A stretch of DNA of 64,000 nucleotides from contig NC_020911.1 of NCBI RefSeq assembly GCF_000155675.2, positions 2,036,501 to 2,100,500 of the forward strand, in the 5' to 3' direction. A model generated the notes under the pieces. The model had not been told where the DNA came from. It made no database searches and saw nothing but the letters and a program-made list of their open reading frames with translations. How positions within the stretch are numbered: the first letter of the stretch is position 1; each line of letters opens with the position of its first letter. Both the position numbers and the translations under genes were made by a program. Shown here one piece after another: positions 1 through 64,000 of this stretch. Source of the stretch: Octadecabacter antarcticus 307 (GTDB lineage: Bacteria; Pseudomonadota; Alphaproteobacteria; Rhodobacterales; Rhodobacteraceae).

Positions 1-404
1 CTAAATAATCACCATGGTGAACGCGGAGGACGCGTTCATAAAAAAGGTTCGACAACTGCCATGCTAAGACTTTGCGCGTTGCCCAGTCTATTGTCGCAAC
101 CCGCTAGAGGATGCCGCGTCCTTGGGATGAAGAAATGACATTTTCCGCTCTGTCAGATCTGCCCCCAGTTCTCGAGGCAAGTATCTCCAACTTGTGCCAA
201 CCTTGAATTTTTACCGCTTTTGCTGTATTTAGTAGATGTTCTAATCAGAAGATCCTCATGAGATCAGGGTCGGAAGTGTGCGGTGGAGCATGACATCTAA
301 ATCGCACGAAAATGCTAAGCGGACCCAACCAAACTTGGCCGTCAAACCAAACTAATTAACAGCAACTACCCGATTGGCATCCAATCGAGTGAGAGAGGAG
401 ATCC
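1..404. other. Region upstream of the stress protein, no gene seen
   Basis: I find no convincing coding frame here. The last 40 bases are AT-rich leader and end in a strong purine-rich ribosome binding site (GAGAGAGGAG) seven to eight bases before the next start codon, so the promoter of the stress protein probably lies in this stretch. No tRNA, repeat or terminator was recognised. Confidence 0.5.
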
Positions 405-1136
405 ATGACCAATTACGCAAAAATGAGAATATCGAACCCCTCAGTATATTATGAATCTCCAGATCTTGTTCTGAATGATGGCAAACTCAACCGTGGTGAA
501 AAAGAGAAGGTCCTGAGGTCAATGGCATCTGATGCCGGGCAGATGGCAGAGGCGACGATTGAGGGTATGGAGGAGAGCGACCCGGCATATAGCGCCAACG
601 ATCTTCAGGCTGCTCTGATCCAACTCGAGAAGTCCAAAAAACGTAAAACCATTGATGATCTAAGCCTGCCGAACGCGCGCTTTCAGCGGATTATGGTCGT
701 GACGACAGTCGACCAAGATTTGAACCGTGACGTCGCGGATATTGCCTATGACATGGCTGAGGTCGCGGACGGCAAGGTTTACTTGCTGAACGTTGTCCCG
801 TCGCAATATGCGGGGGCAGGGTTGATGGCCGCAGGACCAATGATGACCTCCGTTCCGCTTATTGCTATTGATAATACTCAAATCATTGAAGAGCGCACTC
901 AGCAACTCGCTGAGTTGAGGGTCGAAAGTGGGGCTAGCGTTAAGACTGAGATTGAGGTGCGCAGCGGCCAAATCGAACAGGTGATCGCCGACTATGCCGA
1001 TGAATGTGATGCCGATATCATAGTTGTTGGATCCCCAAGCCGATCTTGGCTCGAAGCGTTGTTCGATCCTTCTATCACCAGCAGAGTCACCAATTCGGCC
1101 CCATGTCCTGTTCTGATAGTGCCGGAATCCGCGTAG
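405..1136 (+). CDS. Universal stress protein (UspA family)
   Basis: A 243-residue cytoplasmic protein. The C-terminal ~145 residues form a Usp fold, starting at RFQRIMVVTTVDQD (about residue 88) and ending with the VGSPSRSW...SAPCPVLIVP signature in which the ATP-binding G-2x-G-9x-G(S/T) loop is only partly kept, so nucleotide binding is uncertain. The N-terminal ~85 residues are charged and extra to the usual ~140-residue single-domain protein. The start is supported by an excellent Shine-Dalgarno (GAGAGGAG). It stands alone, 130 bases before a decayed IS. Usp proteins are generally induced by starvation or oxidative stress; the exact role here is unknown. Confidence 0.8.
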   Translation: MTNYAKMRISNPSVYYESPDLVLNDGKLNRGEKEKVLRSMASDAGQMAEATIEGMEESDPAYSANDLQAALIQLEKSKKRKTIDDLSLPNARFQRIMVVTTVDQDLNRDVADIAYDMAEVADGKVYLLNVVPSQYAGAGLMAAGPMMTSVPLIAIDNTQIIEERTQQLAELRVESGASVKTEIEVRSGQIEQVIADYADECDADIIVVGSPSRSWLEALFDPSITSRVTNSAPCPVLIVPESA

Positions 1137-1336
1137 TCCGTTCATTTGCAGTGGCTGATTTTTCTAAGATAATTACCCTCCAACGCTGAGTTCTTGTGCT
1201 GGAAGCTGTCAGTGATGCGCTGAACGACACCAGTGATATGGCAATATGTCATGCTATTGCGGTGCGATCATACTGAACTTCGTCCCTGTTCCCGGACATT
1301 GGGGTACTTCGTCTCTGTCCGTGAAAGGGGCACCAA

Positions 1337-1513
1337 ATGGGACAACAGCGGCGTAAGTACACAGACGATTATAAGGCCGGGGCAGTTGAGCGACTGTACG
1401 AGCCTGGGGCGACGCAAGGCAGCGTTGCCAAGGAGCTCAGGATTACTGGTACACAGCTGAAGACGTGGAGATTTTGCACAAAGCATCCGCTTTTTTCGCA
1501 ACGCGGGCGGTGA
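1337..1513 (+). pseudogene. IS3 orfA remnant with 112-bp deletion (copy A1)
   Basis: The first ~40 codons (MGQQRRKYTDDYKAGAVERL...) encode the start of the helix-turn-helix OrfA protein. Alignment with copy A2 shows that 112 bp are missing between two GACGTGG heptamers that lie 112 bp apart in A2, leaving one heptamer. The loss is not a multiple of three, so the tail is out of frame and stops after 58 residues instead of about 98. Unlike A2, this copy keeps an Arg codon where A2 has TGA at codon 18. Confidence 0.75.
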
Positions 1514-1889
1514 ACCCATGACGAGCAAGCGCACTTTCATCACTGCCCATAAAGCGCAATATGCGGTTTCAATATTATGCCGTCTCCTGGAGATATCCCG
1601 GGGCTGGTTCTACGGATTTCCAGCCAGTCAGCCTGCACGCGATCAACGTCAAGTTAATCGTGAGGCCCGAGATCAGGAGTTGCTTCCCAAGATTAAAACC
1701 TTCTTCAAGGTCAGTAAGAAATGCTATGGATCAAAGCGTATTCACCAAGACTTGCTGGCGGATAGTGAGGTCGTCTCTGAACGGCGTGTTGCCAGAATAA
1801 TGAAGGAAAACAAGCTGTCTCCGCTTCTTCGCAAGCGTAGAAAGCCAATCACGACGGACAGCAATCATATGCTGAAGCCTTCCATTGCC

Positions 1890-1961
1890 CCCTCTCACAC
1901 ATACTGCGTATGTGCTGCCGGCAAATGGGCAGGCGATTGCGAAGCAATCTGCCGAGAGGGG
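1890..1961 (+). repeat. Paired inverted palindromic elements, insertion site 1 in IS copy A1
   Basis: This 72-bp stretch interrupts the transposase between codons for Ala and Pro-Asn-Leu-Leu. It holds two units facing opposite ways and separated by AAT: unit one CCCTCTCA + CACATAC-TGC-GTATGTG + CTGCCGGCA, unit two the reverse complement of CCCTCTCGGCAGATTGC-TTC-GCAATCGCCTGCCC. The composite therefore begins CCCTCTC and ends GAGAGGG. It stays in frame and adds 24 codons. The same composite lies at 18373-18444 in copy A2. Confidence 0.8.
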
Positions 1962-2011
1962 CCAAACTTGCTGGAACAGAAGTTCCACAGCCAGACGCCT
2001 AATACCGTTTG

Positions 2012-2049
2012 CCCTCTCAGCGATGCAGAGCATCGCCTGCCGGGTAATA
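2012..2049 (+). repeat. Palindromic element, insertion site 2 in IS copy A1
   Basis: One 38-bp unit, CCCTCTCAGCGATGC-AGA-GCATCGCCTGCCGGGTAA. The stem GCGATGC/GCATCGC is perfect. It splits the expected Thr-Val-Trp-x-Ala-Asp-Ile-Thr-Tyr sequence just before the first catalytic Asp and shifts the frame. The copy at 18285-18322 is the same. Confidence 0.8.
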
Positions 2050-2077
2050 GGTGGCCGACATCACCTATATCGACACC

Positions 2078-2118
2078 CCTTCTCGGGATCATGCTTCGCA
2101 TAACCCTGCCGGGCAAGG
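2078..2118 (+). repeat. Palindromic element, insertion site 3 in IS copy A1
   Basis: A 41-bp unit with stem GGGATCATGC / GCATAACCC and loop TTC, ending CTGCCGGGCA-AGG. It separates the codons for Asp-Thr and Asp-Glu-Gly-Trp of the transposase core. The conserved end reads CCTTCTC here and CCCTCTC in the A2 copy (18216-18256), a single C-to-T change. Confidence 0.8.
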
Positions 2119-2277
2119 GACGAGGGCTGGCTTTATCTGGCTGGCGTGAAGGACATGGCCACGCGTGAGATCGTCGGCTGGGCAATGGAAGATCACATGC
2201 GTGCCGAGCTTTGCTGTGCCGCCCTCGAGATGGCTCTGGGACGCAGAGGCCCTGTTCCAGGGTTGATACACCACTCC

Positions 2278-2318
2278 CCCTCTCGGGATCATGCTTCGCA
2301 TAACCCTGCCGGGCAGTG
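2278..2318 (+). repeat. Palindromic element, insertion site 4, absent from the sister IS
   Basis: A 41-bp unit nearly identical to the one at 2078 (CCCTCTCGGGATC-ATGC-TTC-GCAT-AACCCTGCCGGGCA plus GTG). It sits exactly between the Ser codon of HHS and the Asp codon of DRG. In copy A2 the same HHS-DRG sequence is uninterrupted, the junction being 18056/18057. No target-site duplication is visible. This filled/empty pair is direct evidence that the unit inserts as a discrete piece. Confidence 0.85.
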
Positions 2319-2655
2319 GATAGGGGCCGCCAATATGCTGCTGGGGACTATCGCAAGTTGATCAAAAAGGCGAAGCTTACCCAGTCCATGAGCCGCAAGG
2401 GCGAGTGCCTCGACAATGCGCCTATGGAGAGTTTCTTTGCCTCACTGAAAAAGGAACTGGTGCACCATCAGCGCTTCAAAACACGCGCCCAGGCCAAGGC
2501 TGTAATCTTTGAATACATCGAGGTCTTCTATAACCGCCAGCGTCGCCATTCCGGCGTCGGATATCAAACGCCGCAACAGGCCTTCAATAATATGACTTGG
2601 GAAATGGCCGCATAGGGTCAATAACTAAACTGTACGGTTTCAGGGACGAAGTTTA

Positions 2656-3138
2656 CACAGCCAAAAACACAGCGTTTCTGAGCACTGCTGTTAGGCAAGG
2701 CTTGCTGGTGCTCTGGCTGGTTGCTCACTTTTGTTGGGTTCGACGTTGTGGGCGGAATGCTGACCGTATCTGAAAGATGCACAGATGGCGGCTAGGACAT
2801 AGCGGTGTAAGTTCCTCATGGACTATGTTGTGCGACTATTGAAGTAACCAACAATAACAGGTGTTTTCATCCCACAAAATTAAGTCGTAAACATGGCCAG
2901 CTCAATTCAGTTTTTTGTCTTACAAAGGGATCTCAAGCTAGAAAAATTATCGCCTAAATTTTAGCCAGATGATGGCTGAGGGTGGCTAAATTTTTTGCAC
3001 TTTAAAACCATGTCTCTCGGTAGCTTGAAATGTCTGGTTCTGCCATTGGTTTAGTCTAGCATACCTCCGAGTCTTTGTTGTCTGCAAAGGCTGCGTCAAT
3101 TTTCAGATCGCAACGAAAATCAAACAGGGTGAATTATC
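2656..3138. other. Intergenic stretch between IS copy A1 and the ABC importer
   Basis: No coding frame of note. It contains a hairpin with a T run at 2956-2996 and, nearer the importer, an AT-rich region that probably holds the promoter of the solute-binding protein gene. A weak Shine-Dalgarno-like GGGTG lies about seven bases before the start at 3139. Confidence 0.5.
2956..2996 (+). terminator. Hairpin followed by T run
   Basis: TTTAGCCA (2960-2967) pairs with TGGCTAAA (2983-2990), extended by flanking A/T pairs, and is followed by TTTTTT. The form fits a Rho-independent terminator on the + strand, although no intact gene ends just upstream, so it may be left from DNA displaced by the IS. 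Confidence 0.45.
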
Positions 3139-4719
3139 ATGAAAACAACATCGGCACTTACACTGGCCGCAGTGCTGCTTGCGACAACTGCACCGCTCAA
3201 TGCAGAAACGCTGCGTTGGGCACGCTCTGGAGACGCGCTGACTCTTGATCCGCACGCACAAAACGAGGGGCCTACCCATACGATTCGTCACCAAATGTAC
3301 GAACCCTTGATTATTCGCGACATCAGTGGCGCGTTTGAGGCGGCACTGGCGACCGACTGGGCACCCAAAGCAGATGATCCGAATATCTGGGTCTTTAATC
3401 TACGTGAAGGCGTGACTTTCCATGACGGTGCGGCATTCACTGCCGAAGACGTGGTCTTCAGCTTTGAGCGCGCCAAACAGCCAAATTCGGATATGAAAGA
3501 ACTGATCGGTTCGATAACGGAAGTGCGCGCGGTTGGTGACTTTTCTGTAGAGATCGTGACTGATGGACCCAACCCAATCCTTCCTTCCAATCTGACTAAT
3601 TTGTTCATCATGGACAAAGACTGGACCGAGGCGAATAACACCGTTGATGTGCAAGATTTTGAAGGTGGCGAGCTTACGTTTGCAACAACCAATGTAAACG
3701 GCACCGGCCCCTATGTGCTGCAAAGCCGTGAACCTGACGTCAAAACCGTTATGGTGCGCAACGATGCATACTGGGGCATTGATCAGTTTCCGATGGAGGT
3801 CACTGAAATCATTTATACCCCGATCCAAAACGCCGCGACCCGTGTGGCAGCGATGCTTTCAGGTGAGATCGATTTCTTACAAGACATGCCCGTGCAAGAT
3901 CTTGAGCGTGTGAATGCCGTCGATGGTTTGATTGTCAAACAGGCGCCACAAAACCGGGTTATTTTCTTTGGTATGAACCAAGGTGCTGATGATCTCGAAT
4001 CCGATAACATTGATGGTGCCAACCCACTGGCTGATGTGCGTGTTCGGCAGGCTATGTCGATGGCAATCAACCGCGATGCAATCCGTCAGGTTGTGATGCG
4101 TGGTCAAAGTGAACCAGCGGGCATGATCGCGCCACCATTTGTAAACGGCTGGACGGCTGAGATGGACGCGGAATCCTCTACAGATGTCGAAGCGGCCAAG
4201 GCTTTGTTGGCTGAAGCTGGCTATGCGGATGGTTTCTCGATCCGGTTGGATTGCCCAAATGACCGATATGTGAATGACGAAGGTATCTGTCAGGCTGCAG
4301 TCGGCATGTTGGGCCAAATCGGCATCACTGTGAATTTGGATGCTAAACCAAAAGCGCAGCACTTTCCGCTAATTAGTGGCGGTCAAACCGATTTTTATAT
4401 GTTGGGTTGGGGCGTGCCGACTTACGATTCTGAATATGTCTTCAACTTCCTTGTTCATTCCCGCGAGTCTGAGATTGGTACTTGGAACGCGACCGGTTTC
4501 TCTGATGCGGATCTAGATCTGATGATCCAATCGCTGGCCTCTAACACTGATCTTGAGGCACGCAATGCTGACATTGCGACGATTTGGCGGACCGTGCAGG
4601 ACGAACAGCTTTACATTCCAATTCATCACCAAGTGTTGAACTGGGGTATGTCGGAAAGAGTTGGGATTGAGGTCGATCCTGAAGACCAGCCAAAGATCAA
4701 ATATTTCACTATGAATTGA
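3139..4719 (+). CDS. ABC importer, periplasmic solute-binding protein (SBP_bac_5, peptide type)
   Basis: A 526-residue extracytoplasmic protein with a Sec signal peptide (about residues 1-22, MKTTSALTLAAVLLATTAPLNA). Family 5 features follow: LDPHAQNEG, the YEPLI motif, NLREGVTFHDGAAFTAEDVVFSFERA and ADVRVRQAMSMAINRDAI. These proteins deliver di-/oligopeptides, and in some cases nickel, glutathione or sugars, to a two-permease, two-ATPase importer. That set follows directly downstream. Length and domains are complete. The substrate cannot be told from sequence. Confidence 0.9.
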   Translation: MKTTSALTLAAVLLATTAPLNAETLRWARSGDALTLDPHAQNEGPTHTIRHQMYEPLIIRDISGAFEAALATDWAPKADDPNIWVFNLREGVTFHDGAAFTAEDVVFSFERAKQPNSDMKELIGSITEVRAVGDFSVEIVTDGPNPILPSNLTNLFIMDKDWTEANNTVDVQDFEGGELTFATTNVNGTGPYVLQSREPDVKTVMVRNDAYWGIDQFPMEVTEIIYTPIQNAATRVAAMLSGEIDFLQDMPVQDLERVNAVDGLIVKQAPQNRVIFFGMNQGADDLESDNIDGANPLADVRVRQAMSMAINRDAIRQVVMRGQSEPAGMIAPPFVNGWTAEMDAESSTDVEAAKALLAEAGYADGFSIRLDCPNDRYVNDEGICQAAVGMLGQIGITVNLDAKPKAQHFPLISGGQTDFYMLGWGVPTYDSEYVFNFLVHSRESEIGTWNATGFSDADLDLMIQSLASNTDLEARNADIATIWRTVQDEQLYIPIHHQVLNWGMSERVGIEVDPEDQPKIKYFTMN

Positions 4720-4733
4720 TCTGACAGTCCCAT

Positions 4734-4757
4734 GGCGCGCTAGTTATCTAGCGCGCC
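4734..4757 (+). promoter_or_regulatory. Strong hairpin after the binding-protein gene
   Basis: A perfect 10-bp inverted repeat, GGCGCGCTAG-TTAT-CTAGCGCGCC, begins 14 bases after the stop. There is no T run. In ABC operons such a structure often protects the 3' end of the binding-protein mRNA and lowers transcription into the permease genes, which would fit here; partial termination is the alternative. Confidence 0.65.
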
Positions 4758-4926
4758 AATACTGTTGCCAATGTGGCGAAGCTTAGTGATATGGCAACTT
4801 CGAAACTAGAAGCTGAATGTTTTGGTCCATGGTGAACATGACCTGTTGGCGATCAGTTTTGATATTCAAAATTAAATTCATCTGCAGGGCCGCCATACGC
4901 TCTTAGAAACTAAGGCAATTACCACC

Positions 4927-5907
4927 ATGCTGGCCTATATTATCCGTCGCGTCGTGCAATCGGCGCTTGTCTTGCTAATCGTCGGTCTTGCCGCGTTTTC
5001 GATGTTTCGTTTTGTTGGTGACCCGATCGAAAATATGCTTGGTCAGGAACGTACGACTGTTGATATTGAGCGGCTGCGCGACCAGCTCGGTCTGGATGAG
5101 CCGTTTATCGTGCAGTACGTCAAATTTCTTGAGGGTGCAGTGCAAGGCAACTTTGGAGTAAGCTACCGGCAGGGGCGGCCTGTGTCTGACATCTTGGTAG
5201 AACGCGCGCCTGCCACCCTGGAACTAGCAACTGTGTCATGTGTGCTTGCTATTGCGTTTGGCATCGCATTCGGTGTGTTTACAGCGATCCGGCGTGATGG
5301 ATTTTTGGCAAATTTTATCATGTCGACATCCCTGATTGGCGTATCGCTGCCGACGTTCCTCATTGGTATACTCCTGATATATATCTTTTCAGTAGAGCTC
5401 GGCTGGTTGCCCAGTTTTGGCCGTGGAGAGACGGTTCAAATTGGAAATTGGTCGACCGGGTTTCTGACTGCTTCGGGGTTGAAGGCGCTGATCTTGCCGT
5501 CTATCACACTTGGGCTTTATCAGATGACACTTATCATGCGGCTTGTGCGTTCTGAAATGCTTGAGGTCTTACGCCAAGACTACATTCGCTTTGCTCGCGC
5601 CCGTGGACTAAAGAACCGTACCATCAATTTTCGCCATGCGTTGAAAAACACAATGGTGCCTGTGATCACAGTTATCGGCTTGCAGCTTGGGTCTATCATC
5701 GCTTTTGCGATCATCACAGAAACGGTGTTTCAGTGGCCAGGAGTTGGCCTGCTTTTTATAAACGCTGTCCAATTTGTAGATATCCCAGTCATGGCGGCGT
5801 ATCTGATGTTGATTTCAGTCATGTTTGTAGCGATCAACCTGATTGTAGATATCCTTTATTTTTTTATTGATCCGCGTTTGCGCGTTGACCGGGCAGGGGG
5901 CCACTAA
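4927..5907 (+). CDS. ABC importer permease 1 (DppB/OppB type)
   Basis: A 326-residue inner-membrane protein. It begins with a transmembrane helix (MLAYIIRRVVQSALVLLIVGLA is the first hydrophobic stretch), has a periplasmic region with GLDEPFIVQYVKFL, then the BPD_transp_1 domain with the EAA-type loop near VLRQDYIRFARARGL and final helices. The stop overlaps the next start by one base (TAATG), so the two permeases are probably coupled in translation. It would form the channel with the protein encoded at 5907. Confidence 0.92.
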   Translation: MLAYIIRRVVQSALVLLIVGLAAFSMFRFVGDPIENMLGQERTTVDIERLRDQLGLDEPFIVQYVKFLEGAVQGNFGVSYRQGRPVSDILVERAPATLELATVSCVLAIAFGIAFGVFTAIRRDGFLANFIMSTSLIGVSLPTFLIGILLIYIFSVELGWLPSFGRGETVQIGNWSTGFLTASGLKALILPSITLGLYQMTLIMRLVRSEMLEVLRQDYIRFARARGLKNRTINFRHALKNTMVPVITVIGLQLGSIIAFAIITETVFQWPGVGLLFINAVQFVDIPVMAAYLMLISVMFVAINLIVDILYFFIDPRLRVDRAGGH

Positions 5908-6851
5908 TGAACGATACTTTAGACAAAATCCCACAGAGGTCGCGACTGCGCATGTTTTTAGACAGTGATATCTATTATGCGTTTCGCCGATCACCGGTTG
6001 CAGTGGTGTCCACAGTTGTCGTCAGCATTCTCATTTTGGCGGCTGTTTTCGCCCCGCTGATTGCACCGACGAACCCATTTAATCCTGCGACACTGAACCT
6101 GATGAATGGCTTTACAGGACCAATGGCCCCTAACGCCTTCACAGGTGAAAGTTTCTTGCTGGGCACTGATGACCAAGGTCGTGATGTATTTTCCACAATC
6201 CTTTATGGGATGCGGGTGTCTTTGTTTGTCGGTGTGGCAGCCGTACTATTTGCAATGGTTCTGGGGATCACATTGGGGCTGGTTTCTGGCTATGTTGGTG
6301 GTTGGACTGAGACGATTATTATGCGCGTCGCTGATGTGCAGCTTACGTTTCCGTCGATCCTTATAGCGATGCTGATTTTTGGCATCGCAAAAGGCGTAAC
6401 GCCTGTCGAATACCGTGACCAGATGGCCATATGGGTGCTTATCCTCGCTATCGGGCTGAGCGATTGGGTACAGTTTGCACGTGTTGTTCGTGGTGCCACT
6501 TTAGTTGAAAAACGCAAAGAATATGTTGAGGCAGCTCGGCTGATTGGTCGGACGCCCTGTGCCATTATGTTGCGTCATATCTTGCCCAATGTTCTGTCGC
6601 CTGTGCTAGTGATCGCAACGATATCGCTGGCCTTGGCTATTATAGCCGAAGCCACGCTTAGTTTTTTGGGTGTTGGCGCACCGGCGACCCAGCCATCATT
6701 GGGGACGCTGATCCGCATTGGGCAAGGGTATTTATTTTCGGGCGAATGGTGGATCTTACTGTTCCCTGCGCTCACACTTTTGACGCTGGCGTTAAGCGTG
6801 AATTTGCTGGGTGACTGGCTGCGCGATGCACTGAATCCGAGGCTGCGCTGA
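5907..6851 (+). CDS. ABC importer permease 2 (DppC/OppC type)
   Basis: A 314-residue inner-membrane protein. The N-terminal OppC_N segment (residues ~15-65) is followed by LLGTDDQGRDVFSTILYGMRVSL, typical of DppC, and the BPD_transp_1 domain with EYVEAARLIGR as the ATPase-coupling loop. The stop TGA overlaps the following ATG. It pairs with the permease at 4927. Confidence 0.92.
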   Translation: MNDTLDKIPQRSRLRMFLDSDIYYAFRRSPVAVVSTVVVSILILAAVFAPLIAPTNPFNPATLNLMNGFTGPMAPNAFTGESFLLGTDDQGRDVFSTILYGMRVSLFVGVAAVLFAMVLGITLGLVSGYVGGWTETIIMRVADVQLTFPSILIAMLIFGIAKGVTPVEYRDQMAIWVLILAIGLSDWVQFARVVRGATLVEKRKEYVEAARLIGRTPCAIMLRHILPNVLSPVLVIATISLALAIIAEATLSFLGVGAPATQPSLGTLIRIGQGYLFSGEWWILLFPALTLLTLALSVNLLGDWLRDALNPRLR

Positions 6852-7825
6852 TGTCAGACGTTGTTTTGTCGATCAGGGGTCTGTCCGTCAAGATTCCCAC
6901 CCGCAGCGGTATTGTAAAGCCCGTAGACGATATCAGCTATGACATCCGTGCGGGCGAAATTTTGGGTATTGTTGGCGAAAGTGGTGCAGGCAAATCAATG
7001 GCTGGCAATGCTGTTATTGGACTGCTGAACCCACCTGCGCAGATAGCGGCGGGCGAAATTTGGCTCAACGGCAGCCGCATAGATAATCTCAAAGACGCGG
7101 CGATGCGCCGCTTGCGTGGGAAACACATTGGAATGGTGTTCCAAGACCCTCTGACATCGCTTAACCCGCTGCTCAGCATTGGTGACCAGCTGACCGAAAC
7201 CATGCTGACCCACCTGCCTATCAGCCGATCCGAGGCACATCAGCGTGCTGTTGCTGCACTGGACGAAGTTGGAATTCCCGGTGCTGCTGAACGTATCGGC
7301 AGCTATCCGCATGAATTCAGTGGTGGGATGCGACAACGGGTTGTGATCGCGTTAGCACTCTGCGCTGAGCCGTCGTTGATTATTGCGGACGAACCGACCA
7401 CAGCACTAGACGTGTCTGTGCAGGCGCAGATCATTGCCCTGCTCAAACGGCTTTGCCGTGACCGGGGGACTGCTGTAATGCTGATTACGCATGATATGGG
7501 CGTTATTACAGAGGCAGCGGACCGCGTTGCTGTGATGTACGCTGGCCGCTTGGCCGAATTGGGTGCTGTGCGCGATGTGCTGACTCAACCCCAGCATCCT
7601 TACACCCAAGGTCTCATGGCCTCTACGCCACTGGCGTCACAGGGGAAAGCGCGGCTGCACCAAATCGAAGGGGCAATGCCCCGGCTGAATGCAGTTCCCG
7701 AAGGCTGCCCGTTTCATCCACGTTGTGCGTATGCGCAAGACAAATGCAGGGCCGCGCCCACACCACAAATTGTAGGTGGCCACGCTGCATGCTGGTTCCC
7801 ACTGATCGCACAAAAGGTATCGTGA
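6851..7825 (+). CDS. ABC importer ATP-binding protein 1 (DppD/OppD type)
   Basis: A 324-residue cytoplasmic ATPase. Visible motifs are Walker A (GESGAGKS, ~residue 40), the Q loop (VFQDPLTSLNP), the signature EFSGGMRQRV, Walker B (LIIADEPTTALD) and the switch His in LITHDMG. The C-terminal oligo_HPY region includes CPFHPRCAYAQDKC, whose cysteines form the Fe-S/metal cluster seen in DppD-type proteins. Start and stop overlap neighbours by four and three bases. Confidence 0.93.
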   Translation: MSDVVLSIRGLSVKIPTRSGIVKPVDDISYDIRAGEILGIVGESGAGKSMAGNAVIGLLNPPAQIAAGEIWLNGSRIDNLKDAAMRRLRGKHIGMVFQDPLTSLNPLLSIGDQLTETMLTHLPISRSEAHQRAVAALDEVGIPGAAERIGSYPHEFSGGMRQRVVIALALCAEPSLIIADEPTTALDVSVQAQIIALLKRLCRDRGTAVMLITHDMGVITEAADRVAVMYAGRLAELGAVRDVLTQPQHPYTQGLMASTPLASQGKARLHQIEGAMPRLNAVPEGCPFHPRCAYAQDKCRAAPTPQIVGGHAACWFPLIAQKVS

Positions 7826-8787
7826 TGTCGTTGATTTCTGTAAAGAACCTGACCCGCGTTTTTGACGTGTCCAAACCGTGGTTGAATAGGGTGATTGAGC
7901 GGCGTGCGAAGGCGTTTCTCACGGCAGTATCTGATGTGGATTTCGAAGTTGAAGAGCGCAGTACCTATGCACTGGTCGGCGAGAGTGGGTCTGGGAAATC
8001 CACCATTGGTCGCATGTTGGTTGGGCTGCTGACGCCCTCGTCAGGCAAGGTTGAAATTAACGGTGTGAACCTTGCGACCGAAACTGACGCAGACAAGGTT
8101 GATGTGATCAGGTCAGATATTCAGATGATTTTCCAAGACCCTTTTGCCTCGCTTAATCCGCGTTGGCGGGTGCGTGACATCATCGTGGAACCCGTTGTAG
8201 CCCGTGGTGGTGATGCGACGGGGCTGGCGGAAAAGCTGCTGGTACAAGTGGGACTTTCGGCGCTGGATGCTGGGAAATTTCCGCATGAATTTTCGGGTGG
8301 CCAACGGCAACGGATTTGTATTGCCCGCGCGTTGTCGTCTGAGCCAAAACTTATTGTGTGTGACGAGCCGACATCAGCACTTGATGTATCCGTGCAGGCG
8401 CAGGTCTTAAACTTAATGAGTGATCTTAAGGATAATTTTGGATTAACTTATGTTCTGATCAGCCACGACCTGACCGTGGTTCGACATATGGCTGACCGGA
8501 TTGGAGTTCTATACCTTGGACGACTGGTCGAGGAAGCGAGCCCTGAGGATTTGTTTACCGACACCAAACATCCGTATACTAAAATGCTGCTAGAAGCAGC
8601 CCCTCGGATGGATGGCTTTGGCCGCGAGGCAGACCTGCCAGAAGGTGAAATTCCAGACCCTATCGATCCGCCAAAGGGTTGTGCATTTAACCCGCGCTGC
8701 CCCATCGCTACGAATATTTGTAGACAAGAACGGCCTATGATGCGTCAGTTGGGTGATATTCGCGTTGCGTGCCATTTGGCAGATTAG
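7825..8787 (+). CDS. ABC importer ATP-binding protein 2 (DppF/OppF type)
   Basis: A 320-residue ATPase. I place the start at 7825 (MSLISVKNLTRVFDV), which overlaps the previous TGA, rather than an upstream in-frame codon. Motifs: GESGSGKSTIG (Walker A), IFQDPFASLNP (Q loop), EFSGGQRQRI (signature), LIVCDEPTSALD (Walker B), LISHDLTVV (switch), then an oligo_HPY tail with GCAFNPRCP. It completes the five-gene importer as the second nucleotide-binding subunit. Confidence 0.93.
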   Translation: MSLISVKNLTRVFDVSKPWLNRVIERRAKAFLTAVSDVDFEVEERSTYALVGESGSGKSTIGRMLVGLLTPSSGKVEINGVNLATETDADKVDVIRSDIQMIFQDPFASLNPRWRVRDIIVEPVVARGGDATGLAEKLLVQVGLSALDAGKFPHEFSGGQRQRICIARALSSEPKLIVCDEPTSALDVSVQAQVLNLMSDLKDNFGLTYVLISHDLTVVRHMADRIGVLYLGRLVEEASPEDLFTDTKHPYTKMLLEAAPRMDGFGREADLPEGEIPDPIDPPKGCAFNPRCPIATNICRQERPMMRQLGDIRVACHLAD

Positions 8788-9231
8788 CGTGATGCGGTGT
8801 TGTCAGAGGAAGCTGACTTGAGGTGGTCAAAGTGCCGACTTAGCTTTGTCGGACCACAAAACACAGCCCACTCTGCTACTTTAAAACGTGTCCTTAAATC
8901 ATTCGCTTGGCCGTGTTGATGTATGTCCGGTTTGCGCCTTCACTTCGAAATGTCCCGACACGGTTGAGAACGCGGCAACGCTTTGCCCGAACTGGCACCG
9001 CCGTGAACACTTTGGACCGGCCATTTGGCCCCACGGAGCAGTTGATCTAGGGTAGTGGCGGGCTGCAATAATGTGTTTGCGAAAGTGTTTGCCGACACCG
9101 TGTCAAACACAGCGTTTCAGTTTACTGTGTTGAACACAGTGTTTGCCTTTATGTGCTAACCAAACGATATCGCACAGTTTTTCGCACACCTCTAAAATAG
9201 TATAGTTTAGCAATTTAAAACTATGGCTTAT
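8788..9231. other. Intergenic stretch with palindromes, no gene
   Basis: No coding frame recognised. Just after the ATPase gene, 8831-8858 can fold (GTGCCGAC with GTCGG and GGTGGTC with GACCAC nearby), a possible terminator without a T run. A cluster of GTGTTTG/CAAACAC palindromes lies at 9072-9146 and is listed separately. The last 80 bases are AT-rich and run into the IS1595-family element. Confidence 0.5.
9072..9146. repeat. Cluster of GTGTTTG-type palindromes
   Basis: Within 75 bases there are three GTGTTTG units (9073, 9085, 9140) and two interlocking dyads: GTGTTTG...CAAACAC at 9085-9110 with inner GACAC/GTGTC, and a perfect 17-bp palindrome ACTGTGTTGAACACAGT at 9124-9140. Such spacing could be a multi-copy operator or an iteron-like protein binding site. 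No adjacent regulator gene explains it. Confidence 0.45.
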
Positions 9232-9242
9232 TTTAAACGCAA

Positions 9243-10407
9243 AGGCTTATCCCCTTTGCTCCGGCGGCACCTGATGTAGTGTGAAGCGGCTTGCCAATCT
9301 ACAATGTTCTTGTATTGTTCTACCCATGCCAGCCAGATGGAAAAACGACAAACCCATGTCCCGCCCGGCGTTCGACGCCAGGTTTTCTGATGAGGAAGCG
9401 TGTTCGCATTATCTGGCGGAACATCGTTGGCCTGAGGGCTTTGTGTGTCCTTCCTGTGGCACCTGCAAGGGCTGGCCGTTAAAGCGAAATCGCGCGACTT
9501 GGGAATGTGCCGGTTGCGCACGGCAGACATCCGTGACGGCTGGCACGGTGATGCACAGCAGCCATTTGCCGTTGCGAATTTGGTTTCTTGCCGCGCACAT
9601 CATCACCAGCCATTCCAACGGCATGTCAGCGCTGCAACTTCAGGCGCAACTTGGCCTTGGCAGCTACAAGACGGCGTGGCTCCTCTTGCAAAAGCTGCGG
9701 CGGTCGATGGTCAACCCTGACCGCAACCCCCTGAAAGACCTTGTCGAGATCGATGAAACAGAGATTCCGTTCCGGTCCCGGCATGATCCCGAGGACCGGC
9801 CAAAGGGTGGGCGGAGCCCGGTCGGAAAGATGTTTGTCGTCTGCGCCGTCGAGTTATCAAGAGACGGACATCCGCGCCGTATCAGGATGAAACACATTCC
9901 CGACGGCGCATCAAAGACGCTACACGGGTTCATTGGTCAGGCTGTAGAGCCTGGCGCTCACGTCATCACGGATGGCTGGCTAGGTTACGAAAATCCCCCT
10001 GCAAACACGCATGAGGCGAAGGTCGTCAGCGGCAAGAAGGCACATGACATACTCCACTGGGTCCACCGCGTGTTCTCCAACCTAAAAACGTGGGCAAAAG
10101 GCGTCTTCCACGGCCTCAGAAAATGCCATCTGCAACGCTATCTCGACGAATTTGTGTTCCGCTGGAACCGACGGCGACACATGCGAAGCGCCTTCGACAC
10201 GCTGCTGGGGATCGGTGTTGGTATTGGCCCAGCGACATATCGTGATTTTGTTGAACAGCGCGCCTGAAGGCCCTTGTTCACGGCAAAAGCCACGCCCCAT
10301 AAACCCACCAGATGTTACAAACTGATCCGATCCGCCTCTCAAGCCACAAGGGCGAGGTTCTGCGCCGCGTCAACATGTGGGGCAACCGGACTAAAAGGGA
10401 TAAGCCT
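9243..10407 (+). mobile_element. IS1595-family insertion sequence, apparently intact
   Basis: One transposase gene lies between inverted ends: GGCTTATCCC at the left (from about 9244) matches the reverse complement of GGGATAAGCC at the right (10397-10406). An 11-bp direct repeat, TTTAAACGCAA, flanks it at 9232-9242 and 10408-10418; the family normally makes 8-bp duplications, so part of the repeat may be terminal sequence. Unlike every other IS in the window it carries no palindrome insertion. It lies next to a tRNA-like 3' end. Confidence 0.85.
9356..10267 (+). CDS. IS1595-family transposase
   Basis: A zinc-ribbon DDE-type transposase of about 303 residues from MSRPAFDARFSDEEACSHYL; an earlier in-frame ATG at 9326 is possible. 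The N-terminal zinc ribbon has CPSC and CAGC pairs. The catalytic domain shows DETE (VEIDETEIPFR), VITDGWLGY, and the C-terminal HRVFSNLKTWAKGVFHGL with a YLDEFVFRWNRR block, where the family carries its last acidic/Asn residue. Length and motifs look complete, so it may be active. Confidence 0.88.
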   Translation: MSRPAFDARFSDEEACSHYLAEHRWPEGFVCPSCGTCKGWPLKRNRATWECAGCARQTSVTAGTVMHSSHLPLRIWFLAAHIITSHSNGMSALQLQAQLGLGSYKTAWLLLQKLRRSMVNPDRNPLKDLVEIDETEIPFRSRHDPEDRPKGGRSPVGKMFVVCAVELSRDGHPRRIRMKHIPDGASKTLHGFIGQAVEPGAHVITDGWLGYENPPANTHEAKVVSGKKAHDILHWVHRVFSNLKTWAKGVFHGLRKCHLQRYLDEFVFRWNRRRHMRSAFDTLLGIGVGIGPATYRDFVEQRA

Positions 10408-10418
10408 TTTAAACGCAA

Positions 10419-10466
10419 GTCTTGAAAATCCTCGTGTTGGTGGTTCGATTCCGCCTCCGGACACCA
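10419..10466 (+). other. tRNA/tmRNA-like 3' end, probable attachment-site remnant
   Basis: GGTGG-TTCGATT-CCGCC (10439-10455) makes a T arm with the canonical seven-base loop, followed by TCCGGAC, discriminator A and an encoded CCA (10456-10466). Upstream CTTGAAA resembles a UGA anticodon loop, but the stem around it does not pair and no matching 5' acceptor strand GTCCGGA is present even when the IS1595 element is removed. A bare 3' end of this kind is typical of the att site left by an integrating island or prophage. Whether the source was tRNA-Ser or tmRNA is unclear. Confidence 0.5.
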
Positions 10467-10467
10467 C

Positions 10468-10827
10468 TTATTTCCCGTTGTGTATCAAGTGATTAACTAC
10501 AAAATCGATACAATTTCTTTTATTCACAAAATTAGGATCGATACGGCGAAATCGCTGCAGATTAGTATTTCCGTTACGCACAGCATCCAATCCCAAGGAC
10601 ATTTCGAAAACCAGTCTTTGAAAAGATGTCTTCATATCGATCCTATTTCCCTGAGAACCAGGGAAAATTAGGTCTATTTTATCATGGTGGTCAAGCGGCA
10701 AGACGTCTTCGGAAGAGACAACTAATCCGCCCCAACATTCGGAATTATTGAATTTACCGGCGATAAAGACGGTAATCGCAGCGTATACTATTGGAACATC
10801 ACCAAACGTGGCGTCACTGATCATCAA
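10468..10827 (-). CDS. Hypothetical protein, 119 residues
   Basis: I do not recognise this protein. It starts MMISDATFGDVPIVYAAITVFIAG and has a middle part rich in Asp and hydrophobic residues (EDVLPLDHHDKIDLIFPG). There is no clear signal peptide or membrane helix. A weak AAGG lies about ten bases before the start. Base composition is more AT-rich than the neighbours. It abuts the tRNA-like 3' end and could be island cargo, or not a gene at all. Confidence 0.35.
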   Translation of the reverse strand: MMISDATFGDVPIVYAAITVFIAGKFNNSECWGGLVVSSEDVLPLDHHDKIDLIFPGSQGNRIDMKTSFQRLVFEMSLGLDAVRNGNTNLQRFRRIDPNFVNKRNCIDFVVNHLIHNGK

Positions 10828-10919
10828 GATCTAACCTTAATCATCCCTCACACACGCTTGGTGCGCTTGATACATAGGGCCAGATATTTTGAGACAAAAG
10901 CAGGGCGAAAAGATAAGGT

Positions 10920-12128
10920 TTAGGCGAGCTTTGTTTCAATTTGATTCGAGCGTTCAAGCGATTGGTGAACGGGGCAGCGGTCCGCGATTTCGAGCAGGCG
11001 GGCGCGTTGGCTGTCATCAAGGTCGCCTTGCAGGCTAATCGTGCGAACGAAGCTGTCAATCTTTGTTTTGGTTTCGTTGCCAGCGTCCTGAGCGTGGACT
11101 TTATCATGGGTTACATCCACGCTGACTGACGCGAGCGGCCAGCCTTTGCGACGGGCATACATGCGGATGGTCATGGATGTGCACGCACCGAGGCCCGCCG
11201 AAAGGAAACCGTAGGGCGTCAGACCTTTGTTGGTGCCGCCGTAAGCTGCCGGTTCATCCGCGAGCAAGTGATGGGGCCCCGATTGTACGTCTTGCAAGAA
11301 ACCTTTGGGGTCGGCTTCGGAGACACGCAACACGCCTTCGGGGGCGCCGATTGGCGCCGCGGCGCGGGGCAGGTCAATGTAGCGCTTGGCCCATGTCGCG
11401 ATGACGTCGGCGGCGTATTCGGCGTCCGCTGCGCGGCTGAGCAGGTGGTCGGCGCCGTCCAGAGTAATGAAACTTTTTGGATGTTTGGCTGCCAGGAAAA
11501 TCTCAGACGCGTTGTCGATGGACACCGTTGCGTCGCGTGGGGCGTGGAGCACCAAAAGTGCGGCGTTGAGGCCCGCGATCGCCGGGGTGAGTTTGCCTTT
11601 GGCGATGTCTTTTAGGAAGTCGTTGGAGATGCGGAAAGGCCGCCCGCCAAGCGACACTTCTGCTACCCCGTCACGAATGATCTGCGGCAGGGAATCGGCG
11701 AAATTTTTGGTGACGTGTTCGGGATCAAACGGCGCGCCCAAGGTGACGGCAGCCTTAATATTTTTCATCTCGGGTGCTGCTTTGAGCACGGCTGCCCCGC
11801 CCAAGCTGTGACCGACCAGCAAGGATGGGCACATGCCGCGCAGTACGAGTTCCGCGTTTGCCGCCATGAGGTCTTGCACATTGCTAGTGAAGTTTGTGTT
11901 TTCAAACTCGCCTTCCGAATGGCCCAGCCCAGTGAAATCAAACCGCAACACGGCGATGCCCATGGACGACAGGCGCGCGGCAATGCGACGGGCCGCGGGG
12001 ATGTCTTTGGAACAGGTGAAACAATGAGCGAACAGGGCCGTCGAGAGGTACGGACCATCGGGCAGATCAAGACGGGCTGCGAGTTGCTGGCCATCATGAC
12101 CGGGGAAAGTGAAGCGTTCGGTTGGCAT
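10920..12128 (-). CDS. Bifunctional alpha/beta hydrolase - OsmC family protein
   Basis: A 402-residue fusion. Residues ~1-255 are an alpha/beta hydrolase with the nucleophile elbow GHSLGG, a late Asp (HAPRDATVS) and His in LDGADHLL. Residues ~270-402 are an OsmC domain with the pair of redox-type positions: [13 protein letters not shown] and the DRCPVHQSL motif containing the second Cys. This hydrolase-OsmC fusion is a known bacterial type; OsmC proteins reduce organic hydroperoxides, and the hydrolase partner's substrate is unknown. It stands alone, divergent from the gene fragment at 12225. Confidence 0.9.
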
Positions 12129-12224
12129 TCAGCATCGCCTTTTGACTTGGGGTTGCAGTACAGGTGAAGCAGGACGGATGCGCCCGCAAGGGCTGTGACG
12201 CCTGCGTCACAGGAAGGTGAGTAG

Positions 12225-12629
12225 ATGTGGTCTTGGATCAAACATGGATTGGTCGTCAGTGCGGCTGTGGTGTTGGCCGCTTCGTTCGTGGGGGATGTGC
12301 ACGGACTGGGCGATAGTTTGGTGGTGTTTCGACCGTTGATCCTGCTCGGGTGTTTTGCGGTGTCGGGCTTGGCATGGCGGGCTATTTCAATAAGGTCGCG
12401 TCGAGGCCGGGCGCTGCCATGGTTTAAACAGGCAACCGCGACCGAGCGGGTCGGCCCGCTGGTCCGCACGTTTGATCTGTTCGGCTATCCGTTGGGCATC
12501 GATCACATATTGGTGACGGGCGGCAAAGGGACGCTGTCGGTCCGGCCGCAGTTGGGGTCTGACCACTTCGGCTTGCTGGCGTCGGTCGTGTTTCGCTCGC
12601 GGCCCATCAGCGCATCATCATGGGGATAG
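12225..12629 (+). pseudogene. Endonuclease/exonuclease/phosphatase family gene with its middle deleted
   Basis: The 134-residue frame joins two ends of a protein that is usually above 300 residues. Residues 1-~65 resemble the membrane N-terminus of EEP-family proteins (MWSWIKHGLVVSAAVV..., HGLGDSLVVFRPLILL). Residues ~93-125 are the C-terminal catalytic end, with GIDHILVTGG and LGSDHFGLL, which contains the SDH motif. The metal-binding Asn/Glu and central His-Asp blocks are missing. After LLASVVF the frame runs into the 3' end of the convergent dddP remnant, so that junction is also rearranged. Confidence 0.7.
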
Positions 12630-13936
12630 GTCGTCAGGTTTTCGAACCCGTCTTCAGTGATCAGCACTTGGTCTTCAAGTTTGATTGAGAAATTACCGCC
12701 TTCTTCCCCCAACAAAGCCTCGACTCACAAAACCATGCCAGGTTCTAGTTCGTGATCGAACGCGCCTTCGACCATTCTGTCAGGGTAAGCGACCAGCGGC
12801 CATTCATCGCATAACCCAACGCCGTGCATCAGGCAGCCGTATTTTTGTTTTTGATACTTGGCTTCCAACACGTGGGTGTTGCGGCTGAGATCTTGGATAT
12901 TCACCCCGGGCTTGAGCATTTGCATATTGGTTTCAATATGTTCTACGCCATGCTTCATTGCTTCGATCATGTCTGGGCGGGGTTTTTGATTGCCAATCCA
13001 CCATGTGCGGGAGATGTCGATGCAAATACCGTAGCTGCCGATCAGGTCCGAATCGAACGCAAGGATTTCGTTGGGCTGCGTGATGCGCGGGCCGCATTCT
13101 TGGAACCATGGGTTGGTGCGCGGGCCGGACGACAATAGGCGGGTTTCAATCCATTCGCCGCCGCGTTTGATGTTTTCGGCGTGTAACACGGACCAGATAT
13201 CGTCTTCGGATGTGACGCCATTGCCGGAGTGGCTGCGGGCGAAATCCTCCATGACTTTGACAGCAGTTTCGCAGGCGTGATTGGCGCAGCGCATTGCTAG
13301 GATTTCGTCAACGCCTTTGACAGCGCGCGCGTGTTCGGTGACTTCTTCGCCTTCCATGACTTCAAATCCGCGGGCTTCAAGCGCGCGAAGTCCGTCTATC
13401 ATGATCTTGTCCACCGCAAGGCGGGTGTCTGACCCCGCATGTTCGCGCATCACGTCTTTAATCTCGTCTGCGAAGGTCGATGCGGCTTGTAAGCCTTTAT
13501 TGCCATTCGAGAAATAAAACATCGACGCGCCGCTACGCCGTTCGCGCACGAGGGGGTTAAACGCGCTTAGAAACGGCGAAATTTTGTAATCCCAGATGAT
13601 CATGTATCCATCAGCACACAGCAGCACCGCACGAAACGGATTGTGTGTGTTCCACAGCTGCATATTGGTACTGTCGGTGGCGTAGCGGATGTTGAGCGGG
13701 TCAAACATCAGCAATCCGCCATACCCGCGATCCACAATGTGTTGCGTCAGCCGTTTCCAGCGGTATTCGCGCATGTTGTGTAAGTTCGGCAGAACCAGAC
13801 CCGCAGAGTGCCATTCCCCAAACGCCAGTTGCGTCGGCCCGATTTCAACGCGGTCATTGTCGTTGGGGGTGCCGTCGCCCAATATAGCACTTTTGGACGG
13901 GTAGATCTTGCGCGTGTCGCGATAATGACTGTTCAT
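12596..13936 (-). pseudogene. dddP: DMSP lyase DddP, interrupted by one in-frame stop
   Basis: An M24-family metalloenzyme that cleaves dimethylsulfoniopropionate to DMS and acrylate. From MNSHYRDTRKI the sequence follows the roseobacter DddP family through SNTFNPF-like THNPFRAVLL, WFQECGPRI, the metal-binding FDSDLIGSYGICIDISRTWW, and HGVGLCDEWPLVAYP. After ELEPGMVL comes TGA (12725-12727), where the family has Cys; the same frame then continues VEALLGEEGGNFSIKLEDQ to DDALMG. The stop removes the last ~42 residues including the two metal-ligand glutamates. The original stop codon is also missing, since the frame runs on into the neighbouring fragment. Confidence 0.88.
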
Positions 13937-14019
13937 GGCGTGTCTCCATTGGGTATGATCAGCGTGACGGGGCAAATTGCGTCTGTCAGGTTGAAAAGCG
14001 ACACTTACAGGCGACGCAA

Positions 14020-14775
14020 ATGAATGAAATCCGGACCCCGATACTGCAGGATAAATTGCCGCCCGGTCAGGCCGAGGTCGCCGCGGCGCGACTTCCGTCA
14101 ATGCGCCCTGTGGTGGGGCCGTGGCTGACGTTTGATGGTGCGTATGGGGCCCAGATGGCGCTGCGGCGGCGGTTATTGCAGAGCTGTGAGGCGGATGTTT
14201 ATGCCCAGACGCTGGATGGTTTGGCGGCTGCAGTTGGATTTGTTGCCGCCGCACTTGATGCTTTGCCTGCTGGGTTTGTGCGGACGGGCGATCATGTGCG
14301 GTGTCCGGATGGGCACAGGGCGGTTATAGATTGGAATGCACCGCTTCGATCCATCGGGGCGGTTTTGCAGCAAGACGTCTGTATCTTGGAACGGCGCGGC
14401 CATGAGCATGTTTTGAGCGGCGCCGTCTTGTGTTTCCCGGCGAGTTGGACCCTAGCGCAAAAGATAGGCAAGCCGTTGATCAAAATTCATAATCCGGTGG
14501 CGGACTATGACAGTGCCATTGCGACGCGGGTTCAGCGTTTATTTGATGGGGCGCAGGAGGGGCGTCCGATGTGGCGGGCCAACTTGCTTCGTTATAACGA
14601 AGCGCACCTGCATCAGCCGAGGCGGGAAAACGATCCGCGCCCAGTCGTGCAGCCGGATGCACCGTATCTGCGCAGCGAACGACAAACTGTTTTACGACTG
14701 CCGCAGCCCGATGCCGTGGCGTTTGTGATTCATACGACTGTTGTGGCCGCAGACGCGCCAGATGCGCGGGATTAG
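14020..14775 (+). CDS. DUF3445 family protein (heme-dependent oxidative N-demethylase type)
   Basis: A 251-residue cytoplasmic protein. Family landmarks are MRPVVGPWLTFDGAYGAQMALRR near the start, VQEDVCIL-like LQQDVCILERRG, LCFPASWTLAQKIGKPLIKIHNPV in the centre, and RSERQTVLRLPQPDAVAFVIHT at the end. Members include the alpha subunit of dimethylamine-type heme-dependent N-demethylase. It is divergent from dddP with an 80-bp shared upstream region. Partner subunits are not nearby, so the substrate is open. Confidence 0.82.
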   Translation: MNEIRTPILQDKLPPGQAEVAAARLPSMRPVVGPWLTFDGAYGAQMALRRRLLQSCEADVYAQTLDGLAAAVGFVAAALDALPAGFVRTGDHVRCPDGHRAVIDWNAPLRSIGAVLQQDVCILERRGHEHVLSGAVLCFPASWTLAQKIGKPLIKIHNPVADYDSAIATRVQRLFDGAQEGRPMWRANLLRYNEAHLHQPRRENDPRPVVQPDAPYLRSERQTVLRLPQPDAVAFVIHTTVVAADAPDARD

Positions 14776-14879
14776 AGGATAAGGGTAAGAAGGGCGATCA
14801 TGGTGCCGCACGCGAGCGCAATTTTGCGGGGCTTGGTAGCGACAAGCCAGCGGAACGGGTCATATGCGATGGCGGCCAT
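14772..14879 (-). CDS. Possible small membrane protein or gene remnant, 35 residues
   Basis: The frame MAAIAYDPFRWLVATKPRK followed by a hydrophobic stretch (IALACGTMIALLTLIL) could be a one-helix membrane peptide. It overlaps the end of the DUF3445 gene on the other strand. No ribosome binding site stands out. The upstream 300 bases (14880-15176) contain no other gene I can support, so this may equally be the tail of a lost gene. Confidence 0.25.
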   Translation of the reverse strand: MAAIAYDPFRWLVATKPRKIALACGTMIALLTLIL

Positions 14880-15176
14880 GCTGCGCCCCGGCCACCGTAT
14901 TGATATGCGTCAATCGGTATCCTGTGGCTCTGCCACGCGCTCGGCATCCTGTTGGCACCTGTATGATAGGCAGAGGCTGGACGATTAGATATCCGATGCG
15001 CACCAAAACGTGGCGTTGAGGTTGCGCGTTGGGCCACTTTTGGCGTGAGAGAAAATTCAGTGTTGGTCATGAAATCACTTTGGCCCATCAATTCGTCAAC
15101 AAAACGGAACCGTTGTGGTATTTTGGGTGTTTGTTGGGGCCACAATGTGGCGGGTTGACCAAGCGCGGCTACAACT

Positions 15177-15205
15177 AAAAAAAGCGCCCCATTTGGGGGC
15201 GCCTT
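15177..15205 (-). terminator. Rho-independent terminator of glnB-glnA
   Basis: Read on the minus strand, GGCGCCCCC and GGGGCGC form a GC stem separated by AAAT and are followed by a run of seven T. It begins about 35 bases after the glnA stop. Confidence 0.85.
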
Positions 15206-15238
15206 TGCACTGGTGTTTAGGTCTCATCCCCTAGGCGG

Positions 15239-16645
15239 TTAGCAGCTGTAATACAGCTTAAATTCAACAGGGTGCGGGGTGTGTTCGTATTCGTAAACTT
15301 CCTCCCACTTAAGGTCCATGTAGCCCTGCAACTGATCCTTGGTGAACACATCGCCTTGCAGCAAGAAGTCCATATCTTTTTCCAACTCTTCCAGCGCTTC
15401 GCGCAAGGAACCGCAGACCGTCGGAATTTCAGCCAGTTCTTCTGGTGGTAGATCGTAAAGGTCCTTGTCGGATGCAGGACCGGGATCGATCTTGTTCTTG
15501 ATCCCGTCGACGCCGGCCATCAACAGTGCGGCAAAGCACAGGTATGGGTTGGCTGCTGGGTCAGGGAAACGGGCCTCAACGCGCTTGGCTTTGGGGGATT
15601 CTGTCCACGGAATCCGCACACAGCCGGACCGGTTGGACGCAGAATACGCCCGCAGAACCGGCGCTTCGAAGCCCGGGATTAGACGCTTGTAGGAATTCGT
15701 GGACGGGTTCGTGATCGCGTTCAGCGCCTTGGCATGCTTAAGGATGCCGCCGATGAAATACAGCGCTTCTTGTGACAGATCGGCATACTTGTCGCCTGCA
15801 AACAACGGCTTGCCGTCTTTCCAGATCGACATGTTCACGTGCATGCCCGTACCATTGTCTCCCGCGATGGGCTTTGGCATAAACGTTGCGGTTTTGCCGT
15901 AGGCCTGTGCGACATTGTGTACGACGTATTTGTACTTTTGCAGTTCATCGGCTTGTGTCGTCAACGTACCGAAGATCAGGCCGAGTTCGTGCTGGCAGGA
16001 CGCCACTTCGTGGTGGTGCTTGTCGACCTTCATGCCCATTCGTTTCATCGTCGACAACATCTCAGAGCGAATGTCCTGTGCGTCATCGATTGGGTTAACA
16101 GGGAAATAGCCGCCCTTAACACCGGGGCGGTGGCCCGTGTTGCCCATTTCGTACTGCGTGTCGGTGTTCCAAGATGCGTCGATTGCATCGACCTGGTAGG
16201 ACACTTTGTTGATACCGACTTGATAACGGACGTCATCAAATAAGAAGAATTCAGCTTCGGGACCCCAATAGGATGTGTCGCCGATACCGGTGGATTTCAA
16301 ATATGCCTCAGCGCGTTCGGCAGTGCCACGCGGGTCGCGGTCGTAGCCTTCGCCGGTGTCTGGTTCAACCACAGAACAATGGATGCACAGTGTTTTCTCA
16401 GCATAAAACGGGTCAATGTATGCGCTGTCCACGTCCAGCATCAGTTTCATGTCTGACTTATCAATTGATTTCCAACCTGCGATGGACGATCCGTCGAACA
16501 TAAATCCTTCTTCAAGAAAGTCTTCGTCAACTTGATCTGACATCAAGGTTACGTGCTGCAATTTTCCGCGCGGGTCGGTGAAACGGACGTCGACATAATC
16601 GATGTCCTCGTCTTTGATCATTTGGACAATATCTTTGTTGGTCAT
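15239..16645 (-). CDS. glnA: Glutamine synthetase, type I
   Basis: A 468-residue dodecameric GSI enzyme that makes glutamine from glutamate, ammonia and ATP. It shows [13 protein letters not shown] at the N-terminus, the [10 protein letters not shown] loop, the [10 protein letters not shown] and [11 protein letters not shown] active-site blocks, and near the C-terminus [20 protein letters not shown]. The adenylylation-site region ([13 protein letters not shown] precedes it, with YDLPPEE) is present, so control by GlnE is likely. It is downstream of glnB by 72 bp and ends at a strong terminator, so glnB-glnA forms an operon. Confidence 0.96.
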
Positions 16646-16717
16646 ATCAGCGGTCTTTCGTTTGATAGGTTTGATGTAGGACTGATCTTATTGCGCGTTT
16701 GATATAGCGTCTAATTT

Positions 16718-17389
<672 letters not shown>

Positions 17390-17719
17390 TTAACCGGCTG
17401 TACTGGCGACTTCGAGCCCGTCTGCGTAAACGATGTGCTGACGCTCAAAGATCAATTCATAGATGCTCAGTGTTTTGGCGTCGACTTGCGACACGACTTC
17501 ATCGTCAATCAGGCGCTTTGCCTTGACCGTTGCGACATCAGCGCCAAACAGTGCTTTTGCACGCCAGTCACGAATGTGAACCAGCGTGTCGGGGCCCACG
17601 ATCATATCGTCTTGTGGCCGCATATGGCCAAGGTCCCCCCCTTGATCTTGATAGCGGCCACGCGGATCTTTGAGATGCGCATTTCGCGCTGGATTTTCAT
17701 ACCGCTATCGCGGGTGATG
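17390..17719 (-). pseudogene. C-terminal fragment of a Hint-domain protein
   Basis: The frame ends with DTLVHIRDWRAKALFGADV, KRLIDDEVVSQV and YELIFERQHIVYADGLEVAST, the pattern of the Hint_2 (hedgehog/intein-like) domain common in secreted roseobacter proteins. Upstream residues IRVAAIKIKGG are in a different frame, and the switch falls at a run of seven G/C (17636-17642). The N-terminal part is cut off by IS copy A2 at 17720. The gene is therefore truncated and probably frameshifted. Confidence 0.6.
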
Positions 17720-18215
17720 TGAACTTCGTCCCTGAAACCGGACAGTTTATTTATTGACCCTATGCGGCCATTTTCCAAGTCATATCTTCAAATGCCTGCT
17801 GCGGTGTTTGGTAACCGATGCCGGAGTGGCGGCGCTGTCGGTTGTAGAAGACCTCGATATATTCAAAGATTGCAGCCTTAGCTTGGGCGCGGGTTCTGAA
17901 GCCTTGGCGATGGACCAGCTCCTTTTTCAATGACGCAAAAAAGCTCTCCATCGGTGCATTGTCCAGATATTCGCCCCTGCGACTCATAGATTGTGTGAGC
18001 CCTGCTTTTTTGATCAGCTCGCGATAGTCCCCACCAGCGTACTGACTGCCGCGGTCCGAATGATGGATCAACCCAGGAACGGGCCCCCTGCGACCCAAGG
18101 CCATGTTGAGGGCATCGCAGCAAAGTTCAGCGCGCATATGATCCTCCATCGCCCAGCCAACAATCTCACGCGTGGCCATGTCTTTCACGCCAGCCAGATA
18201 AAGCCAGCCCTCGTC

Positions 18216-18256
18216 CCTTGCCCGGCAGGGTTATGCGAAGCATGATCCCGAGAGGG
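18216..18256 (-). repeat. Palindromic element, site 3 in IS copy A2
   Basis: A 41-bp unit, CCCTCTCGGGATCATGC-TTC-GCATAACCCTGCCGGGCA plus AGG in transposase sense. It is the counterpart of 2078-2118, with the conserved CCCTCTC end intact. Confidence 0.8.
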
Positions 18257-18284
18257 GGTGTCGATATAGGTGATGTCGGCCACC

Positions 18285-18322
18285 TATTACCCGGCAGGCG
18301 ATGCTCTGCATCGCTGAGAGGG
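18285..18322 (-). repeat. Palindromic element, site 2 in IS copy A2
   Basis: A 38-bp unit identical to 2012-2049, with stem GCGATGC/GCATCGC and loop AGA. Confidence 0.8.
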
Positions 18323-18372
18323 CAAACGGTATTAGGCGTCTGGCTGTGGAACTTCTGTTCCAGCAAGTTTGG

Positions 18373-18444
18373 CCCCTCTCGGCAGATTGCTTCGCAATCG
18401 CCTGCCCATTTGCCGGCAGCACATACGCAGTATGTGTGAGAGGG
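18373..18444 (-). repeat. Paired inverted palindromic elements, site 1 in IS copy A2
   Basis: The 72-bp composite is the same as at 1890-1961: two units in opposite orientation with AAT between them and CCCTCTC/GAGAGGG at the outer ends. Confidence 0.8.
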
Positions 18445-18812
18445 GGCAATGGAAGGCTTCAGCATATGATTGCTGTCCGTCGTGATTGGCTTTCTACGCT
18501 TGCGAAGAAGCGAAGACACCTTGTTTTCCTTCATTATTCTGGCAACACGACGTTCAGAGACGACCTCACTATCCGCCAGCAAGTCTTGGTGAATACGCTT
18601 TGATCCATAGCATTTCTTACTGACCTTGAAGAAGGTTTTAATCTTGGGAAGCAACTCCTGATCTCGGGCCTCACGATTAACTTGACGTTGATCGCGTGTA
18701 GGCTGACTGGCTGGAAATCCGTAGAACCAGCCCCGGGATATCTCCAGGAGACGGCATAATATTGAAACCGCATATTGCGCTTTATGGGCAGTGATGAAAG
18801 TGCGCTTGCTCG

Positions 18813-19109
18813 TCATGGTTTCACCGCCCGCGTTGCGAAAAAAGCGGATGCTTTGTGCAAAATCTCCACGTCCTGAGCAAGCCGCTTGTTGTCTTTGCGA
18901 AGGCGGACCAATTCAGCCGCATCGGCTTGCTGACGCAGTTTGGCTTCAACTGAGCCAAATGCCTCGATCTCAAGCCGCCACGTCTTCAGCTGTGGACCAG
19001 TAATCCCGAGCTCCTTGGCAACGCAGCCTTGCGTCGCCCCAGGCGCGTACAGTCACTCAACTGCCCCGGCCTTATAATCGTCTGTGTACTTCCGCCGCTG
19101 TTGTCCCAT
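18813..19109 (-). pseudogene. IS3 orfA with nonsense codon (copy A2)
   Basis: A 98-codon frame, MGQQRRKYTDDYKAGAVE then TGA at codon 18, continuing LYAPGATQGCVAKELGITG and a leucine-rich end (LVRLRKDNKRLAQDVEIL). Its stop overlaps the orfB ATG, as in IS3 elements that rely on frameshifting. In copy A1 the stop position is an Arg codon (CGA). Confidence 0.75.
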
Positions 19110-19206
19110 CTGGTGCCCCTTTCACGGACAGGGGTAAAGTACCCCTGAAGTGGTCCTGCTTTTCAGGACAGGTATGTGGCTTGGCTAAGATGCATCTGAT
19201 TTATGT

Positions 19207-20100
19207 TCATGCCGTTTTTCGTATCTCCGCATGGCCAAAGTATGCGATGTCCGGTGTTCGCTTATCAAGGGCCGTGTGAGGGCGTTCTGAGTTGTAGAAC
19301 CCAATCCATGTATCGATGATCCTTTTTGCTTGGAACCCATCGGTGATTTCATGCAAGTAAACGGCCTCCTGCTTCAGGGATCGCCACAGACGTTCGATGA
19401 AGATTTTGCCGAGATAGCGGCCGCGTCCGTCCATTGATATTTTGATGTTGGCTTCGGTCAAAGTTGTGATCCAACCCGCACCAGTGTATTGGCTGCCCTG
19501 GACGTGTTCATGATCTCTGGCTTGCCGTATCGGGCGATAGCCTCCTCCAGCGCCTCAACACAGAAGCTAGCATCCAGCGTATTTGAGAGCCGCCAAGTCA
19601 GCACTTTTCGCGTTGCCCAGTCCATGATCGCCACCAGATACAAAAAACCATTCTTGACGGGTATGTAGGTGATGTCGCTGCACCAGACCTGATTGGGTCG
19701 GGTGATTGCCAACTTTCTCAGCAGGTATGGATAAATGCGGTGCTGTGGGTGCTTCTTGCTGGTGTTCGGCCCCTTGTAGATGGCCTGCACCCCCCCTCTC
19801 AGCGATGCTTTGCATCGCCTGCCGGGCACAAGGCATGATGTTCATCATGCGACGAACACGATGCCGACCCGCAGAGAACCCTGACTGGGGCAAATAGGCT
19901 GCTATCTGTCGGCTGCCAAAGAATGGATATTTCGTAAATATCCGATCAATCTCATGCATCAGCTTAAGCGTCTCAGCATTCACCCCAACTGGTGTGTAAT
20001 AGATCGACGAACGGCTGATCTTGAGCAGCTTACACTGGCGCGTCAGGCTCAGTTTTGTGTTCTCTTTGCGGACCATCTCGCGGCGTTTTGATGGGCTCAC
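19207..20100 (-). pseudogene. IS-B orfB transposase, two frame breaks
   Basis: An IS3 OrfB: N-terminus MSPSKRREMVRKENTKLSLTR, then IYYTPVGVNAETLKLMHEID, GPNTSKKHPQHRIYPYLLRK, NQVWCSDITYIPVKNGFLYLV (first Asp) and ERLWRSLKQEAVYL with the C-terminal Glu. It is broken first by a 40-bp palindrome at 19790-19829 and again near 19489, where the codon for the second catalytic Asp (expected Asn-Thr-Asp-Gln-Gly) is damaged and the frame shifts. Confidence 0.8.
19790..19829 (+). repeat. Palindromic element in IS-B orfB
   Basis: A 40-bp unit in + orientation: CCCTCTCAGCGATGC-TTT-GCATCGCCTGCCGGGCA, preceded by extra C. It lies antisense to the transposase gene and shifts its frame. The stem is the same as that at site 2 of IS-A but the loop is TTT instead of AGA. 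Confidence 0.8.
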
Positions 20101-20405
20101 CCCGGTGAATTCGCTTTAGCGAAATAACCTGTCTTCAGCCCTTGTGACAAAAAATCGTTCTCCACCGCTAACTGACCAATCTTGGCGTGCAGCTCTTTAA
20201 TCTCACCGGCCTTGTTCTGAGCCTTTTTGACCTTGTCGGTAAAAACCCCGGCCATGCCTTCGATCGCCTGTCGTTTCCATGTGCTCACCTGCGTTGGGTG
20301 GAGCTGCCGCTTGGCCGCAATCTCCTGAACCGTCTTGTCACCGCGCAGCGCCTCAAGCGCCACAGTAGCTTTAAAGTTGTCTGAAAAGTTCCGTCGCTTT
20401 GTCAT
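20097..20405 (-). CDS. IS-B orfA, helix-turn-helix protein
   Basis: A 102-residue frame from MTKRRNFSDNFKATVALEAL. It has the IS3 OrfA helix-turn-helix (GDKTVQEIAAKRQLHPTQVSTWK) and a C-terminal coiled-coil region (EIKELHAKIGQLAVENDFL). It overlaps the start of orfB by four bases, as expected. It is intact, but its partner is not. Confidence 0.75.
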   Translation of the reverse strand: MTKRRNFSDNFKATVALEALRGDKTVQEIAAKRQLHPTQVSTWKRQAIEGMAGVFTDKVKKAQNKAGEIKELHAKIGQLAVENDFLSQGLKTGYFAKANSPG

Positions 20406-20471
20406 CCTCGTATCCATTCGTTCGTGTTGGATACATCTTAGCACGCTGTCCAGTTTTGCCGGACCACTTCA

Positions 20472-20664
20472 CCCACTCAGAACGCGGCGATAGTAGCATC
20501 AAGTGGTTTAATGGGTCCTGAACCTAATGAAGATAAGCCATCGGCTTTCAGCTGGTTCGCTTCAGCGTAAATTCTAATGACCTCTCCTTCACATTTTGAA
20601 GCCCCCGATTGGGGTAAGGCTTCAAAATGTGAAGGAGAGATCATGGCCTATTCTACAGGATCAT
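20472..20664. other. Gap between IS-B and IS-C holding a large palindrome
   Basis: No gene. The palindrome at 20578-20643 occupies the right half. A GGAGAG ribosome-binding-like stretch and an ATG (20643) follow it, but the frame is cut at once by IS-C. Confidence 0.5.
20578..20643. repeat. 26-bp inverted repeat with 14-bp spacer
   Basis: The left arm starts TGACCTCTCCTTCACATTTT and ends GAAGCC (20578-20603). The right arm is its inverted copy with one mismatch (20618-20643). The spacer CCCGATTGGGGTAA can extend the pairing. Ends of TGA...TCA type suggest two terminal repeats of a lost IS brought together by deletion; a strong transcription terminator or operator is the alternative. Confidence 0.6.
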
Positions 20665-20682
20665 TGAGGAGCCCCTAGTTTG

Positions 20683-21600
20683 CTAGACACCTGCCTTGAT
20701 CATTTTCCTTTGTTTGGTTTCATAGTCAACCGGCGACAGCATGCCGTTGTTGGTATGCTTGCGGTTTGGGTTATAGAACATCTCGATGTAGTCGAACATG
20801 TCCTGTCTCGCGGCGTCGCGCGTCAGATACATCCGCCGCCTGATGCGCTCACGTTTCAACAGTTGAAAGAAGCTCTCTGCGACGGCGTTGTCATGGCAGT
20901 TCCCACGTCTGCTCATACTGGCATCTAAATTGTGTTTGCTGAGGAACGATTGCCACTCCTTGCTGGTGAATTGTGAGCCTTGACCCGAGTGGACCATTAC
21001 TTTGGTCTTAGGCTTGCGCCGCCAAACAGCACTCAGCAGGGCCTGCAAGGCGAGGTCCGTCGTCATGCGCGATTGCATCGACCACCCAACCACACGCCTT
21101 GAGAACAGATCAATCACAACAGCCAGATACGACCAACCTTCGTGCGTCTTGATATAGGTGATGTCAGTGACCCAAACGAGAGCGGTCATATCGACCTCAA
21201 ACTGTCGATCCAGTGTGTTATCAGCGACCACCGCTGGCTTGCCGCCATATCGAGCAGGTCGACGTTTGTAGCCAATCTGGGCAGTGACACCTGCCAAGCT
21301 GGCCAAACGCGCCACACGGTTCTCTGAACAGGTCTCACCCGCGTCACGCAGATCGTCATGCAGTTTGCGGTATCCATAGACTTTGCCGCTATCTGCCCAG
21401 GCCTGCTGGATCAGATCCGTTTGACGCACATCTTCAAGTGCACGCTGGCTCAATGGCTCCTTAAGCCATGCATAGAAGCCGCTGAAATGCACCAACAGGA
21501 CCCGGCACATTGAACGGACTGAAAACTCAAGCGATGTGCCTCCCTCTCGGGACATTGCTGCGCAATACCCTGCCAGGCAGTGAATAAACGCGTACCTCAC
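20683..21600 (-). CDS. IS-C orfB transposase with palindrome insertion near its start
   Basis: A 305-residue IS3 OrfB that is open throughout. Motifs: SMCRVLLVHFSGFYAWL, YGYRKLHDDL, ALVWVTDITYIKTHEGWSYLAVVIDLFSRRVVGW (first Asp), KVMVHSGQGSQFTS where the second catalytic Asp is replaced by Gly (HSGQGSQ for HSDQGSQ), and SMSRRGNCHDNAVAESFF (Glu). Residues ~8-21 (CLAGYCAAMSREGG) come from a palindromic element inserted in frame. The lost Asp alone should inactivate the enzyme. Start is GTG overlapping the orfA stop. Confidence 0.8.
   Translation of the reverse strand: MRYAFIHCLAGYCAAMSREGGTSLEFSVRSMCRVLLVHFSGFYAWLKEPLSQRALEDVRQTDLIQQAWADSGKVYGYRKLHDDLRDAGETCSENRVARLASLAGVTAQIGYKRRPARYGGKPAVVADNTLDRQFEVDMTALVWVTDITYIKTHEGWSYLAVVIDLFSRRVVGWSMQSRMTTDLALQALLSAVWRRKPKTKVMVHSGQGSQFTSKEWQSFLSKHNLDASMSRRGNCHDNAVAESFFQLLKRERIRRRMYLTRDAARQDMFDYIEMFYNPNRKHTNNGMLSPVDYETKQRKMIKAGV
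21542..21579 (+). repeat. Palindromic element in IS-C orfB
   Basis: A 38-bp unit in + orientation, CCCTCTCGGGACATTGC-TGC-GCAATACCCTGCCAGGCA, antisense to the transposase. It sits after the seventh codon and keeps the frame open. Confidence 0.8.
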
Positions 21601-21878
21601 TGAGACTCTCGAGCGAAGTACGCGGTCGCCTTTTTTAGGATGTTGCGTTCCTCAGTGACGCGGACCAGTTCCTTTTTGACCAGCTTGAGCTCAGCGGCCA
21701 AATCTAACTCAACATCTCAAACTCGTGCTGGCTTCGCAAACTGCGCCTTCCAAGTGTAAAGCGACTTGGTGCTGATCCCTAACCGCTCAGCCACTTCGCT
21801 TACTGCGTATCCGCGCTCCACGACCTGCATCACAGCATCCCGCTTGAACTCATCCGTAAACCGCATTCCCTTACTCAT
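21597..21878 (-). pseudogene. IS-C orfA with nonsense codon
   Basis: MSKGMRFTDEFKRDAVMQVV starts a standard OrfA helix-turn-helix (AVSEVAERLGISTKSLYTWK). After KPARV there is TGA, and the same frame continues DVELDLAAELKLVKKELVRV to KKATAYFARESQ. The 93-codon gene is thus interrupted once near codon 52. Confidence 0.75.
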
Positions 21879-21940
21879 ATCCATCTCTCCTTGGTTCCAA
21901 AATTACCAAGCAAAGCGTCTACAAATCTAGGGGCATCTCA

Positions 21941-22128
21941 TGACGCTAGTGTTCTCCAGGCGCCAATCCGTATCCTAAAAGGTGGTTCGGCAAGCAAAGA
22001 GGAGTTTTCTACAAAAATCCATCTCTTCTTTCGAGAAGCGCTCATTCGAATGCTCGAATATCGCAAAGTGATTTTGAGTGTGCTGAAAGAGTCTGAGAGG
22101 TCTAATTTCTTGGTTGATGCATCACCAC
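21941..22128. other. Relic DNA between IS-C and the IS5-family remnant
   Basis: The + strand has an open stretch (EEFSTKIHLFFREALIRMLEY... in part) that is not recognisable and is cut off at both sides by mobile elements. I do not support a gene here. Confidence 0.35.
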
Positions 22129-22356
22129 GGTCTTGTTGCACAAATAGCTATCTGTGGGAATTCATGTTGCGAATACAACGTGATAGCTGGTGCGTATGTG
22201 CACATTTGCCCCCCCCCGATTTATCGCACGAAGAACTGGCCTGAGTACAACCGCGCCCTAAAAAAACGCGGATCACTAACTTTTTGGTTTAACCCAGAGG
22301 TCACTTGGAAGGCTGCGCCAACCACTGCCCGCGCATCAAAGTGGAGGGCGAAGGTG

Positions 22357-22397
22357 CCCTCTCGGCAGCATGCTTTGCATGCGCCTATCTGGTAATA
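22357..22397 (+). repeat. Palindromic element in IS5-family relic, first
   Basis: CCCTCTCGGCAGCATGC-TTT-GCATGCGCCTATCTGGTAA. The right conserved end is diverged (CTATCTGG for CTGCCGGG) while the stem remains perfect. It splits Glu-Gly-Glu-Gly from Glu-Trp-Asn of the transposase. Confidence 0.75.
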
Positions 22398-22507
22398 AGT
22401 GGAACGCGCGCAAGCATGGTGGACCCAAGCGCCGGTTGTGGCGCAAGATACATATTCCTTGCCCGGCAGGGCATTGTTGAACAAACACTGGAGATCCGTG
22501 CCATCCA

Positions 22508-22546
22508 TTGCCGACAGGCGATTGCAAAGCAATCTGCCGAGAGGGG
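22508..22546 (-). repeat. Palindromic element in IS5-family relic, second
   Basis: On the minus strand CCCTCTCGGCAGATTGC-TTT-GCAATCGCCTGTCGGCAA. It interrupts the transposase between Arg-Ala-Ile and Val-Thr-Gly-Ser-Asn, adding about 39 bp in frame. Confidence 0.75.
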
Positions 22547-22765
22547 CGTGACGGGCAGCAATATTGGTGATCCGCCCATGCTACCATATCGTCTTGACCA
22601 GATCGCACCGGATCAGGAGATCGGCAGCGTCACGGCAGACGGTGCCTACGACCCGGGGCTTCGCCCGTTCAGGGCTGAATTGATCCACTGGATTAATTCC
22701 AAGACGCCCATCACCCGCGCAAGTGCCATGAGGCCATCGCTGGCCGCAACGCAATAGTAAGGCCA

Positions 22766-23357
22766 TGTCCGGTCTAAGATCGAAGAAACGCGTCCACCAG
22801 TGGTCAGGAGCAGGATCACTGCCAGTCGAATGTGAGGAGCGACACAATTTTCCACGATGCTTTGGATTTGCGTATCTGTTAAAGGCCGGATGTCGCTGTC
22901 AGGTTTCGGAGGAGGTTCTATCGGCGGCACATGGTCAATGGCGCTGGCGTTGTTCTTTGCCTAATTCAAGCAACTACAAAGGTGGTAAAGTTCGGCGTGA
23001 AGGGAGCCAACCTTTTCCCCCGTTGCAAGGCGTTTCAGGGTATTTCTGCGGCTGTCAGCAATCGTAAGTTGTTCAGGGCGGTAAGCACCAAAGTGGGGCA
23101 GGATGACCTTTCCGGTATAGCCTATCGCTAAAGCGGTTGGCTTGGCCCCTAGGTAGTCGAGGTAGAGTTCCCACAGATCACCAATCGTCTGCGTCCTGCC
23201 GTTTGTTGTTTCTTTCAGGTATTTGGCGCAAACTTCGGCTTTTTCTTTCGTTCGGGTGCGTGTCTTAAGTTGATAGCGCCTGCGCTTTCCGTTTTCGCGC
23301 CATGATACGCAGAACCCGCCGCGCAGCCGTCCGATTGTGATGTCTGGTATTGTTCAT
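22766..23357 (-). pseudogene. Phage-type tyrosine integrase, 5' half with amber codon
   Basis: On the minus strand the frame reads TIGRLRGGFCVSWRENGKRR, RTRTKEKAEVCAKYLKETTN, TIGDLWELYLDYLGAKPTA, then CLN-stop-AKNNAS, and PLTDTQIQSIVENC, IRLAVILLLTTGGRVSSILD with the first catalytic Arg. The TAG at 22961-22963 lies where the family has Trp. The coding sequence ends near 22766, so the HxxR and Tyr motifs are lost at the junction with the IS5-family relic. No proper start codon is seen. Confidence 0.75.
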
Positions 23358-23358
23358 A

Positions 23359-23487
23359 TTACTCGAATGTTGCGGCTGGTATCCGATATAGCTTGCCGAC
23401 ACGGACGTGGGTCAAGCGGCTTTCCATGCACATATTGCGAACCGTCGTCGCACTGAAGTCTGCAGAAATTTGTCGTCGTTGACGCAT
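23359..23487 (-). CDS. Small excisionase-like helix-turn-helix protein, 42 residues
   Basis: MRQRRQISADFSATTVRNMC followed by MESRLTHVRVGKLYRIPAATFE matches the MerR/excisionase-type HTH_17 pattern (a recognition helix then LTHVRVGxLYRIP). It lies just upstream of the integrase relic in the usual order for an integrative element. At 42 residues it is shorter than most members and may be N-terminally cut. Its ATG overlaps the stop of the preceding small frame. Confidence 0.5.
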   Translation of the reverse strand: MRQRRQISADFSATTVRNMCMESRLTHVRVGKLYRIPAATFE

Positions 23488-23654
23488 CAGTTCAGAAGCA
23501 TTTCAATCTGGAACGCGCCTATTGCAGCAGGGACAATTTCAAACTCACCCGACCCGCTGCTATTGCTGAGTGGCGTGGTCTTTGTTTCGCGTAGGTTTCG
23601 GTATTTCGCGGCAAGCTGAGACGCGTTCGTATTTGTCTGGCAGCACCTTTTCAT
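23487..23654 (-). CDS. Unknown small protein upstream of the excisionase-like gene, 55 residues
   Basis: The frame starts MKRCCQTNTNASQLAAKYRN and ends GAFQIEMLLN. Its TGA overlaps the next ATG (TGATG), suggesting coupled translation. No family is recognised. It is probably the last gene of the integrated element before chromosomal DNA resumes at adhC. Confidence 0.35.
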   Translation of the reverse strand: MKRCCQTNTNASQLAAKYRNLRETKTTPLSNSSGSGEFEIVPAAIGAFQIEMLLN

Positions 23655-23773
23655 TCAATCGCCAAGTCCGGCGTGCCAGATGACGATTGACGAGCCCTTC
23701 TCATTTGATGAGGTTGTCATTGGAATGGGGGACGACTTTCCACCAAAACCAGACATTACTCGGGAGATTACAA

Positions 23774-24886
23774 ATGCGCACCAAAGCCGCTGTCGCCGTT
23801 GCCGCCGGAAAACCACTTGAGATCATGGAGGTGAACCTTGAGGGGCCTCGCGCGGGTGAGGTTCTGGTTGAAATTAAAGCTACGGGCCTGTGTCATACGG
23901 ACGAATTTACCCGATCAGGCGACGATCCAGAGGGCATTTTTCCCGCCATTCTTGGCCATGAGGGTGCCGGAATTGTTATTGAGATTGGCGCGGGCGTCAC
24001 AAGCCTTGCGGTCGGCGATCACGTAATCCCACTTTATACGCCGGAATGTCGTGAGTGTGACTACTGCCTAAATCCGAAAACTAACTTGTGCCAGAAAATC
24101 CGCAGCACGCAGGGCGCGGGTCTGCTGCCAGACGGAACGACGCGGTTTTCCATGCTCGATGGGTCGCCGATTTACCACTACATGGGCTGTTCGACCTTCG
24201 CCAACCACACAGTAGTGCCTGAAATCGCGCTGGCAAAAGTCCGCAAAGACGCGCCATTTGACAAGATTTGTTATATCGGTTGCGGCGTCACGACGGGCAT
24301 TGGCGCGGTGATTAATACTGCCAAGGTTGAAATTGGGTCGACAGCAATCGTGTTTGGCCTCGGTGGGATCGGCCTAAACGTGATCCAAGGCCTGCGGCTG
24401 GCTGGGGCGGATCAGATTGTTGGCGTCGATCTAAACGATGGCAAAATAGACATGGCAACGCATTTTGGCATGACTGACTTTGTGAACCCGTCGAAAATTG
24501 ACGGCGATCTGGTGGCGCACTTGGTCGACCTCACTGGCGGCGGCGCGGATTACACATTTGACGCAACAGGCAATGTGAACGTCATGCGCACGGCACTGGA
24601 AGCGGCACACAAAGGCTGGGGCGAAAGCATCATCATTGGCGTCGCCCCTGCGGGCGCAGAAATTTCAACCCGTCCGTTCCAGCTGGTGACCGGCCGCAGC
24701 TGGCGCGGCACGGCCTTTGGTGGCGCATCCGGGCGCACGGATGTGCCAAAGATTGTCGATTGGTACATGGACGGCAAGATTGAGATTGACCCGATGATCA
24801 CGCACAAACTTAAGCTCGAAGACATCAATCACGGGTTTGATCTGATGCACGAAGGCAAATCCATCCGCGCCGTGATCGAGTTTTAG
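23774..24886 (+). CDS. adhC: S-(hydroxymethyl)glutathione dehydrogenase (class III alcohol dehydrogenase)
   Basis: A 370-residue zinc-dependent dehydrogenase that oxidises the glutathione adduct of formaldehyde with NAD. The start at 23774 (MRTKAAVAVAAGKPLEIMEV) has GGGAG upstream and fits the family. Catalytic zinc ligands are Cys in GLCHTDEFTRSG, His in GHEGAG and Cys in YIGCGVTTGIG; the structural zinc has CRECDYCLNPKTNLC. The Rossmann motif is GLGGIGLNV. It ends before a strong bidirectional hairpin. It could serve formaldehyde released by the nearby sarcosine oxidase or DUF3445-type demethylation, though those pathways look damaged. Confidence 0.95.
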   Translation: MRTKAAVAVAAGKPLEIMEVNLEGPRAGEVLVEIKATGLCHTDEFTRSGDDPEGIFPAILGHEGAGIVIEIGAGVTSLAVGDHVIPLYTPECRECDYCLNPKTNLCQKIRSTQGAGLLPDGTTRFSMLDGSPIYHYMGCSTFANHTVVPEIALAKVRKDAPFDKICYIGCGVTTGIGAVINTAKVEIGSTAIVFGLGGIGLNVIQGLRLAGADQIVGVDLNDGKIDMATHFGMTDFVNPSKIDGDLVAHLVDLTGGGADYTFDATGNVNVMRTALEAAHKGWGESIIIGVAPAGAEISTRPFQLVTGRSWRGTAFGGASGRTDVPKIVDWYMDGKIEIDPMITHKLKLEDINHGFDLMHEGKSIRAVIEF

Positions 24887-24897
24887 GCCGGGTCTGT

Positions 24898-24929
24898 ATT
24901 GACGGGCGCGCAGAAGCGCGCCCGTCAAT
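24898..24929. terminator. Bidirectional hairpin between adhC and the aldehyde dehydrogenase
   Basis: A perfect 14-bp inverted repeat, ATTGACGGGCGCGC-AGAA-GCGCGCCCGTCAAT, fills most of the gap between two convergent genes. T runs are short, but the stem is very stable, so it probably serves both genes. Confidence 0.65.
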
Positions 24930-24933
24930 AGCA

Positions 24934-26355
24934 TCAGCCGAAATGCAGTGTCTTGACTTCTTGGTAGTCTTCCAAGCCCATCGCACCGCCTTCGCGCCCA
25001 TTACCAGATTGCTTGTAGCCGCCAAATGGCGATCCATAATTGAACCCGCCACCGTTGATGTGCACAGCGCCCGCGCGTAATTGTGCTGCGACGCGTTCGG
25101 CGCGGGCAGGATCGCCAGTTTGCAAATAGGCCGCGAGACCGTAGGGCGTGTCGTTGGCGATCACGATTGCCTCGTCTTCGTCGTCGAACGGGATAATCAC
25201 CAGCACGGGGCCGAAAATTTCCTGCTGCGCGATGGCCATGTCGTTGTGCACGTCTGCAAAGATCGTGGGCTTGACGAACCAGCCGGTTTCAAACCCGTCG
25301 GGCTTGCCCAGACCACCACACAGCAATGTTGCGCCTTCATTGATGCCGGTCTGGATCATCGCCTGAACGCGATCAAACTGGATCCGGTCAAACAGTGGGC
25401 CGATGTGATCACCGGCCTGTGTCGGGTCACCAACCGCCTGACCCAAAGCCGCGCGTTTGGCGATTTGCAGGGTGACATCGTAGCACGATCTTTCCACCAA
25501 CAAGCGCGTCGGCGCGTCGCACGATTGTCCCGTGTTATACATGCATTCCAGAACTGACGCGGTGACGCGGTCTTCCAGATCGCAATCGGCAAACACGATG
25601 TTGGGGGATTTCCCGCCAAGTTCAAGCGTGACCCGTTTTACCGTATCAGCGGCGTCTTTGGTCACGGCCGTACCGGCGCGGGTTGATCCGGTGAATGACA
25701 TCATCTGCACATCGCGGTGGCGCGAAAGCGCACTTCCCACGGTGGCACCATCGCCATGCACAAGCTTGAAAACCCCAGCGGGATAGCCCGCCGCATGAAT
25801 AATTTCCCCGTAGATCGCGGCGGACATTGGCGTGTGCTCTGACGGTTTCAGCACGCAAGTGCAGCCTGTTGCCAGCGCAGGAATGACCTTAAGTGCGATC
25901 TGATTCATCGGCCAATTCCATGGCGTAATCAACCCGCAAACACCAATGGGTTCGCGCAGTTGCACGTCGCCATTTGGCAATGTCTCGCGCGCGTCCTGCG
26001 CCGCTAGTGCTGCAATAAACCCTTGCAGATGGCCCACGGCGGCGTCCGCCTGTGCGTCGCGCGCCATGGTGATGGGGGCGCCCATCTCAAAGCTCATCGC
26101 CTGTGCGAGGTCTTCGATACGGTTTTGTGTTTCAACGAGCAACCGTTTGAGCAGGGCAAGACGTTCGGCCTTGCTCGTGCGTGAAAACGCGGTGAATGCC
26201 GTCTTGGCAGCAGAAACGGCGCGATCAATATCGCCCTGATTGCCCAGAATAATCGACCCGATCTGCATTTCTGTGGCGGGGTTAAGAACGGGGAATGTCT
26301 GATCACTGAGTGGCGCAACCCAAGCCCCGTTTATATAGTGTTGCTGCAGGTCCAT
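24934..26355 (-). CDS. NAD(P)-dependent aldehyde dehydrogenase
   Basis: A 473-residue enzyme of the ALDH superfamily. NAD binding is shown by FTGSTRAGTAV, the general base Glu by LELGGKSPNIV and the nucleophile Cys by NTGQSCDAPTR. The N-terminus MDLQQHYINGAWVAP is typical of broad-range ALDHs (KEGG aldehyde dehydrogenase). It is convergent with adhC. The physiological aldehyde is not evident. Confidence 0.9.
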   Translation of the reverse strand: MDLQQHYINGAWVAPLSDQTFPVLNPATEMQIGSIILGNQGDIDRAVSAAKTAFTAFSRTSKAERLALLKRLLVETQNRIEDLAQAMSFEMGAPITMARDAQADAAVGHLQGFIAALAAQDARETLPNGDVQLREPIGVCGLITPWNWPMNQIALKVIPALATGCTCVLKPSEHTPMSAAIYGEIIHAAGYPAGVFKLVHGDGATVGSALSRHRDVQMMSFTGSTRAGTAVTKDAADTVKRVTLELGGKSPNIVFADCDLEDRVTASVLECMYNTGQSCDAPTRLLVERSCYDVTLQIAKRAALGQAVGDPTQAGDHIGPLFDRIQFDRVQAMIQTGINEGATLLCGGLGKPDGFETGWFVKPTIFADVHNDMAIAQQEIFGPVLVIIPFDDEDEAIVIANDTPYGLAAYLQTGDPARAERVAAQLRAGAVHINGGGFNYGSPFGGYKQSGNGREGGAMGLEDYQEVKTLHFG

Positions 26356-26537
26356 TTTGTCGTCCTTTCATTGTTATATTTGCTTCGGCTTACGGTAGGG
26401 GTGGCGTCTGATCGCGGCAATAAGGTTGGCCCGGACATGTCATCATCAACATACATCACGCGACAGTACGAACCCGCAATGCGGCCCAAATCGCCGCGCT
26501 GGCGCAGTAGGTTTACGGGCGATGACTTAGCGCGTGC
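26356..26537. other. Intergenic stretch, no gene
   Basis: No coding frame is supported. It lies between the start of the aldehyde dehydrogenase and the 3' end of the nagA fragment, and may contain the former remainder of deleted genes. Confidence 0.4.
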
Positions 26538-26795
26538 TTAGGTTGCCCTGATATTGTCATTGAACATCACGCCGCCACTGCCGTTGACCTGCAAATCTAC
26601 AGACCCTGCGGTGATGAACCCGCCGTCCAGAACCTCAGTCGGGCAACCACGCGGCATCACTTCAAGTAGTAGAATGCTCAAAGACCCGTTCGATCCCGCC
26701 ACAGGTGCGTGCGATGAATGAAAGGTCTGACCATCTTGGATCAGCGCCCCGACGTAGGCTCGGGCAATGCCAGACATTCCGTTTAGATTACTCAA
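26538..26795 (-). pseudogene. nagA: N-terminal fragment of N-acetylglucosamine-6-phosphate deacetylase
   Basis: The 85-residue frame contains AYVGALIQDGQTFHSSHAPV and GGFITAGSVDLQVNGSGGVMFND, which matches the start of roseobacter NagA (metal-dependent amidohydrolase, DLQVNGGGG motif). The catalytic barrel of about 290 further residues is absent and the frame stops soon after. It is a truncated remnant. Confidence 0.6.
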
Positions 26796-26915
26796 ATTTG
26801 GTGGCTGGGCGTGTCATTCAAAATGTTGCGCGAACGTTTTATGCATTCAACCTTTGTCTGGCCCAACGCCAGCTGCAAGACTACAATGCACAGATCAAAA
26901 CCGCATGAGGACGCC

Positions 26916-27584
26916 ATGAAACTGAGATCAGATTTTTCCATCCGCGAAGTGGTCCGTCCCGGCGATGAAGGCTGGCGTGCTTCGCCGATGCCCGGCGTTG
27001 ATCGTATGATGCTGGACCGCGTCGGCGATGAGGTCGCGCGCGCGACAACGATCGTGCGCTACGCCCCGAATTCGCGCTTTTCCAAACATTCCCATGAGGG
27101 TGGCGAAGAATTCATTGTACTTGAAGGCACGTTCAACGACGAATATGGAAGTTATCCCAAAGGCACCTATGTGCGAAACCCCGTCGGCACATCCCATTCG
27201 CCCTATGTCAGGCACGATGGCTGTACGATTTTGGTAAAGCTGCATCAGTTTCAACCCGACGACACGACCCCCGTGGTGATCGACACCGCGACTGCCACGT
27301 TCCGGCCCGGGCTTGTGGGTGGTCTCAGCGTCCTGCCGCTACACGCCTATGGGTCCGAAAGCGTGGCGCTGGTGCGCTGGGCACCCAACACGCAGTTCAA
27401 CCCGCACACCCATCGGGGTGGGGAGGAGGTTTTCGTGCTTGAGGGGACGTTTCGCGATGATTTGGGTGACTACCCGCAAGGTACATGGATTCGCAGCCCG
27501 CACCTGTCCAAACACACGTCGTACATTGGACCTGAAGGAGCTTTGATTTTGGTAAAAGTAGGACATCTGCCAAACGACGACTGA
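26916..27584 (+). CDS. Two-domain cupin protein (ChrR-like cupins)
   Basis: A 222-residue protein beginning at MKLRSDFSIREVVRPGDEGW with GAGGA upstream. Two cupin domains repeat the same pattern: SKHSHEGGEEFIVLEGTFND (first) and NPHTHRGGEEVFVLEGTFRD (second), each giving His-x-His and Glu metal ligands. This double ChrR-type cupin resembles the zinc-binding cupin of anti-sigma factors but lacks the anti-sigma part. Function is unknown; acetylacetone-cleaving and isomerase cupins also share the fold. Confidence 0.8.
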   Translation: MKLRSDFSIREVVRPGDEGWRASPMPGVDRMMLDRVGDEVARATTIVRYAPNSRFSKHSHEGGEEFIVLEGTFNDEYGSYPKGTYVRNPVGTSHSPYVRHDGCTILVKLHQFQPDDTTPVVIDTATATFRPGLVGGLSVLPLHAYGSESVALVRWAPNTQFNPHTHRGGEEVFVLEGTFRDDLGDYPQGTWIRSPHLSKHTSYIGPEGALILVKVGHLPNDD

Positions 27585-27664
27585 TGCGACAGAAATTTTC
27601 TGTCTGCGCAGGAGGTCTTAAGTTTTTGACGACAGTGCTGATCGCCCATGGCAATTTGTGGTGT

Positions 27665-28228
27665 TCAAGCGATTGACGCGGCGGCCATAATTAGCGCGTG
27701 ATGCAACGTCGTCGCTGACGCTTGTGGGCCAAAGATGCGGATGTGATTATCATCCGTGCGCCGTAACACAAAGCAGCCAAGCTGGTGAATGACCGTTCGC
27801 TGCACGTCGCCCGCCACCATTGTGCGGATCGCAATGTTACACAATCGTTCACACATGTCGCGCATTGCGGGACCTGTGATGTCAAAACATACCCAAGCGC
27901 CTGATTGTTCCGTCACCGACGCGTTGTCGCCAAACAGGGTTTTCAGCTGGTCGGCGATCAATTCGTGGCTCACTCGCGGCGCGCTGATCATCCATTGATC
28001 CGGGCCTGTGCAAAACCCAGCGTCGGGGTCATGCAGCACCACGCGTCCGGTTTTGGGCACGGCGCCGATCAGTTTTTTCAGCACTTTGTGGCATGCAGCC
28101 TCGCGCCCTGTGCGCGCGGCGACCGACGCGAGCGCGACTCCGTCATTTTCCGTTATGGTGATGTGGTCAAAGGCATCGACGCGCCCTTCGGTTCCACCCA
28201 ATGCAGTGACTGGTTGAAGATCATGCAC
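27665..28228 (-). CDS. soxG: Sarcosine oxidase gamma subunit
   Basis: A 187-residue subunit. The start is GTG at 28228 (VHDLQPVTALGGTEGRVDAF), overlapping the soxA stop by eight bases, instead of a longer upstream frame. Family marks: DQWMISAP, GAWVCFDITGPAMRDMCERLC, GCFVLRRTDDNHIRIF. Heterotetrameric sarcosine oxidase demethylates sarcosine to glycine, passing the methyl group to tetrahydrofolate. The gene is intact, but soxA and soxB upstream are not. Confidence 0.85.
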   Translation of the reverse strand: MHDLQPVTALGGTEGRVDAFDHITITENDGVALASVAARTGREAACHKVLKKLIGAVPKTGRVVLHDPDAGFCTGPDQWMISAPRVSHELIADQLKTLFGDNASVTEQSGAWVCFDITGPAMRDMCERLCNIAIRTMVAGDVQRTVIHQLGCFVLRRTDDNHIRIFGPQASATTLHHALIMAAASIA

Positions 28229-31158
28229 GAAGCCGTTCCCCCTGTGGGTCAATGAAATGCGCGCTGACAATCTCCACGTTGACATTCACGCCTGTCAGCG
28301 GGCTGACCAGACGCATCTTTTCGCCCAACCGTTCGCTGCCGTTTTTGAGGAACCCGATGGCTATCGAATGGCCCAAGTTTGGCGAGTAACAGGCGCTTGT
28401 CGCGTAGCCTTGATCGTGTGCGGCATCGATCGGCCCGTCCGCGCTCATCAGGTGTGCACCTGCAGGCACCGGGTTGTTTGGATCGACTGGTTTGATGCCG
28501 ACTTGGCGCAGATCACCATCTGCATTCAATCCTTCGCGCTGTGAAAGGACTTTGCCGATGCTGTCCTTCAGCCCACTCACCATGCGGTCCATGCCTAGGT
28601 TCGCGGCGGTTGTTGTGCCGTTCAATTCATTGCCCGCCGCATGACCCTTTTCGATGCGCATCACGCCCAAGGCTTCCGTGCCGTATGGGGTGATATCAAA
28701 CTCCGCACCCGCCTGGATGATCTTGCGCATGAGTGCGTCGCCGTAGGCCGTTGGGACGGCGATTTCATAAGCCAGTTCGCCGGAAAACGAGATGCGGAAC
28801 AGCCGCGCCCGTAAGCCGGCACAGATAGTGATGTTGGCGCAGGCCATGAAGGGGAAGGCGTCGTTGCTGATGTCTTGATCAACGATTTTCTCCAATAGCT
28901 TGCGTGCGTTTGGCTCTGCAACTGCGTATTGCGCCCAGGCCTCGGTGGTAGAAATCAGCTGCACGTCAAGGTCAGGGAACAGGCACTGGCGGACGAATTC
29001 CATGTGGCGATAGACAGCCAGGGCGTTGGCGGTGGTCGTTGTGACGACGAAATGATCTGTCGCCAATCGCCCCGCCGTGCCGTCGTCCAAGGCAATGCCG
29101 TCTTCGCGCAACATCAGTCCATAACGAACCTTCCCCACGGCGAGCTTTGCAAACCCGTTGCAGTAGATCTTGTTGAGGAAAATCGCAGCATCCGCACCTT
29201 GCACATCAATCTTGCCCAACGTCGTTACGTCGCACACGCCGACAGAACCGCGCGTCGCGAGAACCTCACGATCGACACTTCCACGCCAATGGGTCTCACC
29301 TTCTTTGGGGAACCACTGCGCACGCATCCAATTGCCGACCTCAACAAAAACCGCACCCTGTTCGGTGGCCCATTTGTGCGAGGGCGTGAGGCGTTTAGGG
29401 TGGAAATCCTGCCCGCGATGCCGCCCCGCCAAAACGCCAATTGCCGTTGGCGTATAGGGGGGGGCGGAAAATAGTGGTGCCAACTTCGGGGATGGTTTTA
29501 CCGGCAAGTTCAGCCATGATCGCAAGGCCGCCCATGTTGGACGTTTTGCCCTGATCGGTCGCCATGCCCAGCGTGGTATAGCGTTTCAGGTGTTCGACAG
29601 ACCGAAAACCTTCTTGGTGGCTCAGTTTGACGTCTTTCACGGTCACGTCGTTTTGCTGATCCAGCCACGCGCGGCTGCAGCCTTCAACGTACCAGAACGG
29701 CGTCAGCTTCACGGGCGTGTCTTCGGCCTCGGGTATCTTCGCCATGCGCCCCTTCAGGCCAAGCGCCAATTTCGCCGCCTGCGCCCCGCCACGCAACGCG
29801 CCAGCGGTGGACATTTCGCCATTGGCCGCCCCCGCGACGATCATGCCATCGGGCAGGGTGCCACCTGGGACGAACGCGGCCAGATCATCGTTCCACGTCG
29901 GGCGACCGCGTTGATGGCAGGTCATATGGAAGTTCGGATTCCAACCGCCCGACATCCCAAGCGCGCCAATATCAAGGGTGCGAGTGGTCCCGTCCGCCAG
30001 TTTTACTTCGGCGAATGTCAGACCAAGCCGCCCCTTGGTATCAACGACTTGGCCATGCACCACCTCAAAATCCAAACTTCTGGGCGCGTCCGCGCGCACG
30101 TCCACAACGGCCGCAATCTTAACGCCCTTTGCGTGCAGATCAGCCGCGGTGCGATGGCCGTCGTCATTGTTGGTGAAAATCGCCACGCGCTTGTCGGTGG
30201 CGACGGCAAAGCGGTTGGCATAGGTGCGGATCGCAGACCCCAGCATAATGCCTGGGCGGTCGTTGTTTTCAAACGCAATCGGGCGTTCAATCGCGCCGGC
30301 TGCCAGCACTGTGCGCCGCGTGTAGATACGCCACAGGATTTGGCGGGGCTTGCCAGCATCCGGCACTGCGATGTGGTCGCTGACACGTTCAACCGCACCG
30401 TAAATACCATGATCAAACGCACCGATAACGGTTGTGCGGGGCATGATGCGCACGTTTGGCAAGTTGGTGAGTTCGGACAGGACACCTGCCGCCCAGTCCG
30501 CACCAGCCTCGTCGCCTATGCTGAACGTTTCGCTGTTCAAACGCCCGCCCATACGGAAATCTTCGTCTGCGAGGATCACATCTGCGCTCGAACGCCCCGC
30601 CGTCAGTGCCGCCATCAGACCCGCAGGGCCCGCGCCGATAATCAGCAAATCACAGTGCAGGAACCCTTTTTCGTATACGTCAGGATCGTCGAGCAATGAC
30701 AATGATCCGAGGCCAGCAGCCTTACGAATAATCGGCTCATATACCTTTTCCCAGAACACTTTGGGCCACATGAACGTCTTGTAATAAAATCTCGCCGTCA
30801 GGAAGTTTGAAAAGCGGTCATTGATCGCCATCGCATCGAACCGCAATGATCCAAGACGGTTCTGACTTTTAGCCTCAAGCCCTTCGAACAGTCCAATCGT
30901 TGTGGCCCGCGTGTTGGGTTCCTGGCGTGCACCGCTGCGCAACTCGACCAGCGCATTGGGTTCCTCGGATCCCGCAGACAAAACACCGCGCGGGCGGTGA
31001 TATTTGAACGACCGCCCCATGAGGCGCACACCATTTGCGAGCAAGGCAGAGGCCAGCGTATCGCCTGCTTGCCCCGTGTAGGATTTGCCATCAAATTTGA
31101 ATTTCAGCGGTGTGGCCGTATCGATCTGCCCGCCGTCCAATCTGTTTTTCTGGATCAT
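28221..31158 (-). pseudogene. soxA: Sarcosine oxidase alpha subunit, +1 frameshift in a C8 run
   Basis: Full-length SoxA is about 1000 residues; the two frames here give 978 if one base is removed. The first frame (31158 to about 29457) carries the N-terminal 2Fe-2S-like FKFDGKSYTGQAGDTLASAL, the FAD/NAD site LLIIGAGPAGLMAALTAGRSS and GALGMSGGWNPNFHM. The second carries YTPTAIGVLAGRHRGQDFHP and the aminomethyltransferase-like C-terminal domain to FIDPQGERLRA. The switch is at eight consecutive G on the + strand (29457-29464): seven would give FRPPYTPTAIG. It could be a real mutation, slippage or a sequencing error. Confidence 0.88.
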
Positions 31159-31487
31159 TTCGAACGCCCCCTCTGGCGGGCCACATCGCGGGCCAACTCA
31201 ACCTTGGAAATTTCATGGGTTAGCGTGTTGCGGGTCACGACAAGCCAGCTGCGATCGCCCGCTTCGTGAAACCACAACTCATCGTGCCAACCGGCTGGAT
31301 TGTGGCGCAAATAGGCGTATTCATAAAAATCGCGCTCAGCGGTATCACTATCGGGATCGGGGCGATCGATCAGTTTGGCATCGCCCATATAGGTGAATTC
31401 CGCGCTGTCGCGTGGGCCGAGGAGGGGGTGGTCGATAATCATACGGCACCTTTGGGGGTGGATGTGGGACTTGAGTTGTAAGGCCAA
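31155..31487 (-). CDS. soxD: Sarcosine oxidase delta subunit
   Basis: A 110-residue subunit. Typical sequence: HPQRCRMIIDHPLLGPRDSAEFTYMGDAK, followed by YLRHNPAGWHDELWFHEAGDRSWLVVTRNT. The family's zinc site usually begins with CPYC near the N-terminus; here the N-terminus reads MALQLKSHIHPQRCRMI, so the first cysteine pair seems lost or the true start is different. Its stop overlaps the soxA start (ATGA). Confidence 0.8.
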   Translation of the reverse strand: MALQLKSHIHPQRCRMIIDHPLLGPRDSAEFTYMGDAKLIDRPDPDSDTAERDFYEYAYLRHNPAGWHDELWFHEAGDRSWLVVTRNTLTHEISKVELARDVARQRGRSK

Positions 31488-31509
31488 GATGAAGGCGCGA
31501 AGAGGTGCT

Positions 31510-32760
31510 TCAATGCAAATTGGGCTGATTGCCCACGCCTTTTTCGTCGATCATCAGGCCGTTTTCGAACCGATCAAACCGGAACGCGGTGGCGGTGGGG
31601 TGTGGCGCGTCTTTCGCCAGTAAGTGCGCAAAGCAAAACCCGCTCGCAGGGGTCGCCTTAAAACCGCCGTAACACCAACCGCCGTTGAAATAGAGGCCGT
31701 CGATATGCGTGCGGTCGATGATGGGGGAACCATCCATCGACATGTCCATGATTCCGCCCCACATGCGCAACATCCGGGCGCGCCCAAAGGCTGGAAAGAC
31801 CGCCATCGCGCCTTCGCAGACGTCTTCTACCACGGGCAGGTTGCCGCGCTGCGCGTAGGAATTGTAGCCATCCAGATCGCCGCCAAACACCAGGCCGCCC
31901 TTGTCAGACTGGCTGCAATAGAAGTGACCTGCGCCAAAGGTGATGACGCCGGGCAAGACAGGTTTTAGCCCTTCAGACACAAAGGCTTGCAACACATGGC
32001 TTTCCATTGGCAGGCGCATGTCGGCTTTGGACATTAGGCGCGATGATGATCCTGCGACCGCACAGCCGACCTTGCCCGCGCCAATAAATCCGCGTTATGT
32101 TTCAACGCCTAAGACTTTGCCGTGCTCAATCTTGAACCCCGTCACTTCGCAGTTCTGTATGATATCGACACCGCGACTGTCGGCCCCGCGTGCATAGCCC
32201 CACGCGACCGCATCATGGCGCACGGTGCCGCCGCGATGTTGTGCCAATCCGCCTTTGATGGGGAAACGTGCGTCTTCGGCGTTCAGATAAGGATAGCGTT
32301 TCTTGATCTGCGCGGTTGTCAGCATATCGGCATCAATGCCGTTCAACAGCATTGCATTTCCACGTCGAATAAACGCGTCACGCTGCGCATCGCTGTGGAT
32401 CAGGTTCAGGATGCCACGCTGTGAAATCATCGCATTGTAGTTGAAATCCTGCTCCAACCCCTCCCACAGCTTTAGCGAAAATTCGTAGAACGGCGCATTG
32501 CCGTCCAACAGGTAATTAGACCGGATAATCGTCGTATTACGCCCCACATTGCCGCCGCCAATCCAGCCTTTTTCCAGCACCACAATGCGTTTGCCGCCGA
32601 ATTCTTTGGCCAGATAATACGCCGTCGCCAGACCGTGCCCGCCGCCACCAATAATAATGATATCGTAGTGCGGCTGTGGCTCAGGATCGCGCCATGCAGG
32701 TTTCCAGCCTTTATGGCCAGTCAGGGCCTGCTTGATCACCTGAAAACCGGAATAGCGCAT
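31510..32760 (-). pseudogene. soxB: Sarcosine oxidase beta subunit, one in-frame stop
   Basis: A 416-codon gene, full length for SoxB. MRYSGFQVIKQALTGHKGWK leads into the FAD-binding IIIIGGGGHGLATAYYLA. After KVLGVET comes TAA (32095-32097), and the same frame continues RGFIGAGKVGCAVAGSSSRL, then MRLPMESHVLQAFVSEGLKP, YCSQSDKGGLVFGGD and the C-terminal FNGGWCYGGFKATPASG (covalent flavin region). A single base change would explain it. The ribosome binding site lies in a small hairpin ATCCC-TCTTC-GGGAT at 32768-32782. Confidence 0.88.
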
Positions 32761-32928
32761 GTAAGTGATCCCTCTTCGGGATAGAGTGAGCGTTCAATTT
32801 GGCCGCGTCCTTTGGGGAACTGACATTTAGCGGTTCAAATGCGACATCCTTGGCCGCCGTGTCCGACTTGCAGTCGTGTTGCTTGCAGACTATGGCGCAC
32901 CCAAGCCACACCTAGAAAGCCTGCACCC

Positions 32929-33735
32929 ATGATCCTTAATATCGACGTTCAATTGGACTACCGGATGGATCAACCCACGGACGTCTTTATGCAGGTTCAG
33001 GTGCCAAACCTTCCCGATCAGCGTGTGCTTGCTGAAACTGTGACGATGTCGCCGATTGAAAACATCAGAGCTGTCGATGCCGAATCGGGCATCGGGCAGC
33101 GAACCTTGCTGCGCACCACGGGTGATCTGGCCTATTCATACAGCGCACAGATCGACGTGACCCGCCGCGTTCATGATATCGCCACTCTGTCCGAAATTGC
33201 GCCGCATAAATTACCAGGCAACGTTGTGCGCTATTTGATGCCATCGCGTTACTGCCTCCCTGATGAGGTGCAAGATCTTACGCAAACTAGGGGCAGGGCA
33301 GGTTTCGATCGTCTGTCAGGTGGTGCGCGGATCGCGGCGATACGTGATTGGATTTTTGAGCATTTTGAATATGTTATAGGGTCGAGTAATGCGCAAACCA
33401 CTGCCGTAGACAGCTGCCGAAATCGCCAAGGTGTATGCCGCGATTATGCCCACGTTTTGATCGCACTGGCCCGCGCGGCGGCGATTCCCGCCCGCTTTGT
33501 CAGTGTCTACGCGCCGGACGTTAAGCCACAAGACTTTCACGCAGTCGCTGAAGTGTACTTGGACGACGCGTGGCATCTGGTCGACCCCACGGGCATGGCT
33601 CACGCGGACGAAATTGTACGGATCGGCGTTGGCCTGGACGCAGCTGAGGTGTCGTTTCTAAGCAGTTTTGGCCGGATGACGCTGTTTTCACAATCTGTCG
33701 GGGTGACGGTGTTAAACAGTCTGGCGGTTAAATAG
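32929..33735 (+). CDS. Transglutaminase-like cysteine protease family protein
   Basis: A 268-residue protein beginning MILNIDVQLDYRMDQPTDVF. The transglutaminase core has the catalytic triad: Cys in RQGVCRDYAHV, His in PQDFHAVAEVYL and Asp in WHLVDPTGMA. The N-terminal beta domain and the length are typical of the bacterial family, often linked to peptidase or peptide-modifying roles, but the substrate is unknown. It is transcribed away from soxB. Confidence 0.85.
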   Translation: MILNIDVQLDYRMDQPTDVFMQVQVPNLPDQRVLAETVTMSPIENIRAVDAESGIGQRTLLRTTGDLAYSYSAQIDVTRRVHDIATLSEIAPHKLPGNVVRYLMPSRYCLPDEVQDLTQTRGRAGFDRLSGGARIAAIRDWIFEHFEYVIGSSNAQTTAVDSCRNRQGVCRDYAHVLIALARAAAIPARFVSVYAPDVKPQDFHAVAEVYLDDAWHLVDPTGMAHADEIVRIGVGLDAAEVSFLSSFGRMTLFSQSVGVTVLNSLAVK

Positions 33736-33744
33736 TCCGGCGCG

Positions 33745-33924
33745 TCACAGTGGGCTGAACCGACCATCGCCGAACTCATCCGTTGGGCGCACCCAAACCG
33801 TGCCGTCCGCATCGTCATAAATCATCACATTTGATTGGTCTGCTTCCAGAATGGCGGGGCCGATCACACGGTAAAGCGCGCCCTTGTGGTGGCGATGTGT
33901 CGGTTGCCAGGCGTCTGTGCGCAT
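33745..33924 (-). CDS. DUF1653 domain protein
   Basis: A 59-residue protein, MRTDAWQPTHRHHKGALYRV then AILEADQSNVMIYDDADGTV and WVRPTDEFGD. The YRV-x-E-VxY-x-WVRP pattern is that of the small DUF1653 family, whose function is unknown. It follows the ribonucleotide reductase gene by about 30 bases and could be co-transcribed. Confidence 0.7.
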   Translation of the reverse strand: MRTDAWQPTHRHHKGALYRVIGPAILEADQSNVMIYDDADGTVWVRPTDEFGDGRFSPL

Positions 33925-33953
33925 CGCGCGACGCCAAAGGGACGCCAAGCCGA

Positions 33954-35679
33954 TCACAACGACAATACCGATCCGGTGATCGTATTTGGCCGATAAGTCG
34001 TGCAGCCTTTGCAATCTGCATCATAGGCCGCACGGTAGATGTCTTTGAATGTATCAAATGGAATGTCCTCTGGACAATTCACGGTCTTGGAAATCCCGCT
34101 GTCAACCCATTCTTGCGCTGCGGCCTGCATGGCGACGTGATCGTCGGGTGACAAGTCAGCGACGGTCACAAAACTGTCCGGCAGTGGCGCATCGGGCCCG
34201 AATATCTGCGCAAACCGCCACACCGCATAATCTATGACCCGCTCGCTCGATTTATCGCCGTTGGGTTTGGTGATTGTGCGCAAAAACGAGGTCGAAAACA
34301 TCGGCTCAATACCTGATGACACATTTCCCGCAAACATTGATTTGGTCCCCGTTGGGGCGATCGTGGTCAGCGTGCCATTGCGCAATCCGTGTTGTTCCAC
34401 CAGCGTGCGAACGTCCGGATCCAGCGCTTGAATGCCCCGAGATGTCAGATGTTTATCGGCGTCATAGCGCGGAAATACCCCGCGTTCTTTCGCTAGCAGG
34501 GCGGATGCGCCGTAGGCTGCATTCTGGATTGTCTGCATCCAGCTGCCCAGTAAAAATACTGCCTTGGATGATCCGTACCGTGCGCCAAGCATGGCAATTG
34601 CATTCGCCACACCCGTCACGCCAATCCCGATGCGGCGCTGATCCTTTGCTTGCTGCTTTTGCGCCTCCAACGCAAAGCGCGACACATCCAACGAATTGTC
34701 GAGCATGCGAACCGCCACCCGCACAAGCTGGCGTAATTGTACCACATCCAGTCGCGCGTCAGGGGTGAACGGAGCGCTTACCAATTGTGCAAGATTGATC
34801 GACGCCAGCGGGCAGGTGCCGTTGGGGGGCAGTGGCTGTTCGGCGCACGAATTGGTTGCGGCAATGTTTTCAAGATAGCGCAGCGGATTGGCCGCGTTGA
34901 TCTTGTCGATGAACAAAACGCCCGGTTCTGCTGCGGCGTAGGTCTGTTTCATGATTGCATTCCACAGATCGCGCGCCCGCAGGCGGCGCATAATCGCACC
35001 CTCCCAAACCAAATCCCATGTGGTATCTGCAGCGATCGCGGCCATGAACGCATCCGTGACCATGACCGACAGATTGAAATTGCGCAGCCGCGAGCGGTCT
35101 GATTTCGCGACAATAAACGCTTCGATATCGGGGTGATCGCAGCGCATCGTCGCCATCATTGCGCCGCGCCCCATCCCGCTTACGATCATTTTGCAGGTGA
35201 CGTCAAAGATATCCATCGCCGCAAGCGGCCCCGCCGCGCGGCAATCAAGCCCGTGCACCACAGTGCCCGAGGGCCGCAAAGTTGAAAAATCGAAGCCAAC
35301 ACCTCCGCCCATCTGCATAGTCAGCGCGCCATCCTTGAGCGTGTCCATGATCCCGTCGACGGAGTCGGGGATCGTGCGCATCACGAAGGTGTTGGACAAG
35401 GTGACATTGCGCGCCGTGCCGCAGCCCGACAAAATCCGCCCCCCCCGGAAGCACTTTGAAATCGCACATTGCCGCACGGAAATCTGCCGCCACTTTATCA
35501 CGAACCGGTAAGGCTTCATGCGTGACAAGACCGCTCGCAACTCGCGCCCAAGTATCGTCCACAGTTTGGTCAACTATGCCACCAGCCGTCACATACCGGT
35601 ACTTCGCCCGCCAGATTTGTGCAGCTAATGGTTGTAAAAATGCCGCAGCTTTTTCTTGTGTCCGTTTTGCATCTTGCAA
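33954..35679 (-). pseudogene. nrdJ: Class II (B12-dependent) ribonucleotide reductase, frameshifted
   Basis: Reduces ribonucleotides using adenosylcobalamin. The first frame (LAAQIWRAKYRYVTAGGIVD to CDFKVLPGG) and the second (GGRILSGCGTARNVTLSNTF onward) meet at a run of eight C on the + strand (35439-35446); seven would give VLPGGRILSG in one frame. Downstream blocks are complete: MQMGGGVGFDFS, NSCAEQPLPPNG (the N-x-C-x-E active site), APTGTKSMFAGN and CKGCTTYRPN. The product ends at GSVLSL, at ~575 residues shorter than usual. No ATG fits the N-terminus; TTG at 35679 is the likeliest start. Confidence 0.8.
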
Positions 35680-35957
35680 TTTAGAATCCCACCCATGTAT
35701 TTTATTACTATAGATTTAAACGTAGAAATGGTTAAAAAAACGTCAATATATTTTAAGCTTAAGGTTGTATTATCTGCTTTACAATTTCTTAAGAAATTGT
35801 TTGAATTCTTGAGAAGAAACCTGTGTTGGCGGACAGGCAATAGCGCAAACCAGCGGTTGGAAATTAGGATAATCTTAAGCGCCATTGCGTTAGGACTGTG
35901 TCGGTTCGTCGGGGATTGGCCGGGCGTACTTGGTTTCGAAAGGGGTTGGCATCAACC
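35680..35957. other. AT-rich gap between the reductase and the GGDEF/EAL gene
   Basis: The stretch 35690-35820 is clearly poorer in G+C than the genes around it. A minus-strand frame of 86 codons is open here, but its product (Lys- and Asn-rich, no motif) looks like a by-product of the composition. Divergent promoters probably lie here. Confidence 0.4.
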
Positions 35958-38018
35958 ATGGCGGTCAGATCAATCAGGTCCACATTAGACATGGGCAGGC
36001 CCTCTTTAACCGTTGCTGACGCGTCGTTGGGCATCGTGCGACGCCTCATTGCGGCTGTTTGGGTCTTTGACATTGACCGCGCACGGGTTGTGTTAGCCAA
36101 CGATGCCGCTTGCAGCTTGTGGCAGGCGGACACCGAAGAAGAACTGTGTGCTCGCAATATGGCATTGGACATGACGCCGACGGTGGCCAATCGGCTCAAG
36201 CAATATCAAAGTGATTTCTCTCGCTCGGATGCGATTTTTACAGAACTCTGGACGTTGTATCCCAACGGTGAACCCATGGGCGTCATGGTTGTCTTTCGTG
36301 GATATCGCCTTGATGACGGGCGCATGGGGATGCAATGCGAGGCGCTGAGCGACGCTGAGGATCAGCCCGACAACCTGCGCAGCGCCGAGGCGCTGTTGCA
36401 CACCGATGTGATGATTACCTTGTTCTGCAGGGATGGGCCGCCGTTGTATATGAACCCTGCCGCGCGCAAGACATTTCGAGCGCCGCTACAGTCGTTTAAA
36501 GCTTTGCTGGTTGACCCGCAGGACTTTGCGCAGATGATGGCGCGCATTGACGATGTGGGCGAAAATCGGTTGCTTACGAAAGTGTACACCATTGCGGGGA
36601 CCCGATGGTTCGACCTTTCCATCAAAAGCTGTTCAGACGCGGTGACGGGGCAACCTGCGATCCTGCTCACCGCCATTGATGTCAGCGAACTCAAAGAAGC
36701 CCGCGACACCGCGCGACATCTCGCGCAGCGCGATCAACTGACAAACCTGCACAATCGATCCTATCTACAGAGTTATCTTGAAGGGCGCGAAGGCCGTGGC
36801 GACACCGCTGGCTGCGCGGTGATCTTCTTTGATGTGGATCGCTTTAAACTGATTAATGACCGCTATGGCCATGACGCGGGCGATACCGTACTTAAACAAA
36901 TTGCCACTCGTGCGCGCGCAGTTCTGAGCCCGCAAGATTTGGTCGCGCGTCTGGGTGGTGATGAATTTGTGATCGTCATTGACGGTGACAGTTCCAAAGC
37001 GACGCTTGAATTGCAGGTGGAAAAACGGCGGCACGCAATCTCCAAAACGATTTTGCACGACAAGACCCGCATCGACGCCACGATCAGCGTAGGGATCGCT
37101 GGACATTCGTCTGACACAGACAGTTTCTCGACTGTGATGCGTCAGGCCGACATCGCGCTTTATGCCTCCAAACAGGGTGGCCGAAACTGCACCACGTTTT
37201 TTACTACCGAAATGGGCGATGCCGCGATCGCCCGCGATAAGATTGAGGCTGCGCTCAGTCATGCTGTTTTGGCGGAGGAATTTATTCTGCATTATCAGCC
37301 CCGCCTCGATATCAAATCAGGAAAGATCGTGGGCGCCGAAGGTTTGGTGCGCTGGCTGCACCCCGAACGGGGCATGGTTATGCCGGACGTGTTCATCCCG
37401 ATCTGCGAAGAGACTGGCTTGATTGACGAATTGGGTCGCATTGTTCTGGAAATCGGCTGCACCCAAGCGATTGCATGGCATCAAGCGGGGCTCGATCTTG
37501 ATGTCTCATTGAATGTGTCGCCGCGCCAGTTTTCCGACCCGGGGTTCGTGACAACGTTGCAAGACCTCGCGGCGAAGCCGGGTTTCCCGCACGGCAGGAT
37601 TGAGCTTGAGATCACAGAGACAGTGCTGATTGGCGAACACAACCAGATTGCCGAAAAGCTGCGGGCGATCACAGCAATCGGGTATCGCATCGCGATTGAT
37701 GACTTTGGCACTGGCTATTCCAACCTGTCTTATATTTCGCGTTTTCCGCTGACCTGTCTGAAAATTGACCGCTCGTTCATTGACCAATTGCCGGCCTCGG
37801 GCCCGATCGTCCAGCTGATCCTGACCCTCGGCCAGCAAATTGGTGCGACAGTCGTTTCCGAAGGCGTCGAAACGCAGGAACAATTGGATTGGTTGACAGA
37901 TAACAACTGTGGAGAAGCGCAAGGTTACCTCATCACGCGGCCCCTGGCGGTGGGTGATTTTGAACGTTTCGTGCAGACGTTCGCGCCATCAGGCCAGCTG
38001 GGTAACGATGATTACTAG
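35958..38018 (+). CDS. PAS-GGDEF-EAL protein (cyclic-di-GMP turnover)
   Basis: About 686 residues from MAVRSIRSTLDMGRPSL; GTG at 35898 is an alternative start. After two PAS-like regions, the GGDEF domain has an intact RLGGDEFVIVI active site, so cyclase activity is possible. The EAL domain keeps NVSPRQF, ELEITETVLIG, DDFGTGYSNLSY and LKIDRSFI, but the signature is EGLVRW (AEGLVRW) instead of EALVRW. EGL variants can remain active. No membrane segment is obvious, so it probably acts in the cytoplasm. Confidence 0.88.
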   Translation: MAVRSIRSTLDMGRPSLTVADASLGIVRRLIAAVWVFDIDRARVVLANDAACSLWQADTEEELCARNMALDMTPTVANRLKQYQSDFSRSDAIFTELWTLYPNGEPMGVMVVFRGYRLDDGRMGMQCEALSDAEDQPDNLRSAEALLHTDVMITLFCRDGPPLYMNPAARKTFRAPLQSFKALLVDPQDFAQMMARIDDVGENRLLTKVYTIAGTRWFDLSIKSCSDAVTGQPAILLTAIDVSELKEARDTARHLAQRDQLTNLHNRSYLQSYLEGREGRGDTAGCAVIFFDVDRFKLINDRYGHDAGDTVLKQIATRARAVLSPQDLVARLGGDEFVIVIDGDSSKATLELQVEKRRHAISKTILHDKTRIDATISVGIAGHSSDTDSFSTVMRQADIALYASKQGGRNCTTFFTTEMGDAAIARDKIEAALSHAVLAEEFILHYQPRLDIKSGKIVGAEGLVRWLHPERGMVMPDVFIPICEETGLIDELGRIVLEIGCTQAIAWHQAGLDLDVSLNVSPRQFSDPGFVTTLQDLAAKPGFPHGRIELEITETVLIGEHNQIAEKLRAITAIGYRIAIDDFGTGYSNLSYISRFPLTCLKIDRSFIDQLPASGPIVQLILTLGQQIGATVVSEGVETQEQLDWLTDNNCGEAQGYLITRPLAVGDFERFVQTFAPSGQLGNDDY

Positions 38019-38085
38019 CGCCTGACCCACTCCGAACCTAGACGTTGCCTGTGATCTGCTGTCTGGTGGCGCAAATGCAGGGGGA

Positions 38086-39789
38086 TTGCACATGGCCGAA
38101 CTCACAACGCGAATTGCGCAGGGGCGGGGCGACGCTCCGGCAGATTTGGTTCTACGTGGCGCTCAGGTGTTTGACGTCATCACCGGCGAGATGCTGGACG
38201 GTGACGTGGCAATTTGCGGCGATACGATTGTTGGCACCTGCGCGGATTACGACGGCCGTGAGGTCGTAGATGTCACTGGCCTCACCCTCGTGCCCGGTTT
38301 CATCGACACGCATCTGCATATTGAAAGCAGTCTTGTTACGCCGTTTGAATTTGACCGCCTCGTCACACCGCTTGGCGTGACCACCGCGATCTGTGATCCC
38401 CATGAAATTGCAAACGTTTTGGGCGTCGCGGGTATCCAGTATTTTCTTGCGGCGGCGCTTGAAACAGTTCTGGATATCCGCGTCAACCTCAGCTCCTGTG
38501 TGCCCTCGACCGACATGGAGACGTCTGGCGCGCGGATTGAGGCGGCGGACCTGATCCCGTTGCGCGACCACGCGGCCGTGATTGGTCTGGCTGAGGTAAT
38601 GAATTATCCCGGAGTGATCCACCAAGACCCAAGGATAATGGCGAAGCTAGAGATGTTTAAAGGCGGCCATATTGACGGCCACGCGCCCATGTTGTCGGGG
38701 AAAGATCTCAACGCCTACATCGCTGCTGGCATTCGCACTGAACACGAAGCCACGACTGCCGATGAAGCCCGTGAAAAGCTGCAAAAAGGGCTGCGCGTGC
38801 TGATCCGCGAGGGCTCGGTGTCCAAAGATCTTGACGCGCTTTTGCCTCTGCTCAATGAACGGACAGCCAGCTATATGTGCTTTTGCACCGATGATCGAAA
38901 CCCGTTGGATATCGGCGAACACGGACATCTGGATTACATGATCCGCACCGCCATCGCGCGCGGCACGTCGCCTGTCGCCGTCTACCGCGCCGCGTCGTTG
39001 TCGGCTGCCGAAGCGTTTGGATTAAAGGATCGCGGGCTTATCGCACCGGGGCAGCGTGCCGATATCGCCGCCCTTGGCAGTTTGGAAAATTGCGATGCGA
39101 AAATGACGTTTTGCGGCGGGATCCACGCCGCTGAAGCTGCGTTTTACGCACGCAAGATCACCCCCCCCATTGGGCGCAAGTCCGTCAAGGCTCCCAGCGT
39201 CACGGCGGTCGATTTTCGCACCACATCCAACCGCGCAGAGACCGACGTGATCGGCGTCATCCCTGGCAAAATCATCACCGACCATCTGTATGAAGTTATC
39301 GAGCCGCGAAACGGTGACAAAGCGCCCGACATCGCCCGCGACCTGATCAAAATCGCCGTCATCGAGCGCCACGGAATCAACGGCAACATCGCCACGGGCT
39401 TTGTCAAAGGCTTTGGTCTCACACGCGGCGCCATTGCATCCACCGTCTGCCACGATCATCACAACATCGCCTGTGTTGGTGCAAATTACCATGATATGGC
39501 GCTGGCCGCCAATCGCATGACTGTGCTTGAGGGTGGTTTTGTCGTCACTGAAAACGGGAAAATCCTAGCCGAACTCGCACTCCCCGTCGCAGGCCTTATG
39601 AGCCTTGAGCCTTTCGAACACGTCCGCGAAAAACTTGAAATCCTGCGTGCTGCTGCCAAATCGTTAGGCGTCACACTTGAAGAACCGTTCCTGCAACTGT
39701 CGTTCCTCGCGTTGCCGGTGATTCCAATGCTGAAAATCACCGACCGTGGCATGGTCGACGTCGCCAAATTCGAAATCATCGCGTCCTAA
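38086..39789 (+). CDS. ade: Adenine deaminase
   Basis: A 567-residue amidohydrolase that converts adenine to hypoxanthine. Family motifs: [19 protein letters not shown] with the metal-binding Hx[60 protein letters not shown], and the C-terminal [10 protein letters not shown]. Length is normal. It includes a run of eight C (39161-39168) that is in frame, so long C runs here are not always associated with shifts. It stands alone. Confidence 0.93.
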
Positions 39790-39939
39790 ACACTGTTCCC
39801 CGTCTTTGTTTTAAAATATCTAAGGTTCCAAAGCCAAGATCGAAAGCCAAGATCCGAAGTCAGGTGTCTGAAGGACGGAGCATTGCGCCAGAGCCATGAG
39901 GGTGCGGGTTGCGCGCCTTTCACGCTCGCGGCACGCGCA

Positions 39940-40815
39940 TCACAACCCGTTCACAGGCACCTTCAGCACCGGATTTCCGTCCTTATCTGTCGGCACATGG
40001 CCCGCCCGCATGTTCACCTGTAATGCGGGTATGATCAGTTTTGGTACCGCCAGTTGCGCGTCGCGATCTGTTCGAAACTTGATGAAATCTTCGCGGGACT
40101 TTCCGCCGCCCACATGGATGTTGGTCGCCCGTTGGTCCGCTACGGTGGTTTCCCACGCAATCGCGCGGCCATTTGGCCCGTAATCGTGGCACATGAACAG
40201 GCGCATATCGTCGGGTAGTGCCAGTACTTTTTGGATGCTGTCATACAATTCACCCGCGTCACCACCTGGGAAATCTGCCCGCGCTGATCCGCCGTCGGGC
40301 ATGAACAGCGTGTCCCCGACAAACGCGGCGTTCCCCATCACATGCACCATACAAGCAGGCGTATGCCCTGGTGTGGCCATGACAAAACAGCTCATCTCGC
40401 CAACGGTGTAGGTGTCGCCGTCGCTGAACAGTGCATCAAACTGCGACCCGTCGCGCTGGAATTCCGTGCCCTCGTTAAACACTTTGCCAAAGGTTTCCTG
40501 CACCACCATGATCTTTTCACCAACGCCGATCTTGCCGCCTAGCTTGTCTTGCAAATAGGGCGCAGCGCTCAGGTGGTCCGCGTGCACATGGGTCTCAATA
40601 ATCCAGTCCAGCACCAGCCCGCGTTCGCCAATCCGCGCAATCAGCTGATCGGCGTTTTGCGATGTGATGCGTCCGGCGGCGTAATCAATATCCATCACGC
40701 TGTCGATAATCGCGCAATGATCCGAATTTGGGTCCTTGGCGATATAGCTGATTGTGTTAGTATCATTGTCAAAGAATCCTTCGACGTGCGCCTTAATTTC
40801 CATGTTTACGGTCAT
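39940..40815 (-). CDS. MBL-fold hydrolase, persulfide dioxygenase/Blh type
   Basis: A 291-residue metallo-beta-lactamase fold protein. Metal ligands: ETHVHADHLSAAPYL, ATPGHTPACMVHVM and VGDTLFMPDGGSARADFPGGD; the last block with MCHDYGPNG is characteristic of ETHE1-like persulfide dioxygenases and Blh of the BigR regulon. Its start overlaps the stop of the YeeE-type gene upstream, so all three genes at 39940-41695 form one operon, probably for handling sulfide or persulfide. Confidence 0.88.
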   Translation of the reverse strand: MTVNMEIKAHVEGFFDNDTNTISYIAKDPNSDHCAIIDSVMDIDYAAGRITSQNADQLIARIGERGLVLDWIIETHVHADHLSAAPYLQDKLGGKIGVGEKIMVVQETFGKVFNEGTEFQRDGSQFDALFSDGDTYTVGEMSCFVMATPGHTPACMVHVMGNAAFVGDTLFMPDGGSARADFPGGDAGELYDSIQKVLALPDDMRLFMCHDYGPNGRAIAWETTVADQRATNIHVGGGKSREDFIKFRTDRDAQLAVPKLIIPALQVNMRAGHVPTDKDGNPVLKVPVNGL

Positions 40816-41249
40816 GCTGTATGTCCCAACGGTTGTGATCTTGATTTAATGGCCTTGGCAATAACGATGCCAGCGATCATCGCGCCCGTAAAGGTCAGCA
40901 CGGCAGGGTCCAGCGTTCCGATGACGGGCAACGCCCCACCGGGGCAGAACCCAGCGACGCCCCAACCGATGCCAAACGCAGCCGAACCTGCGATCAGCGG
41001 CACATCAATACGGAGCAGCGTTGACAGGTGGAATATGTCGGCCATACGTGGGGCAGGACGGCGCAAAACGATGCGATATCCCAACGCAGTGACGCCCAAT
41101 GCACCGCCCATAACAAACGCCAGCGACGGATCCCATGTTCCGGCAACATCAAAGAAGTTCAACACCTTGGCAGGGTTTGCCATGCCACCCAAGATTATGC
41201 CGAACCCAAAAATTAACCCGGATTCATAAGTCATCAAAAACCGCATCAT
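40812..41249 (-). CDS. YeeE/YedE-type sulfur transporter subunit (second half-size protein)
   Basis: A 145-residue membrane protein from MMRFLMTYESGLIFGFGIIL. Repeated GMANPAKVLNFFD and GFCPGGALPVIG segments mark the YeeE/YedE (DUF395/DUF6691) fold; the Cys in GFCPGG is the usual conserved thiol. Several hydrophobic helices. It overlaps its neighbours on both sides by four bases. Together with the next gene it likely makes a two-part thiosulfate or sulfur-compound channel. Confidence 0.85.
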   Translation of the reverse strand: MMRFLMTYESGLIFGFGIILGGMANPAKVLNFFDVAGTWDPSLAFVMGGALGVTALGYRIVLRRPAPRMADIFHLSTLLRIDVPLIAGSAAFGIGWGVAGFCPGGALPVIGTLDPAVLTFTGAMIAGIVIAKAIKSRSQPLGHTA

Positions 41250-41695
41250 GCCGGCCCCCCAATCACATGGCGCGTAACGTAAACCGTCACAACTGCCGCG
41301 AACATAAACACCACCGTGGCCACAACGGATCTCGGCGACAAACGCGCGATGCCACAGACGCCGTGCCCTGATGTGCATCCGCCGCCAAATGTCACGCCTA
41401 CCCCGACGATCAACCCGCCAATAATCATAGCTGCCGTCGAAACCGGCACTTGAACCGTCACCGATTGCCCGATGATTGACCAAACGAGCACGGGCGCGCT
41501 AACCATTCCGGCAAGCAGGCTTGCGCGCCAGCCCCATTCGCTGCGCGACGTTGGCATAAGAAAGCCCGCCAAAATGCCAGTTGCGCCCATGAGCCGACCA
41601 AAATTCGCCATCAGCAGAACGGACGCCAGCCCGATCAAAATGCCACCCCCAAGGGAGGCGAGGGGTGTAAAGTCAGTTGGCATAGCGGTCCTCAT
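41246..41695 (-). CDS. YeeE/YedE-type sulfur transporter subunit (first half-size protein)
   Basis: A 149-residue membrane protein, MRTAMPTDFTPLASLGGGIL, with GLASVLLMANFGRLMGATGIL and the conserved GVTFGGGCTSGHGVCGIARL block holding the thiol Cys residues. First gene of the sulfur operon. The BigR-type regulator that usually sits nearby is not in view. Confidence 0.87.
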   Translation of the reverse strand: MRTAMPTDFTPLASLGGGILIGLASVLLMANFGRLMGATGILAGFLMPTSRSEWGWRASLLAGMVSAPVLVWSIIGQSVTVQVPVSTAAMIIGGLIVGVGVTFGGGCTSGHGVCGIARLSPRSVVATVVFMFAAVVTVYVTRHVIGGPA

Positions 41696-41748
41696 GAATG
41701 GGTCCGCTTAACGTACGCTTGAAACGCGATATTACAACTGCTCGCGCG

Positions 41749-42393
41749 TCAGGCTAACGTGCCGTCCGGCGCAAGTGTTAACGTCGCAGGCAGCGCCTTA
41801 TCCAGCACGCTTTGTGCGTTCGGGACATCGTTGCTTGTGGCACGCCGCGTGGCTGCTGTGCGGCTTAAACCATGCCCTAACCAGCGTTGGATCAGCCGCG
41901 CGCGTAAATCTTCCATTGGCACGTCAAGGCGCACAGACAGCGTCCAAAGCGACGCCAGATCGAACCAAGGCGCATCGTCATACAGCAAATAATTGCCTTC
42001 AACGATGATCACTTCGGCGCTGGCGGGGACGATCCGCGCCCCAGCAATTGAAATGTCGCGCGTGCGATCAAACGTCGGCACCGCCACGTCGGCGCGCTCT
42101 TTCAGGCGGCGCACTATATGCACAAACCCTGCACCATCGAACGTCTGCGGTGCGCCTTTGCGGTGTAGCTGGCCACGTTCCTCAAGAACCTGATTGTCCA
42201 GATGAAACCCGTCTTGTGGCACCACCACAGTTTGACATTTCTGCGCGTTGAGCCGCCGCGCCAGTTCATCCGCCAACATGGTCTTTCCGCTGGCAGGCGG
42301 GCCTGCAATCGCGACCAAAACACGTGCAGGTCCCTGACGCAGCGGCTGGATGCGCTCAGCCAATAGGTTTACTTGGGGGGTCAGATTAATCAT
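41749..42393 (-). CDS. P-loop nucleoside/uridine kinase-like protein
   Basis: A 214-residue kinase of the uridine kinase/PanK-like P-loop family. Walker A is AIAGPPASGKTMLADELA; VVPQDGFHLDN and the RKGAPQTFDGAGF segment form the substrate region; VIIVEGNYLLYDDAPW is the Walker-B-like strand. Related genes are labelled nucleoside/nucleotide kinase or fructose-type kinase. The actual substrate cannot be told. Confidence 0.78.
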   Translation of the reverse strand: MINLTPQVNLLAERIQPLRQGPARVLVAIAGPPASGKTMLADELARRLNAQKCQTVVVPQDGFHLDNQVLEERGQLHRKGAPQTFDGAGFVHIVRRLKERADVAVPTFDRTRDISIAGARIVPASAEVIIVEGNYLLYDDAPWFDLASLWTLSVRLDVPMEDLRARLIQRWLGHGLSRTAATRRATSNDVPNAQSVLDKALPATLTLAPDGTLA

Positions 42394-42452
42394 GTCGGTA
42401 ACTCCTCGGGGTCATGCTTGCACAGATCACAGACTTCGCCGCAAAGGGCGCG

Positions 42453-43139
42453 CTAGCGGGGCGGCAAATTTCGGCACGCGTCCTTGCGAAGGGAAGGTTT
42501 CATCTTGTCGCCATGGGCATCCAAAAACGCCCAAACCCGTGGCGCGTCGTGGCGGCCCAATTCGCGCAACCACCAAGAAACGGACTTTTGAATGAACCAC
42601 GCTTGGTCGTTGGTGTATGCTGCCGCCCAGCCCAAAATACGTTCCCGCGCTGCCAGATCATCCGGCTTGGGGTTGTTCATTTTCGTCCACGGCAAGGTCA
42701 TGACCATCGCCGCACGCTTGGTCCAGATATGCTCTGACGTGGTCCAGCTTTCGACGACGTCCAGCCGCGATGGGTCTGCCAACAACCGGCGCGCGCCCGC
42801 ACCGCAGACGTGATCGGCAATCGCCCAAGCATCAAATTGCGGCACCCATGACGTGATCAACGCCCACGCGTCGTCGTCGGGATTGATCCGCGCCTGCACC
42901 AATAATTTAGCCGCCGCAACGCGGGCTTCGTGGACGTTGCTGTCCCAAAGCTCAGCCGCCAGCGCCAATCTGTCGTCAACCGACAAATCCGACCGCCAAG
43001 TTTTGACCGCCGCATCTAATGCGGCGTTGGGCACGCCAAAATAAATACGGTCAGCCCTGTGGTGGGATTTCATTTCAACTGCTTTTTGCCCGTCGCCTTC
43101 GATTTGCAGAATGGCAATCGCATCTTCAATAGGGATCAT
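42453..43139 (-). CDS. AlkD-like DNA alkylation repair protein
   Basis: A 228-residue HEAT-repeat protein starting at MIPIEDAIAILQIEGDG (43139), whose ATG overlaps the glmS stop; a longer upstream frame would lie inside glmS. Helical repeats include SVDDRLALAAELWDSNVHEA, AWALITSWVPQFDAWAIADH and WFIQKSVSWWLRELGRHD, the latter typical of AlkD, which excises alkylated purines. Coupling to glmS is probably positional. Confidence 0.85.
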   Translation of the reverse strand: MIPIEDAIAILQIEGDGQKAVEMKSHHRADRIYFGVPNAALDAAVKTWRSDLSVDDRLALAAELWDSNVHEARVAAAKLLVQARINPDDDAWALITSWVPQFDAWAIADHVCGAGARRLLADPSRLDVVESWTTSEHIWTKRAAMVMTLPWTKMNNPKPDDLAARERILGWAAAYTNDQAWFIQKSVSWWLRELGRHDAPRVWAFLDAHGDKMKPSLRKDACRNLPPR

Positions 43140-44953
43140 TCGACTGTTACCGATTTGGCCAAATTGCGTGGCTGATCCACGTCGGTGCCTTTGGCAACGG
43201 CCGTATGATAGGCCAACAATTGGGCTGGGATTGCATAAAGGATTGGCGCGACGAAGGGGGCAACTTCGGGCATCAGGATCGTGTCCCATACCCCAGGTCC
43301 CGCCTCTTTTGCGCCCTGCTTGTCTGTGATCAACAATACCTTTCCACCGCGCGCCATGACTTCTTGCATGTTCGAAATCGTCTTTTCGAACAGCGCGTCG
43401 CGCGGCGCCATGACGATGACAGGCACGTGTTCATCGACCAGTGCGATTGGCCCATGTTTAAGTTCACCTGATGCATAAGCTTCTGCGTGTATATAACTGA
43501 TTTCTTTCAGTTTTAATGCGCCTTCGTGGGCTAAGGCATACATCGGTCCTCGGCCCAAAAACAGGATGTCGCGTGCTTCTGCCAGCTTGCGTGACATAGT
43601 TTTCATGCGCTCGCCGAGGGCCAACGCATGGCTCATTAAGCCGGGCACAGACTTTACTTGCTCCAGCGCTTCGGCCACTTGATCGGCGTTCATGTGTCCA
43701 CGATCCTGAGCGGCCTTGATTGCCAAAATCGCAAGCACTGTCAGCTGGCACGTGAACGCCTTTGTTGACGCGACGCCAATCTCTGTGCCTGCCAGAATCG
43801 GTAGCGGCAAATCGCTTTCGCGCGCGATTGAACTTTCGGGAACGTTCACCACTGACACTATCTTGTCGACCTTGCCTTCACAGTATCGCAACGCCGCCAA
43901 GGTGTCCGCCGTCTCACCCGATTGGCTGACGAACAACGCGGCTGTGCCTTTCGGGATCGGAGGCTCACGGTAGCGGAATTCGGATGCGACATCGATCTCG
44001 ACGGGCAGGCGGGCAATTTGTTCGAACCAGTATTTCGCCACAAGGCAGGCGTAGAATGCGGTGCCACAAGCCACCATTGTAAGGCGATCAATCTGTGCGA
44101 AATCCAGACCCGGATCGGGCAATACGATGTTGCCATCCTGAATATAATACCCCAGCGCATTGGTCAGCACCGACGGCTGTTCGGCGATTTCTTTCGCCAT
44201 GAAATGCTTATGGCCGCCTTTGTCGACAGACGCAGTATCAATCCTGACAATACGAATTTCGCGGTTGGCAATCCGACCTTCGCTGTCGCGGATTTCTAAC
44301 GATGCCCGCGTGATGACGGCCCAGTCACCTTCGTCCAGATAAGTGATTTGGTCCGTCATTGGCGCCAGCGCAATCGCGTCCGAACCGACGAACATTTCGC
44401 CGTCACCGTGCCCGATTGCCAGTGGCGACCCCTTGCGGGCCGCGATCATCAGATCGTCTTCGCCTTCAAACAGAAAACACAGCGCATAGGCGCCGCGCAG
44501 GCGGGTAATTGTCTGTTCAGCGGCGTCGCGCGGGCTAAGCCCCTGATCTAGATAGCTTTGAGCCAAAAGCGCGACGGTTTCGGTATCAGTATCGGTCTCG
44601 TACCCAATGCCTTTTTGGGATAAATATTCACGCAGTTCACGAAAGTTCTCAATAATACCGTTGTGAACCACAGCCACGCGTCTGGTCTGATGCGGGTGTG
44701 CATTTTTCACGTTGGCTTCGCCATGGGTCGCCCACCGAGTGTGCCCGATGCCGGATTTTCCCGCCAACGGTTCATGCACCAGCAGATCCTGTAGATTAAC
44801 CAGTTTTCCCACCGCGCGGCGGCGATCGAGAACGCCGCCGTTAACCGTTGCGATTCCCGCGCTGTCATAGCCGCGATATTCGAGCCGTTTCAGCGCTTCG
44901 ACAAGGATCGGTGCCGCTTCGTGCCGCCCAAGGATACCCACAATTCCGCACAT
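43136..44953 (-). CDS. glmS: Glutamine-fructose-6-phosphate aminotransferase (isomerizing)
   Basis: A 605-residue enzyme making glucosamine-6-phosphate, the entry to peptidoglycan and lipopolysaccharide precursors. The N-terminal glutaminase begins MCGIVGILGRHEAA with Cys as nucleophile after Met removal. Two SIS sugar-binding domains follow (SQSGETADTLAALRYCE; FLGRGPMYALAHEGALKLKE) and the C-terminus ends DVDQPRNLAKSVTVE. It is two bases downstream of glmU, forming a glmU-glmS-AlkD-like operon. Confidence 0.96.
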   Translation of the reverse strand: MCGIVGILGRHEAAPILVEALKRLEYRGYDSAGIATVNGGVLDRRRAVGKLVNLQDLLVHEPLAGKSGIGHTRWATHGEANVKNAHPHQTRRVAVVHNGIIENFRELREYLSQKGIGYETDTDTETVALLAQSYLDQGLSPRDAAEQTITRLRGAYALCFLFEGEDDLMIAARKGSPLAIGHGDGEMFVGSDAIALAPMTDQITYLDEGDWAVITRASLEIRDSEGRIANREIRIVRIDTASVDKGGHKHFMAKEIAEQPSVLTNALGYYIQDGNIVLPDPGLDFAQIDRLTMVACGTAFYACLVAKYWFEQIARLPVEIDVASEFRYREPPIPKGTAALFVSQSGETADTLAALRYCEGKVDKIVSVVNVPESSIARESDLPLPILAGTEIGVASTKAFTCQLTVLAILAIKAAQDRGHMNADQVAEALEQVKSVPGLMSHALALGERMKTMSRKLAEARDILFLGRGPMYALAHEGALKLKEISYIHAEAYASGELKHGPIALVDEHVPVIVMAPRDALFEKTISNMQEVMARGGKVLLITDKQGAKEAGPGVWDTILMPEVAPFVAPILYAIPAQLLAYHTAVAKGTDVDQPRNLAKSVTVE

Positions 44954-44955
44954 TC

Positions 44956-46308
44956 TCAGGAATCCTTAGCTGCGTTTTCGGCACTAGACTTGAACTTTTG
45001 CTGCATCCGCCGGGCAAATCCTGTTTTATTCTCTTGGCGTGCACGACCCACCGCCATGTCGCCCACAGGCACATTCTTTGTGACGATGGTGCCGGTGGCC
45101 GTCATGCTTTCGTTCCCCAATGTGACGGGTGCCACGAGCATTGTGTTGGACCCGACGAACACATCCGCGCCAATGGTCGTGCGGTGCTTGGACACACCGT
45201 CGTAATTGCAGGTGATCGTGCCTGCGCCGATGTTGCTCCGCTCGCCCACATGCGCATCGCCGATATAGCTGAGGTGGTTCACCTTCGCGCCAGCCTCAAT
45301 CACGGCATTCTTGATTTCCACGAAATTGCCGACCTTCACGTTCTCCGCCAGTTCGGTTCCGGGGCGGAGCCGCGCGTAGGGGCCAACGACGCTGCCGCGC
45401 GACACGTGGCAGCCTTCAAGATGGCTAAACGCGCGGATCGTGGCGTTGTTTTCGACCGTGACACCCGCGGCAAACACCACGTTCGGTTCCACCATGCTAT
45501 CCGGCCCAATATAGGTATCAAAGCTGAAATAGACCGTGTCGGGTGCGCGCAATGACACGCCGTTCGCCATTGCGTCTTTGCGTGCGCGACCCTGAAACGC
45601 CGCCTCAGCGTCTGCCAGTTCCGTGCGGGAATTGACGCCCATCGTCTCAGCCTCATCGCAGCGCACAACGGTAGCAGACAGATCCTTGGCACGGGCAATG
45701 CCAATAATATCGGTTAGGTAATATTCACCCGCCGCGTTGTCGTTCGAAACAGCATCCAATAGATCAAACAGCACATCCGATCTGGCGGCAATAACACCAG
45801 AATTACATAGGCTTATCGCGCGTTCTTCGTTCGATGAATCTTTGAATTCCACGATCCGTTCTAACGTGTCTCCAGTCATCACCAACCGCCCGTAGCGACC
45901 TGGATCAGCGGCCTTAAACCCTAGAACAACCACGTCACTGGCTTTACGTGCGGCCAGCATCGCGTCCAGTGTTTCGGGCTGAATGAACGGAGTGTCACCG
46001 TACAGGATAATCACGTCTCCGTCAAAATCGACCAAAGCCGCGCGCGCCTGCAGCACAGCGTGGCCCGTCCCCAACTGTTCCTGTTGGATCACGACAATCG
46101 CGTCCTCGTCAAAGGCCTGCGCCACGGCTCCAACAGCGTCAGCCCCGTAGCCTGCGACGACGACTGTGCGTTCCGGTTCAAGGTTAGATCCAGACATCAT
46201 CGCGTGGACCAGCAAAGACCCGCCCGCGACCTCATGCAGGACCTTGGGAATGTCGGACATCATCCGAGTGCCTTTGCCTGCGGCCAAAATAATCAAAGCG
46301 ACTGTCAT
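44956..46308 (-). CDS. glmU: Bifunctional GlmU, UDP-GlcNAc synthesis
   Basis: A 450-residue enzyme; I start at MTVALIILAAGKGTRMMSDI (46308), the family's usual start, not at an upstream Met. The N-terminal uridylyltransferase has LAAGKGTRM, YGDTPFIQPETL and EYYLTDIIGI. The C-terminal acetyltransferase is a left-handed beta helix of hexapeptide repeats with GNFVEIKNAVIEAGAKVNHL and the catalytic-site IGAGTITCNYDGV. It acts one step after GlmS/GlmM. Confidence 0.95.
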   Translation of the reverse strand: MTVALIILAAGKGTRMMSDIPKVLHEVAGGSLLVHAMMSGSNLEPERTVVVAGYGADAVGAVAQAFDEDAIVVIQQEQLGTGHAVLQARAALVDFDGDVIILYGDTPFIQPETLDAMLAARKASDVVVLGFKAADPGRYGRLVMTGDTLERIVEFKDSSNEERAISLCNSGVIAARSDVLFDLLDAVSNDNAAGEYYLTDIIGIARAKDLSATVVRCDEAETMGVNSRTELADAEAAFQGRARKDAMANGVSLRAPDTVYFSFDTYIGPDSMVEPNVVFAAGVTVENNATIRAFSHLEGCHVSRGSVVGPYARLRPGTELAENVKVGNFVEIKNAVIEAGAKVNHLSYIGDAHVGERSNIGAGTITCNYDGVSKHRTTIGADVFVGSNTMLVAPVTLGNESMTATGTIVTKNVPVGDMAVGRARQENKTGFARRMQQKFKSSAENAAKDS

Positions 46309-46438
46309 TGCGCCCCACCTGTGTTGTTTTTTCACCTTCATACGCGCAAAGGCCGATTTCGCAAGGGTGCGACCCGCTTGGGGGCTTCACATCCCATGTC
46401 GCTGGGTTACAGAGGTCGCCAAACTGTAGGGGTCCAGT

Positions 46439-47152
46439 ATGAAAACGGTTATTTTCGATCTTGATGGCACATTGGCGGATACGTCCGGCGATCTGATTGC
46501 TGCGGCGAACGTGTGTTTCCGGGGCCTTGGCCTTGGTGCGCTGCTTGATCCGGCCAAGGATGCGCGCACGGCGTTGCGCGGCGGGCGGGCGATGCTGACA
46601 CTTGGGTTTAGCCGTGTTGATGGGTTTGGCGAGGATGACATTTCTGGCCAATATCAGGTCTTGCTGGATGCCTATGCCCAAGACATCGACCACCATACGG
46701 TGATGTACCCCGGTGCGATGGATGCAGTTGAGGCCTTGAAATCGCGCGGCTACGGCGTTGGGATCGCCACCAATAAACCCGAAGGGCTGGCCGAAGAATT
46801 GATGCGTCGCCTTGGTGTGCGAGACGCATTCGCGTCACTGGTGGGCGCTGACACGCTGTCGGTTAAAAAGCCTGATCCGGAACATCTGTTCGAAGCGGCG
46901 CGGCGCGCGGGTGGCAATCCGGCGCTAACCTGTCTGGTGGGCGACACTGCGACGGACCGCAACACTGCCAAAGCCGCTGGCGTGCCATCGATCCTTGTGA
47001 CGTTTGGACCGTCGGGTGAAGACATGGCCGCGTTGCAGCCCGAGGCGCTGCTGGATCGCTACGAAGACCTGCCTGAAATCGTGAATCTATTGATGGGTGC
47101 GTCGCAATCGCCATTGACGGGTGGGCAACACAGACGCACAAACGGATCATGA
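46439..47152 (+). CDS. gph: Phosphoglycolate phosphatase-type HAD hydrolase
   Basis: A 237-residue HAD-superfamily phosphatase: motif I FDLDGTLADTSGDL, motif II in GIATNKPEG, motif III Lys in SVKKPDPEHL and motif IV VGDTATDRNTAKAAG. It most likely hydrolyses 2-phosphoglycolate; other small phosphates are possible. It is divergent from glmU and overlaps the next gene by four bases. Confidence 0.87.
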   Translation: MKTVIFDLDGTLADTSGDLIAAANVCFRGLGLGALLDPAKDARTALRGGRAMLTLGFSRVDGFGEDDISGQYQVLLDAYAQDIDHHTVMYPGAMDAVEALKSRGYGVGIATNKPEGLAEELMRRLGVRDAFASLVGADTLSVKKPDPEHLFEAARRAGGNPALTCLVGDTATDRNTAKAAGVPSILVTFGPSGEDMAALQPEALLDRYEDLPEIVNLLMGASQSPLTGGQHRRTNGS

Positions 47153-48363
47153 GTGAGAAATCTAGTGACATATTCCGCGGCAGTTTTACCCAGCAGGAAC
47201 CGATCCCGCAGGAGGGTATTGATGCGGCGTTGGCGGTCCTGAACCACGGGCGTCTACACCGATACAATACATCTGGCGACGAAATCGCACAGGCCGCGTT
47301 GCTGGAAGAAGAATTTGCAGCACTCACGGGGGCGAAATATTGCCTCGCTGTGGCGTCGGGGGGCTATGCGATGACCACCGCGTTGCGCGCTTGCGGTGTC
47401 GGGCACGGCGACAAGGTGTTGACCAACGCGTTCACCCTTGCGCCCGTTCCTGGTGCCATTGCGGCCGTTGGGGCCACGCCGATTTTTGTTGGTGTGACCG
47501 AAGATTTGGTCATTGATCTTGATGACTTAGCGGCCAAATTGGACCAATCGTCGGTGCTGCTGCTGTCGCACATGCGCGGCCATATCTGTGACATGGATGC
47601 GCTGATGGCGTTGTGTGATGCGGCCCAAGTCACCGTGATCGAAGACTGTGCCCACACTATGGGCGCCCATTGGAACGGCACGCCGTCCGGACGCTTTGGC
47701 AAATTCGGCTGCTATTCCACCCAGACCTATAAACACGTCAATTCGGGCGAGGGCGGTTTGCTGATCAGTGATGATGCGGACGGTATGGCCCGTGCGATCA
47801 TGCTGTCGGGCAGCTACATGCTGTTTGACCGCCACCGCGCTGCACCACCGCCCGAGGCATTTGCCCAAATCAAATACCAAACCCCCAATATTTCAGGCCG
47901 GATGGACAACCTAAGGGCGGCCATTTTACGCCCGCAACTGGCTGATCTGCAAGCACAATGTGCCCGTTGGAACGCGCTATACCGGTCGATGGAAACCGGT
48001 TTGCGCGACACGGGCGGTCTGCAGCTGATAGACCGTCCAGCGCGCGAGGACTTTGTTGCGTCGTCGTTCCAATTTCTGCTTCTCGATTGGGCGCCTTTCG
48101 CCGTGCAAGAAGTGATCAAGCGCTGCCGCACGCGCGGCGTTGAACTGAAATGGTTCGGCGGCGCAGAGCCGAGCGGTTTCACATCGCGCTATGACAGTTG
48201 GCGCTATGCCCCGTCTGACCGCATGCCGAAAAGTGATCGCATTTTGACAGGGATCATCGATATGCGCCTGCCGCTGACATTTTCGATAGACGATTGCACA
48301 CAGATCGCGGGGATTATCCGTTCCGAGGTCGGCGCAGTTTGGCAAAACCAAGTCGATAATTGA
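47149..48363 (+). CDS. DegT/DnrJ/EryC1/StrS-family aminotransferase
   Basis: A 404-residue PLP enzyme. Sites visible: LAVASGGYAMTTALRACGVG, VIEDCAHTMGAHWNGTPSG (Asp contacting PLP), and the Schiff-base Lys in STQTYKHVNSGEGGLLISDD. Members add amino groups to keto-sugars for cell-surface glycans, but stand-alone forms with other substrates exist. It overlaps gph (ATGA), which makes co-expression likely. Confidence 0.85.
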   Translation: MSEKSSDIFRGSFTQQEPIPQEGIDAALAVLNHGRLHRYNTSGDEIAQAALLEEEFAALTGAKYCLAVASGGYAMTTALRACGVGHGDKVLTNAFTLAPVPGAIAAVGATPIFVGVTEDLVIDLDDLAAKLDQSSVLLLSHMRGHICDMDALMALCDAAQVTVIEDCAHTMGAHWNGTPSGRFGKFGCYSTQTYKHVNSGEGGLLISDDADGMARAIMLSGSYMLFDRHRAAPPPEAFAQIKYQTPNISGRMDNLRAAILRPQLADLQAQCARWNALYRSMETGLRDTGGLQLIDRPAREDFVASSFQFLLLDWAPFAVQEVIKRCRTRGVELKWFGGAEPSGFTSRYDSWRYAPSDRMPKSDRILTGIIDMRLPLTFSIDDCTQIAGIIRSEVGAVWQNQVDN

Positions 48364-48377
48364 TCACAGGGGAATGA

Positions 48378-49070
48378 TTACTGGGGCTGCTGGGCGATCC
48401 AGACCACTTTGCCCAGCACCTTAAGCGCGCGCAATTCAACGCCTTTGAAAACCTGCACGGGATGGTTGGGTTTGTCCGCCTTAAGAACCAGCATGTCCGG
48501 TGACGGGCGCTGAATGCGGGCGAACATGTAGCGGCCTTTTAACGCCAAGGCCCAAATGCCGTCGCCGCGCGGTTCCACATCTGACGAGTCCAGCAGCGCC
48601 AATGCACCGACTGTCAATGTTGGCACCATGTCATCTGTCACTACCGGCAGAAACGAAAGTGATTCCGCCACCAATTCGCTGGCTGTTAGCCATTGCCGCG
48701 CCAGCGCCACGGGTGCTGTGCCGCGAAAATTAGGTTGTGCGGCGCTGTGATAGGGGATCGGCAGAAACCCCATCTCAAGCGCCTCTTGGCGGGCTGTCGC
48801 GGTGGCTAGGGGTTCGACCGTTCGCTCGGCAAATCCGGCTGGCAGACGAACGATTGTCTGCGTTCGGGGCTCGCCGAAATAAAATTCCAGATCCAACACG
48901 TCTGCTAGCTGACGCAAGGCTTGTGCGTTGAACCGTTTTGGCTTGCCTGTTTCGGTGCGCATGTTTTTGATTAGCGAAGGATTGCCCACGGCAAGCCGCG
49001 ACGCCGCAGCCGCAGACAGTCCCTTGCCCGCAAGCGCTTCGTCTATGATTTCTAAAATGTCCTGCACCAA
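48378..49070 (-). CDS. XRE/LexA-like regulator with degenerate S24 peptidase domain
   Basis: A 230-residue protein. The N-terminal helix-turn-helix includes LSAAAASRLAVGNPSLIKNM; the C-terminal half is a LexA/S24-like domain ending VLGKVVWIAQQPQ. Where active members have a G(D)SMxPT motif with the catalytic Ser, this one reads VTDDMVPTLTVGALALL, so the Ser is replaced by Asp. The Lys region (LKADKPNHPVQ) is partly kept. It is probably a repressor controlled without self-cleavage. Confidence 0.82.
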   Translation of the reverse strand: MVQDILEIIDEALAGKGLSAAAASRLAVGNPSLIKNMRTETGKPKRFNAQALRQLADVLDLEFYFGEPRTQTIVRLPAGFAERTVEPLATATARQEALEMGFLPIPYHSAAQPNFRGTAPVALARQWLTASELVAESLSFLPVVTDDMVPTLTVGALALLDSSDVEPRGDGIWALALKGRYMFARIQRPSPDMLVLKADKPNHPVQVFKGVELRALKVLGKVVWIAQQPQ

Positions 49071-49365
49071 TTACCCAAACGCTAATTTTGTGGCTGGGGC
49101 AATCCTGTTTGAAAACGAACCTATACCTTTGGCCAGTTATGGCTCTAAGGACGGTTGGCCACAGACGTGCGAAGATATCAGACGTGACGCCACGTACAGC
49201 AGCACTTGAAAATATCTGCATAATATGACCCATATCTTCAAAGATATGGGTTTTGCCACCAATATTGCGGTCATAGTGTCTCAGTTTCGGTGCAAAGCAA
49301 TGACAAGGCCATGTCGCGCCAATATTGAGACCGCGGGATTGACGCGGCAGCTACCGCAGGGCATA
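49071..49365. other. Intergenic stretch upstream of ivd
   Basis: No gene is supported. It separates the divergent regulator at 48378 and ivd. At the right end is the dyad operator listed next; AT-rich tracts around 49080 and 49220 may hold promoters. Confidence 0.4.
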
Positions 49366-49387
49366 TTATTGAACAAGCGTTCAATAA
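49366..49387. promoter_or_regulatory. Dyad operator in front of the leucine-catabolism operon
   Basis: A perfect inverted repeat, TTATTGAAC-AAGC-GTTCAATAA, ends 13 bases before the ivd start codon. Size and spacing suit a TetR-family repressor (FadR/LiuQ/PsrA-like) that senses acyl-CoA. No such regulator gene lies in the window next to it. Confidence 0.65.
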
Positions 49388-49400
49388 ATTTGGAAATACC

Positions 49401-50564
49401 ATGTTTACTGCCTCAATGACCTTTGATCTTGGCGATGATGTGACCGCCCTGCGTGACATGGTGCACCCGTGGGCACAGACACGGTTGAAACCGATGGCCG
49501 CGCAGATTGATCGCGACAACCTGTTCCCGACAGCGCTTTGGCGCGAAATGGGCGATCTTGGTTTGCTTGGTGTGACGGTAGATGAAACCTATGGCGGCGC
49601 CGGCATGTCATATCTGGCCCACACTGTAGCCGTCGAAGAAATCGCACGCGGATCGGCGTCTGTCGCGCTGTCTTACGGGGCGCATTCAAACCTGTGCGTA
49701 AACCAGATTAAACTGAACGGCACCGAGGCGCAAAAATCCCAATACCTGCCACGCCTCGTCTCCGGTGATCACGTCGGTGCGCTGGCGATGTCGGAAGCCG
49801 GTGCCGGATCGGACGTGGTGTCGATGTCCCTTAGGGCAGAACGCCGCAATGATCACTACGTTCTCAACGGCACCAAATACTGGATCACGAATGGTGCAGA
49901 GGCCGACACCTTGGTCGTTTACGCCAAAACTGATCCGTCAGCGGGGTCTAGGGGAATCACTGCGTTTTTGATTGAAAAATCAATGATTGGCTTCACCACA
50001 TCGGCGCATTTTGACAAGCTCGGCATGCGTGGGTCCAACACCGCAGAACTGGTCTTTGACGATGTGCAGGTGCCGTTCGACAATGTTCTGGGGGAAGAAG
50101 GTCGCGGCGTGCGCGTGTTGATGTCTGGCCTAGATTACGAACGGGTCGTGCTGGCGGGCATAGGTCTGGGCATTATGGCGGCCTGTCTCGACGAAGTGAT
50201 GCCCTACATTGCGCAGCGCAAACAATTTGGCGAACCAATCGGTAATTTCCAACTTATGCGGGGTAAGGTGGCGGATATGTACACCGCCCTGAATTCCGCG
50301 CGTGCCTATGTCTACGAGGTCGCCAAAGCCTGCGACAAAGGCACCGTCACCCGTGCGGACGCCGCCGCATGCTGTCTTTACGCCTCCGAACAGGCGATGG
50401 TGCAGGCGCATCAAGCCGTGCAAGCACTGGGCGGGGCGGGCTTTATGGCTGACGCCCCCGTTGCGCGGCTGTTTCGCGACGCCAAACTGATGGAAATCGG
50501 TGCGGGCACGTCTGAAATCAGGCGCATGTTGATCGGGCGCGAATTGATGGGGGCGATGGTGTGA
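49401..50564 (+). CDS. ivd: Isovaleryl-CoA dehydrogenase
   Basis: A 387-residue flavoprotein of the acyl-CoA dehydrogenase family that oxidises isovaleryl-CoA in leucine breakdown. Signatures: GALAMSEAGAGSDVVSM, KYWITNGAEADTLVVYAKT, DYERVVLAGIGLGIM with the Glu in DYERV/GLD region, QRKQFGEPIGNFQ, QALGGAGFMADAPVARLFRD and IGAGTSEIRRMLIGREL. Context (mcc genes, mvaB, liuC) supports isovaleryl-CoA as substrate. ATG at 49416 is an alternative start. Confidence 0.93.
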   Translation: MFTASMTFDLGDDVTALRDMVHPWAQTRLKPMAAQIDRDNLFPTALWREMGDLGLLGVTVDETYGGAGMSYLAHTVAVEEIARGSASVALSYGAHSNLCVNQIKLNGTEAQKSQYLPRLVSGDHVGALAMSEAGAGSDVVSMSLRAERRNDHYVLNGTKYWITNGAEADTLVVYAKTDPSAGSRGITAFLIEKSMIGFTTSAHFDKLGMRGSNTAELVFDDVQVPFDNVLGEEGRGVRVLMSGLDYERVVLAGIGLGIMAACLDEVMPYIAQRKQFGEPIGNFQLMRGKVADMYTALNSARAYVYEVAKACDKGTVTRADAAACCLYASEQAMVQAHQAVQALGGAGFMADAPVARLFRDAKLMEIGAGTSEIRRMLIGRELMGAMV

Positions 50565-50592
50565 CAACGACGTCCGCTGCGTCGGTGCGCCA

Positions 50593-50982
50593 ATGATCCT
50601 CGCGTTTTACCGTCGTCTTTACTACTTTAAATGCCCAACGTGCCAGGCGATACAACATGTCCTCGCGTTGGGAATGACGTTCAAAGGCGGGTTTGCACAG
50701 GGACCTGTCAATGCACACACGCACTGTCTGGGATGCAAGCAGCGCCTGCGTTTGGCACACCGCTTTGGATTTATCAAAACGATTGCCTTTCAAATTGGTA
50801 TTGCGGCTTTGTGTCTCGTTGTTTTCCTTGTGACCGTCGCAGCTGCGATGGGCCTGATCCAGCTTCTGTTTGGGGCATGGGGGCTTTTGGTGTCGCCGAT
50901 CTTGCTTGTGATGCTCCCCCTCATCATCGCGATCATAATTGGTCACTTGGCCTCCCTCTATAGAGAGGTCCTTGTGGTATGA
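50593..50982 (+). CDS. Zinc-ribbon-like membrane protein, unknown
   Basis: A 129-residue protein not recognised. It starts MILAFYRRLYYFKCPTCQAI and has CPTC and, about 30 residues later, CLGC, a likely zinc or redox site, followed by two hydrophobic helices (about residues 65-110). It lies between ivd and the secreted-protein genes in the same direction, 28 bases after ivd, so it is probably in the operon. Confidence 0.6.
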   Translation: MILAFYRRLYYFKCPTCQAIQHVLALGMTFKGGFAQGPVNAHTHCLGCKQRLRLAHRFGFIKTIAFQIGIAALCLVVFLVTVAAAMGLIQLLFGAWGLLVSPILLVMLPLIIAIIIGHLASLYREVLVV

Positions 50983-51040
50983 TGGTCCCGTATCACTCTC
51001 GGCACAACAAACACTGCCTATTTGAGATGGTGAACAACTG

Positions 51041-51577
51041 ATGGCCACCGTGAACTGGCGAACGGTGTCAACGTCAGCCCCAACGATAGGCGCTAACTTG
51101 CGCAGCGTTGCATATACGCTCGCGCTTACCTGTTTGGCATCGTCGGGTCACGCACAGAGCGTTGCCCTCCTCAAAGGCGATGTCTTGGCGTTTGAAGCCT
51201 GCTTCATCCAGTTGATGATCAAAAAACCCGACAATTCAACGCTGGATATGATCGGCCCGATCATCTGCGGCGAACGCCACATCCCCATGGGACAGTCCTG
51301 TGATGCGCTGGGCTACATGCTGTTTGATCGCCGTGCTGCTTCCCACGCTGAAGACCTTGTGTTTTGGCAATCTCATGTCAGTCGCCGCGCCGAGGCTGTA
51401 ATCGCTGAGGGGCGCAACGGAACGGGCGGACTTTACGGCGATGGCCTGACGCTATGTGAAGAGGTCGCAGCGGCGGGCGATGATCCCGTTGGTCGTCTGA
51501 TCAAAATCCACTGGCGCACCGCCTTGGAATTTGTTGCCGCCGATCTGGTTGCAGACCTAGCAAGGGCAGAGCAATGA
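51041..51577 (+). CDS. Secreted or periplasmic hypothetical protein
   Basis: A 178-residue protein. After a polar N-terminal stretch comes a hydrophobic segment and ASSGHAQ, a plausible signal peptide cleavage, if the real start is near residue 20. Cysteines are spaced through the mature part (FEACFIQ, IICGER, QSCDALG, LTLCEEV), suggesting disulfides in the periplasm. Not assigned to a family. The stop overlaps the next start (ATGA), linking it to the LprI-like genes. Confidence 0.6.
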   Translation: MATVNWRTVSTSAPTIGANLRSVAYTLALTCLASSGHAQSVALLKGDVLAFEACFIQLMIKKPDNSTLDMIGPIICGERHIPMGQSCDALGYMLFDRRAASHAEDLVFWQSHVSRRAEAVIAEGRNGTGGLYGDGLTLCEEVAAAGDDPVGRLIKIHWRTALEFVAADLVADLARAEQ

Positions 51578-51984
51578 AATCCCCGCTGATTGCCACCTTG
51601 ATCGCCCTCATCGGATATGGCCCGCCTGCATTTGCGCAGAACATTGATTATGAACCCAAAATCCGCAGTAGCTGCCTTGATGGCACCGGCGAAGCCGACT
51701 GCGCCACCTGTATCGGGCAAGTGGTTGATGCCTGCATTCAAACTGATGCGGGCAGCTCAACTGTCGGTATTGGCATGTGCATTTCATCGGAATGGCAACA
51801 ATTGGACGACCGCCTGAATGCTGCCTATCAAGACATCCAGCGCGGTTGGATCGTTTATCGCGATACCGCCTGTGATTGGGAAATGGTACAATGGGGCGGT
51901 GGCACGGGTGGTGGGCCAGCGTCAGTCGCCTGCATGATGCGCCTGACCGCACAACAAACGCTGTTCTTGGAGAACCACCTATGA
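51574..51984 (+). CDS. LprI/DUF1311-like secreted protein, internally short
   Basis: A 136-residue protein with signal peptide (MKSPLIATLIALIGYGPPAFA). The mature part has CATCIGQVVDACIQ, ISSEWQQLDDRLNAAYQ and WIVYRDTACDWEMVQWGGG, a pattern of LprI/lysozyme-inhibitor-like proteins. Next to the paralogue at 51981 it lacks about 30 residues between LNAAYQ and the RGWIVYRD helix, as if deleted in frame. It overlaps both neighbours by four bases. Confidence 0.75.
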   Translation: MKSPLIATLIALIGYGPPAFAQNIDYEPKIRSSCLDGTGEADCATCIGQVVDACIQTDAGSSTVGIGMCISSEWQQLDDRLNAAYQDIQRGWIVYRDTACDWEMVQWGGGTGGGPASVACMMRLTAQQTLFLENHL

Positions 51985-52505
51985 TCCGCACCTTGACACT
52001 TTTTCTGCTGTTTGCGCCGCTCAGCGCCACCGCGGAACTGCAACCCACCGTGGCCGAACTGATGCGCTACATGGACGTCACCGCAACCTGTTTTGACGGT
52101 GCCGAAGACAGCGCCGAGGCGGGTGCTTGCGTCGGGCAGGGGGCCACGGTCTGCATGGAAACCGAAACCCACGGCTATACGACCGTCGGCATGATGTTCT
52201 GCACATTGGCCGAATACGAAGCATGGGACCGCCTTCTCAATCGTGATTACGGTCCGATGATGGACGGTATGCGCCGCTTGGACGCCGAAGATGCGGAGTT
52301 CTTCCCCGAATTTGCCAACCGCGCCGACGCCCTGCGCGACGCACAACGCGCTTGGATCCCGCTGCGCGACGCGCAGTGCGCGCTGGAATATGCCATGTGG
52401 GGGGGCGGATCAATGCGCCAAATCGCAGGTGCATCCTGCCTGCTTGATCTTACGGCCAAACGCACGATTTATCTGCGGTTCTTGGGCGAAGGTATGCGCG
52501 AATGA
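51981..52505 (+). CDS. LprI/DUF1311-like secreted protein
   Basis: A 174-residue protein, signal peptide [18 protein letters not shown], then [56 protein letters not shown] and [16 protein letters not shown]. The R-AW-xxxRDxxC motif is that of the LprI/DUF1311 family, some members of which inhibit lysozyme. It is a tandem paralogue of the gene at 51574 and overlaps mccB by four bases, so it is translated with leucine-catabolism genes. Confidence 0.8.
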
Positions 52506-54073
52506 CTGATACTTCATCCCAAGCCGCCCACATCGCGGCTCTTGAACTGGTTCGCAAAGCCGCCGCGCACGCGGCTGCCGGTGGGGGTGAAAAATCCCGC
52601 GCCCGCCATGTGTCACGCGGCAAAATGTTGCCCCGTGATCGCGTGGCAAATCTGCTCGATGTCGGATCGCAGTTCCTCGAAATTGGCGCGACTGCGGGCC
52701 ACGGCATGTACGACGATGCTGCACCGTGCGGCGGTCTGATCGCAGGTATCGGATTGATCCACGGTCAACATGTCATGGTGGTCTGCAACGACGCCACCGT
52801 CAAAGGCGGCACCTACTACCCGATCACGGTCAAGAAGCATCTGCGCGCGCAAGAAATCGCTGAACAATGCCGCTTGCCCTGCATTTATCTGGTTGATTCT
52901 GGCGGCGCGAACCTGCCAAACCAAGACGAAGTGTTCCCTGACCGCGACCACTTTGGCCGCATTTTCTACAATCAGGCTCGCATGTCCGCCGCTGGCATTG
53001 TGCAAATCGCCGCCGTTATGGGCAGTTGCACCGCAGGCGGCGCCTATGTGCCAGCCATGGCTGATGTATCCGTCATCGTGCGCGACCAAGGCACAATTTT
53101 CCTTGCGGGACCGCCACTGGTTAAGGCCGCAACTGGCGAAATCGTGTCCGCCGAAGACTTGGGCGGTGGTGACGTTCACACGCGGCTGTCCGGCGTGGCC
53201 GACTACCTTGCGGAAGACGACACACACGCGCTGGCACTCGTCAGGCAGATTGTGCAAAATGCAAAAATGCAGTCTGAAAAAACGCACAAACCGCATAAAT
53301 TCGACCCGCCAATCAAGTCTGAACAGGACTTTTTTAATCTTATCCCGTCTGACCTCAAAACGCCGTTTGATATCCGCGAGATCATCCTACGTGTCGTGGA
53401 TGGGTCACAATTTGATGAATTCAAAGCCCGTTTTGGCGAAACCCTTGTGACAGGTTTTGCCTGGATCGAAGGCATGCAGGTCGGTATCATCGCCAACAAT
53501 GGTGTCTTGTTTTCTGAAGCTGCCCAGAAAGGCGCACATTTCATTGAACTCTGTTCACAAAGGAAAACCCCCCTCATCTTTCTGCAAAACATCACTGGTT
53601 TTATGGTCGGGCGACAATACGAAAACGAAGGCATCGCCCGTCACGGGGCCAAGATGGTCACCGCCGTGGCGACCACGTCGGTCCCCAAAATCACTATGAT
53701 AATTGGCGGCAGCTTTGGTGCGGGAAATTATGGCATGTCGGGAAGGGCTTACAGCCCGAACTTCATCTGGTCGTGGCCGACATCACGCACCGCAGTCATG
53801 GGTGGTGAACAGGCCGCAGGGGTGCTTGCATCCGTGAAGCGCGACGCCATGGATCGCGCTGGTACACCTTGGCCTGAGATCGAAGAAAAGCAATACAAAC
53901 AGCCCGTTATTGACCAATTCGAAGAACAATCGCATCCGCTTTATGCCTCTGCGCGGCTGTGGGATGACGGCATCATCGACCCACGCGATAGCCGCGCGGT
54001 GCTGGCCTTGTCCCTTCGCGCCGCCCTAAACGCACCCATTGAAAAAACACGTTTCGGCGTGTTTCGTATGTAA
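52502..54073 (+). CDS. mccB: Methylcrotonyl-CoA carboxylase, carboxyltransferase (beta) subunit
   Basis: A 523-residue acyl-CoA carboxyltransferase. Characteristic parts: [98 protein letters not shown] and [20 protein letters not shown]. It transfers carboxyl from carboxybiotin to 3-methylcrotonyl-CoA in leucine degradation, with the biotin-carrying subunit encoded at 54556. Confidence 0.95.
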
Positions 54074-54100
54074 TTTTGACCTGATATTAAAGGCTCACCA

Positions 54101-54559
54101 ATGACCGACAGAAAGAAACGCGGCGATTTCTATTCAGGTATCCCATGGGTGCCCGTATCGCCAGAACAGGCCCGTGCGCATTCTAAGGGCGCGCTTGGCC
54201 CGCTGCTGTGGGCGATCGTCGTTTATTTTATCGCCATCGCAGTGCTTAGACTTTACCTGTCGCTGACGTATGGGTTGGGACCAACAACTGCGATTCTCAA
54301 TTCCATCTGGCCACTTCTTGTCGGTCTTGGGCTGGCAATTCGCGCGCCTTGGGCGGTGATTATGGCCGCGATTTCAGCGGCTTTGACGATCTTCGCTTTG
54401 GCGCGTGGATTGGGCAATGACGGAAACCTTATCACGTTGTTTGAAACTCTAGCGAACGTTGGCATCTTGTTTTATCTGGTCGACGCGGATCGCCCAAACC
54501 TGATCTATCGCCACCGCTATCGCAAATATTCTGTCGTAGATGCGGACCCCGACACATGA
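54101..54559 (+). CDS. Unknown membrane protein inside the mcc operon
   Basis: A 152-residue protein with about four hydrophobic helices (residues ~30-140): LGPLLWAIVVYFIAIAVLRL, ILNSIWPLLVGLGLAIRA, AVIMAAISAALTIFALARG and TLFETLANVGILFYLVD. No family recognised. It separates mccB from mccA and overlaps mccA (ATGA). Its function in the pathway, if any, is unclear. Confidence 0.7.
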   Translation: MTDRKKRGDFYSGIPWVPVSPEQARAHSKGALGPLLWAIVVYFIAIAVLRLYLSLTYGLGPTTAILNSIWPLLVGLGLAIRAPWAVIMAAISAALTIFALARGLGNDGNLITLFETLANVGILFYLVDADRPNLIYRHRYRKYSVVDADPDT

Positions 54560-56490
54560 TCACAAAACTTCTCATAGCGAACAGGGGCGAAATTGCGTGC
54601 CGGATCATGGCAACTGCGAAGACCCGTGGCATCGCGTGCGTCGCGGTCTATTCCGACGCTGATGCACAGGCGCGCCACGTGCGCTTGGCGGATCAAGCCG
54701 TGCACATCGGTGGTGCGTCCCCGATTGACAGTTACCTGCGCGGTGATCGGATTATTCAAGCTGCGCGCGACATGGGCGCTGACGCAATCCACCCCGGCTA
54801 CGGGTTCTTGTCAGAGAACCCCGACTTCGTAGACGCTGTCACCGCGGCGGGGCTGATTTTTGTGGGCCCCAGCGCTGATGCAATCCGCGCGATGGGCCTG
54901 AAAGACCGTGCTAAAGCATTGATGATAAAGGCAGGTGTTCCTGTCGTGCCGGGCTATCATGGGACGGAACAGGACGATGATCTGCTGCGCGGTGAAGCCG
55001 ACAAAATCGGCTATCCAGTGATGATTAAGGCCGTCGCGGGGGGCGGTGGCAAGGGGATGCGGCTGGCAGAAACAGCGCTGGATTTCGATGAACAACTCGC
55101 CTCTGCGCGCGCCGAAAGCCGAAACGCTTTTGGCAACGACGCGGTCTTGATTGAGAAATTTATCACCGCGCCGCGCCATATTGAGGTGCAGATTTTTGGT
55201 GACGGCGTGCAGGCTGTTCACCTGTTTGAACGCGACTGTTCGCTGCAACGCCGCCACCAAAAAGTCATCGAAGAAGCCCCCGCGCCGGGGATGACCGACG
55301 CGGTGCGCGACGCCATGGGTGCTGCGGCCGTCAAAGCTGCAAAAGCGATTGGGTATAGCGGCGCGGGCACTGTCGAATTCATCGTTGATGGGTCTGGTCC
55401 GCTACGCACGGACGGGTTTTGGTTTATGGAAATGAACACCCGCCTGCAGGTCGAACACCCCATCACTGAAGCCATCACAGGCATCGATCTGGTGGATTGG
55501 CAGTTGCGCGTTGCAGGCGGTGAAACCCTGCCGATGCGTCAAGAAGACGTTAAAATTCAAGGTCATGCGTTTGAAGCACGGCTGTACGCCGAAGATGCCA
55601 CGCAGGGTTTTCTACCCGCGATTGGCCGACTGACACATCTGACGTTCCCCGATACTGTTCGCGCCGATACTGGTGTTGAGGCAGGAGATGAGATCACCCC
55701 ACACTACGACCCGATGATCGCGAAAGTGATCGTTCATGGACCTGACCGCGCGGCTGCCCTTGCGATGCTAACCAAGGGTCTCGCGGCCACGCAGGTCGCA
55801 GGCACGGTGACGAATTTGGGTTTTCTGACAGCCCTCGCGACCAACGCGGATTTTGCGGCGGGCCGCGTAGATACGGGGCTGATCGCGCGCAATCTTGACG
55901 GGCTCACCGCAGCGCCCAACCCGACGCCGTCCGATCTGGCACAGGCCGCCCTTGCGCTTAGTGGTGTGATGGCGCGGCACGGCGGCGCGACTGGTTTTGC
56001 GCTGCATGCGCCGCTGACATGGTCCATCGACGTGGGTGCCACTGTCGTGGCTCTGACCATCCACAGGCCTGATCATGCGACTTGTACGGGAGCAGGACAT
56101 GTCGTGGACGTGCGAAGGCTGGGCAATATCTGGCGGCTTGATGGGCAAAAGGCGCGCCCACAGCATCTTGCGGGGCGCGTTGTGACGCTGTTTGGCGCAG
56201 CACCAATCACCTTTACGCAGCCCGACCCGTTGGATCGGGCCAGCGCCTCACAGGGGGGCGACACTGTGCTAACGCCGATGCCCGGAATGTTGCGCGATAT
56301 ATCGGTTGCCGTGGGCGATGATGTGCAGGAAGGTGATCGTCTTGCGGTGCTTGAGGCGATGAAAATGGAACATGTATTGCGCGCGCCGCGTGCGGGCAAA
56401 ATTGCCGCGATCCATGCGGTGCCGGGCAGCCAAGTGCAGGCGGGTATCGCGCTGATATCGTTGGAGGTCCTAGATGCCGACAAAGATTGA
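54556..56490 (+). CDS. mccA: Methylcrotonyl-CoA carboxylase, biotin carboxylase/carrier (alpha) subunit
   Basis: A 644-residue protein. The biotin carboxylase part starts ITKLLIANRGEIACRIM and includes GYGFLSENPDFVDAV, KAVAGGGGKGMRLAET, ERDCSLQRRHQKVIEEAPAP, and EMNTRLQVEHPITEAITGID. The C-terminal biotinyl domain carries the biotin Lys in LEAMKMEHVLRAP. It supplies carboxybiotin to MccB. It overlaps mvaB by 17 bases. Confidence 0.95.
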   Translation: MITKLLIANRGEIACRIMATAKTRGIACVAVYSDADAQARHVRLADQAVHIGGASPIDSYLRGDRIIQAARDMGADAIHPGYGFLSENPDFVDAVTAAGLIFVGPSADAIRAMGLKDRAKALMIKAGVPVVPGYHGTEQDDDLLRGEADKIGYPVMIKAVAGGGGKGMRLAETALDFDEQLASARAESRNAFGNDAVLIEKFITAPRHIEVQIFGDGVQAVHLFERDCSLQRRHQKVIEEAPAPGMTDAVRDAMGAAAVKAAKAIGYSGAGTVEFIVDGSGPLRTDGFWFMEMNTRLQVEHPITEAITGIDLVDWQLRVAGGETLPMRQEDVKIQGHAFEARLYAEDATQGFLPAIGRLTHLTFPDTVRADTGVEAGDEITPHYDPMIAKVIVHGPDRAAALAMLTKGLAATQVAGTVTNLGFLTALATNADFAAGRVDTGLIARNLDGLTAAPNPTPSDLAQAALALSGVMARHGGATGFALHAPLTWSIDVGATVVALTIHRPDHATCTGAGHVVDVRRLGNIWRLDGQKARPQHLAGRVVTLFGAAPITFTQPDPLDRASASQGGDTVLTPMPGMLRDISVAVGDDVQEGDRLAVLEAMKMEHVLRAPRAGKIAAIHAVPGSQVQAGIALISLEVLDADKD

Positions 56491-57337
56491 ACTGTTTGAG
56501 GTCGGCCCCCGTGATGGTTTGCAAAACGAACCCCGCGACATTCCAGTGGCGGAAAAAATCGCACTCGTTGACACCCTTTCGAAGTCTGGTCTGCGCCACA
56601 TCGAATGTGCCAGTTTCGTCAGCCCCAGATGGGTGCCGCAGATGGCGGGTAGTGCGCAAGTTTTGGTGGGAATCAAGCGCGTTGAAAACGTCCGTTACAC
56701 AGCACTGACGCCCAATTTGCGCGGGTTTGATGATGCGCTCGCCGCCAAAGTGGATGAGGTTGCGGTGTTCGCCTCAGCCTCTGAAGGGTTTTCGCGCGCC
56801 AATCTTAATGCCACGATTGCCCAAAGTCTGGCCCGTTTCCGTGACATCACATCGGCTGCAAAAGCGCTTAATATCCCAGTGCGCGGTTATGTATCGTGCA
56901 TCGTTTCTTGCCCGTTTGATGGCCCCACAGACCCCGCGCAGGTGGCGTATGTCGTGCGACAATTGCGCGACATGGGCTGTTACGCGGTCAGCCTTGGTGA
57001 CACCATCGGGGCAGGGACGCCTGACAGCATCCAAACCATGCTCGGCGCGGTATTGGACGTGGCGCCAGCGCGTGATCTGGCTGGGCATTACCACGACACA
57101 GGGGGCCGCGCCTTGGCCAATATCGACGTGTCAATTGCCCTTGGCCTGCGGGTGTTTGACACGTCTGTGGGTGGTCTTGGTGGCTGCCCCTATGCACCCG
57201 GTGCATCGGGTAATGTCGCGACAGAAACAACCGCCCGTCACTTGGCCGCAATGGGCTACGACACCGGGCTGGATCTGCCCGTAATTGACGCTGCTGCAGC
57301 ACAGGCGCGCGCAATGCGAGGGACCAGCGATGTTTGA
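56474..57337 (+). CDS. mvaB: Hydroxymethylglutaryl-CoA lyase
   Basis: A 287-residue TIM-barrel lyase that cleaves HMG-CoA to acetoacetate and acetyl-CoA, the final step of leucine breakdown. Motifs: VGPRDGLQNEPRDIPVAEKI, the metal site, VSPRWVPQMA-type FVSPRWVPQMAG, SLGDTIGAGTPDSI, HYHDTGGRALANIDVSIALG and the active-site Cys loop GGLGGCPYAPGASGNVATET. It overlaps mccA and liuC. Confidence 0.95.
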   Translation: MPTKIELFEVGPRDGLQNEPRDIPVAEKIALVDTLSKSGLRHIECASFVSPRWVPQMAGSAQVLVGIKRVENVRYTALTPNLRGFDDALAAKVDEVAVFASASEGFSRANLNATIAQSLARFRDITSAAKALNIPVRGYVSCIVSCPFDGPTDPAQVAYVVRQLRDMGCYAVSLGDTIGAGTPDSIQTMLGAVLDVAPARDLAGHYHDTGGRALANIDVSIALGLRVFDTSVGGLGGCPYAPGASGNVATETTARHLAAMGYDTGLDLPVIDAAAAQARAMRGTSDV

Positions 57338-58109
57338 AACGATCACCCTAGACGTGGACCCGCGCGGTGTGGCGATGCTGACGCTGAACCGGCCTGAAAA
57401 ACACAACGCCATGTCGGGCCAGATGATTGATGACTTGACGCAGGTGGCGGCACGTCTTGACGGGGATGCCGCGGTGCGTGTCGTGGTTCTGGCGGGGCAG
57501 GGGCGCAGTTTTTGTGCGGGCGGCGATTTGGGTTGGATGAAGGCGCAAATCGCCGCCGACAGCGCTACCCGCGCGGAAGAGGCGCGCAAACTTGCCGATA
57601 TGCTTGGCATCTTAAACAGCCTGTCCAAACCGCTGATCGCGCGGGTTCATGGCACTGCACTTGGCGGTGGCGTCGGGTTGTGTTGTGTGTGCGACAAGGT
57701 CTTCGCTGCAGACACTGCGATGTTTGGCCTTACGGAAACCAAACTCGGCCTGATTCCCGCAACCATCGGCCCTTTCGTAGTGGCCCGCATGGGTGGCGGT
57801 AACGCGCGGCAGGTGTTCATGTCGAGCCGACCGTTCGACGCGTTTGAGGCCCAGCGTCTGGGCATCGTGTCTACACTCACCACATCGCAAGGCCTTGACG
57901 CAGCAGTGGAAACTGAAGTCATCGCCTACCTGAAATGCGCCCCCGCTGCCGTGGCCGAAGCGAAAGCCATGGTGCTTGTCTTGGGCCAGGCACCCACCAA
58001 AACCACCCTCGATGCATCGATCAAAGCGCTGGTGAAACGCTGGGAACACCCAGAGGCCCATCAGGGCATCACCGCGTTTTTCGACAAGTCCATCCCGCCT
58101 TGGGGGTAG
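57330..58109 (+). CDS. liuC: Enoyl-CoA hydratase family, likely methylglutaconyl-CoA hydratase
   Basis: A 259-residue crotonase starting at MFETITLDVDPRGVAMLTLN (57330), overlapping mvaB by eight bases. The oxyanion-hole segments are GRSFCAGGDLGWMKAQIAA and KPLIARVHGTALGGGVGLCC; the catalytic Glu is near FGLTETKLGLIPATI. Its place in the ivd-mcc-mvaB operon supports hydration of 3-methylglutaconyl-CoA. Confidence 0.88.
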   Translation: MFETITLDVDPRGVAMLTLNRPEKHNAMSGQMIDDLTQVAARLDGDAAVRVVVLAGQGRSFCAGGDLGWMKAQIAADSATRAEEARKLADMLGILNSLSKPLIARVHGTALGGGVGLCCVCDKVFAADTAMFGLTETKLGLIPATIGPFVVARMGGGNARQVFMSSRPFDAFEAQRLGIVSTLTTSQGLDAAVETEVIAYLKCAPAAVAEAKAMVLVLGQAPTKTTLDASIKALVKRWEHPEAHQGITAFFDKSIPPWG

Positions 58110-58266
58110 CCTGAAACCGGGCGCGCTGACCTAAATCCGACAATCAGCGGCAATTCGCCCCCATATCGCGGCGTTGTGCCCGTTGACCCCCTCACGCGCG
58201 GGCGGTAAACGCGGAGGTGACAAAGGGCGTGCCAACGTGCGCCCGCCAAAGTTGGAGTGACCGCGC
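58110..58266. other. Gap between the leucine operon and nuo
   Basis: No gene. Without a strong terminator visible after liuC, this 157-bp gap probably carries the nuo promoter. Confidence 0.4.
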
Positions 58267-58632
58267 GTGGACGAGATGCTCAGAGAATACCTGCCAATCA
58301 TCATTTTTCTTGGCCTGGCCATCGTGCTTGGCGCTGTGCTGATCCTTGCAGCGGTCATTCTGGCCGTGCGCAATCCGGACCCTGAAAAAGTATCGGCCTA
58401 CGAATGTGGGTTCAACGCGTTCGACGATGCGCGCATGAAATTCGACGTGCGCTTCTACCTTGTGGCGATCTTGTTCATTATCTTTGACCTAGAGATCGCG
58501 TTCCTGTTCCCATGGGCCGTGGCGTTCGGTGAAATTTCAATGGTTGGGTTCTGGTCGATGATGATTTTCTTGGCTGTGCTGACGGTCGGCTTTGCATACG
58601 AATGGAAAAAAGGGGCACTCGAATGGGAGTAG
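58267..58632 (+). CDS. nuoA: NADH-quinone oxidoreductase subunit A
   Basis: A 121-residue membrane subunit of complex I, with three helices: [40 protein letters not shown] and [19 protein letters not shown]. The conserved [20 protein letters not shown] loop between helices 1 and 2 is present. GTG at 58267 or ATG at 58276 is the start. It overlaps nuoB by ten bases. Confidence 0.95.
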
Positions 58633-59156
58633 CTGTTGGCGATAACACCGCTGGGTTTGACCGCGACGTCGCGACCCAAGACCTCAATCACGAACTGACG
58701 GACAAGGGTTTCCTCGTCACGTCGTCCGCCGATCTGATCAATTGGGCCAGAACCGGCTCTTTGCACTGGATGACATTCGGTCTTGCCTGCTGCGCCGTTG
58801 AAATGATGCACACATCCATGCCGCGCTATGACGCGGAACGCTTCGGCATCGCGCCGCGTGCGTCCCCGCGCCAGTCCGACGTGATGATCGTCGCCGGAAC
58901 GCTAACCAACAAAATGGCGCCCGCCCTGCGCAAGGTCTACGACCAGATGCCCGAACCACGCTACGTGATTTCGATGGGCAGCTGCGCAAACGGCGGCGGC
59001 TATTATCACTATTCCTATTCTGTGGTGCGCGGCTGTGACCGCATTGTGCCTGTGGATATCTACGTCCCCGGTTGCCCCCCCACCGCCGAAGCACTGCTGT
59101 ACGGCATCCTGCAACTGCAACGCAAAATGCGCCGTACCGGCACGATTGTAAGGTAA
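58623..59156 (+). CDS. nuoB: NADH-quinone oxidoreductase subunit B
   Basis: A 177-residue subunit that carries cluster N2. The start [20 protein letters not shown] at 58623 is preferred to an earlier Met inside nuoA. The cluster ligands are in [22 protein letters not shown] and [11 protein letters not shown] (the last includes a run of seven C that is in frame). It hands electrons to quinone at the NuoB/NuoD interface. Confidence 0.96.
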
Positions 59157-59160
59157 CGAT

Positions 59161-59796
59161 ATGTCTGATGCCCGCACTGAAAACCAAATCGAAGCCCTGA
59201 ATGAACTTGGCATACATATCGAAATGAAACGCCCCGATTGCGTGCTGTCGTGGGACGTGACGGGTGGTGAGCTTACGGTTAATGTCGCCCCTGCCAATCT
59301 TGCGGTGTTCATCGAATTTCTAAAGGTCGACAGCGCGTGCAAGTTTTCGTCGCTGGTTGATATCACCGCCGTCGACTACCCAGGGCGCGATAAACGCTTT
59401 GATGTGGTCTATCATTTCTTGTCGATGTACCAAAATCACCGTATCCGCCTGCGCGCTAAGGTCCGGAGCGACGAAATGGTCGCGTCGATCACTGATGTGC
59501 ATAAGTCGGCAAACTGGTTTGAACGCGAAGTGTTCGACATGTTCGGTATCATCTTCAAAGGCCACCCTGACCTACGCCGCATCCTCACCGACTACGGCTT
59601 TCGCGGCTATCCGTTGCGCAAGGATTTCCCGACAACCGGCTATACAGAAGTCCGCTATGACGAAGTGCAAAAACGCGTCGTCTACGAACCTGTGTCGCTG
59701 GTTCAGGAATACCGCCAGTTCGATTTCATGTCCCCATGGGAAGGCGCGCAGTATATTCTGCCGGGTGATGACAAAGCAAAAGACGAGGTGAAATAA
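59161..59796 (+). CDS. nuoC: NADH-quinone oxidoreductase subunit C
   Basis: A 211-residue peripheral-arm subunit of the 30-kDa family, with signature [20 protein letters not shown] and [19 protein letters not shown]. It is separate from NuoD, as in alphaproteobacteria. The TAA overlaps the ATG of a small gene (TAATG). Confidence 0.95.
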
Positions 59797-59972
59797 TGGG
59801 TTGGTATATTGTCTTTGGTGTCCTGTTTGTTGTCCCACTTTGGCAGATGGTTCCGAACTATCGGTTACCACAATGGGCCGCACTGATTGCGCTGATCCCG
59901 TTCGGCATTTTTGTGCTGCTTTGGGTCATGGCGTTTCGTGACAAAATCACAATTCCGGGGATCGACAAATGA
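59796..59972 (+). CDS. Small membrane protein between nuoC and nuoD, 58 residues
   Basis: [20 protein letters not shown] and, after [20 protein letters not shown], the tail [14 protein letters not shown]: two hydrophobic helices joined by a short polar loop. It overlaps nuoC by one base and nuoD by four, so it must be co-translated with complex I. No family is recognised by me; it may be a complex-I-associated subunit or assembly factor limited to related bacteria. Confidence 0.75.
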
Positions 59973-61216
59973 TGGACGGCGACATCCGCACCAATACCTA
60001 CGACGATGGGTCCACTGATGCTGCGACCAGCGAACAGCAGATCCGCAATTTCAACATCAACTTCGGCCCACAGCACCCTGCGGCGCATGGGGTTTTGCGT
60101 CTCGTGCTCGAACTCGACGGCGAAATCGTGGAGCGTTGCGACCCCCACATCGGCCTGCTGCACCGTGGCACTGAAAAGCTGATGGAATCGCGTACCTATC
60201 TGCAAAACCTCCCGTATTTTGACCGTCTCGATTACGTGTCGCCAATGAATCAGGAACATGCTTGGTGTCTGGCGATTGAACAGCTAACAGGCACAGTCGT
60301 CCCGCGCCGCGCGTCCCTGATCCGTGTGCTGTTTTGCGAAATCGGCCGCATTCTATCCCACCTTCTTAATGTCACCACACAAGCGATGGACGTCGGCGCC
60401 TTGACCCCGCCAGTGTGGGGTTTTGAAGAACGCGAACAGCTCATGGTATTTTCCGAACGTGCCAGCGGCGCGCGGCTGCACGCTGCCTATTTTCGCCCAG
60501 GCGGGGTGCACCAAGACCTGCCCGCAGGACTGATTACGGATATTGAAGCTTGGGCCGACCAGTTCATGACCAAATTCATGGTCGACGTGGACGAACTGCT
60601 CACCGAAAATCGCATCTTTAAGCAGCGCAACGTCGACATTGGTGTGGTCAATGAACAAGATATCCTCGACTGGGGATTTTCGGGTGTCATGGCGCGGGGG
60701 TCCGGCCTTGCGTGGGATTTGCGCCGCGCGCAACCCTATGAATGTTATGACGAATTTGAATTCCAGATTCCCGTGGGCAAAAATGGCGATTGTTATGACC
60801 GTTACCTGTGCCGCATGGAAGAAATGCGTCAATCTGTGTCGATCATCCGCCAAGCCATTGTCAAACTTCGCGAACCGGACGGGCAGGGCCCGATCATGGC
60901 GTCTGGCAAGCTGACGCCGCCCACCCGTGGTGAAATGAAGACATCCATGGAAGCGTTGATCCACCATTTCAAATTGTATACCGAAGGGTTCCACGTCCCC
61001 GCTGGCGAAACCTATGCCTGCGTCGAAGCCCCAAAAGGCGAATTCGGCGTGTTTCTTGTGGCAGATGGATCAAACAAGCCCTACCGCGCCAAAATCCGCG
61101 CACCGGGTTTCTTGCACCTTCAGGCGATGGATTTCATGGCGACAAAGCACCAGCTGGCGGATGTCGCGGCCATCATCGGATCGATCGACGTTGTGTTCGG
61201 GGAGATTGACCGATGA
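59969..61216 (+). CDS. nuoD: NADH-quinone oxidoreductase subunit D
   Basis: A 415-residue 49-kDa subunit. Family marks: [20 protein letters not shown] with the quinone-site His, [18 protein letters not shown], and C-terminal [19 protein letters not shown] and [14 protein letters not shown]. It builds the quinone site with NuoB. An N-terminal acidic extension of ~20 residues precedes the conserved part. Confidence 0.96.
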
Positions 61217-61329
61217 TTGCGGTGATCGTTGTCCCGCTGTTCCTTCTCTCTGGACTGGGCACGCAGTTGCTGCCAATGGCGATGTTCGTCGCCATCACAA
61301 CAGCAGCAGTCGGCGGTGGTGTATCGTGA
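61213..61329 (+). CDS. Very small membrane peptide after nuoD, 38 residues
   Basis: [20 protein letters not shown] followed by [18 protein letters not shown], nearly all hydrophobic. It overlaps nuoD by four bases, and its TGA overlaps the next ATG. The tight coupling suggests it is translated, although at this length chance cannot be excluded. Confidence 0.5.
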
Positions 61330-61592
61330 TGCGCGCTGTGATCGTGTCCTTTGCCCTGCTTGCCAGCCCAGGCTTCGCCCTAGACGCTGATGATGTGTCC
61401 GTCGCGGCGATGACCAAGGCGATTGAAGACGCAGGTTGCACCGTTACGCCGGAAAACGGCGACGCTGTTTTGGCCGCATCAGGTCTGACCGAAGAAGACA
61501 CCATGTCCGTTATAGCGACCATGTATGCTGCTGGCCTTATCGGGCTTGGGGCAGACGGAAACATGTCGCTCACCAATGAGGTTTGCGGGTGA
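61329..61592 (+). CDS. Small secreted protein in the nuo operon, 87 residues (paralogue 1)
   Basis: Signal peptide [17 protein letters not shown], then MTKAIEDAGCTVTPENGDAV, GLTEEDTMSVIATMYAAGLI and SLTNEVCG. The two Cys, one mid-protein and one at the C-terminus, match those of the next gene, so the two are tandem paralogues. Periplasmic location suggests a role outside the complex itself. No family recognised. Confidence 0.65.
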   Translation: MRAVIVSFALLASPGFALDADDVSVAAMTKAIEDAGCTVTPENGDAVLAASGLTEEDTMSVIATMYAAGLIGLGADGNMSLTNEVCG

Positions 61593-61882
61593 AATACGCA
61601 GCCCTCATCCTGACCGGCGCTCTCGTCGCTGGCTGTGACGGGTTTGGCGGCCAGACATTACCTGATGGCGTAAGTGCTGCAGACGTCGCCCTTTTTAAAA
61701 CCGCAGTCACCGATGCGGGCTGCGCGATTGAAACAACCGCCGAAGCTGTCCCTATTGCGATCCAAACCGGCTTTGATCGTGACAAGCTGTTGATAATAAA
61801 CCAATACCTCGTGCTTGCTGGCGAAAGTGAACCCACTGCCAACGGCTTCCGACTGACCTCAGGATCTTGTGCCAATGCTTAG
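61589..61882 (+). CDS. Small lipoprotein in the nuo operon, 97 residues (paralogue 2)
   Basis: GTG start overlapping the preceding [19 protein letters not shown] ends in a lipobox (LVAGC), so the mature protein should be lipid-anchored. The rest, [40 protein letters not shown] and RLTSGSC, follows the same layout as the upstream protein (DAGC, a D-rich middle helix, LTS/LTN then a terminal Cys). Overlaps nuoE. Confidence 0.65.
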
Positions 61883-62708
61883 ACGTCTCCACCTTGACCA
61901 ACCCGCCAGCTTTGCCTTTACGCCCGACAACCTTGCGTGGGCGAATGCGCAGATCACCAAATATCCCGAAGGCCGACAGGCGAGCGCGATTATCCCGCTG
62001 CTCTGGCGTGCGCAGGAACAGGAAGGCTGGCTAACGCGCCCCGCCATTGAAGGCGTCGCCGACATGCTCGGCCTCGCGTTTATGCGCGCTTTGGAGGTGG
62101 CGTCGTTCTATTTCATGTTCCAGCTTCAGCCCGTCGGGTCAGTTGCTCACATTCAGGTTTGCGGCACAACGTCCTGCATGATCTGTGGCGCCGAAGATCT
62201 AGTCGCTGTGTGCCAAGACAAGATCGCCAAAAACCCCCATGAAGTATCTGCGGATGGCAAGTTTTCTTGGGAAGAAGTCGAATGCCTTGGTTCATGTTCA
62301 AACGCGCCCATGGCCCAGATCGGCAAGGATTACTACGAAGACCTGACGGCGGCCAGAATGGGTGAATTGATTGACGCGTTGGCGCGCGGTGAAGTACCGC
62401 TGCCCGGTCCGCAAAATGGCCGCTATGCCGCTGAACCGCTTAGTGGTTTGACGACGCTTACTGACTATGAGGCTGGCAAGAACCCGCACAACGCATCCGT
62501 GCAATTGGCCCATGACATCGGCGATACCATCAAACGTATTGATGGTACCGAAGTGCCGCTACTGGCGCCGTGGCAAATGTCTGGCCCGGCGGGTCCGACG
62601 TCCGGCAACACGTTGCCTGCCGCCAAACAACAAGCCAAGGCGACATCCGCGGCGAAGCCTGTCGGTAAATCCAAACCAGTGGCAAAACCTTCTCTACGGC
62701 GAAGGTAG
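61875..62708 (+). CDS. nuoE: NADH-quinone oxidoreductase subunit E, C-terminus cut by a frameshift
   Basis: The N-terminal ~165 residues are a normal 24-kDa subunit: [20 protein letters not shown], and the 2Fe-2S ligands in [15 protein letters not shown] and [15 protein letters not shown]. After that comes an Ala/Lys/Pro-rich tail ending KPSLRRR-stop. The next frame, entered two bases later at TCTCT (62691-62695), reads [20 protein letters not shown] and leads straight into the helix-hairpin-helix-like domain at 62711. An extra CT would explain this. The catalytic part should still work without the domain. Confidence 0.9.
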
Positions 62709-62710
62709 CT

Positions 62711-62989
62711 GTGACGCAGGCCCCAGCCGCTCTGGTTTCCGCCGCACAAGCCAAACCGCACACGATGACCGCACCCCGCCAATCCGATGCGGACGATCTC
62801 AAACGTATCAGCGGTGTTGGTCCGAAACTCGAAACAATGCTGAACGAAATTGGATTCTGGCATTTCGGCCAGATCGCCAAATGGACGGACAACGAAGTAA
62901 GCTGGGTCGACAACCGCCTGAAATTTAGCGGTCGCATCCAGCGTGACGATTGGATCGCCCAAGCTACGACGTTTGCCACCGAAAACTAG
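62711..62989 (+). pseudogene. Detached C-terminal helix-hairpin-helix-like domain of NuoE
   Basis: The 92 codons include SDADDLKRISGVGPKLETML, NEIGFWHFGQIAKWTDNEVS and NRLKFSGRIQRDDWIAQATT. The GVGPKLE segment is helix-hairpin-helix-like. The GTG start has no ribosome binding site, and the frame is open upstream into the NuoE linker, so I read this as the displaced NuoE C-terminus. The same domain ends the protein at 63159. If it is a separate gene instead, it would be a short DNA-binding-like protein. Confidence 0.6.
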
Positions 62990-63021
62990 CAACGCGCGAC
63001 TAAATCTGTGAATTGTCCGCA

Positions 63022-63056
63022 AAAAGCAGTCCAAATGCATCGTCTGGACTGTTTTT
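63022..63056 (+). terminator. Hairpin with T run after nuoE
   Basis: CAGTCCA (63027-63033) pairs with TGGACTG (63045-63051), followed by TTTTT. Flanking A5 before the stem can extend it. A fair Rho-independent terminator that may weaken transcription past nuoE. Confidence 0.6.
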
Positions 63057-63158
63057 CGCGAATATCCCCTTTATCAAGGACGGGTCGCAAGGCTAAGCTT
63101 TGTGCAATTGTAGCGCGGATGCAGGAAATTTTGCGTTTAAATCTGGAAGGGTCAATAA

Positions 63159-63848
63159 ATGAATGCGTCCTCTAAGTTTACGGGCATCCTCGCCATCGCT
63201 GCCTTGTTCGGTATCGTCGCGTTGATCGTGTCCTTAGTCATTCTGAATTTTGGCGGCATCGCGGCCTTTTTCATTGGTGTGATCGTCGCCATCATCACGT
63301 GGATCGCGTTGTGGTTGGGTTGGGGCGAAGACGAGGCTGACCAATCGACTTCCGGTTCAGACGACGCAACAGGGATGAATAAACCCACAACTGGCGCGGC
63401 ACCCGCCGCGCCGCCAGTCGTCGCACCCGCTGGCGCAAAGGTTGGATCTACATCCGCCAAAGCGTCCAACCCCGCAGCGAAGCCCGCGTTAGGTACCGCA
63501 AAAACTGCAAAACCCGCCGCAACGAAGGCGACAGCCGTAAAGTCACCCGCATCGCAAACCGCGCCCGTCGCGCCAGACGGCAAACCTGCGACGCTGACTG
63601 CGGCGCGCGGAAGTGGGGCGGATGATCTTAAATTGCTCAAGGGTGTTGGTCCGGCCCTCGAAAAGACCCTCAACGAGTTGGGCTTTTATCACTTCGATCA
63701 GGTCGCCGCATGGCGCGAAGCCGAAATCGAATGGGTCGATAGCCGCCTCAAATTCAAGGGCCGGATTGTGCGTGATGACTGGATCAAACAGGCGGAAACC
63801 TTGGCAGAAGGTGGGGAAACCGAATTCTCCAAACGCGCCAAAAGATAG
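63159..63848 (+). CDS. Membrane-anchored protein with NuoE-type C-terminal domain
   Basis: A 229-residue protein. Residues ~8-55 form two hydrophobic helices (GILAIAALFGIVALIVSLVI; AAFFIGVIVAIITWIALWLG), then an Ala/Pro/Lys-rich linker, then SGADDLKLLKGVGPALEKTL, NELGFYHFDQVAAWREAEIE and SRLKFKGRIVRDDWIKQAET. The last domain is paralogous to that at 62711. Such genes are common between nuoE and nuoF in this group; function unknown. Confidence 0.75.
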   Translation: MNASSKFTGILAIAALFGIVALIVSLVILNFGGIAAFFIGVIVAIITWIALWLGWGEDEADQSTSGSDDATGMNKPTTGAAPAAPPVVAPAGAKVGSTSAKASNPAAKPALGTAKTAKPAATKATAVKSPASQTAPVAPDGKPATLTAARGSGADDLKLLKGVGPALEKTLNELGFYHFDQVAAWREAEIEWVDSRLKFKGRIVRDDWIKQAETLAEGGETEFSKRAKR

Positions 63849-63872
63849 TAAGATTCTGACATATTGATACCA

Positions 63873-63905
63873 AAGGCCCGCCGGATGCACCGCGCGGGCC
63901 TTTTC
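63873..63905 (+). terminator. Rho-independent terminator after 63159-63848
   Basis: AAAGGCCCGC and GCGGGCCTTTT form a 10-bp GC-rich stem around CGGATGCACCGC, ending in TTTTC. It would end the nuoA-E transcript before nuoF. Confidence 0.75.
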
Positions 63906-63956
63906 TTTTGCGTCCGCCCTCTTTTCTTCTGATCGGGCACAGGCCACAAACGGCCC

Positions 63957-64000
63957 ATGGACAATCAACCAGATCAAGACACCGCCCACCTCGGCCGCCA
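63957..64000 (+). CDS. Possible start of a next gene, cut by the window end
   Basis: ATG at 63957 opens MDNQPDQDTAHLGR and runs off the window. The sequence does not resemble the start of NuoF. No clear ribosome binding site. Only noted because it follows the terminator. Confidence 0.25.
   Translation, partial: MDNQPDQDTAHLGR

Follow-up and report, generated by a model that had tools for sequence, protein, structure and literature searches.

What are the short palindromic units that crowd into insertion sequence (IS) transposase genes in a 64,000-nucleotide stretch of Octadecabacter antarcticus 307 DNA (hereafter, the window), and how did they come to be there? All the positions at which the preliminary description placed its thirteen units were found to contain one (Table 1). 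Counted as independent insertions, they are fewer: one IS is present in two copies, and its units at 18216-18444 correspond to the insertions at 1890-2118 in the other copy. Both members of the pair reported at 1890 and 1927 are also present, with the correction that the latter is a minus-strand unit whose 3' end hosts the former. The pattern CCCTCTCN{15,24}CTGCC matches 10 times in the window, where shuffled sequences predict 0.03 matches. A hairpin-requiring detector, which replaced a looser first detector (1.4 calls per shuffled window), made 10 calls in the window, none of them past 24 kb, and none in the reversed window; it is blind to the units at 1928, 18374 and 22357, the 3' boxes of which are incomplete.

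Table 1. Hairpin units and host IS genes in the window
Feature	Coordinates	Strand	Remarks
Host IS3-family copy	1270..2660	+	HTH_21; rve_2/rve_3
Unit	1890..1927	+	Stem ACACATAC/GTATGTG; nested in 3' end of 1928 unit
Unit	1928..1961	-	Stem GGCAGATTGC/GCAATCGCC; 3' end split by 1890 unit
Unit	2012..2049	+	Stem AGCGATGC/GCATCGC; net insertion 38 nt
Unit	2078..2118	+	Stem GGGATCATGC/GCATAACCC; net insertion 41 nt; directly after VADITYIDT codons (by eye)
Unit	2278..2318	+	At HSD motif (by eye); net insertion 41 nt; missing from the 17.7-19.1 kb copy
Second host IS3-family copy	17716..19150	-	Compared with first copy, 96% identical in one part, 82% in another
Unit	18216..18256	-	Second IS copy; same insertion as at 2078
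Unit	18285..18322	-	Second IS copy; same insertion as at 2012
Unit	18374..18406	+	Second IS copy; same insertion as at 1928
Unit	18407..18444	-	Second IS copy; same insertion as at 1890
Unit	19794..19831	+	Antisense to IS3-family transposase
IS3-family orfB	20683..21600	-	Complete rve, 305 aa
Unit	21542..21582	+	Antisense, near N-terminus of IS3 orfB
Degenerate unit	22357..22396	+	In IS5-like relic (family by eye; Pfam empty on three ORFs)
Solo 3' box CTGCCGGGCAAGG	22457..22469	-	No hairpin; the same site has a full unit in L095
Unit	22505..22545	-	Stem GGCAGATTGC/GCAATCGCC

The units share a simple layout, namely, (C)CCCTCTC-R, a variable stem of 6-9 bp, and CTGCCGGGC-ARYG, with GAYG as the 3' flank. 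The constant ends, CCCTCTC and CTGCCGGGCARYG, enclose the stem within about 37-43 nt. The consensus was built from 207 non-redundant sites, and the sequence logos of 75 clusters from the O. antarcticus genome and of 104 sites from other genomes are alike. The stem sequence varies freely while self-complementarity is kept: 45 of the 48 distinct middles from this genome, collected with no stem criterion, pair at five or more of six positions, compared with 2.5% of shuffles. Among elements pre-selected for a stem, the stem positions are paired in 93-99% of cases versus 59-75% when the 3' letters are shuffled. Mismatches in 153 distinct elements include 32 A.C and 19 G.T, so there is no sign of selection at the RNA level, and an RNA-level structure was rejected; a search of window positions 1200-2700 against Rfam gave a single match (E 7.6), below the gathering threshold and off any unit.

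The units are insertions, as the preliminary description had proposed: empty sites were found in Octadecabacter arcticus, in Leisingera and in paralogous copies. Nor is the motif, among the copies examined, a native part of these IS in pristine form, since unit-free homologous copies exist. The insertion point adjoins GAYG; the 3' junction is regular, and at the 5' junction 0-3 target bases are lost or changed. No target duplication was visible by eye in the empty-site pairs inspected or in the 7 closest further pairs. Covariation of target positions was considered as a guiding sign and rejected, with top values barely exceeding the null maximum.

The 4.88-Mb O. antarcticus genome contains 339 exact matches to the pattern, against none for the reversed-pattern control. 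Of 390 genomes from the order Rhodobacterales, 180 contain the pattern, which is nearly absent from the rest of the class. Unit load tracks the load of rve matches in 20 of 21 chosen genomes; against this, G343 has 20 rve matches and no units.

In the window together with 60 regularly spaced stretches of the same genome (1.2 Mb), 129 of 133 units are linked to transposase genes, which belong to many different IS families; the linkage used is transitive and permissive and leaves out overlapping neighbors of the same locus. The remaining four lie by transposases recognized by Pfam (two) or by eye only (two). When a small peptide set served as the transposase mask, 42 of 123 units fell outside it, of which 23 lay in open frames and 19 in non-coding DNA; these 42 were assigned only through the permissive transitive linkage. 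Pfam scans of the longest ORFs, in which spurious frames were often chosen, returned any family for 11 of 40. A transposase context was also found for 27 of 30 units in genomes G162 and G388. The strict confinement to IS originally claimed does not hold in general: 22 of 113 units from other named records have no transposase link, and contigs from elsewhere have units in C5-methylase (viral contigs) and RelE-type genes. In L192, a Y2_Tnp gene itself hosts a unit. The use of both orientations, also noted earlier, was borne out (70 sense, 53 antisense to the gene), and among the 133 units there is no equal density in intergenic DNA or ordinary genes.

A simple account of this distribution, suggested as a cause in the preliminary description, is tolerance: insertion would occur anywhere, and units would persist in dead IS copies, where nothing selects against them. 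Up to 9 units within 1.6 kb of IS DNA, and an IS copy with five units whose counterpart, 92-96% alike, has none, are compatible with this account. So are the reading frames, which are broken in 33 of 33 cases where the homologous transposase was matched separately on each side, a test to which in-frame cases are invisible. Yet non-coding non-IS DNA makes up as much as 12.4% of the sample (an upper bound, given the small transposase mask) and holds few or no units; given the share of units at transposases, tolerance alone is a poor explanation. Moreover, site re-use is orientation-specific. A homologous site is re-occupied by a unit with another stem in the same orientation 52 times and in the opposite one twice, compared with 31 and 30 at control sites; at least one such site was found for 31 of 170 index units, and the counts are not independent, because each pair enters twice, once from either side, and related copies recur. 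The re-use occurs recurrently at the identical nucleotide, and some of it could reflect subsequent exchange of units between copies. Finally, unit-carrying IS are amplified, units being present in 9 of the 11 lineages with at least three identical-score copies. Tolerance as the cause thus appears improbable.

The amplified IS raise the possibility that the units do not harm their hosts. A 1.56-kb IS is present in 10 copies that are 99-100% alike, each with the same two units; in the one copy that was read, each of the two orfs is shifted by one unit and otherwise open. Among the 40 of 157 candidates that were scored, the other listed relatives of this IS are 71-79% alike over part of its length, or consist of a 95-base piece. 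Another case is an IS5 type with 22 copies of identical score: each of the 7 copies that fall in the sample has a unit beside it. Stop codons are scarce in the units: over six frames, the 167 distinct middles contain 0.98 stops against 1.88 expected, and the 20 stem families 1.10 against 2.02, with none of 2000 nulls as low; all six frames are open in 65 of the 167.

These three features would fit inserts adapted to coding sequence, whether in the manner of Rickettsia palindromic elements (RPE) or through splicing or bypass, with the unit read through or removed such that the transposase remains active. However, the net length is a multiple of three in only 11 of the 75 clusters of the O. antarcticus genome, the IS5-type unit introduces an in-frame TGA, and the copy number of unit-bearing lineages is not significantly higher (p=0.11). 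Furthermore, the amplified clusters comprise five sense and five antisense cases, and a single RNA-level process could hardly serve both orientations. We consider such an adaptation unlikely. Tentatively, the units may be reversible or recodable inserts that coexist with working IS rather than killing them, that is, a removable or read-through lock on the transposase; this conjecture draws on the continued amplification of IS with frames broken only by units, on the exchange, at one nucleotide, of units with different stems where the flanks of the copies are 99-100% identical, and on the avoidance of stop codons.

For the units themselves, we lean toward the view that Rhodobacterales carry a very small mobile hairpin, non-autonomous and riding on other mobile DNA, of which the units are copies. 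They are probably transferred as single-stranded DNA by a factor acting in trans. An enzyme or host pathway would read the constant foot and ignore the distal stem, and the folded strand, 5'-CAYTGCCC-GGCA-[stem]-GAGA-GGG, would be joined beside CRTC. The IS would act as vehicles; a unit inside a transposase gene is copied along with that IS. The single-strand step is suggested by the anatomy of the units. Less favorably, the predicted foot helix is part of the bottom-strand DNA optimum for 3 of 5 stem types, and predicted DNA folding is hardly better than that of shuffles.

The search for a mobilizing gene found none. In 1.26 Mb, no longer element sharing these ends was seen; the 15 unmatched 3' boxes there were judged by eye to be 10 diverged units and 5 chance matches. 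Mobilization by a Y1 transposase (RAYT or TnpA), with the units being REP or IS200/IS605-type elements, accords with the 24 Y1_Tnp matches in the O. antarcticus genome and with the size, single hairpin and missing target duplication, all of which resemble REP and IS200/IS605 ends. It is very improbable, nonetheless: the unit-rich genomes G162, G285 and G388 (92, 61 and 32 units, respectively) have no match to Y1_Tnp (PF01797), the consensus has no GTAG or CGTC tag, and the units are not extragenic. A group II intron or other retroelement acting in trans was rejected as well, no reverse transcriptase (PF00078, RVT_1) being matched in the unit-holding genomes G162, G285, G181, G361 and G097. Host defense through units placed so as to inactivate transposases, for which the nearly exclusive targeting of transposase genes and the often broken frames might speak, seems most implausible, given that unit-carrying IS are amplified, that copies already holding units gain more, and that no associated protein was found.

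Taken as mobile hairpins, the units appear to represent a type of very small mobile element, carried by marine Rhodobacterales, that has not been described. They would add a class of elements of about 40 nt that parasitizes other mobile DNA across a marine bacterial order; its members have constant ends and a stem that is free to vary, and are highly selective about where they insert. Such a class makes it possible to test what moves so small an element, why transposase genes are chosen, and how frame-broken IS still spread; it could also explain some of the IS genes annotated as broken in roseobacters. Should the inserts prove reversible or recodable, they would represent a novel form of transposase lock that can be removed or read through.

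We did not encounter a description of these units in the passages of PMC3646047 (on Octadecabacter genomes) or PMC3733652 that were available, or in the literature searched, which was chiefly open-access; the main text of PMC3646047 contains neither the string 'palindrom' nor 'hairpin'. The units resemble REP, which are high-copy palindromic units of 20-40 bp whose hairpin has a constant part at one end, but show neither of the REP tags GTAG and CGTC named in the title of PMC3733652 (207-site consensus), and combine a varying stem with two constant tails. REP are mainly extragenic and are linked to the Y1 transposase (RAYT), whereas the present units are intragenic, with 129 of the 133 in O. 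antarcticus at transposase coding DNA, and three high-copy genomes have no Y1 gene. RPE are small, stop-poor palindromes within coding sequence. The present units are likewise intragenic, stop-depleted and translatable, but their length is not tied to codons, they occur in both orientations, and their hosts are genes of mobile DNA rather than ordinary genes. With MITEs, they share small size, non-autonomy and empty sites, but not terminal inverted repeats (CCCTCTC and CTGCCGGGCARYG have only CCC/GGG in common) or, as far as seen, a target duplication. The ends of IS91/Helitron-type (Y2 HUH) elements combine a near-end hairpin, a short target, and one exact and one loose end. The units match all of these features, the target adjoining them; they differ in being only about 40 nt long, with no autonomous relative seen. 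Fungal mitochondrial double-hairpin elements are ultrashort mobile hairpins of organelle DNA, with two hairpins and no known bias toward transposases; the units described here are similarly ultrashort mobile hairpins, but are single-hairpin, bacterial, and mostly located in transposase genes.

Direct inspection of the window (G000:C2:2036501-2100500, within a 4.88-Mb genome of two contigs) revealed a unit at each position where the preliminary description had placed one. The pattern CCCTCTCN{15,24}CTGCC matches 10 times in the window, compared with 0.03 expected, and CCCTCTCN{15,24}CTGCCRGG matches 339 times genome-wide (176 and 163 on the two strands), with none for the reversed-pattern control. 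In 60 regularly spaced 20-kb stretches (1.2 Mb; 58 from the large contig and 2 from the small one), a detector that requires a hairpin called 123 units, and none in the reversed control. These units are strongly clumped, as indicated by the mean of 2.05 and variance of 10.9 per stretch, with half of the stretches (30 of 60) empty.

The constant ends of the unit are (C)CCCTCTC on one side and CTGCCGGGC-A-R-Y-G on the other, after which GAYG flanks; the interior consists of a purine, a 6-9 bp stem, with a single bulged base (usually A) in the long stem types, and a loop. At a similarity threshold of our choice, the stems form 20 families. With no stem criterion applied, at least 5 of 6 pairs form in 45 of 48 distinct middles from the Octadecabacter antarcticus 307 genome (shuffles, 2.5%) and in 78 of 114 from other genomes (shuffles, 3.5%). 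Stem pairing is preserved where both sides of the stem have changed, in a set of elements that had been selected for the stem. Selection for an RNA hairpin after insertion is unsupported because, among the mismatches in 153 distinct elements, A.C (32) is no rarer than G.T (19). With RNA parameters, the bottom strands of four stem types adopt similar folds, comprising a CCC/GGG foot and an internal GGCA/GAGA loop; with DNA parameters, the foot is present in the optimal fold for three of five stem types.

The units of the window are absent, at the unit boundaries, from plasmid DNA of Octadecabacter arcticus and from Leisingera copies, and further empty sites were found among paralogous copies. 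The net gain per insertion is mostly the core plus 4 nt, sometimes falling 1-2 nt short of this or exceeding it by 1 nt, and no target duplication was seen by eye when filled and empty copies were compared. In the same by-eye reading, the 3' junction is regular, and the 5' junction shows loss or replacement of 0-3 target bases, with C a frequent replacement. Units also insert into units, given that the unit at 1890 lies within the 3' end of the one at 1928. A solo 3' box without a hairpin, at a site that a full unit fills in another stretch, could be a 5'-truncated insertion or the product of a later deletion. Elsewhere, the 3' end of one unit is partly duplicated.

Coordinates of units and other features; L numbers denote other stretches of DNA compared
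Stretch	Position	Feature
Window	22457-22469	Solo 3' box
L095	15460	Full unit at the site of the solo box
L104	1754-1811	Unit with partly duplicated 3' end
L088	7154	Differing unit at one nucleotide, first group
L024	991	Same, first group
L025		Same, second group
L110	15919	Same, second group
L114	3732	Same, second group
L027	994	Same, second group
L281	8880	Unit in C5-methylase gene
L302	5560	Unit in C5-methylase gene
L309	1527	Unit in C5-methylase gene
L162	1346	Unit in RelE-type gene
L295	1472	Unit in RelE-type gene
L075	1-1556	IS3-type element of 1.56 kb
Window	1456-2276, 18058-18878	Compared parts of two IS3 copies
Window	20577-20644	27-bp inverted repeat (96%), 14-bp loop

Genome-wide mapping of Pfam matches (rve, DDE_Tnp_1 and Transposase_mut) placed a transposase within 700 bp of 76 of the 123 sampled units, compared with 8.2% of random positions. 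With 99 transposase peptides as queries, a match was found within 90 bp of 94 of 133 units from this genome; 35 more were tied to transposase contexts through translated similarity, two of the remaining four adjoin an IS110-type match (PF02371), and two (in L104) were assigned to transposases by eye only. Non-coding non-IS DNA makes up at most 12.4% of the sample, a figure that includes some IS DNA because the known-transposase mask covers just 6.0%. In two genomes of other genera (G162 and G388), 27 of 30 unit contexts are transposases by similarity (for 3 of these, the pattern position stood in for the central unit, which the detector had not called), two are so by eye (IS110, IstB), and one was not judgeable. 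Transposases are linked to 91 of the 113 units in named genomes and plasmids, with Pfam adding DDE_Tnp_1 (L131), IstB (L194) and Y2_Tnp (L192); one unit (L204) adjoins an ornithine cyclodeaminase gene. Among viral contigs, 51 stretches match the pattern. The detector identifies 21 units there, and five of these represent a single repeated sequence whose flank is unrelated. IMG/VR contigs carry three units with different stems at one place in a C5-methylase gene (identified by Pfam in L281 and by translation in L302 and L309), and a RelE-type gene (by Pfam in L295, by translation in L162) holds a unit at the same place in two contigs. Thus, of the confinement to IS transposase genes initially proposed, the preponderance of transposases holds and the strict restriction does not: the bias is toward genes of mobile DNA, transposases first.

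Each unit site was compared with homologous sites less than 90% identical: 519 were empty, a unit with a different stem filled 52 in the same orientation and 2 in the opposite one, 28 held the same stem, and 26 were other; at least one site re-occupied by another stem was found for 31 of the 170 index units with any homologous site. For GAYG controls (1300 nearby sites, 560 with a homologous site), 1733 homologous sites were empty, 31 were filled in the same and 30 in the opposite orientation, and 39 were other. The pairs lack independence, since each relation enters the count once from either side and copies recur. Even so, the same nucleotide is re-used by units in the same orientation beyond what GAYG alone gives. 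Within this genome, copies of one IS whose flanks agree at 99-100% differ in the unit that they hold at the same nucleotide, which may reflect a unit swap or repeated insertion.

The reading frame is broken in 33 of 33 cases with homologous transposase matches separately on both sides, a test blind to in-frame insertions, which would yield one match. Stop codons across six frames occur in the units at half the expectation from stem-preserving shuffles; despite this depletion, the net length is divisible by 3 in only 11 of 75 clusters. An IS3-type element has 10 copies (nine aligned along the full query, one along most of it), 99-100% identical, each with two units. In the one copy read, orfA and orfB are each frameshifted by a unit only and are otherwise open, including the DFTY, SDNGSSY and E motifs. 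The other relatives listed, among 40 of 157 candidates scored, match part of the element at 71-79% or share a 95-base piece; a unit-free copy may have been missed by the search. An IS5 type with 22 identical-score copies has a unit beside all seven copies sampled, and a unit lies within 900 bp in 9 of 11 lineages with at least three identical-score copies (1-7 members sampled in each). Lineages average 3.7 copies with units (n=24) and 1.9 without (n=12; p=0.11). Amplified IS thus carry units, so no block of IS spread by the units is visible; helpers, since lost, may be behind the spread of unit-bearing IS. The two IS3 copies of the window share 96% identity across one part and 82% across the other, which suggests recombination between IS copies. 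The inverted repeat beside the IS3 at 20.7 kb is unrelated to the units.

Across the order, 390 genomes from 139 genera were searched, and 180 of them, from 84 genera, contain the pattern; the low per-genome counts include chance matches (the control gives 1-3 in some genomes). In a class-wide draw of 385 genomes, 13 match. Four belong to the same family (Octadecabacter antarcticus 307 among them), and in the other nine the matches resemble hairpin units by eye only for G504 and G582. Among 21 genomes picked for many units or none, nine unit-bearing ones have 18-132 rve matches, compared with 0-9 in eleven of twelve unit-free ones, the exception being G343 (20 matches, no unit). In profile searches, Y1_Tnp and RVT_1 were each absent from several many-unit genomes.

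These observations are consistent with a mobile hairpin of very small size, reliant on something in trans and with IS as the vehicle. We infer that the substrate moved would be a folded single DNA strand, because the foot is constant and the distal stem free, one junction is regular and the other loose, and the mismatches do not favor RNA. Most interesting about these units are that they favor transposase genes and that IS spread even with broken frames.
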